From Pythium myriotylum (lineage: Eukaryota > Oomycota > Peronosporomycetes > Pythiales > Pythiaceae): 64,000 bases of DNA. Shown piece after piece: positions 1 to 64,000 of the stretch. The stretch's first letter is position 1, and each line of letters begins with the position of its first letter. Location of the stretch: positions 868,001 to 932,000 of the forward strand of contig JALJCQ010000016.1 of the NCBI GenBank assembly GCA_023091665.1. The letters run 5' to 3'. The notes beneath the pieces were generated by a model. The model was not told the origin of the DNA and ran no database searches. It saw only the letters and a list, made by a program, of their open reading frames with translations. The position numbers and the translations under genes were made by a program.

Positions 1-2
1 AG

Positions 3-2246
3 AAGGACCACGATGGTCACGAGAGAGTCATCTCGTATCAGTCTCGCCAGCTCCAAGCGGCCGAGAAGAACTATCCAGTTCACGACAAGGAGTTGTTGGC
101 GATGAAGTACGCCCTGGTGAAATTCCGCGTTCACCTTCTCGGCGCGTTGCCGTTCGTGGTCTACACAGACCATGCGTCTCTACGCACGGCGACACAGTCC
201 CCGCACTTGTCGCCGCGAATGGCTCGCTGGTTGTCATTCTTTTCAGAATACAACTTTACTGTTGAGTACAAGCCGGGTCGGCTCAACGTGCTGGCGGACG
301 CACTCTCTCGGCGTCCCGACTACGAGATGAACCATCTCACATCAGTTGCTTCTGATGTCTACGACTTGATTCGTGACGCCTACGCAGGCGACGCACAATG
401 TGCGGAGATCATTCGTGCTCTCAAGTCGTCCGACTCGGAGAAGTCTCTCTCGCCTCGTGTTCGAGCCCGACTCCATCGGTACACGTTCGAAGACGGCCTC
501 CTGAAATATCAGGTCTCGAACAGCGAAGAAGCTCGCGTTGTCGTTCCTGCAGACGACGACCTGCGATATGTGATCGCGCATGGTGCCCACGACGCACCTG
601 GTGCTGGCCATCTTGGCCGTGAGAAGACGTACGCGCTTCTCAGCCCAAGGTTTTGGTGGCCCAAGATGTACAAGTGGGTGTCGCGGTATGTCCGCACGTG
701 TGACGTCTGTCAACGAGTGAAGCCAAGTGCACACTCTCAGGCTCCGCTTCAGAGCTTGCCTGTCCTCAGCGACTGCTGGCGCTCAGTGAGCATGGACTTC
801 TTCTTTGGCATGCCAAAGACGTCCGCTGGGCACAATGGTGTGCTGGTCTTTGTTGACCGTCTGTCCAAGATGGTGCATCTTGTTCCGGTTTCGGATACCT
901 GCACAGGTCTCGACTGTGCTCGACTTTTCGTCGACACCGTGTTTCGACTACACGGTCTCCCCGACTCAATCGTATCGGATCGGGATCCCAGGTTCACTGG
1001 TGATTTCTGGGAAGGTCTCTTCCAAATCCTGGGCTCCAGGCTCGACATGTCGACGACGGACCATCCGGAGACCGATGGTCAGGCCGAGCGCGCCAACCGC
1101 GTCGTCGAGGATATCCTCCGCTCGTATTGTGCGAGTGACCCACTCTCGTGGTGCGACCACCTCCCCATGGTGGAGTTCGCCATGAACAACTCTGTTCATG
1201 CCTCGACAGGTCTGTCGCCGTTCTACGTGAACGGGTTGAGACACCCAGCGCTGCCGCTCTGTCTCATGGGCAGTGTCCAGTCTGGTGAGGGAGGGGCTCG
1301 GCAATTACTTGCCTCCCAGTTGGAAGGTGTTTCCAAATCGGCGGAGCGCCGCAAGATCGACGAGTTCTTGTCGACACGTGTGAACGTCATCACCCGCGTG
1401 CGTGACGCGATGGCAGCTGCCCAAGATGTTCAGAAGGAACAAGCCGACAAACACGGTCGGAAGAACACGCACGTGTTCCAGCCAGGCGACTATGTGCTTG
1501 TTAGCACGAAGAACCTGTCTCAGAATGCTGTGTCCAGCTTGGGCAGCTCAAAGCTGCTCCCGAGATATATCGGCCCGTTCAAGGTGTTGAAGCGGAGTGG
1601 AAACTCCTACAGGGTCGACCTGCCAACATGGTTGCAGACGCACCCGACGTTCTACGTCGGCTTGCTCAAGCCATATCTCCGCCCTGATGGAGATGCATCA
1701 GACGAAGAGTCGTCGGAAACAATTCCAAGCGGAGTTGCCGCCGATATGCAACCACACACAGTCGCGCACGAGAACGTGTCAGTCACGGATGGTTCCTCCA
1801 GCGACTCTCTCGCAGTGCAGGTTTCTGCAAGTGGCGTGGTTCACCCACACAGCGAAGCGCCAAGACGCTCTGCACGGCTTGCTCAAGCTCGTCGAAGTTC
1901 GACATGGTCGTCAAATGCGACCGCAGCGTCGTCAATACGACGTCGGGTTACGTTTGCTGAACCCGAAGGAACACGTCGGGTCCCCGACACTGGTGTCAAG
2001 ACCAGAAGGAAAGCGCTGCGACCGGTGCGCGCTCCTTTGCCTGTGATCGACAGGAATGGCGAACGACATTATCACGTCGAGTCTCTCGACAGTGTGCGTG
2101 TGCACAATGGCGTCCGCCAGCTCTTGGTTAAGTGGCTTGGATATCCAAGCAACCAGAGCTCCTGGGTTGATGAGAATATTCTCAGGCAAGATTGCTCTGA
2201 TCCTATTCGCGCATGCGAACATGATCATCCTGGATGGTTCCAGTAG
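3..2246 (+). CDS. Ty3/gypsy pol polyprotein (RNase H, integrase, chromodomain), 5'-partial
   Basis: The frame is open to the left edge, so the true start lies outside; the first internal Met is at 93. An RNase H-like segment runs to about 330 (HDKELLAM, YTDHASL, LADALSRR). A zinc-binding HHCC domain follows (HGAHD and HLG, then CDVC near 700). The integrase core has Asp at 795-797 (SMDFF), Asp at 978-980 (VSDRDPRF) and Glu at 1086-1088 (DGQAERAN); the last two are 35 residues apart, the classic D-35-E spacing. A chromodomain closes the protein at about 2065-2200 (LLVKWLGYP, SSWVDE). Integrase would insert the element's cDNA, and chromodomains of this family bias insertion to particular chromatin. 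No break is seen in the visible part, so this copy may have been active recently. Confidence 0.93.
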   Translation, partial: KDHDGHERVISYQSRQLQAAEKNYPVHDKELLAMKYALVKFRVHLLGALPFVVYTDHASLRTATQSPHLSPRMARWLSFFSEYNFTVEYKPGRLNVLADALSRRPDYEMNHLTSVASDVYDLIRDAYAGDAQCAEIIRALKSSDSEKSLSPRVRARLHRYTFEDGLLKYQVSNSEEARVVVPADDDLRYVIAHGAHDAPGAGHLGREKTYALLSPRFWWPKMYKWVSRYVRTCDVCQRVKPSAHSQAPLQSLPVLSDCWRSVSMDFFFGMPKTSAGHNGVLVFVDRLSKMVHLVPVSDTCTGLDCARLFVDTVFRLHGLPDSIVSDRDPRFTGDFWEGLFQILGSRLDMSTTDHPETDGQAERANRVVEDILRSYCASDPLSWCDHLPMVEFAMNNSVHASTGLSPFYVNGLRHPALPLCLMGSVQSGEGGARQLLASQLEGVSKSAERRKIDEFLSTRVNVITRVRDAMAAAQDVQKEQADKHGRKNTHVFQPGDYVLVSTKNLSQNAVSSLGSSKLLPRYIGPFKVLKRSGNSYRVDLPTWLQTHPTFYVGLLKPYLRPDGDASDEESSETIPSGVAADMQPHTVAHENVSVTDGSSSDSLAVQVSASGVVHPHSEAPRRSARLAQARRSSTWSSNATAASSIRRRVTFAEPEGTRRVPDTGVKTRRKALRPVRAPLPVIDRNGERHYHVESLDSVRVHNGVRQLLVKWLGYPSNQSSWVDENILRQDCSDPIRACEHDHPGWFQ

Positions 2247-3208
2247 GTGGGACCGACCACCTCCATCAAGATGAGAAGTGTCTCAAGTTCCTCAAGGAAG
2301 ACGCTCAGTGGAGCACACGGACGGTCCGTCTCAGTCAAGTCGACTGTCCCTGTCTATTATAGACGTGGGTACAAGACCCAAGCAGAAGGCCATGAAGATG
2401 GCGAGAACGCCGCGTTCGGCGCAGTCGAAGCTTCGACAACGTCCACCGACCTCATCGGTTGCGTTGGACAACGCTCGCACCAAGCCAGAGTGGCTGGCTC
2501 AGTCTGGTGTTGCTACACCGAGCAGTTCTCTGCGGTGTAGCCATCACGCCCGAGCGTGTGGCCGACAACACGAAGTTGTCCGGCAACGTCGTTGTCCGAC
2601 TGCCACGGGTATCCCCGCACTCCACGCACTCAGTTGAGTCGCTGGATGAGGCTAGCCAGCCTCTCGAGTACTTGGTAGTACTCGCGGTGGATACTCACCG
2701 ACCACAGTCTCCAGTATTGGACTGGACCCAGTTCTGGGCACCGTCAAGAGACGAAGTTTGCGAGTTCGCATCGTACAGGTCTGTACGCTTGCACAAGGCA
2801 AGAACCCATCGCACTGAGAGTGTGTGCCAAGTTTGGGCTTGCCGCGAGCTCTGCTCGTCTCGCAATGGTCGTCTGACCATGCCATTTTGGCTTGCCGCCG
2901 TCAGACGGCAAAATGGCCCAGTTTTGGGGGATCGTCATGATCCAGTGGTCGCTGGCGACCGCGCGCACGTCTGCATGCGTCTCATGACGCAGCGAGGTGT
3001 TGCGCCAAGCCGCTGCGGCTCTCGATCAGTCGTTGTCGAAAAATCGACACGCGACTTCGCGCTCATGGTCGCCATGAGTCTGTACCCATTTCCGTGTGGG
3101 TCCTCGGAAATTCCGTACTGGAATAGGCTCGTGTTCCTTTTCTAGGACACGGCTGTTCCTAAAGTAGGGACAAGGGTGTTCCTCATTTTGGGTGGGGGGG
3201 GGGGGTGG
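2247..3208 (+). repeat. Non-coding 3' region of the Ty3/gypsy element, tiled with hairpins
   Basis: No convincing gene lies between the pol stop and the LTR. Instead, short perfect inverted repeats follow one another every 20-60 bp. Examples: AGGTGG/CCACCT at 2245-2262, GTCTAT/ATAGAC at 2352-2364, GAACGC/GCGTTC at 2405-2417, GTCGAAG/CTTCGAC at 2424-2437, GTACAG/CTGTAC at 2773-2786, AGCCGC/GCGGCT at 3008-3020 and TGTCGA/TCGACA at 3034-3049. The pattern starts inside pol (GCTTGGAT/ATCCAAGC at 2135-2150) and runs on into the LTR. An ORF of 228 codons at 2459-3145 has no recognisable domain and is probably chance. Confidence 0.75.
3191..3208 (+). other. Polypurine tract for plus-strand priming
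   Basis: An almost pure G run with two single T interruptions ends exactly where the LTR begins. This is the expected place and composition for the primer of plus-strand DNA synthesis in an LTR retrotransposon. Confidence 0.7.
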
Positions 3209-3511
3209 TGTAACGGGGTACAAGGTTACACAAGTAGGTTAGGTTGTGTAGGTACATAATGTGTGTGGTCCACTTAGGGGAAAAGTTACCCTAAGTAGTG
3301 ACTCTCTTTTATTAGATTCAGTAGGGGATATCCCTGGGTGTTAGATACCAGGGATATCAGGTATAGGGGGGATTATTCCCCAGGGGAATAATCTGAATAC
3401 AATCAGTTCGCCTTTTGCCAAGTCCTTGGCGCTCGTCGACAGGGGTCGACTCGGAGCGGCTGCTCACGCTTCCTCAAGCGCAGGTGCTGTGCACGGTCGT
3501 GGACCGTTACA
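3209..3511 (+). repeat. 3' LTR of the first Ty3/gypsy element (303 bp)
   Basis: The LTR starts TGTAACGG and ends CCGTTACA, a perfect 8-bp terminal inverted repeat with the TG...CA ends of LTR elements. It is preceded directly by the polypurine tract and followed directly by host coding sequence (M64 peptidase remnant). It contains two long inverted repeats: arms GATATCCCTGG and CCAGGGATATC around 3327-3358, and arms GATTATTCCCC and GGGGAATAATC with a 1-nt centre at 3371-3393. Confidence 0.85.
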
Positions 3512-3664
3512 TACACGGCCACCGAAAAGACCAAGTTCTACGCCGACATGCAGCGACTCACGAACGAGATGTTCACAGGTGACACGTTCGCGCAGTACCT
3601 ACCGCTCTTCAACATCTGGACGGCCCACGTGCCGTCGGTCGAGTCGGGCATCGGCGTGGGAGGC
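3512..3664 (+). pseudogene. IgA-peptidase M64-like fragment, cut by the retrotransposon
   Basis: Directly after the LTR the frame reads YTATEKTKFYADMQRLTNEM and then LPLFNIWTAHVPSVESGIGV. I recognise this as the N-terminal part of the Peptidase_M64 (IgA peptidase) domain, a zinc metallopeptidase family. The 5' part would lie beyond the left edge, on the other side of the retrotransposon. Downstream of about 3664 the similarity fades, with an apparent frame change, and I do not see the HExxH zinc motif. The gene is therefore dead here. The family assignment is from memory of its motifs; no search was possible. Confidence 0.5.
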
Positions 3665-4254
3665 AAGGCGCAATATCTCCGGGAAGGAGAGTCGCGATGT
3701 CCTGGTGTCGCTCGTTATCAGTCGGGTGGTGCTCTTCGCTGTTGGTCTTGGTGTCCATGGCTAAACATGCTGTGGCAAGAGTGTGAGTTTGATCGTGGCG
3801 GAGTGGAGCCGCCAAAGTAGTTCAGTACGCGTGAACGCGGCTATGACAAGACCGCGTATTGCAGTCGGAAGATCTTATGGAATGCGGTGAAAAGGATGAC
3901 CCGCCGAGGCTACAGGAATGGATCGCATCATTTATGGAGTGTGCGGCAGGAGACATGGTGGTCATCCACAGATCGACTGAAAGGATCGGGTTACAGCCAA
4001 GTGTAACCCACAACGTAACCAAGAATACGGTGTCATTCCCCGTGTCATTTCTTTGGAACACTTACACAGTATATGATTCCATATGGTTTGTACAACACTA
4101 TTTTTCATGATTTGTCCATTTCCATCGTCCATGTCTTTCCATGACGTAAGAAAGAAAACGAGGTTATATCGCCCTAAACCTCGCAGCTGCGACGTGGGGG
4201 GAAAATAACGACCCCAACCAAAACGATCCAACATCCAGCCAAGCGTCGGCGAAA
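3665..4254. other. Intergenic or degenerate sequence upstream of the Mutator-like element
   Basis: No supported gene. The first part may be decayed M64 sequence. The stretch 4110-4146, read on the opposite strand, resembles 10114-10142 beyond the 3' end of the Mutator-like element (shared words TCATGGAA and CATGGACG). This is a weak candidate for terminal repeats of that element. Confidence 0.3.
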
Positions 4255-5782
4255 ATGAAGCGATCAAGCGAGGGTCGGCGCGGCGGCGCCGCCAGCGGCG
4301 GTGCTAGCGGCGCAGGTAAAGGAAGCGGCGATGACAACGGTAGTGGAAGTGGCGGTAGTGGTGGCGACAAGAGGAGTACTTATTTCAGCTCCGGAGAAGA
4401 AGAGCGCGGCGCCGCTGGGGCGAAGCGAGCGAAGACAGCTCGAGCTCGTGCGCGCAGCTTGCCGGCGCTAGCTCGTCGACGTAGCCCACGATTAGGTGCG
4501 CTTGCTGAAGCTCTAGCGGCTGCTCAGGCGAAGGTTGCTGTTCCAACCCAGCGAGACAAGAAGTCTGCTGTCAAGCCTGCTGCCGTGCGCGAGGAAAGTC
4601 AGGCGGTCGCCAAGAGTCCAGCTGCTTCGGAAATGGACGTGGATTCTACGGCTGCGGATGTGCGCATTACTGCCCCATCGTCTGCTTTGCCAACCACACC
4701 GCGGAGTAGCCCTCGTCTTGACATTTTGGCAGCGAAAGGCCCCACACCGGAGCAACTTGCTCGATGGGTCGTCTCGCTTCTATTTCAGGAAGATGCCGCA
4801 CGAGACAGGTCACGAAGACGGCTCGAGATCGCGTTGGAAAGTCTCGTCGTGGGCGTACATCGCCACACGAATCCAAGGATGTGAGTTCAGATGGTTCAGG
4901 TGATGACGTTGGGGAAAAGTCGGACGGTGCCAAGCCCGACGAAGACGAAGATGATGATGGGACGGAGGAAGACGAAGGCGAAGGCGAAGGAGAGGAGGAG
5001 GGGGAGGAGGAGGAGGAGGAGGGGGAGGAGGAGGAGGAGGAGGGGGAGGAGGAGGAGGATGACGACGACGTCGATTCGAGCGAGTCTCAGACAAGTCGAG
5101 CTGGTGCGCGCCGTCACCAACGGATCCACGACTCGTCCATGTCCGGTCTGCCACCAATTCAAATTGCGTCCGAGCGCACTGTACCTGAACGCCCGAAGCG
5201 ACTGCGCGAGAACTGGAAGGCGTGGTTCGCGTAACTGGAAGAGTATAGCGAACGTACGTTCCAAATGCTTGTCGTCAAGAATACTCTCAGCGTAAAAGAA
5301 CGAAATACCCGCATTGCAAAGCTAGTGAGCCCGAAGCCCCTTGTGCCAGAAGACCTGGAAACCTATCAGCGCAACTACATATGTACTCACGGATGGCCAG
5401 TCAAGTCCAGAGGAACTGGCCAGCGACCAAGACGGTTCGTTCGTGGGATCAACTGTCCCTTTTCGTTGCGTGTCCAGTTGACGTTCCGTGAAAACCAGTG
5501 GGTGTTGGTCGCGACAGTATCGTGTGATTGGCACAACCACCGGTTGGACTCTGTCACCTACTCATCCTATCCTGTGGCGAGAGGTAACGTGGGTGAAACA
5601 AATGTTGCGCGCGCCCAGGAAATGGACAGCTGGGGTGTTCCTCGCGCACAAGTGTATGACATGCTTCTCGATCAAGGCGAGAATGTCTACAGGACGGACG
5701 TGAACAACTTGACGTCCCAGCGCCGGGCTAAAGGGGCTCTCCAAGATGACGATCAGGCTACGGCTCAAGTTATCAAAGAGTA
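4255..5782 (+). pseudogene. Mutator-like transposase, N-terminal region, broken
   Basis: A frame opens at 4255 (MKRSSEGRRGG) with a Gly/Ser- and Arg-rich low-complexity region. Around 4764-4884 the likely frame changes to one running through a long Asp/Glu tract (about 4930-5070). That frame is interrupted by an in-frame TAA at 5232-5234 and then continues without shift into the FAR1-like DNA-binding part (INCPFSLRVQLTF, CDWHNHRLD at about 5450-5560). It is cut at 5782 by the LTR-like insertion. The part after the TAA belongs to the same protein as 6846-8498, because removing the insertion restores the frame. The element is a non-functional copy. Confidence 0.75.
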
Positions 5783-6845
5783 TGTGGTAAAGCGGCTGGT
5801 CCCTGGGTCAGGCGATGTGGAACAGAGCACCCCCCAACTATTCTGGAACGGCCCAGAAGAGAGAGATACCTGTAGGCTAACCGATATTAGTACGTTCGCG
5901 GGGGTGGCGACCGTTCTGTACCGGTATCAACGGTACAGCCGGTCAAAACCGGTATTTCTGATCCCCGTAGCCGATTGGCTAATATGGGCTGCCGATCAGA
6001 CCCGATCTGAGTCTGCGTCTCGTCCAATTGTAAGGGGCGTAATCAGTGTCAGATGGGTAGAATCAGGCCAGGAGTTCAGCAGGGATAGTGGGTGGTAGAG
6101 TCAGCAGGGAGCCGGTTCGAAGCCGGTTCCGAACCTAGGCAGCCGAACCTAGCTTAGATTCGCACTTAGGATAGCTGGTAACGGCCAAGGTAATGGACTT
6201 CCATTTTCACCGTCAAGTCCGCAAGCAAGCCGCAAGACTTGGCGAGGAACGTCGACACCAAGGCTCGCCGTCACCAACAGGAGGTGACGTTAAAGAAGAC
6301 CCGGTGGATTCTGGCTATTGCAGTCGGAAGAAGCCGAAGAACCGCTCAAGGAGCAGCCGATTTGAAGCGCTGGGGCAAGTCTGCCAGCGGCGTCGGCTGC
6401 GCAAGTCAAGGCAAGGTCGTGTGCGCCGGTGGGATTGTCCCCCCGCCACGATCCAAGGAGTGCTACGCCCTCTGGCGTCTCTACGCCAGGCGAATACGCC
6501 CAAGGAAGTCGCAGCCCGGTCTCACCGGCTGCGCACAAGTGCACCGAGCCCCTGCGTGTTGAGCAGGTGTGTTTCTCGGCCCGTACGACCCCTCCGACCA
6601 GTTCTGCTAGACGGTCTTCTAGCGGGCTACAGTTGTCGGAACCCCAGAGGCTTCACGACCCTCTGGTTCCCTCCCCGACTTTCGGCGGCAGATATCAGCC
6701 CACGGTTCACCCCCACAGCGACTTCACGTGGGGTGTAACGCCTGTGGTTACCACCCAGCTCCAAGAATCTGAAGGCCTGTTGGTGAGGGGTCAGCGGTCA
6801 CGAGCAGTCGCTGTGCTGTGATTTGTGCCGACCCTCTCTACCACA
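5783..6845 (+). mobile_element. 1063-bp LTR-like insertion (solo LTR candidate) in the Mutator-like element
   Basis: The insertion starts TGTGGTA and ends TACCACA, a perfect 7-bp terminal inverted repeat with TG...CA ends. It is flanked by the 4-bp direct repeat AGTA (5779-5782 and 6846-6849). Taking out the insertion and one AGTA rejoins the transposase frame (KEY followed by AANNEGG). No convincing coding region is visible inside. Like the first Ty3/gypsy element it is rich in perfect hairpins, for example arms CGTCACC/GGTGACG near 6270, GGCGT/ACGCC near 6474 and GGTTC/GAACC near 6120. A solo LTR is the simplest reading; a short non-autonomous LTR element is the alternative. Confidence 0.75.
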
Positions 6846-8501
6846 AGTATGCGGCAAACAATGAAGGCGGTCTAATAACCATCGATGAGAAGGAAAATGG
6901 TGAAACCGGCGTCATATCAATGACGGATAGACACATGAGAGAGATGAACGAGCGATTCAGCGAGCTGCTTCTTATCGACTGCACTCACAAGACGAATAGG
7001 TACGTCACAATTATTTTCCATATTGAGCACATTATTGGTCCATGACGGTTGAGACTTACATGCTTACGTGTTAGACACAACTACCAATTACTCACGTTCA
7101 TGGTGATGGACGAGTTTGGGCAGGGTCAGGTTGTTCAGCAGAGCCTTTTGGAACGCAACACTGACTGGCACATGGAAAGGGCTATTGACCATTATTTTCG
7201 AGCTCATGATGGTAGATATACGCCTGTGCGTGTCATCATGGTCGACAAGGACATGAACGAGATTCGTGTGTTGAAGTCGAGATTTGAAGAAGCACGAATT
7301 CTGATCTGTACGTTCCACGTGTTGAAATATCTCGGCAATATGGCGCACAAGGTGGAGTTTGGCACGCTATCGAAGGACGATCATGGTGTCCTCGAGACCC
7401 TCATTTATAACCTGGTGTACTCGAATAGCGCACTTGACTACCGAGAAAATCTATTGGCTCTCAAGACCTTTTGTGTCCAGGCCAACTTCTACGGATTCTA
7501 TGACTACGTGATCAAGAACTGGGATGGTGATGAGCAGACGAGCATGTGGGTCATGTATAAACGTGCAGACCTCCCGCACTTCCAGAACAACACCAACAAC
7601 CGGTTGGAAAGCTGGTTCGGGAAGTTCAAGCAAGGTGTGTCAGCCAACTCGACGATGGCTGACTGCGTGACAAAGCTGCTGAACGAAGCCAGGTGGAGTT
7701 CTCGTAAGCACGCGTACCAGAACCGTGTCGGTCGTCACTGGAACAGCTCGTATGATGATGAGATGAACGCGGTTTTACTCAGCACGACGCATTTCGTCGC
7801 CGAGTGTTTGTTCCCGCAGTATGCTAGTGCGATCGAGAAGTACAACGAGTACGTCATTACTCACCCCGACGGCCCCGATGGCCAATTCGCTCTACTCGAG
7901 CGCAATGGTAACACCTACGAGGTCGACCTGACTGATTATTCATGCAATTGCAACTTCGCGAAAAGTATGCTGCTACCCTGTCGTCATTCGATCGCATTGA
8001 GAAAGGCCACGAGCAAAACCCCATTAATTCCAATGGTTCAAGTGAACGAGAGGTAAGCATTGTCCACATCTAATCTACGCAGTGTCCATGACTCTATTCC
8101 TAACGTTCTCCCTGAACAGGTGGCGTCGACCAACACGAGATCTTGAGCCAGTCCAGCCTTTCCTTGTGCAAACAGCTCGCGGAGCTACGCGAACCATTGA
8201 TACTGAGAGCGACATAATCAAGACCCTTGGGTCATCTCGTGGACGTTATGCTGAGGCTCGACGGCTTGTGGAGCCCATATGCAGCGAGTTAGCAGATATC
8301 GACGATCCTACAGAGTTCAAGACATACTGTGATTTTCTTTTGTCCCAGTGGCGCATCATTCGTGATCGCACAGTGGGTGTTGCTGCGGTTATTGGGGTTG
8401 ATCCTGCGAGTCGGATCAACGCCCCTTCTGTCCCCTCTGCTGATGTGGTGCCGTCTCAGGATGAGGTGGTACTTGAACCATCCCAGGCGAACAGCTTGTA
8501 G
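6846..8501 (+). pseudogene. Mutator-like transposase, catalytic DDE and SWIM part
   Basis: Three exons are visible, joined by GT-AG introns at 7000-7074 and 8053-8119. The catalytic triad of MULE transposases is present: Asp in LLLIDCTHKTN (about 6976), Asp in IMVDKDMNE (about 7242) followed by the CTFHVLK motif, and Glu in NNRLESWFGKF (about 7605). A SWIM zinc finger follows (CNCNFAKSMLLPCRH, about 7940-7990). The reading frame ends at a TAG (8499-8501). The same frame continues beyond that stop into the Ulp1 protease region, so the TAG is probably a mutation that splits one long protein. Confidence 0.85.
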
Positions 8502-9992
8502 TCGGATGAGATTGGTGAAGTGCCTGTTTGTGACACATCATCTCTGTCCATTCCCAAAGCAGCGGAGCTGCTAATTGACGAGGAGAAGCCACGCGCACCC
8601 ATCCGTCATGGAACAGTCATGGATAAGCATGGGGAAGACCTGGACGCTGGTAATGACCCCAGCAACGACGTCACTCAAGGACCGGACAATCATGGAAAAA
8701 GAATGGAAGATCATGGTCAAAGTGTGGACGCGAGTGATCATGACGTCTCGAGAGAAGAGTTGTCGGACACTATTCCGTTCAAAATTAAGTTAAACAAGAA
8801 GGCTCCAAAGCACGGAGCTCCGAAAAAGGACCAGAAGAAGAAATTGACCAGTGTGAAGACAACTCGTGTGGAGTACAATGAGTCAGCAAAGACCAAGAAA
8901 GCACATGGCGTTGTATCTCTCTATGCGTTCGTTGAAAAGGTCAAAAATGACCAGAAGGACATCTATTCAACATTGCTCGCGCTGAACGGAGTGCCTGAGA
9001 AACACAAGGACCATGCAAAGAACAAGCCGACCATCCACAAAATGGTTCGCCCCGTTCTTACGACAAGTGACTTTTTTACGCTTCCTCGCACGCTTGTGAA
9101 CGAAGCCGTCAAGCGCCTACCCAATGAGAGCACTTCTGCACGCCCAATACTTGCTTGTACTCCCACTGGCCACACGCCTCCTCCTCCTGGCAATCAAGAC
9201 TCGGTCACTGTTGTCAAGATCAACCTTGTTGGCCTGTTCTCAGCTGAACAGATCATGGCGATGCAAGATGTCTACATGCTGAGAGAAATGTGTGAGCAAG
9301 GCGAGAAGTTTTGTGAGTGGCTTGATGATGAAGTGTACCCAAGTGTCAGAGTTGCAGACCGACGTAAAGTAGAAGAGCTGTCCGACAATGTCAAGACTTT
9401 GTACCCAGGTGCTTATATACCCGGTCTCCCGGGTAAGTACATGACAAGTCTCTATCTCATACATCCCGGGGAGTGGTTCAACGATGATCTGATTCTCGCA
9501 TTTGCGACTCGACTCCAAGATGTCTATGGTTCCAACCGCTATACAGGCGTCACCCAACGCGATAGAGCGGCCACGAAAACGAGACCAGCTGTTGCAATAG
9601 AGCATTGCGTCCAGGAACGTGTGCGCGAGCTAATAGCAGAGGGAGATGTCGAGTTTGTCTTCGTGACCGTCAACCTCGGCAACATTCATTGGGCTGGACT
9701 CACAGTGGACCCAGTCGCCAAGGAAATCGACACGTACGACTCACTGGGCGCGCACAGCAAGGACCTTGACAAGATCGCGTGGAACATGGCCAACGCCCTC
9801 GGAGGATATACCGTGAAAGCGATCAACAGTCCCATCCAGCCAGATGGTTCGAGCTGCGGTCTCTTCATTTGTTTCAAGTTCTGGCGGGCTGTTGATCACA
9901 ACATCCCAAAGCAGATGAGTCGCGAGGTTCTGAACCAGAGACGCTTTGAGTTTGCCTACTTCGTGTTTTCGGGTAACCTTCTAACTTCGTAG
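8502..9992 (+). pseudogene. Ulp1/C48-type cysteine protease domain of the Mutator-like element
   Basis: This is the same frame as the transposase exon before the TAG at 8499-8501; the first Met after the stop is at 8520. The N-terminal part is Lys-rich and low in complexity (8580-8960). The C-terminal part has the order of C48 (SUMO/ubiquitin-like) proteases: His in NIHWAGLTVD, Asp in DTYDSLG, and Gln and Cys in PIQPDGSSCGLF (about 9683-9860), after an HPGEWFNDD motif (about 9465). Ulp1 domains travelling with MULE transposases are known from several eukaryote groups; their role in transposition is not settled. The protease region itself has no visible break, so it could be expressed separately if a start is used. 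Confidence 0.85.
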
Positions 9993-11470
9993 CCGATCAA
10001 TGACTGCTCAATTAAAGAGTAATACACGTATCGTTTCGATTCCATTCTCTCCAAACGGACTCTATCTCGCGAGTAGAAGACGTTGCATTGACTGAAACGA
10101 TAGTCTTGGATTAATCATGGAAGTCATGGACGCTATGTGGAACACTCCTGACATTCTACCACTTGTTCATTACTCACACATTAATGCAGGACTCTACATG
10201 ACAGCTGTGGCCCAAAAGCTTCGCCTATAATCGCACACTAGAATGGGGGCCGTGTAGTCTCTGATCTTTGGGGCGTACGCGTAGGCGCTGACGTCTACTT
10301 GTCAGCTGTGGAGGGTGGGAGCAAGTCCTGTGACGTGTCCGTCCCATCGATATCGCTGTGTCATGAGGTTACAGCCCACAACAAGTAAGCTACAAGCGAG
10401 ATCTGACCGACACGTCAAATTTCCTTACCGGACTCAGCGACTCCCAGCCAGGAAATTCATCTAGACTCGCCGTCACGAGGAACCCCGTCACGAGGAACGG
10501 CGCTCGCGGGACAGGAGGGCGGTGAGCTTGCTCTTTTAATTCCTTTACTCGCCGGTCACGCGGCTGTCATGAAGCGGCGGCACGACGGGACTTCGACGAC
10601 TTCGTCGTGGCAGGACCGGAGGGGATCTGTGAGTGAGCTCAATGAAGACCGTTGAAGTTCCGTCAATTCACTCTGAATTGGGGACGATTCGATGAATCGC
10701 GTCGATATTGTAGTTTTCACACTCGTCTTCAAGCAGCGTAGTTTTCACTTTCACACATTTCGAGGAAAATGGAATTTATTTTCACTAAATTTCAACTATT
10801 TTACCAGGCTTTAGAGATTTTCCCCAATAATGGACAGGACAAGGTGAGAAAGGGACAAGGCATGAACTACAGTAAACAGAAGGAATCATGCACTGTAACA
10901 CTCGCCTTCTCTGAATCCCGATACCTGCGCATCTGGCGAAGAATGAGGGCGTTGTTCCCGATCAGTGTTAAGTCGTACCAATAGTTCTCCATCGCGGCTT
11001 GAAGGAGTCAGCGGGATTCGGCTTGGTTGTTGGGACCCGTATTTTAGAGCTTGCGGTCGATTTAAAAGTCAACCGCAAGCTCTGTTCATTCAGTGAACAA
11101 AGTAGGTACATCGTGAAATCAAGCAATTCTGCTGATGATCAAAATGCCTCTTGCCAATGTTTACGTTTACTGCACGTTACACTTCAAAATATTTGAGACA
11201 CAATCACGTTTCTCATTTGGTCCGTCAGCGGGCGGCTTTGTATACCAGCGTCTCACAGTGGGAATCTCGATGCAAAGGCTTCACACTGGGATAGGTTGAC
11301 TCGACTTGCAGTTTCGAGATTTGCGCAGGATAACATTCGTCCAACAAGTTTTCGTACGGGATCGACGATTGCTTGGGCCACGACGGTCTATCTGAGCTGA
11401 TGCGGTGTTAGCAAGTATGGTTTTAGTAGTACACACCAACAGACATGAATTCCAGTGTCGACTTCGGAAT
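9993..11470. other. Stretch without a supported gene; inverted repeats
   Basis: Two small ORFs (71 and 65 codons at 10769 and 10999) show no recognisable motif. Notable structure: a 12-bp perfect stem AGAGCTTGCGGT/ACCGCAAGCTCT with a 14-nt loop at 11046-11083, immediately followed by GTTCA/TGAAC (11084-11098). There are smaller perfect hairpins near 10665-10700, and a short direct repeat of CCGTCACGAGGAAC around 10474-10499. The last nine bases (11462-11470, CTTCGGAAT) are a target-site repeat of the TIR element. Confidence 0.5.
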
Positions 11471-12059
11471 GGAAGCGTCTAATACAGGTCAATTTGTGGG
11501 TCAGGTCAGCGTCTTTTCTATGCACACATCCACTTGGTCAGGCAACAGGTCACGTCGAGCCACGTGACCAATGGTCAGTGTCACTGCCGAGGTCAGACTT
11601 TTCACGCCGAAACAGACTTTCCACAGTCGAATAACCAACAAACCAATCAAACAAGAACAGGGGTCGACCTGCCGGCCAAGGAGGTCGCGCCCTCCCGAGT
11701 GCACGCGTTCGGCTGTGAGTCACGGCAACAGCGCGGCCTCGAGGAAACGCCCGAGGTCGCGCTCGCGCGTGGCCGAACGTCACCCCGGCCGCGGGTAGCG
11801 ATGGCGCGACCTCTGTCTAACGCCTTTGTGGGTGGTCGCGCTTGCGCGAGGCCTTGCGCCATCGCCGCCGCACGACCGCTACGGTGCGTGCGCGTTGCGC
11901 TTCGTCGTCGGTCACCCGGGAGAGCTGTGCGCGCGACCGCGGCTGCCCGCATAGCATTTTGAAGCAGCGACTGCAGCGACCGCGGGGCCGTTCGGACGGT
12001 CTGTCCACCAACTGGACCGGCGGTCGTGACGCTTCGTGTCTTCATCGGATTTTGGGGAG

Positions 12060-12128
12060 TGCTGCAGCAGGAGAACTACTAGGATCTACTAAGATGAACT
12101 CAATAGACTACACTTATATCATCATCAT
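12060..12128 (+). repeat. LINE 3'-end tail
   Basis: AACTCAATAGACTACAC is followed by an ATC-repeat tail (to about 12128). This is the same terminal module as at the 3' end of the long LINE, so it marks the end of a short LINE insertion inside the TIR element. The inverted second copy of the TIR element carries it too. Confidence 0.55.
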
Positions 12129-12590
12129 GCTGCCCTCTGTCGCGCGGGGTCGCTCTCGCCTGCGCCGTCACTCATGCTCGCGTTCCCAGTCTTCGTCCTC
12201 TGTCGCATGTGGCTCTAGTTCTCGGTCCACGTCACTGCACCATGCGAGGTTACGCGCCATTGGAGGGCTGCGAACTCACACACGTTCGCCGATGGCGACT
12301 CCATGCCGCCAATTCTCTCCAAAGCGCCTTCCGCCATTGCGTGCAGTTCCTCGTGCATACGCAAAACCTCTTGTTGGTGACGTAACACATGACAGCAACG
12401 TCAGACCTAGCAGTAACGCTGCCAACCGATTCAGCTCTCCTAAAGGCGGCGCTAACAGTTTCCTCTCGGTGGAGGGGCATCGCTGCCACGCCGTGTCCAA
12501 CCAAGGGCAAAAGGCACAAGGACAACAAGGGCGCGGATAGAGGAGGCTTCAGCCCGAGGACAGCAGCTTTAGTTCCTGCTCCTGCTCCTA

Positions 12591-12625
12591 ATGATGATGA
12601 TGAAGTCTATTGAGCGCAATTAATG
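12591..12625 (-). repeat. LINE 3'-end tail, minus orientation
   Basis: Read on the minus strand: GTACATTAATTGCG, then CTCAATAGACTTCA, then repeated ATC. This matches the 3' end of the long LINE almost base for base. It lies next to the G run of the TIR element. Confidence 0.6.
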
Positions 12626-12652
12626 TACCCTACTCCTGCTCCTAATCCGGCG

Positions 12653-12654
<2 letters not shown>

Positions 12655-12688
<34 letters not shown>
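12655..12688 (+). repeat. Poly-G tract (34 G)
   Basis: A homopolymer of 34 G by count. The equivalent site in TIR-element copy 2 has 25 (as C, 29321-29345). This accounts for the whole length difference between the copies. Confidence 0.9.
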
Positions 12689-12689
<1 letters not shown>

Positions 12690-12729
12690 ATGGGTGGCAG
12701 GATCCGAGGGTGCCTTCATCGCCATGGTT

Positions 12730-12950
12730 CATTAACTTGCGATCCAATAGACCTCACCTTCAAATTCAAAGCCAGAGTCATAGCCTTCAAAGTCAAATCC
12801 AAAGTCATAGCCACATTGGCGAAGTGGTCGGCCATTTTGTTGCCGGTCCGGAGTGTGTACCGGACCGTCACCAGAGCGAGGGAGCCCAGGAGTCGCGTTG
12901 TTCGCCGACGGTCTCGATCTAAAAGCCCGGATTTGCAGCTGGTGAGACCG
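12730..12950 (-). pseudogene. LINE RNase H fragment
   Basis: On the minus strand a frame reads RTGNKMADHFANVAM, the C-terminal signature of the RNase H domain of the local LINE family (compare HNNMADFAANVA at about 32380). It is followed by an imperfect repeat encoding alternating LTLKAM/LALNLK. It is a small broken piece inside the TIR element. Confidence 0.5.
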
Positions 12951-12970
12951 CTAAAAATGTTGTCACCCAG

Positions 12971-13558
12971 ATGCAAAATGAGATCTATTGGATCGCTATC
13001 TCCAACATCACGTTGCAATCAGGCTTGTGGTCGTCAGGGGAAGCATCCATCGTCTGGAGTTCAGCGGTCTGTCTTGACTCGAGCTCCATGACGCCCCACC
13101 AAGCTGCCTTCCAAGGTCTCCTTGCTGGCCTACAGGCCGCCCTATCACACCGCCTCGACCACGTTGAAGTAGGCGGCCCCAACGGCATTATCCTACGCCT
13201 TCTACGTACGCGACACCCGCCGCGTCGCCCTCACCTGCGTCGTCTCTACGACCAAGCACGCGCCCACGCCGATCGCCTCGGCATCTGCCGCTGGCACCAA
13301 CTCCCACGATCGGAGCTCACAATGGCGAACGCGCTGACCACCCACGCGATGAATTCGCGAGCCAGTACGCACGCCAATCACCCTACCTCTCTCGACGGCC
13401 ACTCTGACCTTCGACACATGCTCGCTACAGACCTGCGTCCGTGGTGGTCCACCCAGACCGACCACGCTGAGCGTTAGCAGGGTCCACACCGAGCCTCTCT
13501 AGCTATTAGGATTCACACTCATTGAACTCAATAGACTTCATTTGCATCATCATCAAAT
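12971..13558 (+). pseudogene. 5'-truncated LINE copy (RNase H end and 3' tail)
   Basis: The frame ending at 13477 encodes a degenerate LINE RNase H (HQAAFQGLLAGLQAAL, then RLYDQARAHADRLG and MANALTTHAMNSR). It aligns with the C-terminus of the long LINE's ORF2. The usual Glu (AEY) is AAF and the GDS Asp is changed, so it is inactive. The 3' module follows the stop (AGCTATTAG, then CTCAATAGACTTCA, then ATC repeats, 13501-13558). The same piece appears inverted in TIR-element copy 2. Confidence 0.7.
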
Positions 13559-13970
13559 CAGGCTTGTGGTGCGTCCCCACCGCCTTCAGAGAACTTTATC
13601 CGGACATTCGATACGATCTCCTGGGAGCAGGTGCAGCGCACTGAGCATGATGGAAGACGCAAACGCTTCCGGCAGCAGAATGCCACTCAATGACAACCCC
13701 CTCCCCCCAAGCTACGACACGTGTGGGCCTTTTCCGACCAGAAGTGCACGATTCCAGTGAAGATGGCTCGGGAGGCAGCGGAGTGGGATGATACTAAATA
13801 AATATATCGTGTGTAGTTGTGGGCGATATGGCCTTAGCAAGCACACCTATTTAGTATATTTCTGGGTCTGACCATCGATGACCGCGGCCCCTACAGGTCA
13901 CGCCGAGAACATAGAAAAGACTCTGACCTGACCACAAAATTGACCTGTTTTAGTCGCAACCAGGAGGGAT

Positions 13971-14297
13971 AATTTCTATTCAAATTCCAATCTGGCAAGG
14001 AGTTCGAGCCGACAAAACACGATTCAGCTCAATGAGAGCCTAAATTTTAAGTGTAGGAGGGTAAACAGATACCTGCACAAACTCGTCCGCATCATCTCGA
14101 GCACGAATTAACACAACCCCTCCGCACCTGACGTAATTCTTCATTCACACATGTATTCAAAAGAAAGACAGGGTATGAGTTGGTATTCATGGGACCCTAT
14201 GTTGGTGAAGAATGAACTTTGCAACGCCTTGGAGGTGTCGGCGCCTACAAAGGTGAGTTTAACGGTCCCAGGTTCGTGGTCGACCTCAGTTTGCATT
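13971..14297. other. Intergenic, 3' side of GH3 gene 1
   Basis: I see no gene or strong motif here. It is the 3' flank of the GH3 gene, which is transcribed leftward towards it. Confidence 0.4.
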
Positions 14298-16706
14298 TTA
14301 TAGGCTGGTGCTCACGCCGATGGTCGAGTTAGTGTCATCGCCCTCACTGATCGCGATCTGAATGCCCTGAACCACGGTTGTATCGTTCAGGCGGAATGGC
14401 ACCACGCTGTCAACGATCGAGAACTTAGCACACAGATCGCTACCCAGATTGTCACCGTATGGATCGCATACGGTCTCGGGCTTGATAGCGATCACATAGT
14501 CACCGTTCTCAGCCACGCGGTTGAACCCCTGGCTAATTTGCGGCTTGAATACGCTCCAATCCTTGTATGTGAGCTTGAACGAAACTGTCTTCGACTTGCC
14601 TGGTGACAACTCGATCTTGGCAAACTTCTTCAACATCTTGACCTCCGGCACCGACAGCGAGCGGTACGGCTGCGTGAGGAAGAGCATGACAGTCTCCTTG
14701 CCCTTGAGTTTGCCGCTGTTGGTCACGGTGACGCTGGCAGTGATCGTGTCCTTCTCACCGGACACAGTGCTCTTGGACAGCTTCAGGTTCGAGTACGTAA
14801 ACGTCGTGTAGCTGAGGCCCGTGCCAAAGTTCCACTCGGTCTCGCATGTGCTGTAGCCGCAAAGGGTGTTAACACGGTGGTTGTACTGGATATCAACGTT
14901 GGCCGGATGGTTTGGGTACGTGATCGGAAGACGGCCGCTCGGGTTGACCTTGCCGTAGATGATCTCGGCGATGGCCTGGCCACCGGCTTCGCAAGGTAAC
15001 ATGGCGTCGATAACCGCGTGGACTGAGGATGGCAGACCATTGAGCAGACGTGGACGGCCTCCCACCAGCACGACGATCACCTTGGTTCCCGTAGAGGCGA
15101 GCTGCTTGACATACTCGATCTGACCTGCAGGCAAGGCCAAGTCACCGATATCACCCGGCTTCTCGGCGTAAGTTGCCTCGCCAATGGCCACCACCGTGTA
15201 TTGAGCCTTCGCTGCGAGGGCTTTGGCCTTGTCGAGATCACCAGATGCGTAGGATCCGTCCGCGGCCAAGCCGTTGAAGTACGAAACCGACGAGTTCTTG
15301 CCACCACCAATCATCTCGAAGCCCTGCTTGATGGAAATGCCATTAGGGTACATCGTGTTACCCGAGTACCCTTGCCAGCCGAGCGACCACCCACCACAAA
15401 GGTTGCCAATGTCATCAGCGGAATGGCCCGACAGAAAGACGGACGCCGTCTGTGGGATAGGCAACGTGTTATCCTTGTTCTGGAGTAACACAATCGACTC
15501 GCGGGCGATATTGAGCGCGACGGCCCGGTCTTTGTCCTGGCCAACGTTCGCCACAGCCTTTTCTCCCGGCACCGGGACGTCGTAGAGACCGAGCTCGAGC
15601 TTGGTCTTCACAATTCGCTGGGCCGACTGACGGATCCGATCAAGGTACTCTGGGTGCGCCTTGAGCATATCTTTTGTGTAGTCGATGAATGACACGTCGT
15701 TTGGCACCATGCTCATATCGAGCGAAGTGTGAGTGAGCGCCATTCGCACGGCCTCAGCTCTCGTCTTGGCCACACGGTGGAAGCTGTGGAGGTTGTCGAT
15801 TTCGGCCCAGTCTGTGACGACAAAACCATCGAAGCCAATATCGTTACGGATGAGGTCGCGAAGGATCTTGGGGTTCGCCACGACAGGCACACCGTTGATC
15901 GACACGTAGTTCTCCATGGCGGTCTTGACACCGGCTTTGGTCGCTTCAATGAAGGGGAGAGCAAAGTAGTTGAGCAGATCGAAGTCCGAGATGGTAACGC
16001 CGTCACGGTCATAACCTGCCGGCGTCTTGGAGTAGCCGACGAAGTGTTTCATACACGCCGCGACCTCGTTCGTGGACTGGATGCCCTTGATGATGGCCGC
16101 TCCCATGGTCGCGACCAGGTACGGATCCTCGCCAAAGGTCTCGAAGGTTCGAGCCCAGAGCTTGTTCTGCGAGATTTCGAGAATCGGGCCGAAAGTCCAC
16201 GAAATTCCGGCCGCGACCGTATCTTGCGCGGTGATGGCTCCCATTTTGCGCACGAGGTCTGGGTTGAACGAGGCACCCGCGTTGATCTGTTGCGGGAAGA
16301 GCGTGGCGTTCTGCACGTAGTTGGCGCCGTGCACCGAGTCGATGCCGTAGATTACTGGGTGACCGCCGTTCTCTTTCATCGTGATCTCTTGGATCCGCTT
16401 GATGATTTGGCGATATTTCTCTGGTGAGCCGTTGAAAGTGCCGTTGACGAGTCCGAACGGACTACCGAGGTAGGAGCCGACACGTTGCTTGGCAAACTGA
16501 GCGACCTTGTCTTCGTCTAACGTGCCATCCGCCTTCATCACGTTGCCGACGCTCAGTTGGGTCATCTGGCCGACCATGTCGTCGACTGTGAACTTGGCGA
16601 CGATCGCGGCGGCACGTGCGTCCATCCCGGAGGCCCCCAGAGAGGCGGCGCTAGATAGGGCGATGGTGAGAGACGCGAGAAGCGGCGGGAGCCACGACTT
16701 GAGCAT
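14298..16706 (-). CDS. Secreted GH3 beta-glucosidase, gene 1
   Basis: A glycoside hydrolase family 3 enzyme of about 802 residues that would release terminal glucose from beta-glucosides such as cellobiose outside the cell. The chosen start (16706) gives a clear signal peptide (MLKSWLPPLLASLTIALSSA) and lies just behind the core promoter; an upstream in-frame Met at 16799 lies before the promoter motif. The N-terminal barrel has the KHFVGY motif and the nucleophile region GFVVTDWAEI. Next come the alpha/beta sandwich (VLLQNKDNTLPIP, GGRPRL) and a fibronectin III-like end (SYTTFTYSNLKLS). No intron or break is seen. The protein is identical to GH3 gene 2 (34423-36831) up to the VPEVKMLKKF motif, then differs in patches. 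Gene 3 (55093-57510) is clearly diverged. Confidence 0.95.
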   Translation of the reverse strand: MLKSWLPPLLASLTIALSSAASLGASGMDARAAAIVAKFTVDDMVGQMTQLSVGNVMKADGTLDEDKVAQFAKQRVGSYLGSPFGLVNGTFNGSPEKYRQIIKRIQEITMKENGGHPVIYGIDSVHGANYVQNATLFPQQINAGASFNPDLVRKMGAITAQDTVAAGISWTFGPILEISQNKLWARTFETFGEDPYLVATMGAAIIKGIQSTNEVAACMKHFVGYSKTPAGYDRDGVTISDFDLLNYFALPFIEATKAGVKTAMENYVSINGVPVVANPKILRDLIRNDIGFDGFVVTDWAEIDNLHSFHRVAKTRAEAVRMALTHTSLDMSMVPNDVSFIDYTKDMLKAHPEYLDRIRQSAQRIVKTKLELGLYDVPVPGEKAVANVGQDKDRAVALNIARESIVLLQNKDNTLPIPQTASVFLSGHSADDIGNLCGGWSLGWQGYSGNTMYPNGISIKQGFEMIGGGKNSSVSYFNGLAADGSYASGDLDKAKALAAKAQYTVVAIGEATYAEKPGDIGDLALPAGQIEYVKQLASTGTKVIVVLVGGRPRLLNGLPSSVHAVIDAMLPCEAGGQAIAEIIYGKVNPSGRLPITYPNHPANVDIQYNHRVNTLCGYSTCETEWNFGTGLSYTTFTYSNLKLSKSTVSGEKDTITASVTVTNSGKLKGKETVMLFLTQPYRSLSVPEVKMLKKFAKIELSPGKSKTVSFKLTYKDWSVFKPQISQGFNRVAENGDYVIAIKPETVCDPYGDNLGSDLCAKFSIVDSVVPFRLNDTTVVQGIQIAISEGDDTNSTIGVSTSL

Positions 16707-16740
16707 CGTTGTTGGGCTTGGAGTACTTGGGTGTGTTCTT

Positions 16741-16762
16741 CCGAGAAGATTGGAGAATGAGG
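16741..16762 (-). promoter_or_regulatory. Oomycete core promoter (Inr plus FPR) of GH3 gene 1
   Basis: On the minus strand the sequence CTCATTCTCCAATCTTCTC lies about 35-55 bp before the ATG. It fits the oomycete Inr/flanking-promoter consensus (YCATTYYN followed by CAWTTTNYY). The same motif stands at a similar distance in front of GH3 genes 2 and 3. Confidence 0.7.
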
Positions 16763-16944
16763 TGGTGACCTCAGAAGGATTTTTTGTCATAGAAAACATG
16801 CCGTCGAGTTCTACACGGGATAGGACCCGCTACTGGGACTGGATCATGCTTTGGACTTTTACCACGAAGAGACATGTGAAGACAGTGCAAGGTAAGTGAA
16901 GACTTCACGTGCCTCCGGCTGTCTTCCCGCAGGACTCGTGCGAA

Positions 16945-18029
16945 TGATGGGTAAGGTTGTTACCTAACTCACCGTGGGAATAGTTCTTAATGCTAGGATA
17001 GACATAAACGCATCTTTGTGTGTGGTAGACAGCAATATAGAGAGTAACTTGTGACTAGTGCGGGCAATGATGGGAGTTGAGGAGCAGACTGACATGACTT
17101 GATCTGCCGGAGGTGTGGCTGTCGGCGCCCAACATACTCACTACAACAAGACGACATTTAGTACACATGACGGAATTGGACAAAAGACATGTTTTGACCA
17201 GATATCTCAGTCAAATATTCAGGCAACCGCTGTTTCATCTTCTTGCGTGCATATACAGCGTTTGTTTCTGTACATTTTAATGTACGGACAGAAACATCGT
17301 GAAATGATTCTGGCATGACAGATTATGTTTGATTACGATAATTCCTTGTCACGTGCGTCAGGCATTTTTAACGTGAGCGAGGACATGTTAACTTGTCATA
17401 TGTACTTCAGTAATCTCACCTAATATCGGACGCCACAATTACTGGATGCATTCGGCCAGATCTGCTGCAGAAGGAGTTGCGCAATGTCCGCACATTTAAT
17501 GTATTAACGCATGGAAATTCATAAGAGGACAATGCTAATACAATGCAACGAACAGAGTCATGGCATTGTATGTCACAGGAAAGCCAGGCCTTCGTGACTA
17601 GGTCAGTAAACAATTTCCTGCGATCCCTTACCCAAGATATGGTCAACAAATTCCCACCCTTTCTTTGGGCAAGAGTGTGCATGAGGCTTTTGTACAATGC
17701 AGAAAAATATTTCGATGTGGTTAGTAATCCGGGTGAAATACCGATCTAGTCGATCTCAGCATCACAACGAGTAAGTTCGATCTCGCATATAATCATCCTC
17801 CTCACGATGTGTAAGGTTAGGCCCAAAATCTTGAAGACGCAAGATCTCTTTGGAGATGGATGCCGGATCCCACGGCTCAGCCCGCCAAGCTCACACCACC
17901 GTTTTCTTCAAGACGATCTCACTGGAGATGGATGCCGGATACCATGGTTCAGCCCGCCTAGCTCACTCCTACGGCGTAGGAAGTATAACTTTGCACAAAC
18001 CTTGCAGCTGACAGCATCCAGAATGGAGC
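16945..18029. other. Stretch without a supported gene; one imperfect duplication
   Basis: No coding region is supported. At 17832-17894 and 17907-17966 a segment of about 60 bp is repeated imperfectly in tandem (shared core TGGAGATGGATGCCGGAT, then TCAGCCCGCC). A nested inverted repeat (GTTTCTGT/ACAGAAAC around GTACATT/AATGTAC) lies at about 17264-17296. Confidence 0.45.
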
Positions 18030-18240
18030 TCGGGCTGTTTGAGGCATGTCGCGGGCGGATTCACCGGTATGCCACCACCATGTTCCACGACGAAACTACA
18101 TGGCTCCTCAACAATCCAAGCAGTCGACCTCAGACACGCATTACGAGCAGGGCACAAGATGGCGAAATACGTCGCAAACCAAGCCATGGGCCACCGTATT
18201 TCGCTTGAATCACAGCTCCATTGGACAACACTCGATGATC
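18030..18240 (+). pseudogene. Degenerate LINE RNase H fragment
   Basis: A frame reads RAGHKMAKYVANQAMGHR, resembling the C-terminal RNase H signature of the local LINE family (NMADFAANVA). The surrounding sequence is too decayed to align further. A small inverted repeat (CGACAGCCTG/CAGGCTGTCG) follows near 18400-18434. Confidence 0.4.
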
Positions 18241-18499
18241 ATATCATCACGTTCCTCCTCCACGACATATCCCACCAAACATCCTCCATCCGCTGTGGTC
18301 ACAATCTCATTACCGAAGTGGCAGCCGCCGTTCTCCGGCACCGGGTTTCAACAGACTACTCTCCGCCTAGCGAATAAGATACCACCCGCGTCCTGTAGGG
18401 TCGACAGCCTGGTAAAGGCCTACAGGCTGTCGGACGCTATTGGTAATACCAAATCGAGAAAAAATTTCTAACGTTACGATGGCGACATAGCACATCCTC

Positions 18500-19160
18500 C
18501 CACCCACAACTGGAGCATCTAGGGCGATCAGAAGATCCCGAAGCCGTGATCGCCTCAATAGATGCCGGCGGTTGTGCAGCCCAGTTGTTTCGGCCGCTGC
18601 ACCCAGCATATACCCGCTTAGCAAGATCCCACACCCAAAGAACACTCCCCACCAAGCTGTGCGAAATTCACCAAAAGCATCGCCAGTCACGTGTATTCGC
18701 GAGATGACTGGCGCAGAGGCAAACGTCGCTATGGATTCCATGCGTAGCCTTAGTGTTGCGCCGCACTTCCTCTGACGACAGATTTCCAACCCTGTGAATC
18801 CCGTCACACAAACGATCTAAAGAACGTGTAAGAAAGGCATCTCATCTGCCAATTAAGGGACGGCTTGTCTGCATCCTCGCAGGAAGCACCACAGACCAGG
18901 AGGCTGGTTGACCTCGTCCAAGTCGCGTGCTCGCACTCCATGGTAGCTATCCACTAGCCACCGCGTCGACCAGTCATGGGTCGTTAGATGAATAGTAATC
19001 ACCCCGTCGATCTCAATAGATTTCACTTCGAAACGAACTTTCTGACACCACAAGGTCCGCTCATCCCATAGGCGACTCACGCGCCTGAAATTGCCACCAT
19101 TGAGCATCGTCTATGGAGCGAACTTATTGTACCCTAGTTGCTGGGGCTCTATACGTTCCA
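18500..19160. other. Decayed repeat-derived sequence
   Basis: No intact gene. The word CTCAATAGATTTCACTTCG near 19012 is a weakened form of the LINE 3' tail module, so at least part of this stretch is likely old LINE sequence. Confidence 0.3.
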
Positions 19161-19164
19161 TCAC

Positions 19165-19197
19165 TACGGATAGTCAACTTGAAGTTGACTATCCGTA
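19165..19197. repeat. Perfect 33-bp palindrome with 1-nt centre
   Basis: Left arm TACGGATAGTCAACTT, single centre base G, right arm its exact reverse complement. It lies in a gene-free stretch, so a transcription terminator of a neighbouring gene is not an obvious explanation. A second, looser one with 9-bp arms (AATGCTCAA/TTGAGCATT) is at 19687-19711. Confidence 0.9.
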
Positions 19198-19199
19198 TC

Positions 19200-19999
19200 C
19201 CTTCTTCAAGGTAGAAGGCCTCCACAGCAAGCATGGCCCCAACGCAGTAGCGCCTTCCACCTCTCCATATCAAAAGCTATATTCGTTCACGCTGATGTAA
19301 CATAAGAGGCATCACTTTCCTCATCATCACCAACATCCTGTGGCTGAGTAAGCTGTGTACCATTGTGTTGATTGGTGCTGCACATGATGTCGCCTTGGCG
19401 TAGTATATCCGCAATAGGAGTGAAGTACCCGCGTAGCTTGCAAGAAGGGTGATGCCCACGGAGTTGGTGTAGATGAGGGCGCTAAGCCACAAATAACAGT
19501 TGTGTCGCCCCTGCCGTTGTACAGCTTAGATGTCTTGTCAGGAAGCCATGGAATTTTGCTTTAGTTGTTTGTTGTCATCGGGCTACGGAGAAGTAGTGAG
19601 TCAGCGCTTGCTTGGCTATGACCGCTCCAGCGCCTCGGGACAGGGCTTTCACGAAAACTGACCCGATCTGTCGTGTCCAATCATGCAATGCTCAAGAGCA
19701 ATTTGAGCATTCTGTTTTCCACTAAATTCAATCCAGAAGTAGAGAAGTGGTTATATTCAGGATACCGATGATTGGCAGAAGTATCTAATAGATTGATTCC
19801 AAGGCACTCTTTTCAAGTAGTTCGTGTTGGGGCTTTGTGTTCACAATACAATGCGGATCTCGTTGTGCATAAACGATACATGACTCGTTATGGACTGAGG
19901 AGAATGTATGGATTAGAGTTTCCAGTATGTATGGTTGTTCCCGGCGGAGAATGCCACAAGCACTTTACGACTGTTATAGTGGCCGCGTGTCAGAGATTT
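19200..19999. other. Intergenic, 3' side of the arginine deiminase gene
   Basis: No supported gene apart from small chance ORFs. It forms the 3' flank of the deiminase gene on the minus strand. Confidence 0.4.
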
Positions 20000-21329
20000 T
20001 CACCACCACTTCACTGCCGTCTCACGAAACGTGTTCGTGCCGCAGTGGACTTCTCCTCCGTTCGAGTGGTGCGAATAGTAGTCGTCGATGAAATGTACGT
20101 CCATTCCGGCAAGCTTGTACGCCTTGGATACAGCAGCTTCGAAAATATCGACTCCGCCGACGATCGGGCCAAATGCCTTCGCAGCAATGTAGGATCGACC
20201 GACGACTACGCCGTTGATAGCTGCTGGGTAGAACGCAGCCAATCTCATCCGTCCGGAGTTCGTGAGCCGATCCGAATCAGTGCGATCGAACTGGTCAGAC
20301 ATATCTGACTGCGGCAGCTCAGGCGTGGAAAAGTTAGACAGAAAGTCTGCGTCGGACTGGTTGGTTGCTAGATCTGATATGTTCGTCAGTGTGAAAGTGC
20401 CGTCGCCCCCGGCGCCTCCTCCAACGAACAGCGTCGGGACACGGATGACATCTGATTCGTTCAGCCCCGTCTCCTCCAGAAGCAGATCAAGATTGCGCTG
20501 GATGAAACGCCTGGCGTATTGTTGAACGTCGATTGAAGTGCTGGGGTCGTTCAGCACGTTATCGATAGTCTGGTTGGAACCACCATTACGACCAAACGAG
20601 CCACTGTCATCTGGACTCGGACCTACGCTGGACGCGCGCGTGTCCCCAAATCCCGCTGAACTTGCGTTGCGGAGAATATCGATGGCTGAAATTGGATCTG
20701 CGATTGAGATGGTAAAGCCCAGTGAGTTGTTTGCTGGGAGGAACGACACAAACTCGTCGACGTGGCCAATTGAGAGCCACCCACTCTCGAGTAGCAGTGG
20801 ACTTTGGAGGCCTTGACTATCGTAGAACTTGAGCATGGTCTCGGCCGGCAGCACATTGAAGTGTTTCCCTGTGATAATACGACCAGCAGGGTAGCTCTCC
20901 CCCGTTACCTGGCTAACGTACGGCGGGATTGTCTCGATGTTGCCGCCCGAGTTGATCTCGCGGAATCCGTAGGCCCCTTTGCCCGTCGGCTGATAGCCGC
21001 CGATTCCCTTTCCACGCAGCCGCGTGAAGACCTGGCGACCGGCATTACGAGTACTCTGCGCCGATCGAACGATGACTCGGATGGAGATCGGCTTGCCGTT
21101 TGGACCAGGCATGCTGCTGTAGCCCGGCTCCATAAAATCCTGCGCCCAGATGTCGTCACCTGGCAGCTTCAACAGCGGTTTCTTGATCGAGGTCTTGGCT
21201 CGAGCTGCGTCGAGTTGGGCTACGAACCGGTTCTGGGACTCGCCTGAATTATTTGAGTGCTGCGTCACAAGCGTGTCGACTGCCAGGAGGTGATGATGGA
21301 AGAGTACGGGCGCGAGTTTCATGGCGACC
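20000..21329 (-). pseudogene. Secreted protein-arginine deiminase, catalytic C-terminal part (gene split by Ty3/gypsy)
   Basis: The C-terminal catalytic domain of a protein-arginine deiminase (PAD), the calcium-dependent enzyme family that converts arginine to citrulline in proteins. All catalytic landmarks are present: Asp in IWAQDFMEPGY, His and Asp in LSIGHVDEFVSF, and Cys in GGEVHCGTNTFRE near the C-terminus. The N-terminal part is at 26827-27424. Skipping the retrotransposon and one 5-bp target copy joins both parts into a single open frame (1923 nt including the stop). Nothing else is broken, so the insertion appears to be the only lesion. Without it the product would be about 640 residues and secreted. 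The Met at 21322 is internal and not a natural start. Confidence 0.88.
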
Positions 21330-21759
21330 TATGGTATGTCCAGGTGCTGGTTGCGATGCAAGTTTGCAAGTGAGTATATTTTGTCGCCACAAGTTTGGTC
21401 CTAGTTCCTACTGCCGCTGGGGTACATGGAAGAGGGCGCCCTCATGGGGACCATGGGGCGTCCTCTGTGGCGAGTTGATGAGTCGCGCCGTGATGATGCT
21501 GCTGCTGCCAGGCGCACTCGTGCTGCGGGCAAAATGATGCCGTTCATGATGGTGCTGATCATGATGGTGCTGATCATGATGATGCTGTTCCTGATGATGC
21601 TGATCCTGATAATGCTGTTCATGCTGTTGTAGTGTTCATGCTATTGGTTGTTGATGCTGTTGGTTGTTGCTGTTCATGCTGTTGGGAATGGTTGCTACGA
21701 TAGTGGTTGCTGGCCGAGTGATCGGCTTGAACATGCTGAGTGAAGGTCGACACTCCACA
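21330..21759 (-). repeat. 3' LTR of the inserted Ty3/gypsy element (430 bp)
   Basis: On the minus strand the LTR starts TGTGGAGTGTCGACC and ends CATACCATA. It is preceded by a G-rich stretch (GGGGGGTGTTG) that would serve as the polypurine tract. It contains a tandem repeat around 21540-21610 (units of ATGATGGTGCTG type) with one 15-bp unit more than the 5' LTR. Confidence 0.92.
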
Positions 21760-21809
21760 ACACCCCCCAAAGTCGATCACTCAAAATCACCCAAATGTAT
21801 CCATGTTCG

Positions 21810-24800
21810 TCACAGCTGATTTGTAACCATGGTGTTACAAGTGGGCAATGGCATTTTCAAGTGCGGGTACATCCCGAGCCGTGATGTAGGCGCGCACGAG
21901 CACAGGCACATCCGAGTACATGTCCTGGAGTGGCTCCCACGAGTCTTCGTCGGCTTCAAGGCCACGCCACGCCACCAAAAGCTCCCACTGGCGTGTGGTG
22001 TTGTTGCGGCGATGATCGCGGATCTCGCGGACGGCCATGGTGAGCCCCTGGTGGGCGACATGGCGGCGGATCTCTTCTGTCTCGCATCGTGGTAGAACTT
22101 GAGACGCGTCGCGTGGACCTCGTAGCGCTCGTTGGTCAATATGTGTTGGATCACGTATGAGTAAGGGAGCGTCTCAGCGACGCGGAAAGGGCCCACCCAG
22201 CGGACCATGAGCTTGTTGCCGTCCAGGCGGCTGTCAACGCGTGACCAGAGTACATAGTCTCCGACATGGAAGTTGCTAGTGGTCCCGTGCTTCTTGCTGG
22301 CCATCTGTTGGAGGCGGCGCTTCTCCTTGGCGTCCACCGCGTCCCGGTGCCACCCTGCGAGGCTAGCTCGCAGTTTCTCCAGCGCGGGAGCCGCCACCAC
22401 GACGTCGATCGCGCGTACGCTGAGCTCATCGCTCGCCACAGTCGGGCGGAGGATCGTGTCGAGCGCAGTCGCTGCGGACAGACCCGTGAAGAGCTCGACC
22501 GGAGCTCTGCCGGCCAGGCTTGCGACGGGAGCATGATTCAAATTCGCTTGCACTATAGGAAGGATGTAGCGCCAGCTCTTCGTGTCCAGTTGCGCCTCTA
22601 GAAGCAGTGCGCGGATCACCTGTAGTATATCGCGGTTGAGACGCTCAACCGTACCATTCAACCATGGGGAGTAGACTGGAGTGAACGCCTGGACCCCCTT
22701 TAGCCGCTCACTCAACGTAGCCATGAGGGCGTTTTTAAAATGGCTGCCTTGGTCGGATTGCCATTTCTTGGCTGCCCCGTAACGCTTGTACCAGTCAAGG
22801 ATGGCTTCTGCAGCGGTGTCACTTGTTGGTGAGTCACAGGGCACCAGTTCACAAAAGTGGGTAAGTTCGTCCTTGAGGGCAAGGAGATATTTTTCGGTGC
22901 CGTATGATGGCCCCATGAACAGATAGTCCATGTGGAGCACCTCGTTGCGCTCAGTTGCTGCGTTGTGGTCGCCCCAATGGCGCTGCACGAGCTTCCCGCC
23001 CTTAATGTGCTTGCACAGCAAGCACTTCTGGTGGAACCGACGCACGTGCTGAGTTGCACGGTCTATAGAGTAGTGTTGATTCAGCTGGTTCAACATGATG
23101 TCCTCGCCGCGGTGGCCTTGGACACCGCAGTGTGCGACGATCAGAATGCGTTGGAGTAGCTCGTTGTCTGTCGTAGGGATCCACAACTTGCCGTCAACTA
23201 GAATCATTTCGCCCTCTCGTGCATAATCGGTACCATCCAGGTCCCTGAGGTGTAGTTGCTGTGCGGCGGTCACGGCGGCCACGGTTGGCCACTCAAACGT
23301 GTCGTCCTGGAGCGGTCTGAGCTCAGAGACGTGGCCCTGCGCCCGGGTACGAACCACCCGCACCGCTACCTCACGCTCGTGCTCGTGCTCGCGTTCGGCA
23401 CGGGGTCCCCACCTGGACACCATGTCCGCCCATACGTTGTCACTACCCCGAATGTGCTCGATCTCATACTTGAGGCCCACCAGTTTGAACGACCACCTCT
23501 GTAGCTTTCCTCGTACGTGTTGCTTCATCTCTGTGTCGTTGTCAAATACTTTGATCAAATTAGCGTGGTCGCAGAACATGCGAAAACCGTTCGGTCGTTG
23601 GAGCAAATATTCGAGATCACCGCATGCGCGCACTATTGGGTAGGCCTCTTTCTCGATAACAGACCAGTTCACTTGCGCGCCACGGAAACATCCGCCTTTG
23701 CAGATTAACAGCTCGTGCTTTTGTTGCACAACGGGCTCACTCGCGTCCCACTGACGGACTTGAGTCACTATGGCAGCCCATCCTAGATCCGAGGCGTCTG
23801 TGAAAAGACAGACCTCCGCGTCTGCATGGGGAAACACTAGCTCGTTCGGGCTCGCCAGCACGCGTTTAGCGTTCTCATAGGAATCAATCTCTTCATCGGA
23901 CCAGGATAGTGTCACCTTCTTAGCCTCCCGTGCCTTCTTACTGTGGTTCTTGAGCGACAGGTCAAGCTTGTGCTGGAGTGGCTCGAAGATGCGAGCGTAG
24001 TCGACGACAGACTCACGCATCCACCCAGCAGCACACAGGAAGTACTGCAATTCACCAGCGTTCGCCGGCAGTGGCAGACTGGTCAGTGCCTTGACGCGGT
24101 CGGGGTCTTGCTGCATGCCATCGCCACTAATCACACGTCCGCACCAGGTCACACTCTTCGCATAAACCGTGCTCTTCGGTGCGCTCAACCTCAGGTTGTA
24201 TCGACGGAGTTTCAAAAAGAATGCGCGTAGGTTGTCAAGGTAATCCTCATCACTCGATCCGTATACTACGACGTCATCAATCCAGATGATCACGCTGTGA
24301 TAGAGTTCGTCCGCGAACACCGTCTGCATCTGGCTCTGGAAATGGAGCGGTGAGTCCATCGCGCCTTGCGGCACTCTTAATGGAGTGTAGACGCCGTCAT
24401 CGGTCATAAAACTGAATTGCTCCTGGCAGCTAGGGTCCAAAGGGAACTGCCAAAAGCCTTTGAAGAGATCGAACTTTCCCAGCGCCCTGGCTCCCCGAAC
24501 ACGGTCCTTCGCTTTCGCAAGGTCAGGCATGGTGCCAGCTATCGGTACGGTCATAGCATTCACCGGTCGATAGTCGTTGACGATCCTGAAGTCGTTCTCT
24601 GATCCGCTCTTCTTCACCAATATAGTTGCTGACGCCCACTTGCTGTGATTATTCTTCTTGATCATGCCAAACCGCTCTAGGTCCTCAACATATTTCCGCA
24701 TGAATTCGCTCTGCGCCTCAGGATAGCGCCTCTGGCGGCACCTATGCGGTGGGGCGTCCTCCTTGAACGTCACACGGAGTGGATCAACGTCAGCCGCAGC

Positions 24801-26351
24801 GTCAGGGCCCAAGCGAACTCGGAAGATGTCACTAAACGACCACAGGAGAGTCTTCAGTCGCGGTAGGAGCCGCGGCGGAAATCCGTTGTTGATGGCGTCA
24901 CTCAACATACCGTGCATCAGGGCTTCGATCTCGCCTTCGCGGTCCTCACCAATGATGACGCCATCTGGGATGTCGTCGCCATCGTCAGCTTGGCGACGGG
25001 CCAATTGCTCGAACATGCCATCCACATCGATGCCAAGGCTTTCCAGGGTCGGCCTGCCCATTAAGAAGGAGTCATCGTTGCCCTCGAGCACAAGGCAGGA
25101 GACGCGGCGGACGTTTACGTTGCCTGCCGGGGTCCCGATCTTCAGATCCACCTCACACTTATGTGTGCACAGGTCTCGCTTCCCTCCCGCTGTCTCTATG
25201 GTCACAGGCTCATCAAGCTTCTTGTAAGTTGGCAGGATATCTAAATCGCGCATCTCGTTCACTGCCTGCCGGGGAATCAAGTTGCACTCGGCGCCGGTGT
25301 CAGCGACAAAGGGAAGTTCGAACACGTCATTAATAATGACCATGCTGCGGCCCGGCTCACTGCCGGCCACTCGCAGGGTCTTGACCTGGACGTGGCGGGC
25401 AGCCTTGACCTTTCTCATAGCAGCAGTCGCTGCCTTCTTGTCTTCTTCGGACGCGGTCGGGCAATCACGAAGCCAGTGGTCACCTTTACAGTGCCAACAC
25501 CCAGTGCGCGGCGCACGAGAAGCTTCTGTGAGAAAAGGGACGGTGCGCGGCGGTTGTGGTGTCGGCAGAGTAGCAGCGCCAGCGGGAGCCGCAGCACGCG
25601 GCGCACTTCGCCTCGACTCGACTTGGCGCCTCCCATTCGCCTCGGCGCTCATAACGTGGTAGTTCTGCTGCTCCCTGGCTCGCTCGAGCACCAGGTCGAA
25701 CAGCGCAAGGTCGCTCGTCTTCGCAGCGCGGTGCTGGAATGCGACCAGGCGTTGGACCTCGGTTCTCAAGGCAGGCGGCTCTAGGTTGGCCGTCAAGATG
25801 CGGCAGCGGTCCTTCATCTTGTTCTTGTAGTCATCAGCAGTCGAGCTCGTAGTACCTAGTAGGTCCTTGAGACCCTTCTCCTCGATAATGCGATCGAAGT
25901 CACCGAAGTAGTTAACCAACCGTGCTTCAACGTCAGCCATGGACATGTTCATCTTCAGATGGCGACGGAACAGGTCGTCGATGTCCGGTATGTGGCGGTT
26001 CTGCAGCTCGTTACATCGCTGCTTGATCTTATTCATGATTTCCTCATCCGTCGCTAGCTCCTCATCCACTCGGAGGATATACTTGAAGAGCTGGTCGAGA
26101 AGGCGAGTCTCGATTGACGAGCGCACGCTCGCCATCACGGCCTCGACGGCCTCGTTAGTGACGGCGCATCGCTCCACGATCCGGCGCTCATACTGTAGGC
26201 GATCACGGTGCCACTGCACCAGACTTGGTTGGTCCCACGAGGTCAAGCGAGGGGCCTTGATGAACTCGAACACAGGCGGCGCATTCATTTCGACGTCGCC
26301 GTCCTTGTCGACACGGCCAGGCGGCATCGCGCGGGCGAGGGTTGCTTCCAC
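21810..26351 (-). CDS. Ty3/gypsy gag-pol polyprotein
   Basis: A 1513-codon frame starting 60 bp inside the 5' LTR. In order it holds a gag region, a CCHC zinc knuckle (CWHCKGDHWLRDC), an aspartic protease (FVADTGAE), reverse transcriptase (FDLFKGFWQFP, active site IIWIDDVVVYG), RNase H (LFTDASDLGWA), an HHCC zinc domain (HCGVQGHRG, CLLCKHIKGG) and the integrase core (LHMDYLF, WQSDQGSHF, NGTVERLNRD). The C-terminal chromodomain (LLVAWRGLEADEDSWEPL) lies in another frame at about 21835-22075. A one-base shift near 22075-22088 thus replaces the natural C-terminus, and the last 85 or so residues of this frame are nonsense. A sequencing error at that point would look the same. Confidence 0.93.
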   Translation of the reverse strand: MEATLARAMPPGRVDKDGDVEMNAPPVFEFIKAPRLTSWDQPSLVQWHRDRLQYERRIVERCAVTNEAVEAVMASVRSSIETRLLDQLFKYILRVDEELATDEEIMNKIKQRCNELQNRHIPDIDDLFRRHLKMNMSMADVEARLVNYFGDFDRIIEEKGLKDLLGTTSSTADDYKNKMKDRCRILTANLEPPALRTEVQRLVAFQHRAAKTSDLALFDLVLERAREQQNYHVMSAEANGRRQVESRRSAPRAAAPAGAATLPTPQPPRTVPFLTEASRAPRTGCWHCKGDHWLRDCPTASEEDKKAATAAMRKVKAARHVQVKTLRVAGSEPGRSMVIINDVFELPFVADTGAECNLIPRQAVNEMRDLDILPTYKKLDEPVTIETAGGKRDLCTHKCEVDLKIGTPAGNVNVRRVSCLVLEGNDDSFLMGRPTLESLGIDVDGMFEQLARRQADDGDDIPDGVIIGEDREGEIEALMHGMLSDAINNGFPPRLLPRLKTLLWSFSDIFRVRLGPDAAADVDPLRVTFKEDAPPHRCRQRRYPEAQSEFMRKYVEDLERFGMIKKNNHSKWASATILVKKSGSENDFRIVNDYRPVNAMTVPIAGTMPDLAKAKDRVRGARALGKFDLFKGFWQFPLDPSCQEQFSFMTDDGVYTPLRVPQGAMDSPLHFQSQMQTVFADELYHSVIIWIDDVVVYGSSDEDYLDNLRAFFLKLRRYNLRLSAPKSTVYAKSVTWCGRVISGDGMQQDPDRVKALTSLPLPANAGELQYFLCAAGWMRESVVDYARIFEPLQHKLDLSLKNHSKKAREAKKVTLSWSDEEIDSYENAKRVLASPNELVFPHADAEVCLFTDASDLGWAAIVTQVRQWDASEPVVQQKHELLICKGGCFRGAQVNWSVIEKEAYPIVRACGDLEYLLQRPNGFRMFCDHANLIKVFDNDTEMKQHVRGKLQRWSFKLVGLKYEIEHIRGSDNVWADMVSRWGPRAEREHEHEREVAVRVVRTRAQGHVSELRPLQDDTFEWPTVAAVTAAQQLHLRDLDGTDYAREGEMILVDGKLWIPTTDNELLQRILIVAHCGVQGHRGEDIMLNQLNQHYSIDRATQHVRRFHQKCLLCKHIKGGKLVQRHWGDHNAATERNEVLHMDYLFMGPSYGTEKYLLALKDELTHFCELVPCDSPTSDTAAEAILDWYKRYGAAKKWQSDQGSHFKNALMATLSERLKGVQAFTPVYSPWLNGTVERLNRDILQVIRALLLEAQLDTKSWRYILPIVQANLNHAPVASLAGRAPVELFTGLSAATALDTILRPTVASDELSVRAIDVVVAAPALEKLRASLAGWHRDAVDAKEKRRLQQMASKKHGTTSNFHVGDYVLWSRVDSRLDGNKLMVRWVGPFRVAETLPYSYVIQHILTNERYEVHATRLKFYHDARQKRSAAMSPTRGSPWPSARSAIIAATTPHASGSFWWRGVALKPTKTRGSHSRTCTRMCLCSCAPTSRLGMYPHLKMPLPTCNTMVTNQL

Positions 26352-26411
26352 TTGCGAGATTAGTTTTGCTTGCTGGATTGCTTGCTAACTGGCGTAAGCC
26401 AAAGAATTCTT

Positions 26412-26826
26412 TATGGTATGTCCAGGTGCTGGTTGCGATGCAAGTTTGCAAGTGAGTATATTTTGTCGCCACAAGTTTGGTCCTAGTTCCTACTGCCGCT
26501 GGGGTACATGGAAGAGGGCGCCCTCATGGGGACCATGGGGCGTCCTCTGTGGCGAGTTGATGAGTCGCGCCGTGATGATGCTGCTGCTGCCAGGCGCACT
26601 CGTGCTGCGGGCAAAATGATGCCGTTCATGATGGTGCTGATCATGATGGTGCTGTTCCTGATGATGCTGATCCTGATAATGCTGTTCATGCTGTTGTAGT
26701 GTTCATGCTATTGGTTGTTGATGCTGTTGGTTGTTGCTGTTCATGCTGTTGGGAATGGTTGCTACGATAGTGGTTGCTGGCCGAGTGATCGGCTTGAACA
26801 TGCTGAGTGAAGGTCGACACTCCACA
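26412..26826 (-). repeat. 5' LTR of the inserted Ty3/gypsy element (415 bp)
   Basis: Same sequence as 21330-21759 minus one 15-bp repeat unit. Its right side touches the target repeat CGACC (26827-26831). Its inner end is followed by the primer-binding region (TTGGCTTACGCC on the minus strand), whose tRNA I cannot identify. Confidence 0.92.
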
Positions 26827-27424
26827 CGACCTCGTCGACGCCAGTTTCGTTGCCGTCGGTTACAGTGAAGCGCACTTGGATATGGCCATCCCAAACAGTA
26901 GCATCGGTCACGAGGTGGCGCGAGTCGATGCCGAGCTTGAGCCCGTTACGAAGCGACGTTGCATTAAAGCGAAACTCGGGGTCCACAAATGTCCAATTCT
27001 GTCCGTCCGATTGCCAGAATATCCGCACGAGGGAAGTGTGTTTCTCCGGATAAGAAGCTACGAACCCGAAGGCGTTGTCGCTGATGTCTCGCAGAGGCAA
27101 AGTTCGGATGGGTGCGAGGAGCTCCGGGGAGACAACAGAATCTCCAGAGGCGTCGTTACAAGCTGCCAATTCGACATTTGTAAGGCGGCTGCCGACAGCA
27201 TCAACTGCCGGACAGCGGTCAAGCGAGTCGCCGATGTTCGGGAGGAAGATGGCGCCCCGCTGCTTCGACCAGATGTATTTGGCTGCAAGGTCCGAATTGC
27301 CGACCATGTCAACCACACCATCGCGGTTCGTGTCGGCACGTATGTCGGGTGGAGTCGTCAGCGCGAGCACTGGCACTGCGGACAGTGCGAGCGCGACCAC
27401 GAGTGGGACCTGGCATGGGTGCAT
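26827..27424 (-). pseudogene. Secreted protein-arginine deiminase, N-terminal part (gene split by Ty3/gypsy)
   Basis: Begins with a signal peptide (MHPCQVPLVVALALSAVPVL), then a calcium-binding-like motif DTNRDGVVD and the conserved stretch RGAIFLPNIGDS, both typical of PAD middle domains. The frame is open up to the retrotransposon junction at 26827. A core-promoter-like CAATTTTCTC lies on the minus strand at 27477-27486, about 55 bp before the ATG. The catalytic part is at 20000-21329. Transcription through the retrotransposon is unlikely to give a complete enzyme. Confidence 0.85.
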
Positions 27425-28047
27425 CGGAGCTGGCTTGGCTGGGAGTAGACGCTTGGTTGTTGGTGGAGTGATCGCAGAGAAAATTGTGCAATGGTCCTGA
27501 CTTCAGACATCGCATGTTGCTGCAGGACCCTTGTGTTGAATCTGTCTTTTTTGAAAGGGACGAAAACCGGCGATGGGGTGGTGAGAGGAGCGGAGTGCAA
27601 CATCTGAACGCATACCCGCGACATGGATCAGTCACGTGAGATATGCCGACTAAGTACTTGGATCGAAAATATGGCTGACTTGAGCATGCGAGCAACGACA
27701 CACGCCACGCATACTGTAAATGAAACGATAAACTCTACTCTTCATGATTAGAATAAAATTTTCCCTGACTAATCTGTTGAGAGACCATAGGTGGAGCAAT
27801 TGCGGAAGCAGAAATCCGTGTGACAGACTTTAGCATGTTGCAGTCAGACGAACGAGCTCAACTCGATCCTTCAGTTGTCATAGGAAGCTGTCTCACCGCA
27901 CTCTCCGCAGCTGAAATCTGTTGGGTCGGTGGGTGGTGGGGGACAAATCCGTATAATAGTCATATGGCTCCGTTCATCCTCATACGCAAATGCCGCGCGT
28001 TGCATTGGAAGCTTTGGATATTTATATCCAGTCAGTTTATTCCGAAG
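27425..28047. other. Intergenic, 5' side of the arginine deiminase gene
   Basis: Holds the deiminase promoter (FPR-like CAATTTTCTC at 27477-27486, minus strand). No other gene is supported. The last nine bases (28039-28047, ATTCCGAAG) are the reverse complement of the 9-mer left of TIR-element copy 1. Confidence 0.5.
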
Positions 28048-30529
28048 GGTTGCGACTAAAACAGGTCAATTTTGTGGTCAGGTCAGAGTCTTTTCTATGT
28101 TCTCGGCGTGACCTGTAGGGGCCGCGGTCATCGATGGTCAGACCCAGAAATATACTAAATAGGTGTGCTTGCTAAGGCCATATCGCCCACAACTACACAC
28201 GATATATTTATTTAGTATCATCCCACTCCGCTGCCTCCCGAGCCATCTTCACTGGAATCGTGCACTTCTGGTCGGAAAAGGCCCACACGTGTCGTAGCTT
28301 GGGGGGAGGGGGTTGTCATTGAGTGGCATTCTGCTGCCGGAAGCTTTTGCGTCTTCCATCATGCTCAGTGCGCTGCACCTGCTCCCAGGAGATCGTATCG
28401 AATGTCCGGATAAAGTTCTCTGAAGGCGGTGGGGACGCACCACAAGCCTGATTTGATGATGATGCAAATGAAGTCTATTGAGTTCAATGAGTGTGAATCC
28501 TAATAGCTAGAGAGGCTCGGTGTGGACCCTGCTAACGCTCAGCGTGGTCGGTCTGGGTGGACCACCACGGACGCAGGTCTGTAGCGAGCATGTGTCGAAG
28601 GTCAGAGTGGCCGTCGAGAGAGGTAGGGTGATTGGCGTGCGTACTGGCTCGCGAATTCATCGCGTGGGTGGTCAGCGCGTTCGCCATTGTGAGCTCCGAT
28701 CGTGGGAGTTGGTGCCAGCGGCAGATGCCGAGGCGATCGGCGTGGGCGCGTGCTTGGTCGTAGAGACGACGCAGGTGAGGGCGACGCGGCGGGTGTCGCG
28801 TACGTAGAAGGCGTAGGATAATGCCGTTGGGGCCGCCTACTTCAACGTGGTCGAGGCGGTGTGATAGGGCGGCCTGTAGGCCAGCAAGGAGACCTTGGAA
28901 GGCAGCTTGGTGGGGCGTCATGGAGCTCGAGTCAAGACAGACCGCTGAACTCCAGACGATGGATGCTTCCCCTGACGACCACAAGCCTGATTGCAACGTG
29001 ATGTTGGAGATAGCGATCCAATAGATCTCATTTTGCATCTGGGTGACAACATTTTTAGCGGTCTCACCAGCTGCAAATCCGGGCTTTTAGATCGAGACCG
29101 TCGGCGAACAACGCGACTCCTGGGCTCCCTCGCTCTGGTGACGGTCCGGTACACACTCCGGACCGGCAACAAAATGGCCGACCACTTCGCCAATGTGGCT
29201 ATGACTTTGGATTTGACTTTGAAGGCTATGACTCTGGCTTTGAATTTGAAGGTGAGGTCTATTGGATCGCAAGTTAATGAACCATGGCGATGAAGGCACC
29301 CTCGGATCCTGCCACCCATTCCCCCCCCCCCCCCCCCCCCCCCCCAACGCCGGATTAGGAGCAGGAGTAGGGTACATTAATTGCGCTCAATAGACTTCAT
29401 CATCATCATTAGGAGCAGGAGCAGGAACTAAAGCTGCTGTCCTCGGGCTGAAGCCTCCTCTATCCGCGCCCTTGTTGTCCTTGTGCCTTTTGCCCTTGGT
29501 TGGACACGGCGTGGCAGCGATGCCCCTCCACCGAGAGGAAACTGTTAGCGCCGCCTTTAGGAGAGCTGAATCGGTTGGCAGCGTTACTGCTAGGTCTGAC
29601 GTTGCTGTCATGTGTTACGTCACCAACAAGAGGTTTTGCGTATGCACGAGGAACTGCACGCAATGGCGGAAGGCGCTTTGGAGAGAATTGGCGGCATGGA
29701 GTCGCCATCGGCGAACGTGTGTGAGTTCGCAGCCCTCCAATGGCGCGTAACCTCGCATGGTGCAGTGACGTGGACCGAGAACTAGAGCCACATGCGACAG
29801 AGGACGAAGACTGGGAACGCGAGCATGAGTGACGGCGCAGGCGAGAGCGACCCCGCGCGACAGAGGGCAGCATGATGATGATATAAGTGTAGTCTATTGA
29901 GTTCATCTTAGTAGATCCTAGTAGTTCTCCTGCTGCAGCACTCCCCAAAATCCGATGAAGACACGAAGCGTCACGACCGCCGGTCCAGTTGGTGGACAGA
30001 CCGTCCGAACGGCCCCGCGGTCGCTGCAGTCGCTGCTTCAAAATGCTATGCGGGCAGCCGCGGTCGCGCGCACAGCTCTCCCGGGTGACCGACGACGAAG
30101 CGCAACGCGCACGCACCGTAGCGGTCGTGCGGCGGCGATGGCGCAAGGCCTCGCGCAAGCGCGACCACCCACAAAGGCGTTAGACAGAGGTCGCGCCATC
30201 GCTACCCGCGGCCGGGGTGACGTTCGGCCACGCGCGAGCGCGACCTCGGGCGTTTCCTCGAGGCCGCGCTGTTGCCGTGACTCACAGCCGAACGCGTGCA
30301 CTCGGGAGGGCGCGACCTCCTTGGCCGGCAGGTCGACCCCTGTTCTTGTTTGATTGGTTTGTTGGTTATTCGACTGTGGAAAGTCTGTTTCGGCGTGAAA
30401 AGTCTGACCTCGGCAGTGACACTGACCATTGGTCACGTGGCTCGACGTGACCTGTTGCCTGACCAAGTGGATGTGTGCATAGAAAAGACGCTGACCTGAC
30501 CCACAAATTGACCTGTATTAGACGCTTCC
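28048..30529 (-). mobile_element. Non-autonomous TIR element, copy 2 (inverted relative to copy 1)
   Basis: Reverse complement of 11471-13961. By eye the copies match throughout; I noticed one base change (within a frame near 28354) and the shorter homopolymer (25 C at 29321-29345). It carries the same LINE fragments in mirror order (28453-28510 tail; RNase H pieces to about 29320). The right flank is ATCCCTCCT (30530-30538), the reverse complement of the 9-mer right of copy 1. Neither copy therefore has a matching direct repeat of its own. Confidence 0.9.
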
Positions 30530-30539
30530 ATCCCTCCTG

Positions 30540-31721
30540 TCTTATAATAATCTCGTCCTTCCGCTTGGCGCTGGCTTTTCGAGAATTCCACGAGTAGAGA
30601 GACCCCGCCTGCCTGACCAGACCATCACTCGGGCTGGGATCGTCTCCACGAACGATGTCTGTCCAGCCCTGCGGACTTCTGGCGGGTCGACCTTCCACAC
30701 TGTGTGGGAATACCCGGCGGCAGCTTCACTTTGGACATCACTGCGCTCTCTCTTCGCTGGCACCCGAACCGGATACTTGACTGCGGTTTTCAGTCGGCGA
30801 CTCCTGCGAGTACCGCCAAAGGACTGGGAACTATCCATGCCCCGCAAGTGCCAACTTACAGCCAGTGACACAGGAGTTGACCCGGTTCCGACCCTCCTGG
30901 CAGTCTGGCAGCAGCTCGTGCTGGAAACGCTTGCAGTTGTCTCTGCTTGGGGGAACACTGTGGCTGACGCATCCCGCGCCTGGTCGGCGCGACGAGCGTT
31001 CGCCAACCACACCACAGCCAACGCGTGCTCGAAGCGCTTCCAGTTCGTCTCAGCCAACGGCGATGCCAGAGTACGCCCCGTCTCGTCGACCTCTTTCACG
31101 ACCTCTTTCACGAACTCACGGACTTTACTTCCTCCAGCTTCAAGTGGCGGACCCCGCCGCACGTATCCTCTTTTTCGACGGGAGCTCATCCCTAGACCAG
31201 GAGACGCAGGGGTGGTCATCGTAGACCTTGCCCGCGAAGCCGATCTCCAGATTCTCTGGAGTGCTGCGACCAGCCTCACAGACGCGTTAACCACGAACAA
31301 CCAAGCCGAGTATCAGGGTCTCCTCGTTGGTCTTCAAGCCGCGCTCGACAACGGCTGGAGCGACATCACTGTTATTGGTGATTGTGCGTTGCTCCTACGA
31401 CTTTTTCGAGAGTGTCGAACCCCCCACGAACGAGAAGTTACAGGCCCTTTATCCTCACGCAGGACGTCTGGTCGGCTGGCGACATCACGTCAGAGTGCAT
31501 AACTCGATAGCGAACAGAATAGCCAATCATGGCATGAACCCAAGACAATCCAGCTAGGTTCAACATCCAACCCACAGGCGCTGCTGCGCAGACCTGCCCA
31601 GCCCCCCGCCTCCGACCTCCGACCTTAGCTTCTCAGTCAAGTTGACCCACCGTAATGCACGAACGCATAGAATCACAAGAATTCGAACGCTCGATAGACT
31701 CCAACTTCATCATCATCAGAA

Positions 31722-31723
<2 letters not shown>
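30540..31723 (+). pseudogene. 5'-truncated LINE copy (ORF2 C-terminus and 3' tail)
   Basis: Aligns with the C-terminal part of the long LINE's ORF2: AVWQQLVLETLAVVSAW, the RNase H start RILFFDGSS (about 31165), NNQAEYQGLLVGLQAALDNG and VIGDCALLLRLF. Frame changes break it (for example between FFDGSS and the following segment). The RNase H catalytic Asp and Glu, lost in the long copy, are still present here. The tail CTCGATAGACTCC plus ATC repeats ends at about 31720. Confidence 0.75.

Positions 31724-31773
<50 letters not shown>
31724..31773 (+). repeat. (GA)n microsatellite
   Basis: About 25 GA units directly after the ATC tail of the LINE copy. Confidence 0.95.
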
Positions 31774-31774
<1 letters not shown>

Positions 31775-32112
31775 ACGACGCGATGCCACTGCAGGCAGAT
31801 CATCAGTCGGCAACACTCCATACACGTGATCAAAATGCCACACATGTTTTGCCCCGATGTAGGAATAACGAAATATAACGCCTCGTGCCGAGCAACGCTC
31901 CAGTCCTCTAGCGGAGATGATGAGAGCCAGGGGAAAACCCAAAGACGGACCTCGACATAGTGACCATACTTTAACGCAGTCTAATAGTGACCGATGACGA
32001 CTCTTTTACTCCATTAACGTCAGACATGTCAATATCAAACGATTGGCTCGATTTTGTGACATATACAGTCAAATAGTGACCAACAAGGAGATGTGAAGTG
32101 CATGCGAACAAG

Positions 32113-32760
32113 AGATGATGATGATGAAAGTTAGAGTCTATTGTGTTACATCAGTGTGAACAACGATAGCTTTAGATATGCAGGGGGGGGGGGGGGGGGG
32201 GGGAGCGCTACTGCGCCGGGGCCTTACTTTCAGTGGAGACCTTCCACTGAAGATAGTCACCTTGAAGGAGGGGTTGAAGTCCTCGCCATTCGGGGCGGTC
32301 GGACGGATGAAATGTCTGGAGGTTTCTCTTGGAATCCACCGCGACATTGGCTGCAAAGTCGGCCATGTTGTTGTGTGCGCGGAGGTGGTGACACCACTCG
32401 CGTACGTTCAGGCGATCAGCTGCGAGCCTGGTAGAGGAGTAGAGCACCCGGAGGTGCTCCTTGGTGGGGGGCCGGTATTGAGAGACTTTACGGAGAATAA
32501 GTTGGCTGTCGCCGATGACGGTGAGAGGAACCCACCGGTGGCGCTCCGCCGCCTGAAGCCTTGTAGAGAGTCCTTGATACTGGTGGTGGTAGCCGCGTCG
32601 AGACTCGTGGCAGCGCTTCAGACCAACATAGGGTCGAACCCCGTGGAGTCCGCGTGAACGACCACGGAGTCGGAACCGCCCGGCCCCGGGTTGCCTCTCG
32701 ACCCGCCATCGAAGAAGAGAAGATACTGCGGGCGAACAAGAGAGCAAGAGTTAAAAGGAG
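32113..32760 (-). pseudogene. 5'-truncated LINE copy (RNase H and 3' tail), minus strand
   Basis: On the minus strand the RNase H begins LLFFDGGSRGNPGPGG (about 32700) and continues in shifted frames to VIGDSQLILRKV and HNNMADFAANVAVDSKRN. The 3' tail (ACAATAGACTCTAAC plus ATC repeats) ends at about 32113. A 21-base G run (32183-32203 on the plus strand) lies in its 3' untranslated part. It is a separate, less decayed source copy than the long LINE at the RNase H active site. Confidence 0.7.
32183..32203 (+). repeat. Poly-G tract (21 G)
   Basis: Homopolymer inside the 3' region of a LINE copy. Confidence 0.9.
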
Positions 32761-32789
32761 GAGAGAAGAAGAAGACGCACAGCCTGAGC

Positions 32790-34200
32790 GATCAACAGAG
32801 TAAGTCAGAGAGATTGGTCGAAGCAGATGTGAGGACACTCGAGTGATAGGAAGAGTAAGTAATGAAGCGAGCAATTGCAAACACAAACAAATACTTACGG
32901 AGGATTAAGGAACAATTGTGATGTGTTAGTTCGCTGCCATGGACACACAATTCGGCGCACCACACACACACACACACACATCTGAACAATGACAGTCCAC
33001 ATTGACGCGCCCTCGTTTGTTGCGAATGGATTTCGCTCTTGGTCTTTGGAGCAGACGTATAAGAATGTTCGGTAAACGTAAATGTACGCGAGCAAGTGCT
33101 TGACTAACCAAGCTCACAGTGTATCACTTGGATTGCAGCAGCGTGCAGTCGCTGAGAGATCCCGTGCCGAGCAACGCGAGGCGCCACAGTTCGATACGAG
33201 TCAGCAATATAGTAACACCCCGCTGGAATGCCTTCGTGGGGGGTACAATTGTTTTAACTTGTCGTCATCCCCAATGTGCATTGCAATCACATGGCGTGAT
33301 TGTGTGGTTAGACATCACCCTGAGACCTACTACTCTCCGAAGGGCAAGTCTGGAACACAAGTTATTCGCGGGAATATTCTGAAACGTGAAGTTATGGGAT
33401 TATAAGGAAATCTAGCGTCGGAAAGCTGCAAAGAGCTTGCCGGAATAAGTTCACTATAAATCGCACTTCGCTTGTCAAGAGCCGAAGCCCTGGGTTTGGA
33501 ATAGGAGGGCTTTGAGATACCTGTGGGAATAGAGTATACATCCCGCTACGTTACCTTGAGGGTGTATACGCGTGACTTCTTCTGCGACGGTTCTGGTTGG
33601 ATAAGTCCAGCATTCATGGTCTCGACGCAAGTTGAAGTTCTGGAACACATGTGACGGATTATCATGTTCTGGCTAAAGATGAGTGAACCCTTTACAATCA
33701 ATGTGAATGGTGCTTATCTCACGTCATAATAACGTGTCGTCGAACCATCGGACAATCTGCGATAATGAAAGATTCCACGAGCCCGCTATGTCAAATATTA
33801 CTCCAGAAACGTCGATTTTGTACCTTTGAACTGAACATTTGCAAACTTTTCCCAAATTTGGGAAAAGTTTTTATTCTCCCCTTCGTTTGTAAACGAAGTG
33901 GAACATACAATCCCGGCTGACTAACGCTCGAGGCAATATGTGAAATAATGGGATTACAAAAGTATTCATCCGGTTCATGATACTCTAATGCCGTTCGGTT
34001 GTAATGTCTGTGTTAGGCACCGAGAGCCACACAATCTTGAGGACCAAATGTCACTCTGCTTGTTAGCTTCCATCTCTGCCCGCATGAGTCACGCCATCGT
34101 TCTCTCCAATGCTCTTTACCACACGTCAGGATTTTCTTTATGTCTATGTCAGGAGGATGAACCAATTCCATGGTAGGTTAGGAAACACATTGACTATTAT
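32790..34200. other. Intergenic stretch upstream of GH3 gene 2
   Basis: No supported gene. It contains a (CA)10 microsatellite (32961-32980), a perfect 28-bp palindrome with arms AAACTTTTCCCAAA (33843-33870) and, ten bases on, CTTCGTTT/AAACGAAG (33881-33898). The last part (from about 34207) is similar to the region upstream of GH3 gene 1. Confidence 0.5.
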
Positions 34201-34366
34201 CGCCACGAGTCCTGCGGGAAGACAACCAGAGGCACGTGAAGTCTTCACTTGCCTAGCACTGTCTTCGTCGGGGGCTTCACCGTGAACAATCTATATCTGA
34301 GTTTGCAATATGCAGAAAGTCGAATCTTCACAAAGAAGTACAAGGCAGATTCCACAGCAAGTCTCT

Positions 34367-34388
34367 GCTCATTCTCCAATCTACTCGG
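34367..34388 (+). promoter_or_regulatory. Oomycete core promoter (Inr plus FPR) of GH3 gene 2
   Basis: GCTCATTCTCCAATCTACTC, about 37-55 bp before the ATG at 34423. It differs from the motif of GH3 gene 1 by one base. Upstream of it the two genes diverge for about 110 bp and then become similar again. Confidence 0.7.
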
Positions 34389-34422
34389 AAGAACACACCC
34401 AAGTACTCCAAGCCCAACAACG

Positions 34423-36831
34423 ATGCTCAAGTCGTGGCTCCCGCCGCTTCTCGCGTCTCTCACCATCGCCCTATCTAGCGCCGCCTCTCTGGGGGCCTCC
34501 GGGATGGACGCACGTGCCGCCGCGATCGTCGCCAAGTTCACAGTCGACGACATGGTCGGCCAGATGACCCAACTGAGCGTCGGCAACGTGATGAAGGCGG
34601 ATGGCACGTTAGACGAAGACAAGGTCGCTCAGTTTGCCAAGCAACGTGTCGGCTCCTACCTCGGTAGTCCGTTCGGACTCGTCAACGGCACTTTCAACGG
34701 CTCACCAGAGAAATATCGCCAAATCATCAAGCGGATCCAAGAGATCACGATGAAAGAGAACGGCGGTCACCCAGTAATCTACGGCATCGACTCGGTGCAC
34801 GGCGCCAACTACGTGCAGAACGCCACGCTCTTCCCGCAACAGATCAACGCGGGTGCCTCGTTCAACCCAGACCTCGTGCGCAAAATGGGAGCCATCACCG
34901 CGCAAGATACGGTCGCGGCCGGAATTTCGTGGACTTTCGGCCCGATTCTCGAAATCTCGCAGAACAAGCTCTGGGCTCGAACCTTCGAGACCTTTGGCGA
35001 GGATCCGTACCTGGTCGCGACCATGGGAGCGGCCATCATCAAGGGCATCCAGTCCACGAACGAGGTCGCGGCGTGTATGAAACACTTCGTCGGCTACTCC
35101 AAGACGCCGGCAGGTTATGACCGTGACGGCGTTACCATCTCGGACTTCGATCTGCTCAACTACTTTGCTCTCCCCTTCATTGAAGCGACCAAAGCCGGTG
35201 TCAAGACCGCCATGGAGAACTACGTGTCGATCAACGGTGTGCCTGTCGTGGCGAACCCCAAGATCCTTCGCGACCTCATCCGTAACGATATTGGCTTCGA
35301 TGGTTTTGTCGTCACAGACTGGGCCGAAATCGACAACCTCCACAGCTTCCACCGTGTGGCCAAGACGAGAGCTGAGGCCGTGCGAATGGCGCTCACTCAC
35401 ACTTCGCTCGATATGAGCATGGTGCCAAACGACGTGTCATTCATCGACTACACAAAAGATATGCTCAAGGCGCACCCAGAGTACCTTGATCGGATCCGTC
35501 AGTCGGCCCAGCGAATTGTGAAGACCAAGCTCGAGCTCGGTCTCTACGACGTCCCGGTGCCGGGAGAAAAGGCTGTGGCGAACGTTGGCCAGGACAAAGA
35601 CCGGGCCGTCGCGCTCAATATCGCCCGCGAGTCGATTGTGTTACTCCAGAACAAGGATAACACGTTGCCTATCCCACAGACGGCGTCCGTCTTTCTGTCG
35701 GGCCATTCCGCTGATGACATTGGCAACCTTTGTGGTGGGTGGTCGCTCGGCTGGCAAGGGTACTCGGGTAACACGATGTACCCTAATGGCATTTCCATCA
35801 AGCAGGGCTTCGAGATGATTGGTGGTGGCAAGAACTCGTCGGTTTCGTACTTCAACGGCTTGGCCGCGGACGGATCCTACGCATCTGGTGATCTCGACAA
35901 GGCCAAAGCCCTCGCAGCGAAGGCTCAATACACGGTGGTGGCCATTGGCGAGGCAACTTACGCCGAGAAGCCGGGTGATATCGGTGACTTGGCCTTGCCT
36001 GCAGGTCAGATCGAGTATGTCAAGCAGCTCGCCTCTACGGGAACCAAGGTGATCGTCGTGCTGGTGGGAGGCCGTCCACGTCTGCTCAATGGTCTGCCAT
36101 CCTCAGTCCACGCGGTTATCGACGCCATGTTACCTTGCGAAGCCGGTGGCCAGGCCATCGCCGAGATCATCTACGGCAAGGTCAACCCGAGCGGCCGTCT
36201 TCCGATCACGTACCCAAACCATCCGGCCAACGTTGATATCCAGTACAACCACCGTGTTAACACCCTTTGCGGCTACAGCACATGCGAGACCGAGTGGAAC
36301 TTTGGCACGGGCCTCAGCTACACGACGTTTACGTACTCGAACCTGAAGCTGTCCAAGAGCACTGTGTCCGGTGAGAAGGACACGATCACTGCCAGCGTCA
36401 CCGTGACCAACAGCGGCAAACTCAAGGGCAAGGAGACTGTCATGCTCTTCCTCACGCAGCCGTACCGCTCGCTGTCGGTGCCGGAGGTCAAGATGCTGAA
36501 GAAGTTTATCAAGGTCGAGATTTCACCGGGCGAGTCTACAACGGTCAACTTCAAGCTCACATACAAGGATTGGAGCGTATTCAAGCCGCAAATTGGCCAG
36601 GGCTTCAACCGCGTGGCTGAGAACGGTGACTATGTGATCGCTATCAAGCCCGAGACCGTATGCGATCCATACGGTGACAATCTGGGTAGCGATCTGTGTG
36701 CTAAGTTCTCGATCGTTGACAGCGTGGTGCCGTTCCGCTTGAACGAAGTGGCTGTGGCCGCCGGTATTCAAATTGCGGTGACCGAGGGGGACGATACCGA
36801 CGCGACAATCAATATCAGCACGAGCTTGTAG
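34423..36831 (+). CDS. Secreted GH3 beta-glucosidase, gene 2
   Basis: About 802 residues with the same signal peptide and domains as GH3 gene 1; both would cut terminal glucose from beta-glucosides outside the cell. The start at 34423 is chosen for the signal peptide and the promoter position. Longer in-frame starts (34249) would place the promoter inside the coding region. The proteins of genes 1 and 2 are identical up to position 36494. Then gene 2 has IKVEISPGESTTVNF where gene 1 (and gene 3) have an AKIELSPGKSKTVSF-like stretch. A further identical stretch follows, and then a different end (EVAVAAGIQIAVTEGDD). The alternation of identical and different blocks points to gene conversion. 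Confidence 0.95.
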   Translation: MLKSWLPPLLASLTIALSSAASLGASGMDARAAAIVAKFTVDDMVGQMTQLSVGNVMKADGTLDEDKVAQFAKQRVGSYLGSPFGLVNGTFNGSPEKYRQIIKRIQEITMKENGGHPVIYGIDSVHGANYVQNATLFPQQINAGASFNPDLVRKMGAITAQDTVAAGISWTFGPILEISQNKLWARTFETFGEDPYLVATMGAAIIKGIQSTNEVAACMKHFVGYSKTPAGYDRDGVTISDFDLLNYFALPFIEATKAGVKTAMENYVSINGVPVVANPKILRDLIRNDIGFDGFVVTDWAEIDNLHSFHRVAKTRAEAVRMALTHTSLDMSMVPNDVSFIDYTKDMLKAHPEYLDRIRQSAQRIVKTKLELGLYDVPVPGEKAVANVGQDKDRAVALNIARESIVLLQNKDNTLPIPQTASVFLSGHSADDIGNLCGGWSLGWQGYSGNTMYPNGISIKQGFEMIGGGKNSSVSYFNGLAADGSYASGDLDKAKALAAKAQYTVVAIGEATYAEKPGDIGDLALPAGQIEYVKQLASTGTKVIVVLVGGRPRLLNGLPSSVHAVIDAMLPCEAGGQAIAEIIYGKVNPSGRLPITYPNHPANVDIQYNHRVNTLCGYSTCETEWNFGTGLSYTTFTYSNLKLSKSTVSGEKDTITASVTVTNSGKLKGKETVMLFLTQPYRSLSVPEVKMLKKFIKVEISPGESTTVNFKLTYKDWSVFKPQIGQGFNRVAENGDYVIAIKPETVCDPYGDNLGSDLCAKFSIVDSVVPFRLNEVAVAAGIQIAVTEGDDTDATINISTSL

Positions 36832-37500
36832 GAAGTTAGACGACGAGTCCAATTGCATGCTTGAAACCTTCCATTAAACGCTCATTGTAGGTTTCGGGAC
36901 CTACACAGACACTCCATTGCATAGATCCTCATTCGACAACATGAACACCTTCTCTTCCACAGAAACCATCAACACAGTGGTTTTACAGCCTATGCATTCG
37001 TTTGAACGGAACCATCGAGTGGGTCGCCCAGAAAACACAGCGACACTGGAACACGTCTAGCAGCTTATTCCCAATTTTCCAACACGAACAAGTCAAAAAT
37101 TCAAAGCGCTTGACGTCACTATGGGGACTTTGTTATCGGTCGAGGACGTGAAAGACGTCGCCCACAGCGAGCCGTGGGCCGGTGGCCCAGGCTGAGCTGG
37201 CAGGCGTCGGGACGACTCTGGTCGGTAAAGAGCGAGTATCCGCAGTGTAACTTCCTGGTAATCGCCCAACAGGTGCTTCAGCCCCCCCCCCCCCAGACCT
37301 GGAAATCGGCTCGAAGACTGTCTCTGAAGCGTTGGATATTTGATAGGTCAATAGCACCACTCTCATCTTTCGACATCGCGACCTGAAGTACCCGCACTCT
37401 GGTGACCGACTTCCGTGGTGGCCATCCACTCACCACTGTGTTGAGCACCGGGTGCTCAAGGCGTTAAGGATTTAGATGTAGGGCCTACACGTTCTGCGCG
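36832..37500. other. Intergenic, 3' side of GH3 gene 2
   Basis: No supported gene. A ten-base C run lies at about 37281-37290. Confidence 0.45.
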
Positions 37501-37543
37501 TAGCTATTAGAAAGCACTATGTTGTTCTCAATAGACTTCACTT
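37501..37543 (+). repeat. LINE 3' tail, plus orientation
   Basis: TAGCTATTAG, then CTCAATAGACTTCAC: the 3' module of the LINE family on the plus strand. It ends where the minus-strand LINE ends, giving a tail-to-tail arrangement. Confidence 0.7.
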
Positions 37544-37623
37544 TTGATGATGATGAAGGTGAAGTCTATTGAGCGCATTAAATGTACTCTAATAGCTGGG
37601 GCTCTGTGCCGTCTCATGTTTCG

Positions 37624-40600
37624 TTACCGTGGGTCAACCTGACTAGAGAGCCAGGGCTGTAAGTCAGAGGGCGCGAGCCGTGGTAAGTCTGCGTGGCAGA
37701 CTTGACCAGTGGGGTGACGGGCGTGACTCGATTGTCTTGTGTCCGTCGCGTGGGTTGCCAGGGCTCCCACCATGGTGTGTTGGGCCTTGAGCTGATGGCG
37801 CCAGAGGCGTACGCCGACTATGTCGGCGAGTCGTCGAGCCGTGTGGTACAGCCGTCTGAGAGCGTCGTTCTTGGGCGGCCGGTAGTCGCGCAGTTGCCGG
37901 AGGATGAGTTTGCTGTCACCAAGAACTGTGAGGCCGTGCCAGCCGTTGTCCACCGCCGCTCGTAGTCCTTCGATGAGCCCTTGGTAACTCGCTTGGTGTT
38001 GCATCGTTGTGGGCTCTGCAAGCCAAGTGGCCGCGCTCCATTGTACGGCGTGTGCGGGATCCACGTCCGATGGTGCCACGATGAGTGTACCTACGCCGCG
38101 TGGTCCTGGCGAGCCCCCGGGGGACCCGCCGAAGAGGAGCGCACACGCTGGCTCCGCGAGCTCGGCAATGTGTGCTGCCGACTCCTCGGTCGTGGTGAGG
38201 AGGCTTCTGAAGCGGTTGATGACGCCCGTTGCGTGGGGCGGCGTGTCCGGATCCCGGATGAGTCGAAGTTCGAGTGTGTCGAGTACTCTTCCGCAGCCGA
38301 TTCTGTGTACTGCCTCTGCTTGCTTGATGGTCCAGGCACTTGGGGCATATTTCGCGTTGGCTCTCCAGGCGTGAAGTACTACGAGTGTCTCCAGCACAAG
38401 CTGTTGCCAGACCGCTTGCAGGACGGGGAACGGTCCATCTCCTGTGTCGTCGTCATCTGGACGGCACTTGCGGAGGGAGGGTAGATCCCAGATCTTTGGC
38501 GGTACACGTGGAAGCTTGAGGCTGAAGACTGCAGTGAGAAAGTCATCCTGTGCTGTGGGTGTTCTTTCCGTCCAGAGGCCGAGCGATGCAACGACGGAGC
38601 GGAGAATGGTCCAGAGGGTTTGTGCGGCCGCGCACTCCCAGACTGTGTGGAACGCGGACCCACCTTCGGGGCCCGCTGCCTCGCAGTGAGTGCAGCCTCG
38701 TCGAGCATGTAGACGGTCCCATCCGGAGAGTCGAAGTCCCTTGATCCTGTAGAAGAGTAGACGTTGTCGGCTGGAGCTGTGTTGGAGTCGGTGTATGGAC
38801 TCCCAGCTGACGAGGTCAAGTGCTGTGCCGAACGCTGTGGAGGACGCGTGGGCGAGCTCCCGACGCTGATCGAGGTCTTTCTCCGCCCTGGCGCGTTTCG
38901 TTCGTGCGACGAGAGCTCGCAAGACGGCTTTGTCGTGAAGGCGGGGGACGCCCCACAGCGGGAGAACCGGGCTCAGCGTTGGATGTGGGAGGAATTTGAG
39001 CGAGTGGCGCCCAGACGCACTCCGAGCCATGGCCTCTGCGTGGTGCAGCGAGGAGGTAGGACCAAGTTCGCGCTCATCGTTGTTCTCATCTAGCCTTGTG
39101 AGGCAGAAGCGTTGATCTGTCTGCTGAAGGTACCATTTGTCGGCGGAGCGTCCGTGCTCGGTGAGATGATGTCCGGGGTCGTGCGGGAGGAGCAGGTCTG
39201 GGTAACTGAACACGAGGGAATCGCACAGGAAGCGGAAGCTATCGACCGCCTCGTAGGGATACGACGTGTTCCTCAGCCGGAAGTTGAGCGTGGTCGCGTT
39301 CACCCAGTGTATTTCTAGGAGATCGTGGACCGTCGCGTCGCCAGCGTGAAGGCCGGGTAGGTCAGAGGCGCGGAGGGGTCGGCCTGAGGCATGAAGCAGG
39401 AGATCGGACCCGATGATCCCGGTGTGGAACAGCGCCTGGAGGTTGAGCCGTCCCGCACGAGACCTTTGAAGCGATCGAAGTTCATTGAGGGTCGATTTGA
39501 CTGCGTGGTAATCGCGCTGGTACCAGCCGTTCAGCCATCGGCCGTCACGTGGAGGGGCTCGGCCAGCTTGTGGCAGGATGGAGGTGACAAGGGCCTTTTC
39601 GAGGTCTTCCCATGGGAATGTTGTCGCTTCTCGAAGCACCATTCGTCCCGTGGTTGCAAGAGTAGGCGCTAGTCGGGGCGGTGTGTGAGGTCCTCGGCCG
39701 GGTGCGATGTGAGTGGCATTGGGGAACGCTGGGGTCGCCGCAAGTACCTCTCCGACTGCCGCCGCGACCCGATCTTGGGCAGAGTACTACCTCTGGACCG
39801 TTGTGGCGCTCAAGAGCAGCAACTCGTCGCGAATGGAAGGAATTTGCAAGCCTCCGTGCTTCCTCTCAGTGAAAGCAATCGACGAACCCGCCCACGCTCG
39901 GCCGACTCGGTCGCTCGGTGTGAGGAGGCCGTGCCACGCGTAGGTGTGAACAAAGGCTTGGAATTGGTCAATCATGTCCGCAGTTGGCCATGAGTGTCGT
40001 GCGACAAATAATATCTTCGGGAGGACGACGGCTTGGCACACTTGGATACGTTGCAGGAGATCCGTCGTCTTGATGGCTGCGAGATGGAGCCGCGTACGGA
40101 GCTGCTGCAGTGTAAGGTCCCACACTTGGTGTCCGACCGGTTCGGTCGAGATCTGCCCTCCCAGGTATCGTACGAGCTGGCTTCGATCCGCGACTGGGAA
40201 TCCATGAGTGTCGATCCTCTCAGTCCAGCCTTCCGACGCTAGAAAGACTGCAGTACTCTTATCCGCATTGACCTTGAGTCCGGACGCTGCCCCAAACAAA
40301 TCGAGCACGCCCTGGAGCACCTGCAGTTCAGATGGGGTTCGAAGATAGACGCTCGTGTCGTCGGCGAAGCCGACGATCGCCACGGAGATCTCCTCAGAAA
40401 TGGAAAGACCGGGGAGACTGGGATAGGTCTGAACGAGGTCGTAGAGCACGTCAACAGCGAGTACAAACAGGGCAGGGGCGAGAGGGCAGCCTTGCCGGAT
40501 GCCAGTGGTGACGTCCAGGGTTGCCGACACTTGCCCGTCAACAATAAACGCCGCAGTAGTGCCTAGATGCATGTGGTCAATCGCCGCGATCATAGCCTGG

Positions 40601-42951
40601 GGGAGGCCATGTCTCTGTAGGGCACGCGTGAGGAACCGTCGATCAAGCGAGTCGTAGGCTTTGGCAAAATCGAGGAAGACCGCTAGAGACTCCTGTGAAA
40701 TCTCCTTCGAAGCCGCCTTCACCTGTAGGGCAGACCAGACATCAATTGCATCGTGGACTTGGCGACCTTTGGCGAAACCGTACTGTGTGGCTGAGACCAT
40801 CTTCGGGACGTGGATACGTATCCGATCGAGTAGGATTCTGGCGTAGATCTTGTAGCCCGTATTGAGCAGAGCTATTGGTCGAAAATCTAAGCCCGTGAGG
40901 GGTTGACTCTTCTTTGGGATGCAACACACCGATGCAGCTTTGAAGCTTGGAGGCAGTACGCACGCTTTGTACCACTTGGTGAATAGTGTGGCAAGAACGG
41001 GTGCTGCGGTGTCGATATGTTCCCGATACCAGTCGTTGGGGATGCCATCCGGCCCGCAGGCCTTCCCTCTGGGGCAGGACTTGATTGCTTTCGCGACGGC
41101 TTCGGCCGTGAACAACATGTCGTCCAGATCGTCCGGGAGTTCAACGAGCTTCGGAGCCAGTCGCTCGAACACTAAGTCCTGAGCCTTTTCCTCGCAGGGC
41201 GTTTGCTGAATAATTGGGATCCAGTCTTGGTCAACTCTGTCCGCGGTGGTCAAGCGTGAGTGCGGTTGCCTGGGGAGGATGGAGACGTGCCGCCTCGACA
41301 ATTTCACCGAGATGCGTCGGAAGAATGCTCTTACCGATTCATGTGTCCGTCCGGCGTGGGAAGCATTGCGCGCACGTCTCGTGCGGAGAAGTCGATCGCA
41401 TTGGAGCCGAACGAGCTCACGCCGTAAGGAGCGAAGTCGGGCAGTCGGGGCGAGCGTGAGTTTGCTGAGCGCCGCGGAGATCGCGTCAATATTCGGGCCG
41501 ATCGGGTGTAGCCGAGCATGTGCATCGCGTTTGGCGTCTCGAAGCGCGTCGTGAAGCCGTTTCATCTGTTTGCGGTATCGACGCGTAGCGAGAGTGAGTT
41601 GGTCCCTCTGCACCTTGAGGCTTGTTCGTCGGATGTGGCTTTTCGCGTGGTCCCATCCTCGCGCAGAGTCTTCAGCAGGCTGGTCGGCGAGCGTGGTGCC
41701 CGCCTCCGCGAGGAGTGTCTCTCCGACTTCATGGATGGCGTCTCGCGCACAGTCCGGTAATGGGTAGCGTAGTCGAGGCTGTTGGCGACGGCGGCGCACC
41801 AGTTGATGGTCCGTTGCGAGCAATTGCACGATGACGCCGTCGTGATCTGTGCGACAGAAAGGAGCTGTCGTGACTAGTCGTCGCAGCCGCTGGAATACTC
41901 CCGTGGAGAGGTACCATCGGTCCAGCCGTGCAGTGGCAATCGTCCCGTCGCGCAGAGTGTACCAGTAGGTGTGATGCGCGGCGTGAAATTCTCGTACCTC
42001 GCTCATTGAAGTTATAGCCAGCATGGAGTCCGTAGCAGCGTCCATCAAGTCCCACGCTAGGAGAAGTTGAGCCAGTCCGTCGGACAATTGCTGCGGGCTA
42101 GCGCGCCGACTGCGATCCAGTTCTGGGTCTAGCGTACAGTTAAAGTCACCACCGAGCAGTACTATACCTTCGGGTTTCGTCTGTTCCGCGAGGGAGAGAA
42201 ATTGTTGTTCCCTCTGGACGGCGTTGGTGCTGCCATACATGCAGACGAGGGTGATGTCTTCTCCGTCGAGTGTGCCACTGACTGCTGCAAAGTGAGAAGA
42301 CCAGAGATCCTGTCGCCACGGCCGCACGTTCGAGATCGCAGTTTGAGGGTGGAGTAGAATCGCGACACCTCCAGCTGCAGTCTCTGTCGCTGGCCAGTTT
42401 GACAGGGGATCGGTTAGTTTCTTCGAGTCATAGCCCCACGCCCGAGCGTACATGTCTTCCAGGACTGGGGCCCATCGCTCTGTCGCACGCGTCTCTTGCA
42501 GGATTTCTATGTCGAAGTGCCGATGGTCATGTCGGCGACGAAAGGCATCGAACCAGTTCTCCAGGTGTTCACGATTTTTGAGCAGGCCTTGGACGTTCTG
42601 CGTGAGAATTTGAAGCTGGGGAGGGGGTAGCCGCCTGTCGGTCTTTCGTGACGTGGCTGGCGGCGGCAGGCCGGGGCCACTCTCCTCCCGCGAGGGTTGA
42701 GAGTGGCTGGTTGTGCTGGTGTGCCGAAACGTCGACGCTTCTAGCACCATCTCCTCGGCGGGACGCCGCACTTGCGTCGCCGAGGTTGGTCGCACGGGCC
42801 TCATACGCGACCACCAGCCTGCTCCGTAGGGGCAGGTTGGGTCGGATGAGCAAGTTCGCTCGCAAACGCGAGTCGAGCACCGACGGTCCAGTCGTGTAGC
42901 CGGAGATCGTGGAGCGCAGCGACAGATTCGGCCTGGTGGGCTCGAAGCCAT
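37624..42951 (-). pseudogene. LINE ORF2: endonuclease, reverse transcriptase, RNase H (one in-frame TAG)
   Basis: The start at 42951 follows an in-frame TGA. Domains in order: AP endonuclease (LTQNVQGL, EILQETRAT, LLGGDFNCT, TDHDGVIV), reverse transcriptase (YGFAKGRQVHDAI, LDFAKAYDS, GIRQGCPLAP, active site VGFADDTSVY), a CCHC motif (CTHC and HTVWEC) and RNase H. A TAG at 39787-39789 splits the frame between the reverse transcriptase and the C-terminal part. The frame continues past it, and the next Met is at 39642. In the RNase H the expected first Asp is Gly (LLFGGSPGG) and the AEY Glu is Ser (QASYQG), so this activity is probably lost even if the stop were read through. Confidence 0.88.
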
Positions 42952-42970
42952 TCAATCACACGTAGGTCGA

Positions 42971-45763
42971 TCAGTTCGTCGGAGCTGACGACCACACGAG
43001 GGCAACAAGGCGGCTCCATTCGTTCCGCGCGTAGTCATGATCGTTTGTTGTTACAAAGGTCGGTACAGTACTGTCGTCAGAGAGCGCGTTGAGCTCGTTG
43101 CCAAGGCGAAGGATGAGCGCCGGCGGGAGAAGGCTCAGCGCAACTTCGGGATATGGGAGTGCCCGAAGCAGAGCAACTAGCTGGGCGGTGGACCGGCTCC
43201 AGTATTCGCAACCGGCGTTGACCGTGTCGGCTTCGTCTCTGTCTGCGCAATCGTCTTGTTGTTCATCCCAACGTCTGTAGGCATCGAGGTTGGCGGCTTC
43301 GGCCTGCTGCCAGAGCGACGCCATTGCTCCCCGTCGGCGTCGTCTCGGGTTCAACGCGCTGATCAACGCGTGTGCGGAGACGGGGGAGAGAACGGCTGGA
43401 GTGGTCACGGGGGACGGCGTGGGCGTTGGGGTCTCTGAGGGAATGTACGTGGAGTCACTGTCTGAGACCAGATCGACCGTCTCGTATTTTGGAATACCTT
43501 GGTTAGTAAGCGGTGCGACATACCACCCAAGTGCGACAAGTACTTGGTCCATGCGAGCGCGCATTGCGAGTCCTTCTTTATCGTCACTTGTCCATTCCTT
43601 GTAGAGACCCTCGTGGAACCTGAAGCTATCAAAATGTCCATTGCCGCCGTTGGGACGGAAGATCAGGATGGTCGGTAGCACACGGTGGCGCATAAAGGTT
43701 CGAATGATTTCGAACGCTTCTGATGGGTCTGGGAACATTTGCTCAATACGCTCCGGCCCTCTCGCCGTGGGTCTTTCGAGTCGAACGATTCGCACCGTCG
43801 TGGCTTGAGAGTCACCGTCTTCCGCAATGACTATAATCGGTTCGCGGACGTACCAAACGAGACCGAGGATGTCTTCGTCGGCGCCCCACTGGTCTCGAGT
43901 GAGCCCCTGTGACAGCGTGGCGTCTCGGATGCCTTCGATGAAGCGGCGGATGGCTTGCGTGGCGGCTTCGGCGTCCTCCGGGGGTCCCAGTTTGAAGAAC
44001 CTACGGTTGAAATCGGTCAGGGTCACGGTGTCATCCGCGAGCATGGGGGAAAGATATTCAAGTAGGCTGGTACACATCCCGTCCTTATAGTGGTTACCTT
44101 CCTTGACTGCCGTTCTGCTCACGAACATTTCTTCTCCTCGAATAAATCTGGCTCTGCAGCCGTGGACGGCAAATTGGAGACATCCTCCGTTGGCGGGCGT
44201 GCGAACGATGCGTGCGCAAAAGGCTGCCTTCCAGTCTTCAAGCGTGTTGGGCGCCCATAATTGGTGAAGCAGAGCGTCGAGTAGGGGACTGGGGAACTGG
44301 CTTTGCCAGTGGTCTTCTGGTCGTAATCTTCGAATCGCGATCTCTTGCTCGAGCTGCGCTTGTGCGTCCGCGAGAGTTTGCGGAGCGAAGAAGGCCGAGA
44401 GCGGCAGTTGCTTTTGTACTCGGCGGGCTGGGGGCTTCGCACCTTCCGTCATCGCGCTGTCGACGATTTCTCCGGGCTGGCCGGGTGCGTGCTCCTGCGC
44501 TGTCCCGTGGGCCTGGTCGGGGATAACCTGGGACAGGTCCGAGCTGACGTCGTCGGCTGGGGCAAATGTTCGACCTTTGCACGCCGGCGGGCCTGAGTCA
44601 CTGGCTGTCGGTGACGGTGGGTCTGGACGCTTGCCCATTTGCACCGCCGGGTCGACGAAGGGTACGATCGTCAGGTTGGCTGCCGCGGGTGAGTCTGCTC
44701 GCGTCTCCGTGTCCGTTCGGGTCAGCTCGGTTCTCTCCGGCTGTGACGGTGGCTGGGCTCGTTGTGGCGATGCAGGTTCTGTCAACGGTGAGGCCCGTGC
44801 AGGTTCTCCGCCGAAGGACTTGCCTTTATGTCTCGCCTGTTGTTGGACCTGTCGCAGCTGGGCTCGTACATTCTTGTGCGCTTGCAACAGTTGGTGACGC
44901 GCTTGAGCTTTCCGGTCCCTCTCAACTTGATCTCTGGCGAGTTGTTGAGCTCTTGCCTCGGCCGCAGCTTCCTTGGCCGCCTTGTTCGCCGCCGCTTTGG
45001 TGTTGCGTTCGAGTTTCTGCAGTCGACTTTGCTCCTCGGCTTCGTGGCGTCGAGCCAGCTCCGGAGCAGCCGCTTCGCGAAGCGCTCGCATCTGGCGTTC
45101 CAGCTTCTTCGGTGAGACGGCCGCAGTAAGTTGGAAAATTTCTGCTCTGGGGACGTCAAGGACAAGAGTGCGGTTGGCAGCGGAGCTCTCCGCAAACTTG
45201 GTTTTGCAGTCTTTTGTCGGGTGCCGAATACTGAGACACTTGGTGCAGGGCGCTCGTCGGGAAGCTCGGGGATGATGCACATCCAAGGTGAGGGGTACAT
45301 TGCCGTATACCACCTATAGCCTACGGACACGTTCGAGCGGTCCCGGACATGTGATTTGATCGAACGTCAGCTTCCAGCGTGTGGGATGAAAATCTTGCAT
45401 ACCGATCGATTGGACGAGTTTGGCATGGAGGACTGGGATGCCTGCCGCCGCCTTGCCGATTGCTCTGATGGCATGCTGAACCAAGTCAGTTCCACCGTAG
45501 ATGTAGATGTGGTACAGTAGCTTCTGCGCGGGAGCGTCGAACCCAATCCTAGGGATGTCCGTTGTGAGCGAGTCAGTAGCTCGAAGACGCACTTTGCCTT
45601 TGCCCAGTGCAAATTCGAACCCGTCCCAAGCGTCTCGTACGGTTGGTTGCACGAAGCGGATCTCCATGATCATTGACTTGGGATCGATGGTGATCGTGAA
45701 CGTTGCGTTAAAGAAGGCAATGACTCGGTGGCGTGCTACTAAGTCCGTCCCACAGGCAAGCAC
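42971..45763 (-). pseudogene. LINE ORF1 with CCHC knuckle and OTU-like domain (one in-frame TAG)
   Basis: The frame starts at 45763, is interrupted by a TAG at 45314-45316 and continues in the same frame to 42971. The N-terminal part (45314-45763) looks like a nucleic-acid-binding fold but has no firm motif. Directly after the stop comes a CCHC zinc knuckle (CTKCLSIRHPTKDC), then a long Ala/Arg/Gln-rich coiled-coil-like stretch. Next comes a segment resembling an OTU cysteine protease: NGGCLQFA for the Cys motif, WGADEDILGLVWYV for the middle motif and NGHFDSF for the His motif. The usual Asp before the Cys is Asn-like here. ORF1 proteins bind the LINE RNA; an OTU domain would cleave ubiquitin-type conjugates. 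The OTU call is by motif only. Confidence 0.7.
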
Positions 45764-45952
45764 GGCCGCATGACAGAGGTGATACTTGGCTCCTGTTTCC
45801 GGGATCTTGACGCCGGCCGGGACCTCGCCGAGACTTCACTTTGCTTCGAAACGAAACGAAGCTCGTCCCACAGTAGTAGTAGGATCATGAGTCACAATTG
45901 GATTAGCAATACACCGACTGCTTGACCAATGGTAAGGACTGAACGCGCAAAG

Positions 45953-46003
45953 CCCCAGCTATAAGGGTACATTCATTGCGCTCAATAGACTTCAACTTTA
46001 TCT
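45953..46003 (+). repeat. LINE 3' tail
   Basis: GCCCCAGCTATAAGGGTAC, then GCGCTCAATAGACTTCAAC, with an A-rich end. It is oriented opposite to the neighbouring long LINE. Confidence 0.65.
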
Positions 46004-46079
46004 TTAAAAAAGAAAGGATTTTTCCAAGAAGCAGCCCGCTTTCCTATTGAGTGAACGGCCGACCATAGCACTGCGAGCT

Positions 46080-46130
46080 GATAGCTATTAGAGTACGTAA
46101 ATCGAAACTCAATAGACTCCACCTTCTCTC
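46080..46130 (+). repeat. LINE 3' tail
   Basis: GATAGCTATTAGAGTACG, then AACTCAATAGACTCCACC. A second short plus-strand LINE remnant, about 80 bp after the first. Confidence 0.6.
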
Positions 46131-47052
46131 TCGCTTTCCTATTGAGTGTTGATGATCCTTGGGGTCTGCCCTCGGCTTACAAATCTTTCTTGTGGAGTTC
46201 AGACGAACGAGGGGGTGAAGAGATTTGAGAATCCAGAGGATGCATGACGGGAAAATGTGGGAGGATAAAGTATTTCAATACTCCGAGCCCTGGTATATAT
46301 CTAGCTTGCTTCTTGCTACTCGCTATCTCTTAAGCACGGTTATTCGTGGCCACCGACAAGATCTTCGACACAGGTTTGCCAGTTCCTCAACGAATAAGAG
46401 ATTCTGGTGGGCAGCTTCATTCTCGATATAGGCAAGTAGCGTCGAGATCCAACGAGCCAACGTCATTCAGTCATCTAGCCAGCCCGCCTCTAGGCTCAGT
46501 CGTTCGCTAACGGATCTCCCTCCACATCCCTAGACTGACCTTTACGTGCCTCCAATCGACTCACCGCGAGTCTGCTCGTTGATGGACTGCTGGTTTTCCC
46601 AAATCTCATTTCCCGACTCGGGCAGAAATGTTGATCATACGACTTGAATGTGTAAGCTTCCAGCATCCATACTCTCCACGCAAACACCGAAACTTGATTT
46701 TTGGCGTTCAATCACAGCACACGTCAAGAAGGTAAACCAATCCGATTGGATGCAGGTTTCATCGAGTTTCCCATCCAGAAAACTTCCGTTACGACTCAAT
46801 ATTCATCCGGATGTGGTTCTCTCTACCAATAGTCAATAGCAGCACAACAAACATCCGCAAGGGCTCGGTGTATCCCTGATGTAAGCTTCCACAATCCACA
46901 AAAAAGGGCTCGGTGAGCGTTCGCAAATGCTGTAATCATCAAATCCTGCAAACAAGGACGCAGATGTCCCGGCTATGTCGTTGGCTCCCATGCGGTTATT
47001 GTCCAGCTAAACTTGTAGACTAATCGGCTCCTCACGACTGGCGTCCATCAAC

Positions 47053-47091
47053 GAGCCTCATCCCAATTACACTGTAATTGGGATGAGGCTC
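47053..47091. repeat. Perfect 39-bp palindrome with 1-nt centre
   Basis: Left arm GAGCCTCATCCCAATTACA, centre C, right arm its exact reverse complement (19 bp each). It shares its last base with the next palindrome and lies about 360 bp before the ATG of the pepsin-like gene. Confidence 0.95.
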
Positions 47092-47125
47092 CCGCAATAC
47101 ACTGTAATTTACAGTGTATTGCGGG
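47091..47125. repeat. Perfect 35-bp palindrome with 1-nt centre
   Basis: Left arm CCCGCAATACACTGTAA, centre T, right arm its exact reverse complement (17 bp each). It starts on the last base of the preceding 39-bp palindrome. Confidence 0.95.
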
Positions 47126-47449
47126 AAGCATTCTGGCCGTAATATTCTGGTGTCGTGTCGAGACGGCGAAAGAACACACAGCCACAAACGGCTCCATTCG
47201 CCACCATCAGGATCCTCGGCTGTCTGCCTGATAGCTGACAATGGTGGGTGCCTCGATCGACGACGACGCCCTGGCTCACAACGAGGAAGCGTGACTAACT
47301 AGCACAACAGGCACCCACGAGTGATCTAGAGGCGGTGAGACAACCGATGCGCCACCACTGTTTCCCTTCCGCAGGACTGTAGCAGCGATACGAGGACACT
47401 CCGCGATATTCTTCGTACAACTCAAATTGAGTCTCTCAACCACCCGGCG

Positions 47450-49255
47450 ATGCTCCGCTCCATAGCCTACCTTGCTGCGTTTGCCACTGCGATCTTCACC
47501 CAGTCGTCCGACGCCGGGGTAGTCACCATGCCGGTTGAGAAGGTCAAAGGAAGAAACCTTCTCAACTCGCTCCAGCAAATGGCACCACCGATTATGGAAA
47601 GCCGCCGAAGCTCCGGCTCGGGTAACATCAAGCTTAAGTACTCCGATAACCAATCGGTGTTCATCGGCGATATGCAGATCGGCACGCCACCTCAGACCTT
47701 CAAGGTTCTCTTCGGCACCGGATCCATGGTCATCTGGGCACCAAACTACAAAGTCGGAAAACATGCCTACTATAACAGCTCGGCATCCTCGACGTACGTC
47801 AAGAATGGCACGTACTACCAAGTCCAGTACGGTGACAACCTCGTCACCGGCTTCGTCTCGGTTGATACGATTCGATTCGGTGGCATCACCTTCTCCAAGC
47901 AGCAAATCATGGAGGCCTCCAACACCACGGGGATGGCTGGGTATGCTGACGGCATGTGGGATGGCATCTTCGGCTTGGGTTTAGATGTGGAAAACCCCTA
48001 CATGCTGCCCAACCCTCTGCAGAAGCTCGCGATGGAAGGCAAGCTCGACAAGCCGCAGTTTGCTTTCTATTTCGGTAAGACGCATCCGGAGATCACACTG
48101 GGCGGCGTGAACCCTAGTCACTTCAAGGGAGACATCAACTACGTGCCTGTTCAGTCGACGGGTGCGTGGTGGATCCAAATCGATAGCACCTATGCCGGCA
48201 ACACGACTGTGACGAAAGACCCAACGTACACGAGGGTGGACACGGGCACCTCGGGTATTTATGCTGGCACGGCCGAGTTCCCCACGCTTGTAGCTGCTGT
48301 CGGAGCGAAGCAGACGTCCGATGGAGATTACTCGATCAACTGTGGCTCGACTGGTCCCACCGTGACGATCGTGATTGGTGGTAAGCCGTACACATTCGAG
48401 AAGGCTGATTACACCACTTACGACAAGCACGGCAAGTGCTTCTTTGCGATTGGAGACTCTGGTGACGAGTACTGGCTCCTGGGAAACACATTCCTGGGGA
48501 AGTATTACACGGTATTTGACTTCGGCACCAACACCACTGATCCTCGAGTCGGCTTTGCGCTTGCCTCGTCAGACGGAGATTTGCCACCACAAAGCGACTC
48601 GACAACGAAAAGTGGCTGCTCTTTGAAAGACGGCGTGGACTACACGGGGCGAGACGTCGGGAACAAGCCAGCCCCGCGCGCAGAAGACTGCTTCGGCATC
48701 TGTGGCAACTTCAGCGGATGCGGTGCCTTCACGTGGACAGGTTACAACGGGGGCACGTGCTGGCTCAAAGCCGAGAAAGGATCCACTAAACCCAGTAGCG
48801 GCGCTCGATCGGGTGTCCCTTGCAAGTGCGACTCCACCGTCACCATCGAGGAAGGTATCGACTACATCGGCAATGATATCGGCAATGTCTACGGAGCCAA
48901 TGCGGACGCATGTGTTCCTGCTTGCTCGAGCAAAGCGGGCTGCGGTGCGTTCACGTGGACGGACTTCAACGGGGGCACGTGCTGGCTCAAGTCGGCGAAG
49001 GGACTGACGCAGTCCAAGAGCGGGGCGCGCTCGGGAGTCGTGGGCAATGGTCTCGAAGTCGGCGTGGATTACGTCGGCAATGACATCGGCAGTGCGTACG
49101 GCGCGAAAGCTCAGGCGTGCATCCCGGCCTGCCAGAAGCAAGCAGGCTGTCATGCGTTTTCGTGGACGAAGTTCAACGGCGGCACGTGTTTCCTCAAGTC
49201 GGCCAAGGGTGCGACGGTTCGTAAGGACGGAGTGATATCAGGTGTCGTGTGCTAA
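47450..49255 (+). CDS. Secreted pepsin-like (A1) protein with three PAN/Apple modules; first catalytic Asp is Gly
   Basis: 601 residues. A signal peptide (MLRSIAYLAAFATAIFTQSS) and a short pro-region are followed by a pepsin-type body: IGTPPQTFKV, FGLGLDVEN, VDTGTSGIYAG, and LLGNTFLGKYYTVFDF near its end. The first active-site motif, normally DTGS, reads FGTGSM: codon 47714-47716 is GGC, so residue 89 is Gly. The second Asp (residue 264) is kept. Without the first Asp the classic two-Asp mechanism should fail, so the product may be a binding protein or decoy, or this allele is dead. The C-terminus has three Cys-rich PAN/Apple-type modules of about 65-70 residues (each with DGVDY or a similar start, CGAFTW and CWLK). 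Such modules often bind carbohydrate or protein. No intron is seen. Confidence 0.92.
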   Translation: MLRSIAYLAAFATAIFTQSSDAGVVTMPVEKVKGRNLLNSLQQMAPPIMESRRSSGSGNIKLKYSDNQSVFIGDMQIGTPPQTFKVLFGTGSMVIWAPNYKVGKHAYYNSSASSTYVKNGTYYQVQYGDNLVTGFVSVDTIRFGGITFSKQQIMEASNTTGMAGYADGMWDGIFGLGLDVENPYMLPNPLQKLAMEGKLDKPQFAFYFGKTHPEITLGGVNPSHFKGDINYVPVQSTGAWWIQIDSTYAGNTTVTKDPTYTRVDTGTSGIYAGTAEFPTLVAAVGAKQTSDGDYSINCGSTGPTVTIVIGGKPYTFEKADYTTYDKHGKCFFAIGDSGDEYWLLGNTFLGKYYTVFDFGTNTTDPRVGFALASSDGDLPPQSDSTTKSGCSLKDGVDYTGRDVGNKPAPRAEDCFGICGNFSGCGAFTWTGYNGGTCWLKAEKGSTKPSSGARSGVPCKCDSTVTIEEGIDYIGNDIGNVYGANADACVPACSSKAGCGAFTWTDFNGGTCWLKSAKGLTQSKSGARSGVVGNGLEVGVDYVGNDIGSAYGAKAQACIPACQKQAGCHAFSWTKFNGGTCFLKSAKGATVRKDGVISGVVC

Positions 49256-50689
49256 GGCGTAAGATCCAGACGCAGTGGTATCCTCCTAGCTTTTGACATT
49301 GTGGAGATTCGTGTAAGCTATGTATACGGCATATCCAACTCATTTGCGGCGAGAACGAACGGGTCAAGATTCTTCTGTCGTCTACGATGCTTCGATTGGT
49401 ACATTTGTTATGTTACTACAGATCGCTTAGTTGCACGTGTTTTTTTCTCGCTTTTTTAACGAGCAGCTAAGCGTTAATAAGATTCACATTCCACTGCCGA
49501 CTTTTGTCGGCTCAAGTCCACTCAACTGTTCTACCGATCACCATGCTGATACTTGTATACTGCCAGTGCAACTGCACATTTGGTAGCATTATTCGGATTC
49601 ACTAGATTGAAGTCAATAGACTTCACTTGCATCATCATCATCACTTCTCTGGAATGCGTCGGTCGGAAAACGTCTCAACGGAGAACAGGGATCTTCACCA
49701 AGGACGAGATCGCTTCGTGGTGACCTGTGGTCGACGCTGTCCGTGTTGGTAGCTGACTCCATGAAACGGGCGCAGATCCGTTACGCGTGCGTTGTGTCCC
49801 GTCTATCAATATTCCTGCTCCATGGATTGATTACCCCGAATGTGTCTGGTTATTACAAAAACCATCCACATGCGACCTTCGTGCGACCTTCATACAACCA
49901 GGATGAGGTTGTCTTCCTCCGGTCTCGGTAGTTCTTCCCCTTTCAGTGCATAGTTTGACCTAAAATGCGCATCATGCCTATGTTTCGAATCATTTCAAAT
50001 ATGTTTCCGATCTATTTGGGGATGTTCCCGCCCAATCTCCGTTGGGAACTGCATGTTCTCGATCAGCGCGGGTTCGGTTACCTCTGCCGTGCGAGTTTCT
50101 GATTGGTCAGAATAGCAGAGCCTCCTGCCGAGTTGCGCCCCCATTGACCGGGAATGGGATACAGTCGTTGGACTTGAAGATAGCTGTTGGAGTTCCGGGA
50201 GCATCCATCGAGTCCAACAATAGAGTTCGCTAATATACCGTCAGGCAATAGCGATTGTACAGACGGACCGGCTCTCGTTTTGCTCTTGGCGTCCACTAAT
50301 ACGATGTTACATTATCTGTTCATGTCGCCACTCGTGTTTCGGAGAGGAGACAACAAGTACAATAAGCCCGCGCAATTCGACTCCAAACCCACCTGACAGA
50401 TATACTATTGAGATAACATTCCTATCTCAATTCAGAATTGTAACGTTAAGCTCCCAGGGTGCGATTGATGGGGACTCTCTGTATATGGAAGCGCACTCAA
50501 TAAATCAAACTAGACGTTCTGGTCAACTCGCGACGTAATTTCGCATCCCACCGCGAGTCTTGTATGTCGTAATCGGGCAGCCATAGAGAAGCCGCCCCAT
50601 TTTCCCGCCAGCTTTTGTGATTTGCTGAACGAACGCGAAGGTCTAGTCATTCCAGCTTTTGCCAGCTTCTCACTACGTCGACTCAAGCT
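49256..50689. other. Intergenic between the pepsin-like and GH17 genes
   Basis: No supported gene. It contains a short LINE 3' tail (49590-49645) and small inverted repeats near 50400-50445 (TTGAGAT/ATCTCAA, CAATTC/GAATTG). A possible core promoter of the GH17 gene (TCATTCC and CTTTTGCC) lies at 50647-50662. Confidence 0.45.
49590..49645 (+). repeat. LINE 3' tail
   Basis: ATTCGGATTCACTAG, then AGTCAATAGACTTCAC, then ATC repeats. A very short LINE remnant reduced to its terminal module. Confidence 0.65.
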
Positions 50690-52165
50690 ATGGCGTTTCG
50701 AGTCATCACGTTTCTCGCGCTTGCTTTGATGGCCGTGGATGCCGGAAAGAACGTCGAGGGCGTTACACCTTCCAAATTCGACCACCGCCGCCTTGACGGT
50801 TTCTCCCCAGGCAACATGGCGCTCGGTTACTCGCCATTCCATCTCAGTGCGTACCCGAACAACGGGGGTCCCGTCAACATCGAGGCTCTCCGCGCTGGGA
50901 TCGAAGGCGACTTTCGCCAAATGAGTCAGTATGTCACGACCATCCGCGTCTTTTATGCACAACATTTTGGCATCCAAATCGCTCCACTTGCCGCCAAGTA
51001 CGGCCTCAAACTCTACCTCGGCGCGTACCTCACGGACGAGTCTTGGTGGAACGATGAGGCCAACGCGGCAGCAGACGCCATCAAGAAGTATGGCGGCAGC
51101 ACCGTCGTGGCAGTGTTTGTCGGCAGCGAGAACCTCGTTGGCTTTCAGCAGCGAAGCTGGCACATCATCAACAAGATCAATGATATCAAGAGGCGTGCTG
51201 GGGATGCTGCCCAAAACGTGCTCTACGGCACCGCGCAGCGCGTGACCGAGCTCTTGGACTCGCGCTTCGACTGGGATCTGCAACAGCTCCAGCAGCACCT
51301 CGACATCCTCGGCGTGAACATCTACCCATTTTTCAACAATGACTACGACGGCAACAATCCAACTGCTCTGCTCGACGCGCAATGGAACGCGGTTACGAGC
51401 AAGTGGAACACGGCGAAGATTTGTCTCATGGAGACGGGCTTCCCGACTGCCGGTGCACCGTCCTCCATCTCGCCAAATGTGCATCCAGGACTTGACGCCG
51501 CCGTGAACTACTACCGTGGTGTAGTGAACTGGACGCCCCGTACTGGTACATCATGTCCCAAGTTTTGGTTCCTGGGCTACGACCGACGTGCTGACGACCC
51601 GGCCGCGAACCCAGACCTTGAGCGATACTGGGGATTCTGGACTGCCGAGGGATCGGTAAAGCGCGAAGGTTTCCCTCTCCCACTAACCGATGGGGGCTCC
51701 CAACAGGAGAGCGGTTCGGTCTCAACCGACCGATGCCCTATCGAAGATGGCGTGGACTACACGGGGCGAGACGTCGGGAACAAGCCAGCCCCACGCGCAG
51801 AAGACTGCTTCGGCATCTGTGGCAGCTTCAGCGGATGCGGAGCCTTCACTTGGTCAAGCGACAACAGCGGTATGTGCTGGCTCAAAGCCGAGAAAGGATC
51901 CACGAAGCCCAACAGCGACGCTCGTTCAGGTGTCCTTTGTGAGTGCAACTCCGGTGTGACGAGCGAGGACGGCGTGGATTATGTTGGTAACGACGTCGGC
52001 AGTGTCCTCGGTGCAACAGCTCAGGCGTGCATCCCGGCCTGCCATGAGCACGCAGGCTGCCACGCATTTTCATGGACAAACACCAGCGGCGGCACGTGTT
52101 TCCTCAAGTCGGCCAAGGGCGCGACGATCCGGAAGGACGGAGTGGTCTCAGGTGTCGTGTGCTAA
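50690..52165 (+). CDS. Secreted GH17 beta-1,3-glucanase-like enzyme with two PAN/Apple modules
   Basis: 491 residues with a signal peptide (MAFRVITFLALALMAVDAG). The catalytic barrel fits glycoside hydrolase family 17: ALGYSPFHLSAYPN at the start, TTIRVFYA, the acid/base Glu in VFVGSENLVGF, GVNIYPFFN, and the nucleophile Glu in CLMETGFPTAG. The family acts on beta-1,3-glucans; oomycete walls consist largely of these, and so do some host walls. Two PAN/Apple modules form the C-terminus. The first (51748-51945) is almost identical at DNA level to the first module of the pepsin-like gene, and the last module matches that gene's last module through the stop and about 25 bp beyond. No intron is visible. 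Confidence 0.9.
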   Translation: MAFRVITFLALALMAVDAGKNVEGVTPSKFDHRRLDGFSPGNMALGYSPFHLSAYPNNGGPVNIEALRAGIEGDFRQMSQYVTTIRVFYAQHFGIQIAPLAAKYGLKLYLGAYLTDESWWNDEANAAADAIKKYGGSTVVAVFVGSENLVGFQQRSWHIINKINDIKRRAGDAAQNVLYGTAQRVTELLDSRFDWDLQQLQQHLDILGVNIYPFFNNDYDGNNPTALLDAQWNAVTSKWNTAKICLMETGFPTAGAPSSISPNVHPGLDAAVNYYRGVVNWTPRTGTSCPKFWFLGYDRRADDPAANPDLERYWGFWTAEGSVKREGFPLPLTDGGSQQESGSVSTDRCPIEDGVDYTGRDVGNKPAPRAEDCFGICGSFSGCGAFTWSSDNSGMCWLKAEKGSTKPNSDARSGVLCECNSGVTSEDGVDYVGNDVGSVLGATAQACIPACHEHAGCHAFSWTNTSGGTCFLKSAKGATIRKDGVVSGVVC

Positions 52166-52518
52166 GGCATCAAATCCAGACGCAGTGGTAGCCAGAGTGT
52201 AAGAGTGCTAGCCACCTTAATGCAGTTCGACATTCTCTTGAATAGGATGGCTTCATGAGCTGCTGATCCATATCGAAAGGATATATTACACTTCGTTACT
52301 CATGTGAGTTTATTTCGTTGTTGTGCTGCGAACGACGAGGGACTCTATCCTGTCCTTAAAAAAAATTGCGGTCTGGATCACGTTGAAAGCGTTAAACACC
52401 GCACTCAAACAAACATCGATAACTTCGAAGAGCGAAAAAGAGTGGAAGTTCCGTTAGAACGTGAGCCACCTAAGCAGGAACCTGGCTTGAAGCAATTCTT
52501 AATCTTCGTGATCCACTG
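52166..52518. other. Short convergent intergenic region
   Basis: 3' flanks of the GH17 gene (+) and the TPR gene (-). The first 25 bp after the GH17 stop match the pepsin-like gene's 3' flank. Nothing else is recognised. Confidence 0.5.
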
Positions 52519-54801
52519 CTAAATCGTGAGCCATTCGTGGCCTCCGTCATCGCCATGGTCTAACGCTGCACCTTTGATTTCGCTACTCAGCTCCATCAGC
52601 TGCTTGCGAACTTTGCGTGAGCGCCGGTCGTTGGGTCCAAAGTGACTCTCGAGCACGTACCACGCGGCACGAAGCTGCCGCTCGGCCTGCCGCAACTGAC
52701 CAACCTTGATGAGAAACATAGCCAAATCTCGCCCAGTCTCGGCTGCCTCAACGCTAAATTCGCCGTATCCGTCGACAGTTGCGTCATGTATTTTGGCAAT
52801 GATGTGTCGATGGTCTTCCAGTGTAGCCTTGGAATCGACTGACAGCCTTTGTCGCCAGGCATCAATCGCGTGGGCGCAGCTCTCGCGGCGTGTCGAGCCA
52901 GACCCGGCAAACTCTAGTGCGAACGAGTGAAAAAAGTCCCCAACCTGATTATACAAGAACACCGCCTGTGTCAAATCTTGCAACTGGAGGTGGTGGATTT
53001 TGGCGAGTTCGAGCTTGAGCCACATCGATGCTGGTACCGGCCCGTTGCATGACTCCTCGTAGATTGTGATTGCTTGCTCGTAGCACTTGATACTATCCCC
53101 CCACTCGAGCTTGTTCGCGTAGATTTGTGCGAGTGTAACGTGGACACTAGCTGTTGTGATGTGTCCTCGTCCAAAATTGTGATCTTGTATGCGCCATGCT
53201 TTAGTACAGTACTCAATCGCATCCTCTATGGCCGTCGCGTCAGGTCGAACGAACGAATGTGCCGAGTATTCTTTGAGTACTTCTTCTCGCGCTTTGATTT
53301 CTGCGTCTTTCTTAGACAGCGTCTTGCCCTTCTCACGTGCGGTGGTTTCGACAATATCGAGGACCTTTGCGCGCACCCGACGGGAACCTTCGATCGATGT
53401 GAGCCACTTGTTGGCCATTTCTAAGGCGGTCTTCTGGACCACACAGGTCTGTTGCTTGAAGCGCATGCTCAATGTCTCGGCCATCGCGAGATAAATAGGA
53501 ACCAGCTCATAGCTGTCGCTCCCGTGGGCCTGCTCGAGTTCGACAATAGCAATCTGCAATTGTCGGGTGGCATCGTCAAGCTGGCCTTTCCGCAAGAAAA
53601 ATCGACCGAAGAAGAATTTGAGTCGCGATCTCAGGTCGCGAGCCGGGTCGTTAGGATCCAGAAGATTGTCGCGGGGACCCACCTGAATACTTGCGCATGC
53701 GCACTCGACTACCTCACTCCACGTAATGAATGGATAGTTGATGCGAGAGGAAAGATTACGGAGTGCTTGTTGAACCCGAGATAAGATATGGTCACTGCAG
53801 TATTGGTCAAGTACGTCGATGAGGTTTTCGAGAGGTACAACACCGAGGTGAGAAGGGTCAAGTCGAGTGAATTCTCCTTTCAGCGTGCAGAGAGCACCTG
53901 CCGGGAATAGCGACTCACCAGCATGGACGAGATCCTGGAACATGGCACTCCATCTCCCCATCCGCTGGAGTAGCTCCTGCCAGTGGAGAACTGGCGCAGC
54001 ACCAAACAATTGATCAAGGTTGTTCGACTCGAAGACGGCACCGAGCGATTTGCTAGAACCAGCTTGTCGTTCAGACCAACTTGCGAGCTCTGTCTTCGAG
54101 ATTTGGCCATCACACGCGGCGTCTTTCTGCTTGCTATAGAAGAACTCTAACAGCGAATGCAAAGCTTCGTTGTCGCTGTCATCGCCCGCCTCTGAGACAA
54201 CATCCTGAGAGTTCTCGCACTGCTGCACTGCACGTGCTTCGTCGAGGCTCTTGAGAATCGTGGTGGCAACCATGATGTGGGCATGGGCTTGCTTCCACAA
54301 GTTCATCGTCGTGTAGGTCTCCGCAAGCTCGACCTCGGCTCGCACATAAGGAACGCTGTCGCGCGAGTACACCAATTTCGACAAGGCGAGCACACGCATA
54401 CGTCCACGTAGGAGCTGTTCGTAGGTAGAGACACCAGCGTCGTCGAAGAAGCGGTGAAAGAATGGATCAGTCGTAGCATCGTCGTCTTCGACGAAGGCAG
54501 GCTCAGCCACGGGGTCGTTCGGTAGATGTTGCTCGGGATCCTGACTGGAAGCAGCTGCCATCGTACGGCAGCGTTGCTGGTCACCGAGGGGCTTGGCAAA
54601 CTCGCCAATTCGGGCATGACCCGAGTTTTCGATCAGCTTGAGGTCGCGAACGAGCGCGGCACACAGCTCGTGAGATTCGAGCAGGCGCTGTTTCGGTGGA
54701 GCGCACAACCCTTGGTGAGTCCCGTCCGGTCTGCCTGATAGTCGATGAGGACTCGTCAGTCGCGGACGAGTGGGGAGGCGAGCGCTGGAAGAGTTGGTCA
54801 T
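52519..54801 (-). CDS. TPR-repeat protein with EF-hand-like segment
   Basis: An intron-free frame of 760 codons. The N- and C-terminal thirds have repeated helix pairs typical of tetratricopeptide repeats (RAEVELAETYTTMNLWKQAH; HVTLAQIYANKLEWGDSIK; DLAMFLIKVGQLRQAERQLR). The middle has one EF-hand-like loop (DAACDGQISKTE) and a weaker one (LDPSHLGVVPLEN), so calcium binding is possible. TPRs mediate protein-protein contact; I cannot name the partner or orthologue. The start is uncertain: 54801 is the longest, while the Met at 54561 (MAAASSQDPEQ) begins the better-ordered part. A promoter-like CATTTTCAC sits only a few bases before 54801 on the minus strand, which favours the inner start or a very short leader. 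Confidence 0.75.
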   Translation of the reverse strand: MTNSSSARLPTRPRLTSPHRLSGRPDGTHQGLCAPPKQRLLESHELCAALVRDLKLIENSGHARIGEFAKPLGDQQRCRTMAAASSQDPEQHLPNDPVAEPAFVEDDDATTDPFFHRFFDDAGVSTYEQLLRGRMRVLALSKLVYSRDSVPYVRAEVELAETYTTMNLWKQAHAHIMVATTILKSLDEARAVQQCENSQDVVSEAGDDSDNEALHSLLEFFYSKQKDAACDGQISKTELASWSERQAGSSKSLGAVFESNNLDQLFGAAPVLHWQELLQRMGRWSAMFQDLVHAGESLFPAGALCTLKGEFTRLDPSHLGVVPLENLIDVLDQYCSDHILSRVQQALRNLSSRINYPFITWSEVVECACASIQVGPRDNLLDPNDPARDLRSRLKFFFGRFFLRKGQLDDATRQLQIAIVELEQAHGSDSYELVPIYLAMAETLSMRFKQQTCVVQKTALEMANKWLTSIEGSRRVRAKVLDIVETTAREKGKTLSKKDAEIKAREEVLKEYSAHSFVRPDATAIEDAIEYCTKAWRIQDHNFGRGHITTASVHVTLAQIYANKLEWGDSIKCYEQAITIYEESCNGPVPASMWLKLELAKIHHLQLQDLTQAVFLYNQVGDFFHSFALEFAGSGSTRRESCAHAIDAWRQRLSVDSKATLEDHRHIIAKIHDATVDGYGEFSVEAAETGRDLAMFLIKVGQLRQAERQLRAAWYVLESHFGPNDRRSRKVRKQLMELSSEIKGAALDHGDDGGHEWLTI

Positions 54802-55092
54802 TGTGAAAATGGAAGAGGTTGCATTGTAGCTGAAGATAAGAAGCTCAAAATATATCTTGAAACGAGTCCACCAGTCTGAATTGTGTTGACCTGGTTTCTT
54901 GAAATACCTGGTACTGGCAGTGATCTTTTGGTCCCCAGCTAGTTAGGTCGACTGACATGCATGCGAATGAAATGCTACCGGAAGGTTGCCCGGGTGGGGT
55001 GACTATAAAATCAAAAGCAATCGTATTCCAATATCTATTGCGTGATGCTAGAGCATCTGAACTCACATGTAAACGCTTCCAACATACGCTGT
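54802..55092. other. Intergenic between the TPR gene and GH3 gene 3
   Basis: Contains the FPR-like CATTTTCAC (minus strand, about 54804-54816) for the TPR gene. No other feature is seen. Confidence 0.4.
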
Positions 55093-57510
55093 CTAGGCCG
55101 TTGAGGTGATGCCGATGGTAGAGTTGGTATCATCGCCCTCACTGATCGCAATCTGGATACCCTCGACCGCGGCTGGCTCGTTCAGACGGAACGGCACAAC
55201 GTTATCCACGATCGAGAACTTGGCGCAGAGGTCGCTGCCCAGGCTCGCACCGTACGGGTCGCACACAGTCTCGGGCTTGATAGCAATCACGTAGTCACCG
55301 TTCTCGGCCACGCGGTTGAAGCCCTGGCCGATCTGCGGCTTGAACACGCTCCAGTCCTTGTACGAGAGCTTGAACGAAACGGTCTTAGACTTGCCCGGAG
55401 ACAACTCGATCTTGTCGAATTTCTTCAGCATCTTGACCTCAGGCACCGAGAGCGAGCGGTATGGCTGCGTGAGGAAGAGCATGACGGTCTCCTTACCCTT
55501 GACCTTGCCGCTGTTAGTCACAGTGACACTGACTGTGATCGTGTCCTTCTCACCCGACACCGTGTTCTTAGACAACTTCAGGTTCGAGTACGTGAAGGTC
55601 GTGTAGCTGAGACCCGTGCCGAAGTCCCACTGCATCTTGCAGTAGCCATTCGCGCACTGGGTGTTCACGCGGTGGTTGTACGGGATGTCAACGTTAGCTG
55701 GGTCCTTCGGGTACGTGATCGGAAGACGGCCACTAGGGTTGACCTTGCCGTAGATGATCTCGGCGATGGCCTGACCACCGGCCTCACACGGCAGCATCGC
55801 GTCAATGACAGCGTGGACCGAAGATGGCAGGCCATTGAGCAGACGTGGACGACCTCCAACCAACACGACGATTACCTTCGTTCCGGTGGAGGCGAGCTGC
55901 TTGACGTACTCGATCTGACCAGTAGGCAGCGCGAGGTCATCGATGTCGCCCGGCTTCTCAGCGTACGTTGCTTCGCCCATGGCGACGACCGTGTACTGAG
56001 CCTTAGCCGCGAGCTCCTTAGCCTTGGCTAGATCTGCCGCCGAGTACGAGCCATCGGCGCTGAGGCCGTTGAAGTACGAGAACGAGCTCGAGTTGGTGCC
56101 GACGATACCTTCCATACCCTTCTTGATCGAAATGCCATTCGGGTACATGTCGTTACCCGAGAACCCTTGCCAACGAATGGTCCAGCCACCGCACAGGTTG
56201 CCGATGTCGTCAGCAGAGTGGCCCGTAAGGAAGACCGAGGCGGACTGAGGGATTGGAAGAACGTTGTCGTTGTTCTGGAGCAGCACGATCGACTCGCGAG
56301 CGAGATCCAGCGCGACTTCACGGTCCTTGGCCTGGCCAACCTTCTTAACGTCGTCCTGGCCTGGCACGGGGGTCTCGTAGAGGCCAAGCTCAAGCTTGGT
56401 CTTCACAATGCGGCGCGCCGACTCGCGGAGACGGTCAAGGTACTCTGGGTATGTCTTGAGCATGTCCTTAGCGTAGTCGATGAACGAGGTCTCGTACGGT
56501 ACCATGCTCATATCAATCGACGTCTGCGTGAGCGACATGCGCACGGCCTCGGCTCTCGTCTTGGCGACGCGGTGGAACGAGTTCAGGTTATCGATCTCGG
56601 CCCAGTCCGTGACGACAAAGCCCTCGAAGCCAATGTCGTGGCGGATGAGGTCGCGAAGGATCTTGGGGCTCGCCACGACCGGCTCACCGTTGATTGACAC
56701 GTAGTTCTCCATCGCAGTCTTAACACCGGCCTTGACCGCGTAGATGAACGGCAGCGAGAAGTAGTTGAGCAAATCGAAGTCCGAGAGCGTAACACCATCG
56801 CGGTCGTGGCCCGTGGGCGTCTTCGAGTAACCAACGTAGTGCTTCATGCACGCAGCGATGGCCTTGTTGGACTGCATGCCCTTGATGATGGCCGCGCCCA
56901 TGGTCGCGACCAAGTACGGGTCCTCACCAAAGGTCTCAAACGTACGCGCCCAGAGCTTGTTCTGCGAGATCTCGAGGATCGGGCCGAAGATCCAGTGGAT
57001 GCCGCCGGCGCCAGTGTCGCGGCCCGTGATTTGGCCCATCTTACGCACGAGGTCCGTGTTGAACGACGCGCCGGCATTGATCTGCTGGCCGAAGAGCGTG
57101 GCGTTCTGCGTGTAGATGGCGCCATGGACCGAGTCGACGCCGTAGATGATCGGGTGGCCGCCGTTCTCCGCCATGCTGATCTCCTGGATGCGCGTGATGA
57201 TCTTGCGCCACTCTTCCGCGGTCCAGCCGTACTTGCCGTTCTTGGGGCCGCCGGCGAAGGGGCTGTTGAGGTACGAGCCCACTTTCTGCTGCGCGAGCTG
57301 CTTGACCTTGGCCTCGTCGAGCGTGCCGTCCTGCAAGAGGATCGAATCGATGTTGATCTGGGTCATCTGGCCCAGGATGTCGTCCACCGTGAACTTGGAG
57401 ACAATGTCATCGGCGCGCTTGTCGATCGACGAAGCGGCGAGCGAGGACGGAGTAGTGAGCGCGAGCGCGAGCGCCGCGACGCAGAGCGGCTTCAACCACG
57501 ACGTGAGCAT
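55093..57510 (-). CDS. Secreted GH3 beta-glucosidase, gene 3
   Basis: About 805 residues from the start at 57510, which gives a signal peptide (MLTSWLKPLCVAALALALTT) and lies behind the core promoter. The open frame extends further upstream to 57765 but that part runs through the promoter. The same GH3 layout as genes 1 and 2 is present, including KHYVGYSKTP, GFVVTDWAEI and GGRPRLLNGL. It is diverged from genes 1 and 2 throughout, most strongly at the N-terminus (KRADDIVSKFTVDD; LLQDGTLDE). Its C-terminal segment around KIELSPGKSKTVSF resembles gene 1 rather than gene 2. Confidence 0.95.
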   Translation of the reverse strand: MLTSWLKPLCVAALALALTTPSSLAASSIDKRADDIVSKFTVDDILGQMTQINIDSILLQDGTLDEAKVKQLAQQKVGSYLNSPFAGGPKNGKYGWTAEEWRKIITRIQEISMAENGGHPIIYGVDSVHGAIYTQNATLFGQQINAGASFNTDLVRKMGQITGRDTGAGGIHWIFGPILEISQNKLWARTFETFGEDPYLVATMGAAIIKGMQSNKAIAACMKHYVGYSKTPTGHDRDGVTLSDFDLLNYFSLPFIYAVKAGVKTAMENYVSINGEPVVASPKILRDLIRHDIGFEGFVVTDWAEIDNLNSFHRVAKTRAEAVRMSLTQTSIDMSMVPYETSFIDYAKDMLKTYPEYLDRLRESARRIVKTKLELGLYETPVPGQDDVKKVGQAKDREVALDLARESIVLLQNNDNVLPIPQSASVFLTGHSADDIGNLCGGWTIRWQGFSGNDMYPNGISIKKGMEGIVGTNSSSFSYFNGLSADGSYSAADLAKAKELAAKAQYTVVAMGEATYAEKPGDIDDLALPTGQIEYVKQLASTGTKVIVVLVGGRPRLLNGLPSSVHAVIDAMLPCEAGGQAIAEIIYGKVNPSGRLPITYPKDPANVDIPYNHRVNTQCANGYCKMQWDFGTGLSYTTFTYSNLKLSKNTVSGEKDTITVSVTVTNSGKVKGKETVMLFLTQPYRSLSVPEVKMLKKFDKIELSPGKSKTVSFKLSYKDWSVFKPQIGQGFNRVAENGDYVIAIKPETVCDPYGASLGSDLCAKFSIVDNVVPFRLNEPAAVEGIQIAISEGDDTNSTIGITSTA

Positions 57511-57534
57511 GCTTGGTCTTGGGCGTCTCCTATC

Positions 57535-57557
57535 GGGAGAAGATTGGAGAATGAGCG
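57535..57557 (-). promoter_or_regulatory. Oomycete core promoter (Inr plus FPR) of GH3 gene 3
   Basis: Minus strand GCTCATTCTCCAATCTTCTC, about 27-46 bp before the ATG. Identical to the motif of GH3 gene 1, although the surrounding sequence is diverged. Confidence 0.7.
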
Positions 57558-58902
57558 ATCCGAGGCGACGGTCTCCGTGAAGCTGCGCCCATGGCCCAGG
57601 AGGAGGCCGATGGCTCGGGATCAACTGCATCATCCAACGTAGATTTCGTGGGAAGGTTGATGCCCTCGAGAGCAACGCTTTGGGCCAGGAGCCCCGTCCA
57701 TCGCACGCGCGAGTCTTCAACGAGCGGCGGTTCTTCAAGCGCGAGCCCGGGCTTCTGCTGCGCAAGTCACGCTGCGAATGCTGGCCGTCGCCTCTCCCAA
57801 GGCTTCAATGAACACTTGGCGGGATCAGATCTTTCTCGCAACCGACCGCTTCCGTCAGACGCGATGCTGCTGTTGTGCTGCGTGTACTGGGTGGTGGACA
57901 ATCTGGCGTCTGTCCATGCATGCTCATGTTCCCGCGGGCTGCTGGGAGATGACACAAGATCGGGGCTGCTTCGGGAAGGGTCAACCTGTCGAGAGCCGGA
58001 CGAGGTCGAGAGCTGCAACGCGAACGGTTTCTGTCCCTTATGCTTTTTCCAAGGTTTTTAAACTATACTTGATGTCGCTGCTGGGAGCTGGTATTGCGTG
58101 AAGTATTCGTTTTCAAGATCCGTGATGTGGATGATTTGCAGTGATCGGGTTGCAGTTAGGCGAGGGCTGAAGTAGTCGTCGCGCCTCTCCATCGCCAATG
58201 GTCTCCTCGGCTTGCTACTGTAGTTTTGCGTCTGTCTGCAAGCAAGATGATGCCGATCGAAGCATATCATAGACCCGCCAGCACCGGAAGCGAAACAGAT
58301 CGCGAGGCTTTGCAGACCCGGCATGACCCGCCTGGGAAGAAATCCAGTGGCGATTTCGAACGTTGAACTTGGGCTCGCCGACGACCACCAGGGGGGAAGG
58401 AACACCCTGGCGCCGATTAGTACCCTGCTCCGTGGGCGGCGTCAGCAGGTCAATGGGTGGAGCGCTCCGCGTACGTGCGCATGGGGGGTTCCCAGGTTCC
58501 CAGGGTCCCAGGGCGCGTCTTTGCGAGACACGCGCGCTTGCCCGTCATGAGCTCCGATCGTCTCGGTCGACTGCGTCCTGAGGGAGAACATGGCTGCCGA
58601 GTGCCGTCGTGCAGACGGTAGTGGGTGGCTCGTAGAGAGCGACACGCACGCAGACTCGCCAGTGGCGTTTAGTCGCATGGGCCGTCCATCACGCGCCCAT
58701 CAAAGCAGCGTCTCCGGATCAGCACACACTGCTCGATGCGTTGCCAGTGTTTGGCATCCATCACCAAACGTCATCGTCAACATGAGGAAACGAAAGGTCG
58801 CGGCGTTGTGGTCCACATGAAGGCGATCCTGGAAGGTTTCGTCGAAGCGGGAAGCCACGAGAGCCGAAGCCTCATCAGGTGGCGCGTCCGCGGACTCGGA
58901 CG
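57558..58902. other. Intergenic, divergent promoters of GH3 gene 3 and the MFS gene
   Basis: Several ORFs of 75-156 codons show no recognisable domain and overlap each other in both directions. I do not support a gene here. Confidence 0.4.
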
Positions 58903-60465
58903 ATGCGCGCGATGCTCGAGCACAACGTCAAGTTCGTCTTCCTCTTCACGGTCGCCTACTGGTCCGCCAACAGGTACGCAGCCGAGGTCCGTGTCAATGT
59001 CGATCATGGTCTCCTTTAACACTTGGACTCGGATAGCATCATCTCGCAGCAGGTCTTATCCGGGTACATCTACGTGTTGACGGGGTCGAATGAGCCCGTG
59101 GGCGTCGTCAAAGGGATCCAAGGGCTCACGCAGCTGCTGTTCGCGCTGCCAGCGGGCTTCGCGGCGGACCACTTGCGGCGCGACCGCATCCTCGCGTTCG
59201 CCGGCGTGCTGGGCATCGTCGCGGCGCTGCTGACGGCGCTCGCGTTCCAGATCGGCCACCTCGTGCTCATCTACTTGTCCTTTGCGCTCTGGGGCATCTT
59301 CACGGCGTTCCAGAGCCCCGCCATGGAGGCGCTGTTCGCCGACTCGGTGCCCTCGGGCCAACGGTCCATGCCGTTCACGCTCAAGCACATGGTGCTGAAT
59401 CTCGCGCTCGTGATCGGCCCGACGTGCGCGATCCTGCTCTTCGTCCACTACGGAGACGTTTGGGAGCTGCGCGTGCTGCGACCGGTTGTGCTCTTCGGTA
59501 CGTTCGTGGCGGCGCTGGCCATGGGCGCGCTCTTCATGTTCAACGACGACTTGGCCTACGAGAACCAGCAGCAGAAGCTCGCGATGGAGCGGCAGCTGCG
59601 ATCGATCGAGCGTAATTTCGACGCCGAGCTCAGCGATTGCAACGTCGGCGACGCGCTCATCGCGAGTATTCGCAACGAGACAAGTTACAGTGAGGCGCGC
59701 ACGCGAGGACCAAGCGAGATCTCGAATCTCTTGGGAGTGAGGAGCAAGGCGAGTTCGGCAAAGACCGCGTACTTGACGACGACAACAGAGTCTAGCGACA
59801 TCAGCTCCGAAGCTGGCGGCACCAAACTTCAGTCGGCCATCCCTCTTTTCTGCGGACTGGACCCCACGCATGTGCCGTACGTGCTCTTCGTGTCGGACTT
59901 CATCATCAGCAACGGCGCCGGTATGACCATCAACTTCTTCCCGCTCTTCTTCTACAAAGAGTTCGGGCTGACGCCTGTGCAAGTGCAGTGGCTCTTCGTG
60001 GCCCAGCCCATCTGCATCGGACTCGGTTCGATCCTGTCGCAGCTCTTGTCTCGCCTCGTCGGGCGCATGCCCGTGATCGCGACGACGCGCGCGCTCGGCA
60101 CTCTCTGTCTGCTGCTCATGTCGCAGGTCCACTTGCTCCAGCTCCAGTGCGCGCTCTTCCTCGTGCGCGCGACCATGATGAACTGCACAGAGCCGCTGCG
60201 CCGCTCGCTGCTCATGGACTTCGTGCCGCGCACGCAGCGCGCGCGCTGGAACTCGCTCGAGGGGCTCTCCATGTTCTCGTGGGCCGGCAGCGCCGTCATC
60301 GGCGGCTTCCTCGTCGACGCGCACGGCTACCGCTTCTGCTTCTTCGTGACCTCGCTCGTGTACATGCTCGGCGTCGCGCTCGAGCTCCTGCTCATCCCGA
60401 TCACGCGCTTCGCCGTCGAGGCGAGTCGCCCTCCACCATCGACGACCACCTTGGGGCGCCGTTGA
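58903..60465 (+). CDS. Major facilitator superfamily transporter
   Basis: Two exons, 58903-58973 and 59037-60465, joined by a 63-bp GT-AG intron. The junction codon is Ser and completes the first membrane helix (VKFVFLFTVAYWSAN, then SIISQQ). The protein of about 499 residues has repeated hydrophobic helices. A loop between helices 2 and 3 reads ALPAGFAADHLRRDR, the MFS signature region (G-x-x-x-D-x-x-x-R type). A hydrophilic central loop of about 90 residues (59570-59830) separates the two six-helix halves. The substrate is unknown. The second in-frame Met (58912) is also possible as start. A long antisense ORF over this gene is a composition artefact. Confidence 0.85.
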
Positions 60466-60707
60466 AAAGATCCGCTACATGGCTACATAAATACCGGTAC
60501 TAACTGCAATAAACCGGTTTCGGATCGGTTGTCTGGATCGCGCGCTTCTTTTTCTTCGCTCATCCTCGAAGGAAGCGAACCGCAGAAGGCCGCCGCGCTC
60601 CGCCTCGCCCGACGCCCTCGCGCCCCGCGACGCTCCGCCCATTGCGCCGTTCGCAAAGCGCGTCGCTCGCGCTCTCTCTTAAGACCGAAACCGCCGCCGA
60701 AAGGACC
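60466..60707. promoter_or_regulatory. Rab7 upstream region
   Basis: A 242-bp gap between the MFS stop and the Rab7 ATG must hold the promoter. No clear Inr/FPR motif is seen. Confidence 0.35.
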
Positions 60708-61624
60708 ATGGCGCACCGCAAGAAAGTGCTCTTGAAGCTGATCATCCTGGGCGACAGCGGGTACGTGGGATGCGGTCGATGGAGCGCGAGAGGAGACAAT
60801 GCTGAGTGGCGTGGCGTGGGGTGGCAGCGTCGGCAAGACCTCGCTCATGAATCAGTACGTGAACCAGAAGTTCACGAACCAGTACAAGGCCACCATCGGC
60901 GCCGACTTCCTCACCAAGGAGATCATGCTGGACGACAAGCTCGTGACCATGCAGGTGCGTGCGACTGCTTTCGCTCTCGCGCATGGGACGCTTTTGGCTA
61001 GGAGTTGTGGTGCTGATGACATGGTGCGTGTGCTGCAGATCTGGGATACCGCCGGCCAAGAGCGATTCCAGAGTCTCGGCGTGGCGTTCTACCGTGGAGC
61101 AGACGCCTGCGTGCTGGTGTACGACATCACGAATCCCAAGGTATCGACTAGTCGCATCGGATCTCCTCGCATGTCATGGAGAACTCAAGCGCTTTTGATG
61201 TGGTGGTAGTCGTTTGAGAAGCTCGACAGCTGGCGCGACGAGTTCCTCGCGCAGGCCGGTCCGCGCGACCCGGAATCCTTCCCGTTCATCGTGCTCGGCA
61301 ACAAAGTGGACAAGGAGAGCGAGCGCCGCGTGCCCAAGCAAAAGGCACAGCAGTGGTGTCAAGCCAAAAACACGACGCAGCCGCTGCAGCACTTTGAAAC
61401 GAGCGCGAAGGAGGCCACGAGCGTCGAAGAGGCCTTCCAGACGATCGCCAAGATCGCCCTCCAGAAGGGCCAGGAAGATGACATGTGAGAATCCGCATGC
61501 CTGGCAAGTGTGAACAGACAGTCTCAGTGACTGATGATATTGTTGTGATGGTGACAGCTACGTTCCTGAGACTATCGATCTGAGTGGCGCGGCAGCCAAG
61601 AGCGAGAGCAAGAGCTGCTGCTAG
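60708..61624 (+). CDS. RAB7: Rab7 small GTPase, five exons
   Basis: Exons 60708-60760, 60828-60953, 61039-61140, 61210-61484 and 61558-61624, with GT-AG introns of 67-85 bp. The joined protein of about 207 residues has all Rab motifs: P-loop GDSGVGKTSLM, switch [26 protein letters not shown], and ETSAKE. It ends in ESKSCC, a double-cysteine prenylation site. The effector region [14 protein letters not shown] and the overall sequence are those of Rab7, which directs late endosome-to-lysosome/vacuole traffic. Intron 1 splits the P-loop codon (Gly of GDSG). No break is seen. The best-supported housekeeping gene of the window. Confidence 0.95.
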
Positions 61625-62271
61625 ACACTCTGCTGGTCGAGTTTTTGGAGACAGGCTCTCTTCCCTAAAGACCGTGAGACGACGGCTCATTCCAACTATT
61701 TTGTAATATCCATTGCTTGTTGCGAACACATACTCTCATTTCTCGCATGTCTCCTGATTCGCTAAGCGAGCGGTGCACCGCAGGCCTACTGAGCAGGACT
61801 GTCTCAACCTACTACTCAAACTTCCAGATGTCTCACCAGTGGCTGTGAAAATGCTAGATCAGTCGTACTCGATAGCTACCAAGAGTTCATTGTCCACGTG
61901 ATCAGCAGACTTGACAATTCACGAACTAAAGTCTTCTACAACAAGATTTTCGAGGTTTGAGAGCTCCGTCACGTTGCGTATCAACCACGGAGTTTACCGA
62001 CTGCTGATTTGCGTCGCGACTTGAGGTAAGCACGCGCGCACACTGTTTTCGAAGCTTCATCACGACCCTGAGATTTTCGAATGTGGGCATATGGAAATGC
62101 GATCAAATTACCTCTTGCAGCCTGGACGAGCGAAAGCGTGTCCTCCCAACAAAGAGTATAGTATGCCTTGTTAAATCGCGCAGGTTCAGGTGGAAATCTC
62201 TTTTCAATGGTAGCAATCGTGGAGCGTCACATCTGTCGCGCCTCTGACCATCGCTAGTTGATGAACGAGAC
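61625..62271. other. Convergent intergenic region
   Basis: 3' flanks of Rab7 (+) and the A20-finger gene (-). No gene or strong repeat is seen. Confidence 0.45.
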
Positions 62272-62991
62272 CTAGCTCTCAACCTTATCGACATTTTCTG
62301 CAGCGGTCAACACTTTCGCCGAGGCTGACCTCGTCAGTGTCTTGATTGAGAGCGACGGCCTCGAGAGCTTGGGAATGAGCTTGGCGACTGTCTCTCTCCG
62401 CTGGCTCTTCTTCAATGCCTTAAGCGCTCCGGCTTCAGCCTTTCGTTTCTCCTCGTTGAGCTGTTTGCGCGTGTTGATCTTCCGATTCAGAGTGCGCTTC
62501 CGCCAATGGCAAAAGAGTTTGATCTGAGCAGCGAGCTCCGTGGCGCTGTCGACATCATTTCTCGGCACGTCCCGTGGTGGTCCGAACTGGTAGCGTCCCC
62601 ATTCCTTCGGATCGACAGGATCGTCAACGTCTGTAGCAATCATGTACCGACGTAACTGCTGCCTACTCGTGTTGCGAATCTGCTTCTCTCGTTCCATGAA
62701 GAGGCACTCGCGGGCGACGACCATTTCGTCCTTCTCGCGGGTCCTCTCCAGGAACTCTTCGAATGCTTTCCTGTGATCCACTTTCGGAGGGCCACGCCGT
62801 TGTTCAGTGGCCGATTCTGAAGAGTTATCGTTTGCCTGGTTCTGCTTCTTGGACTCGACATAGGCACGCAGAGACTGTCTTTTCTCGATCTCGATCTTGT
62901 CTCCATAGCAGTCGCCACAGAGAAAGTCGAGCTCAGGATCGCCAACATCACCGCACCCTGTTCGGCACTGCACATTCGGTGGAAGACTCAT
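62272..62991 (-). CDS. A20-type zinc-finger, coiled-coil protein of unknown function
   Basis: About 239 residues from the Met at 62991; a longer frame to 63051 adds 20 residues before it. The shorter start is preferred because CAATTT directly precedes it and the zinc finger follows at once. Near the N-terminus the cysteines of CRTGCGDVGDPELDFLCGDC have spacing C-x3-C-x11-C-x2-C, that of A20 zinc fingers, which bind ubiquitin in other proteins. The rest is charged and helical (FEEFLERTREKDEMV, KRKAEAGALKALKKS), suggesting a coiled coil. There is no catalytic domain. I do not recognise an orthologue. Confidence 0.65.
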   Translation of the reverse strand: MSLPPNVQCRTGCGDVGDPELDFLCGDCYGDKIEIEKRQSLRAYVESKKQNQANDNSSESATEQRRGPPKVDHRKAFEEFLERTREKDEMVVARECLFMEREKQIRNTSRQQLRRYMIATDVDDPVDPKEWGRYQFGPPRDVPRNDVDSATELAAQIKLFCHWRKRTLNRKINTRKQLNEEKRKAEAGALKALKKSQRRETVAKLIPKLSRPSLSIKTLTRSASAKVLTAAENVDKVES

Positions 62992-63051
62992 CAAATTGCG
63001 GCGGTCTCTAGCAAACCAACTCGTATTTTGTTGTGAAACGAACAAATCCAA

Positions 63052-63453
63052 AATGGGATTGATTATTCCTGATAGGAGAAGTCGACATATTCAATTTGTG
63101 ACTGATCTTGCGGGGTTCAACGCAAATGGGATATAGCCAGCATTCTGTGGTCTTTGAGTGAGGCTACTTCGGGAGAAAGTTGACACGGCAGGACCAACTT
63201 GGACCAACTTTCGTTTTGGCTATTGACACTGCGAGCTAGCGTTGCAGAACAGCGAGAAATCACCTTCCCGCAACCTTCGTGAGGCTTCTTTCAAAACGAA
63301 GCAAGTTATCCGGCCCTCTCTACGAGGCACCATCGAAAGAAGGCGGTCGATCCAAGTAACTCGAGAATTGAGTAGGCGTACATTCAACAAACTCGAATTA
63401 AGACCCGATCATTTCTAATGAAAGTGAGATACGTCCTAGATCCGCGAATGGCC
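63052..63453. other. Intergenic region
   Basis: No supported gene. Contains the promoter of the A20-finger gene and the 3' flank of the Aladin gene. Confidence 0.45.
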
Positions 63454-64000
63454 TTACTCTTCATCGAAGTAAAACGGGTGGAATGTGATGAGTCCATTGC
63501 TCCACGCGATACTAAGTAACGCGCCTTTGTCGAAGCTGGACGCGAAGGTGACGTGGCGAGGCACACCTGCGTTCTGAGGTCCTCGGATTAGGCCACTTCG
63601 AGTGAAGATGAGGAACGGCTTCCACGCGACAGAGAAAATGGCCACGAGAGGTCCGACGTCGTTCCCGCTACCAGACGAGGTCGTCTTGTACGTGATGGCG
63701 ACGCGGGTTGAAGTCGGATCCCATGCAAGCGAGTTGATCTTGCCACCGACAAGTTCGGAAGTACTTTTGTCGAGTGAGAAAAGCTCCTTTTCTGAAAAGT
63801 CTACGGCGGGGGTGTTCATGCAAACACCTAGACAAGCATATGTAAGCGACTTGGCTCCGTAGAGAGAGCAAGCGGATTCGTACTGATGGAAGGAGGACCA
63901 GAGCGGAACTCGTAGGGGTACATCTGGGAGCCCTTACGTGGTGCAACGAGCAGGCAGCGTCCATTGCTGGACCAGGCTGACGTCTAGAGGTCGGTATGTT
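63454..64000 (-). CDS. AAAS: Aladin-like WD40 nucleoporin, C-terminal part (runs off the right edge)
   Basis: The minus-strand frame ending at 63454 has the C-terminal pattern of Aladin, a WD-repeat protein of the nuclear pore complex: INSLAWDPTSTRVAITYK, LIRGPQNAGVPRHVTF, then SSFDKGALLSIAWSNG and a final FHPFYF. Upstream on the same strand SAWSSNGRCLLVAPRKG (about 63920-63970) looks like the preceding WD repeat, but in another frame. An intron or frame change therefore lies around 63900-63940; I could not place it. The open frame continues upstream of the Met at 63819, so that Met is internal. The 5' part of the gene is outside the window. Confidence 0.8.

Follow-up and report, generated by a model that had tools for sequence, protein, structure and literature searches.

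How did two transposon copies in the window, the 64-kb stretch of DNA analysed here, come to lie in opposite orientation with each other's target duplications at their ends, and has the DNA between them been turned round? The sequence-only reading had proposed a crossover between the inverted copies. We argue that the interval has indeed been inverted, and that the inversion and the second copy were probably made together, by one transposase event acting on a single copy.

Exchanged target duplications in the window

Flank reading confirmed exactly, at both copies, the crosswise 9-mers that had been described from the letters (Table 1). With each element read in its own orientation, copy 1 is x-E-y and copy 2 is y-E-x (x, CTTCGGAAT; y, AGGAGGGAT), so that copy 2 has AGGAGGGAT on its 5' side (30530-30538) and CTTCGGAAT on its 3' side (28039-28047). 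For both words the longest match between head and tail is 9 when up to 13 bases are tested. The worry that these might be frequent chance words was refuted, since within the 64-kb window each is present at its two sites only. The copies (2491 and 2482 bp) are one substitution and 9 G of a poly-G tract apart; of seven family copies compared, only copy 1 has the odd base. Both are taken to be non-autonomous because a scan for the transposase domain PF10551 gave no match inside either of them.

Table 1. Features of the window, and other copies of the family that lack their own duplications
Feature	Position	Strand or orientation	Basis or remark
9-bp target duplication x, CTTCGGAAT, outer left	11462..11470	+	flank reading
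MULE copy 1, 2491 bp, ends GGAAGCGTC... / ...GTCGCAACC	11471..13961	+	TIR pattern, flank reading
9-bp target duplication y, AGGAGGGAT, inner left	13962..13970	+	flank reading
Inverted interval, 9-mers left out	13971..28038	.	flank reading; GH3 strand
GH3 gene 1, inside interval	14298..16799	-	+ once flip undone
Protein-arginine deiminase (PAD) gene, inside interval	20000..21322	-	
LTR retrotransposon, inside interval	21330..26826	-	
Second x, CTTCGGAAT, inner right	28039..28047	-	flank reading
MULE copy 2, 2482 bp	28048..30529	-	flank reading
Second y, AGGAGGGAT, outer right	30530..30538	-	flank reading
C24 pair, 402-bp copies	569287-569688 / 575261-575662	inverted	both 9-mers exchanged
C11 pair	349747-352241 / 354273-357104	inverted	one 8-mer exchanged, other joint unmatched
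Orphan copy	C3 2473411-2475993		no own duplication
Orphan copy	C12 4011708-4015181		no own duplication

The interval contains a retrotransposon that is presumably of the Gypsy type, going by its domain order (LTRs at about 21330-21759 and 26412-26826, 97% alike; polyprotein ORF 21810-26351), and one of two GH3 genes. The argument that undoing the flip restores a GH3 tandem holds: gene 1 then lies at ~25210-27711 on the + strand, which is the strand of gene 2, and by arithmetic the two genes are ~4 kb apart when the element is left out. Their proteins are 98% identical. As they now stand, the inverted paralogues share a perfectly identical tract of 2112 bp with diverged borders, which looks like the result of recent gene conversion. 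A crossover between the GH3 genes was considered as the cause of the flip and rejected, because the duplications at the MULE ends would then have stayed unexchanged.

Searches for an element-free paralogous site or a second haplotype found none for the inner right flank (all 26 candidates scored) or for the outer right flank (40 of 220 candidates scored), and the part of the left flank at 10909-11400 had no further match (40 candidates scored out of 388). The inner right flank gave two matches of 52-58 bp close to the joint. When the window sites are rejoined, only frames of 80-114 aa cross the site at x, and none above 60 aa crosses the site at y.

The elements belong to a Mutator-like family

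The assembly comprises 58.7 Mb in 55 contigs, the contig of the window being labelled C16. Searched throughout with the TIR pattern, it gave 89 ends (control, 0). Flanks were read at 86 of these, 46 heads and 40 tails, which form the basis of the copy count: they assemble into 40 complete copies, and for the remaining 6 heads no tail lies closer than 10 kb. The other three are C12:4101211, which was read later, and the variant ends C17:256917 and C30:611344, which were left unread; a variant TIR pattern found just 2 ends. A search with an inner motif gave 95 matches (controls, 0 and 1), 8 of them at places new with respect to the TIR-pattern ends; the seven that were read look degenerate, and degenerate ends were excluded from the complete copies and from pairing.

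Mutator-like elements (MULEs) are marked by terminal inverted repeats and target duplications of 8-11 bp. The copies studied here share an outer motif at both ends, and 32 of the 40 complete ones are flanked by their own duplication, exact over 9 bp in 22, exact over 8 bp in 9 and with one mismatch over 9 bp in 1. Candidate autonomous members are five relatives of ~2.9 kb with the same ends, inside which the MULE transposase domain PF10551 scores above the cut-off. Their open frames measure 325, 504, 919, 944 and 969 aa, three exceeding 900 aa. The 914-aa ORF of one relative, scanned alone, is above the cut-off for FLYWCH and reaches 25.9 of the 27.6 bits needed for MULE. The family is thus a Mutator-like transposon, and probably a recently active one. 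An oomycete host is indicated by a protein encoded on C24: among the best 120 of 7985 matches its nearest relatives are from Pythium, Globisporangium, Lagenidium and Phytophthora, the top one at 62% identity.

Close pairs are inverted and exchanged

Eight of the 40 complete copies lack a duplication of their own. Six of these make up three close inverted pairs, with gaps of 14,087 bp (the window pair, C16), 5,573 bp (C24) and 2,032 bp (C11), and two are orphans. These three are also all the pairs of complete copies less than 15 kb apart; each is inverted and exchanged, two fully and one on one side only, and among the 40 complete copies there is no pair within that distance, in either orientation, that keeps its own duplications. 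The next closest pair, on C17, is inverted with a gap of 19,883 bp (copies of 2025 and 2583 bp) and has kept its own duplications; four further pairs at 36-68 kb are not exchanged. Random placement predicts 0.40 close pairs (Poisson probability of 3 or more, 0.008), an excess that shows clustering and says nothing on mechanism. A second MULE family, defined by ends from copies on C3 and C1, has 6 heads and 5 tails genome-wide; no two heads share a contig, hence it has no close pair and adds no information.

Could the flanking words be alike by chance? Among the 1560 ordered pairs of complete copies, 0.006 exact 9-bp matches between head and tail are expected and four were seen; for exact 8-bp matches, 0.024 are expected and one was seen. 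All five fall in the three close pairs, two of them on the window pair, and the probability left to coincidence is negligible.

The other two pairs give independent evidence that the DNA between the copies was turned round. The left flank of the C24 pair codes for the N-terminal part of an aldehyde dehydrogenase (ALDH), the remainder of which is found at the far end of the interval on the opposite strand. When the halves are rejoined, the frame is open over the joint, and the pieces align side by side on all six oomycete homologues tried. A contiguous ALDH paralogue at 547 kb, ~22 kb off, matches the halves at 197/200 and 181/200 positions, and on it they overlap by exactly the 9-mer. At one joint of the C11 pair, paralogues on C19 and C12 continue directly from the end of the interval into the left flank in reversed form, with one GCTTCGCT between the two; at the other joint, the three paralogues that were read fail to continue into the right flank. 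Paralogues, in which the progenitor itself is not represented, thus give the unflipped, element-free joint at one breakpoint each for C24 and C11. That these are real inversions is well supported by such comparisons. The claim that the 14-kb interval is flipped is likewise supported, and the flip is not unique: two further pairs of the family carry exchanged duplications, one of them on one side only.

The same signature could come from an assembly error over inverted near-identical repeats, as had been pointed out, and repeats of 2.5 kb might well mislead an assembly of short reads. Yet the signature recurs at the 402-bp repeats of C24, only 5.6 kb apart, neither the window nor the 261,664 bases of retrieved loci (overlaps counted repeatedly) contain an N, the assembly has just 55 contigs, and a simple mis-join would not give the half-exchanged C11 pair. 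The choice between a biological and a technical flip thus falls on the biological side; the 402-bp C24 repeats and the half-exchanged C11 pair make an artefact unlikely.

One event or two

The flip having been accepted, two routes to it have to be compared. In the one that we prefer, with a probability of roughly two in three, a single transposase event acting on one copy gave rise at once to the inversion and to the second copy. It would start from one MULE copy at x or y, which is then replicated. Transposase would insert a 5' end together with a 3' end at a target ~14 kb off on the same chromosome. These ends would be supplied by a pair of sister copies (hybrid-element or sister-chromatid transposition) or, in a replicative intermediate, by a single copy. 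In one orientation of insertion, the DNA between donor and target would be inverted and a second, inverted copy left at its far end, with the old and new 9-bp duplications spread crosswise: A-x-E-y-(C reversed)-x-(E reversed)-y-D. The opposite orientation would lead to a deletion or a circle. We infer both that one event yields copy and flip and that transposase is the agent.

In the other route, two copies would have inserted separately, nearby and in inverted orientation, and a non-allelic homologous crossover between them would then have exchanged their duplications. This gives the same flanks as those of the window 9-mers (PMC2775673, in its accessible parts), and near-identical partners favour the pairing that it needs. 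Exchange between repeats is suggested elsewhere in the genome, by the identical GH3 tract and by apparently solo LTRs: a 1063-bp LTR-like repeat is present at full length in at least 25 other places (40 candidates scored out of 388), where it forms four same-strand pairs (three 11-12 kb apart, one 6 kb), and many of its copies look solo. Against this, the crossover route needs a local jump followed by a crossover three times over, each within about one substitution, and one of the three repeat pairs is merely 402 bp long. Whether inverted or direct, complete copies less than 15 kb apart have in no case retained their own duplications. The probability that all three pairs are inverted and flipped is 1/64 with random orientation and 50% flipped, or 1/8 if deletion removes direct pairs, figures that flatter the case somewhat as they count the half-exchanged C11 pair as flipped. 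We regard crossover as the less probable explanation, yet a serious one. Of the original proposal, the flip between inverted copies has stood; crossover is just one of two routes to its signature, a single transposase event leaving the same flanks and according better with the absence of unexchanged close pairs. The accompanying opinion that the ancestral order could not be decided was not borne out, since the present order is derived under crossover and single-event transposition alike.

The single-event reading is preferred because partners are one substitution apart and because no close complete pair has its own duplications; the missing intermediates carry most of the weight. Partners differ at a single site in each pair (of 2482, 2492 and 402 sites), and 2.5-kb copies at the five loci compared differ between loci at 20-105 sites. 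In both 2.5-kb pairs the differing base is unique to one partner. This near-identity shows close sisterhood only, and for the 402-bp pair even this evidence is weak, as one of its partners is matched perfectly by an unlinked copy (C11:1224266). With one difference per pair, near-identity can neither show nor exclude a sister crossover, and the lack of visible chimerism between partners has little power. The inverted copies with crosswise duplications expected of hybrid or adjacent inversion are found fully at C16 and C24 and on one side at C11. The two orphans would agree with an adjacent deletion, which is the sister product to be expected; 2.3 kb past the C12 orphan there is a degenerate tail oriented as it is, for which reason this copy may derive from a direct pair.

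Several points speak against single-event transposition. There are just three pairs, and the half-exchanged C11 pair needs an extra loss at one of its joints. The C17 pair (19.9 kb), inverted with its own duplications retained, and the second MULE family, without a close pair, also count on that side.

The tally for the 40 complete copies is 3 inversions against 32 ordinary insertions and 2 orphans. It appears somewhat probable, on these genomic patterns, that in this oomycete local inversions arise regularly as a by-product when MULE transposase mobilizes a single copy.

Significance and comparison with known systems

MULEs are widespread, and whether they transpose by excision or by replication is debated. 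If the single-event reading is true, one MULE jump adds a copy and turns over the neighbouring genes, in one case splitting an ALDH gene. Inversion pairs with exchanged duplications would then record non-standard transposition in a form that can be read directly, and scoring exchanged versus own duplications in close pairs offers a cheap genome-wide test. The family would also be identified as one cause of small inversions and broken genes in oomycete genomes.

Bacterial replicative transposons (Tn3, IS26, Mu) make adjacent inversions with the same flank arithmetic from one copy. In these, replication through the element is known, whereas for the MULE it is a proposal. Among eukaryotic elements, hybrid element insertion is described for Drosophila P, and alternative or sister-chromatid transposition for maize Ac/Ds, with impala of Fusarium and Sleeping Beauty named alongside (PMC8225341, PMC2775673, as far as accessible). 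The product predicted for P and Ac/Ds, an inversion between two identical inverted copies with crosswise duplications (PMC2775673, Figure S1 A), matches the MULE pairs; the former rest on genetics or defined alleles and the latter on sequence, and superfamilies and hosts differ. According to the accessible part of PMC2775673, the flanks of an inversion are ambiguous, identical copies pointing to hybrid element insertion and chimeric ones to ectopic recombination. The Galileo copies at inversion 2z3 of Drosophila buzzatii are chimeric and a crossover was inferred, whereas the MULE partners are one substitution apart; Galileo belongs to the P superfamily, with 7-bp duplications (PMC2775673), and the window elements are MULEs with 9-bp ones.

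Among MULEs, CitMule of clementine is tied to rearrangement: an inverted segment of 6926 bp, itself repeated, and a large deletion that according to its authors fits neither homologous recombination nor alternative transposition (PMC4334395). The likeness lies in the link between a MULE and rearrangement; exchanged duplications were not found in the accessible part of its description. A literature search that covered few subscription journals, and included accessible parts of PMC2775673, PMC8225341, PMC4334395 and PMC8277862, found no MULE inversion with exchanged duplications. This suggests that, while the outcome is already known for P and Ac/Ds, a case from the Mutator superfamily would be new.

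GH3 paralogues and the large MULE of the window

The two GH3 paralogues, now inverted relative to each other, are identical at every position of the DNA over 2112 bp (14634-16745 and 34384-36495), and the borders of this tract are diverged. The tract is probably the product of recent gene conversion. The window also carries, at about 4066-10906, a big MULE of a different kind from the two copies that bound the flipped interval. A search of this element for a long TIR found none. A repeat of 1063 bp at 5783-6845, which resembles a solo LTR, breaks it up.

MULE insertions and repeats on other contigs

On C24, the pair of 402-bp MULE copies (569287-575662) cuts an ALDH3-like gene in two.

ORFs in the large MULE and ALDH3-like paralogues on C24
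Feature	Location	Remark
ZSWIM-like/MULE ORF	window 7049-8056	within large MULE
Ulp1 protease ORF	window 8520-9992	within large MULE
ALDH3-like paralogue	C24:539823-541208	match without stop
ALDH3-like paralogue	C24:545493-546905	match with stop
ALDH3-like paralogue	C24:547638-549065	match without stop

In the C11 pair, the second copy carries an insertion of ~340 bp near its 3' end (about 354337-354668), which its partner lacks. A second-family MULE lies within one arm of an inverted duplication at C3:1039200-1044200 (509-bp arms, 82-bp spacer); from a 31-bp match, the opposite arm appears to hold the empty site.

Repeats of about 158-375 bp are clustered at C11:278794-382345, C19:238854-260234 and C28:95083-119841. 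Several form inverted pairs, with 2-3 kb between partners, and these pairs resemble long-TIR elements.
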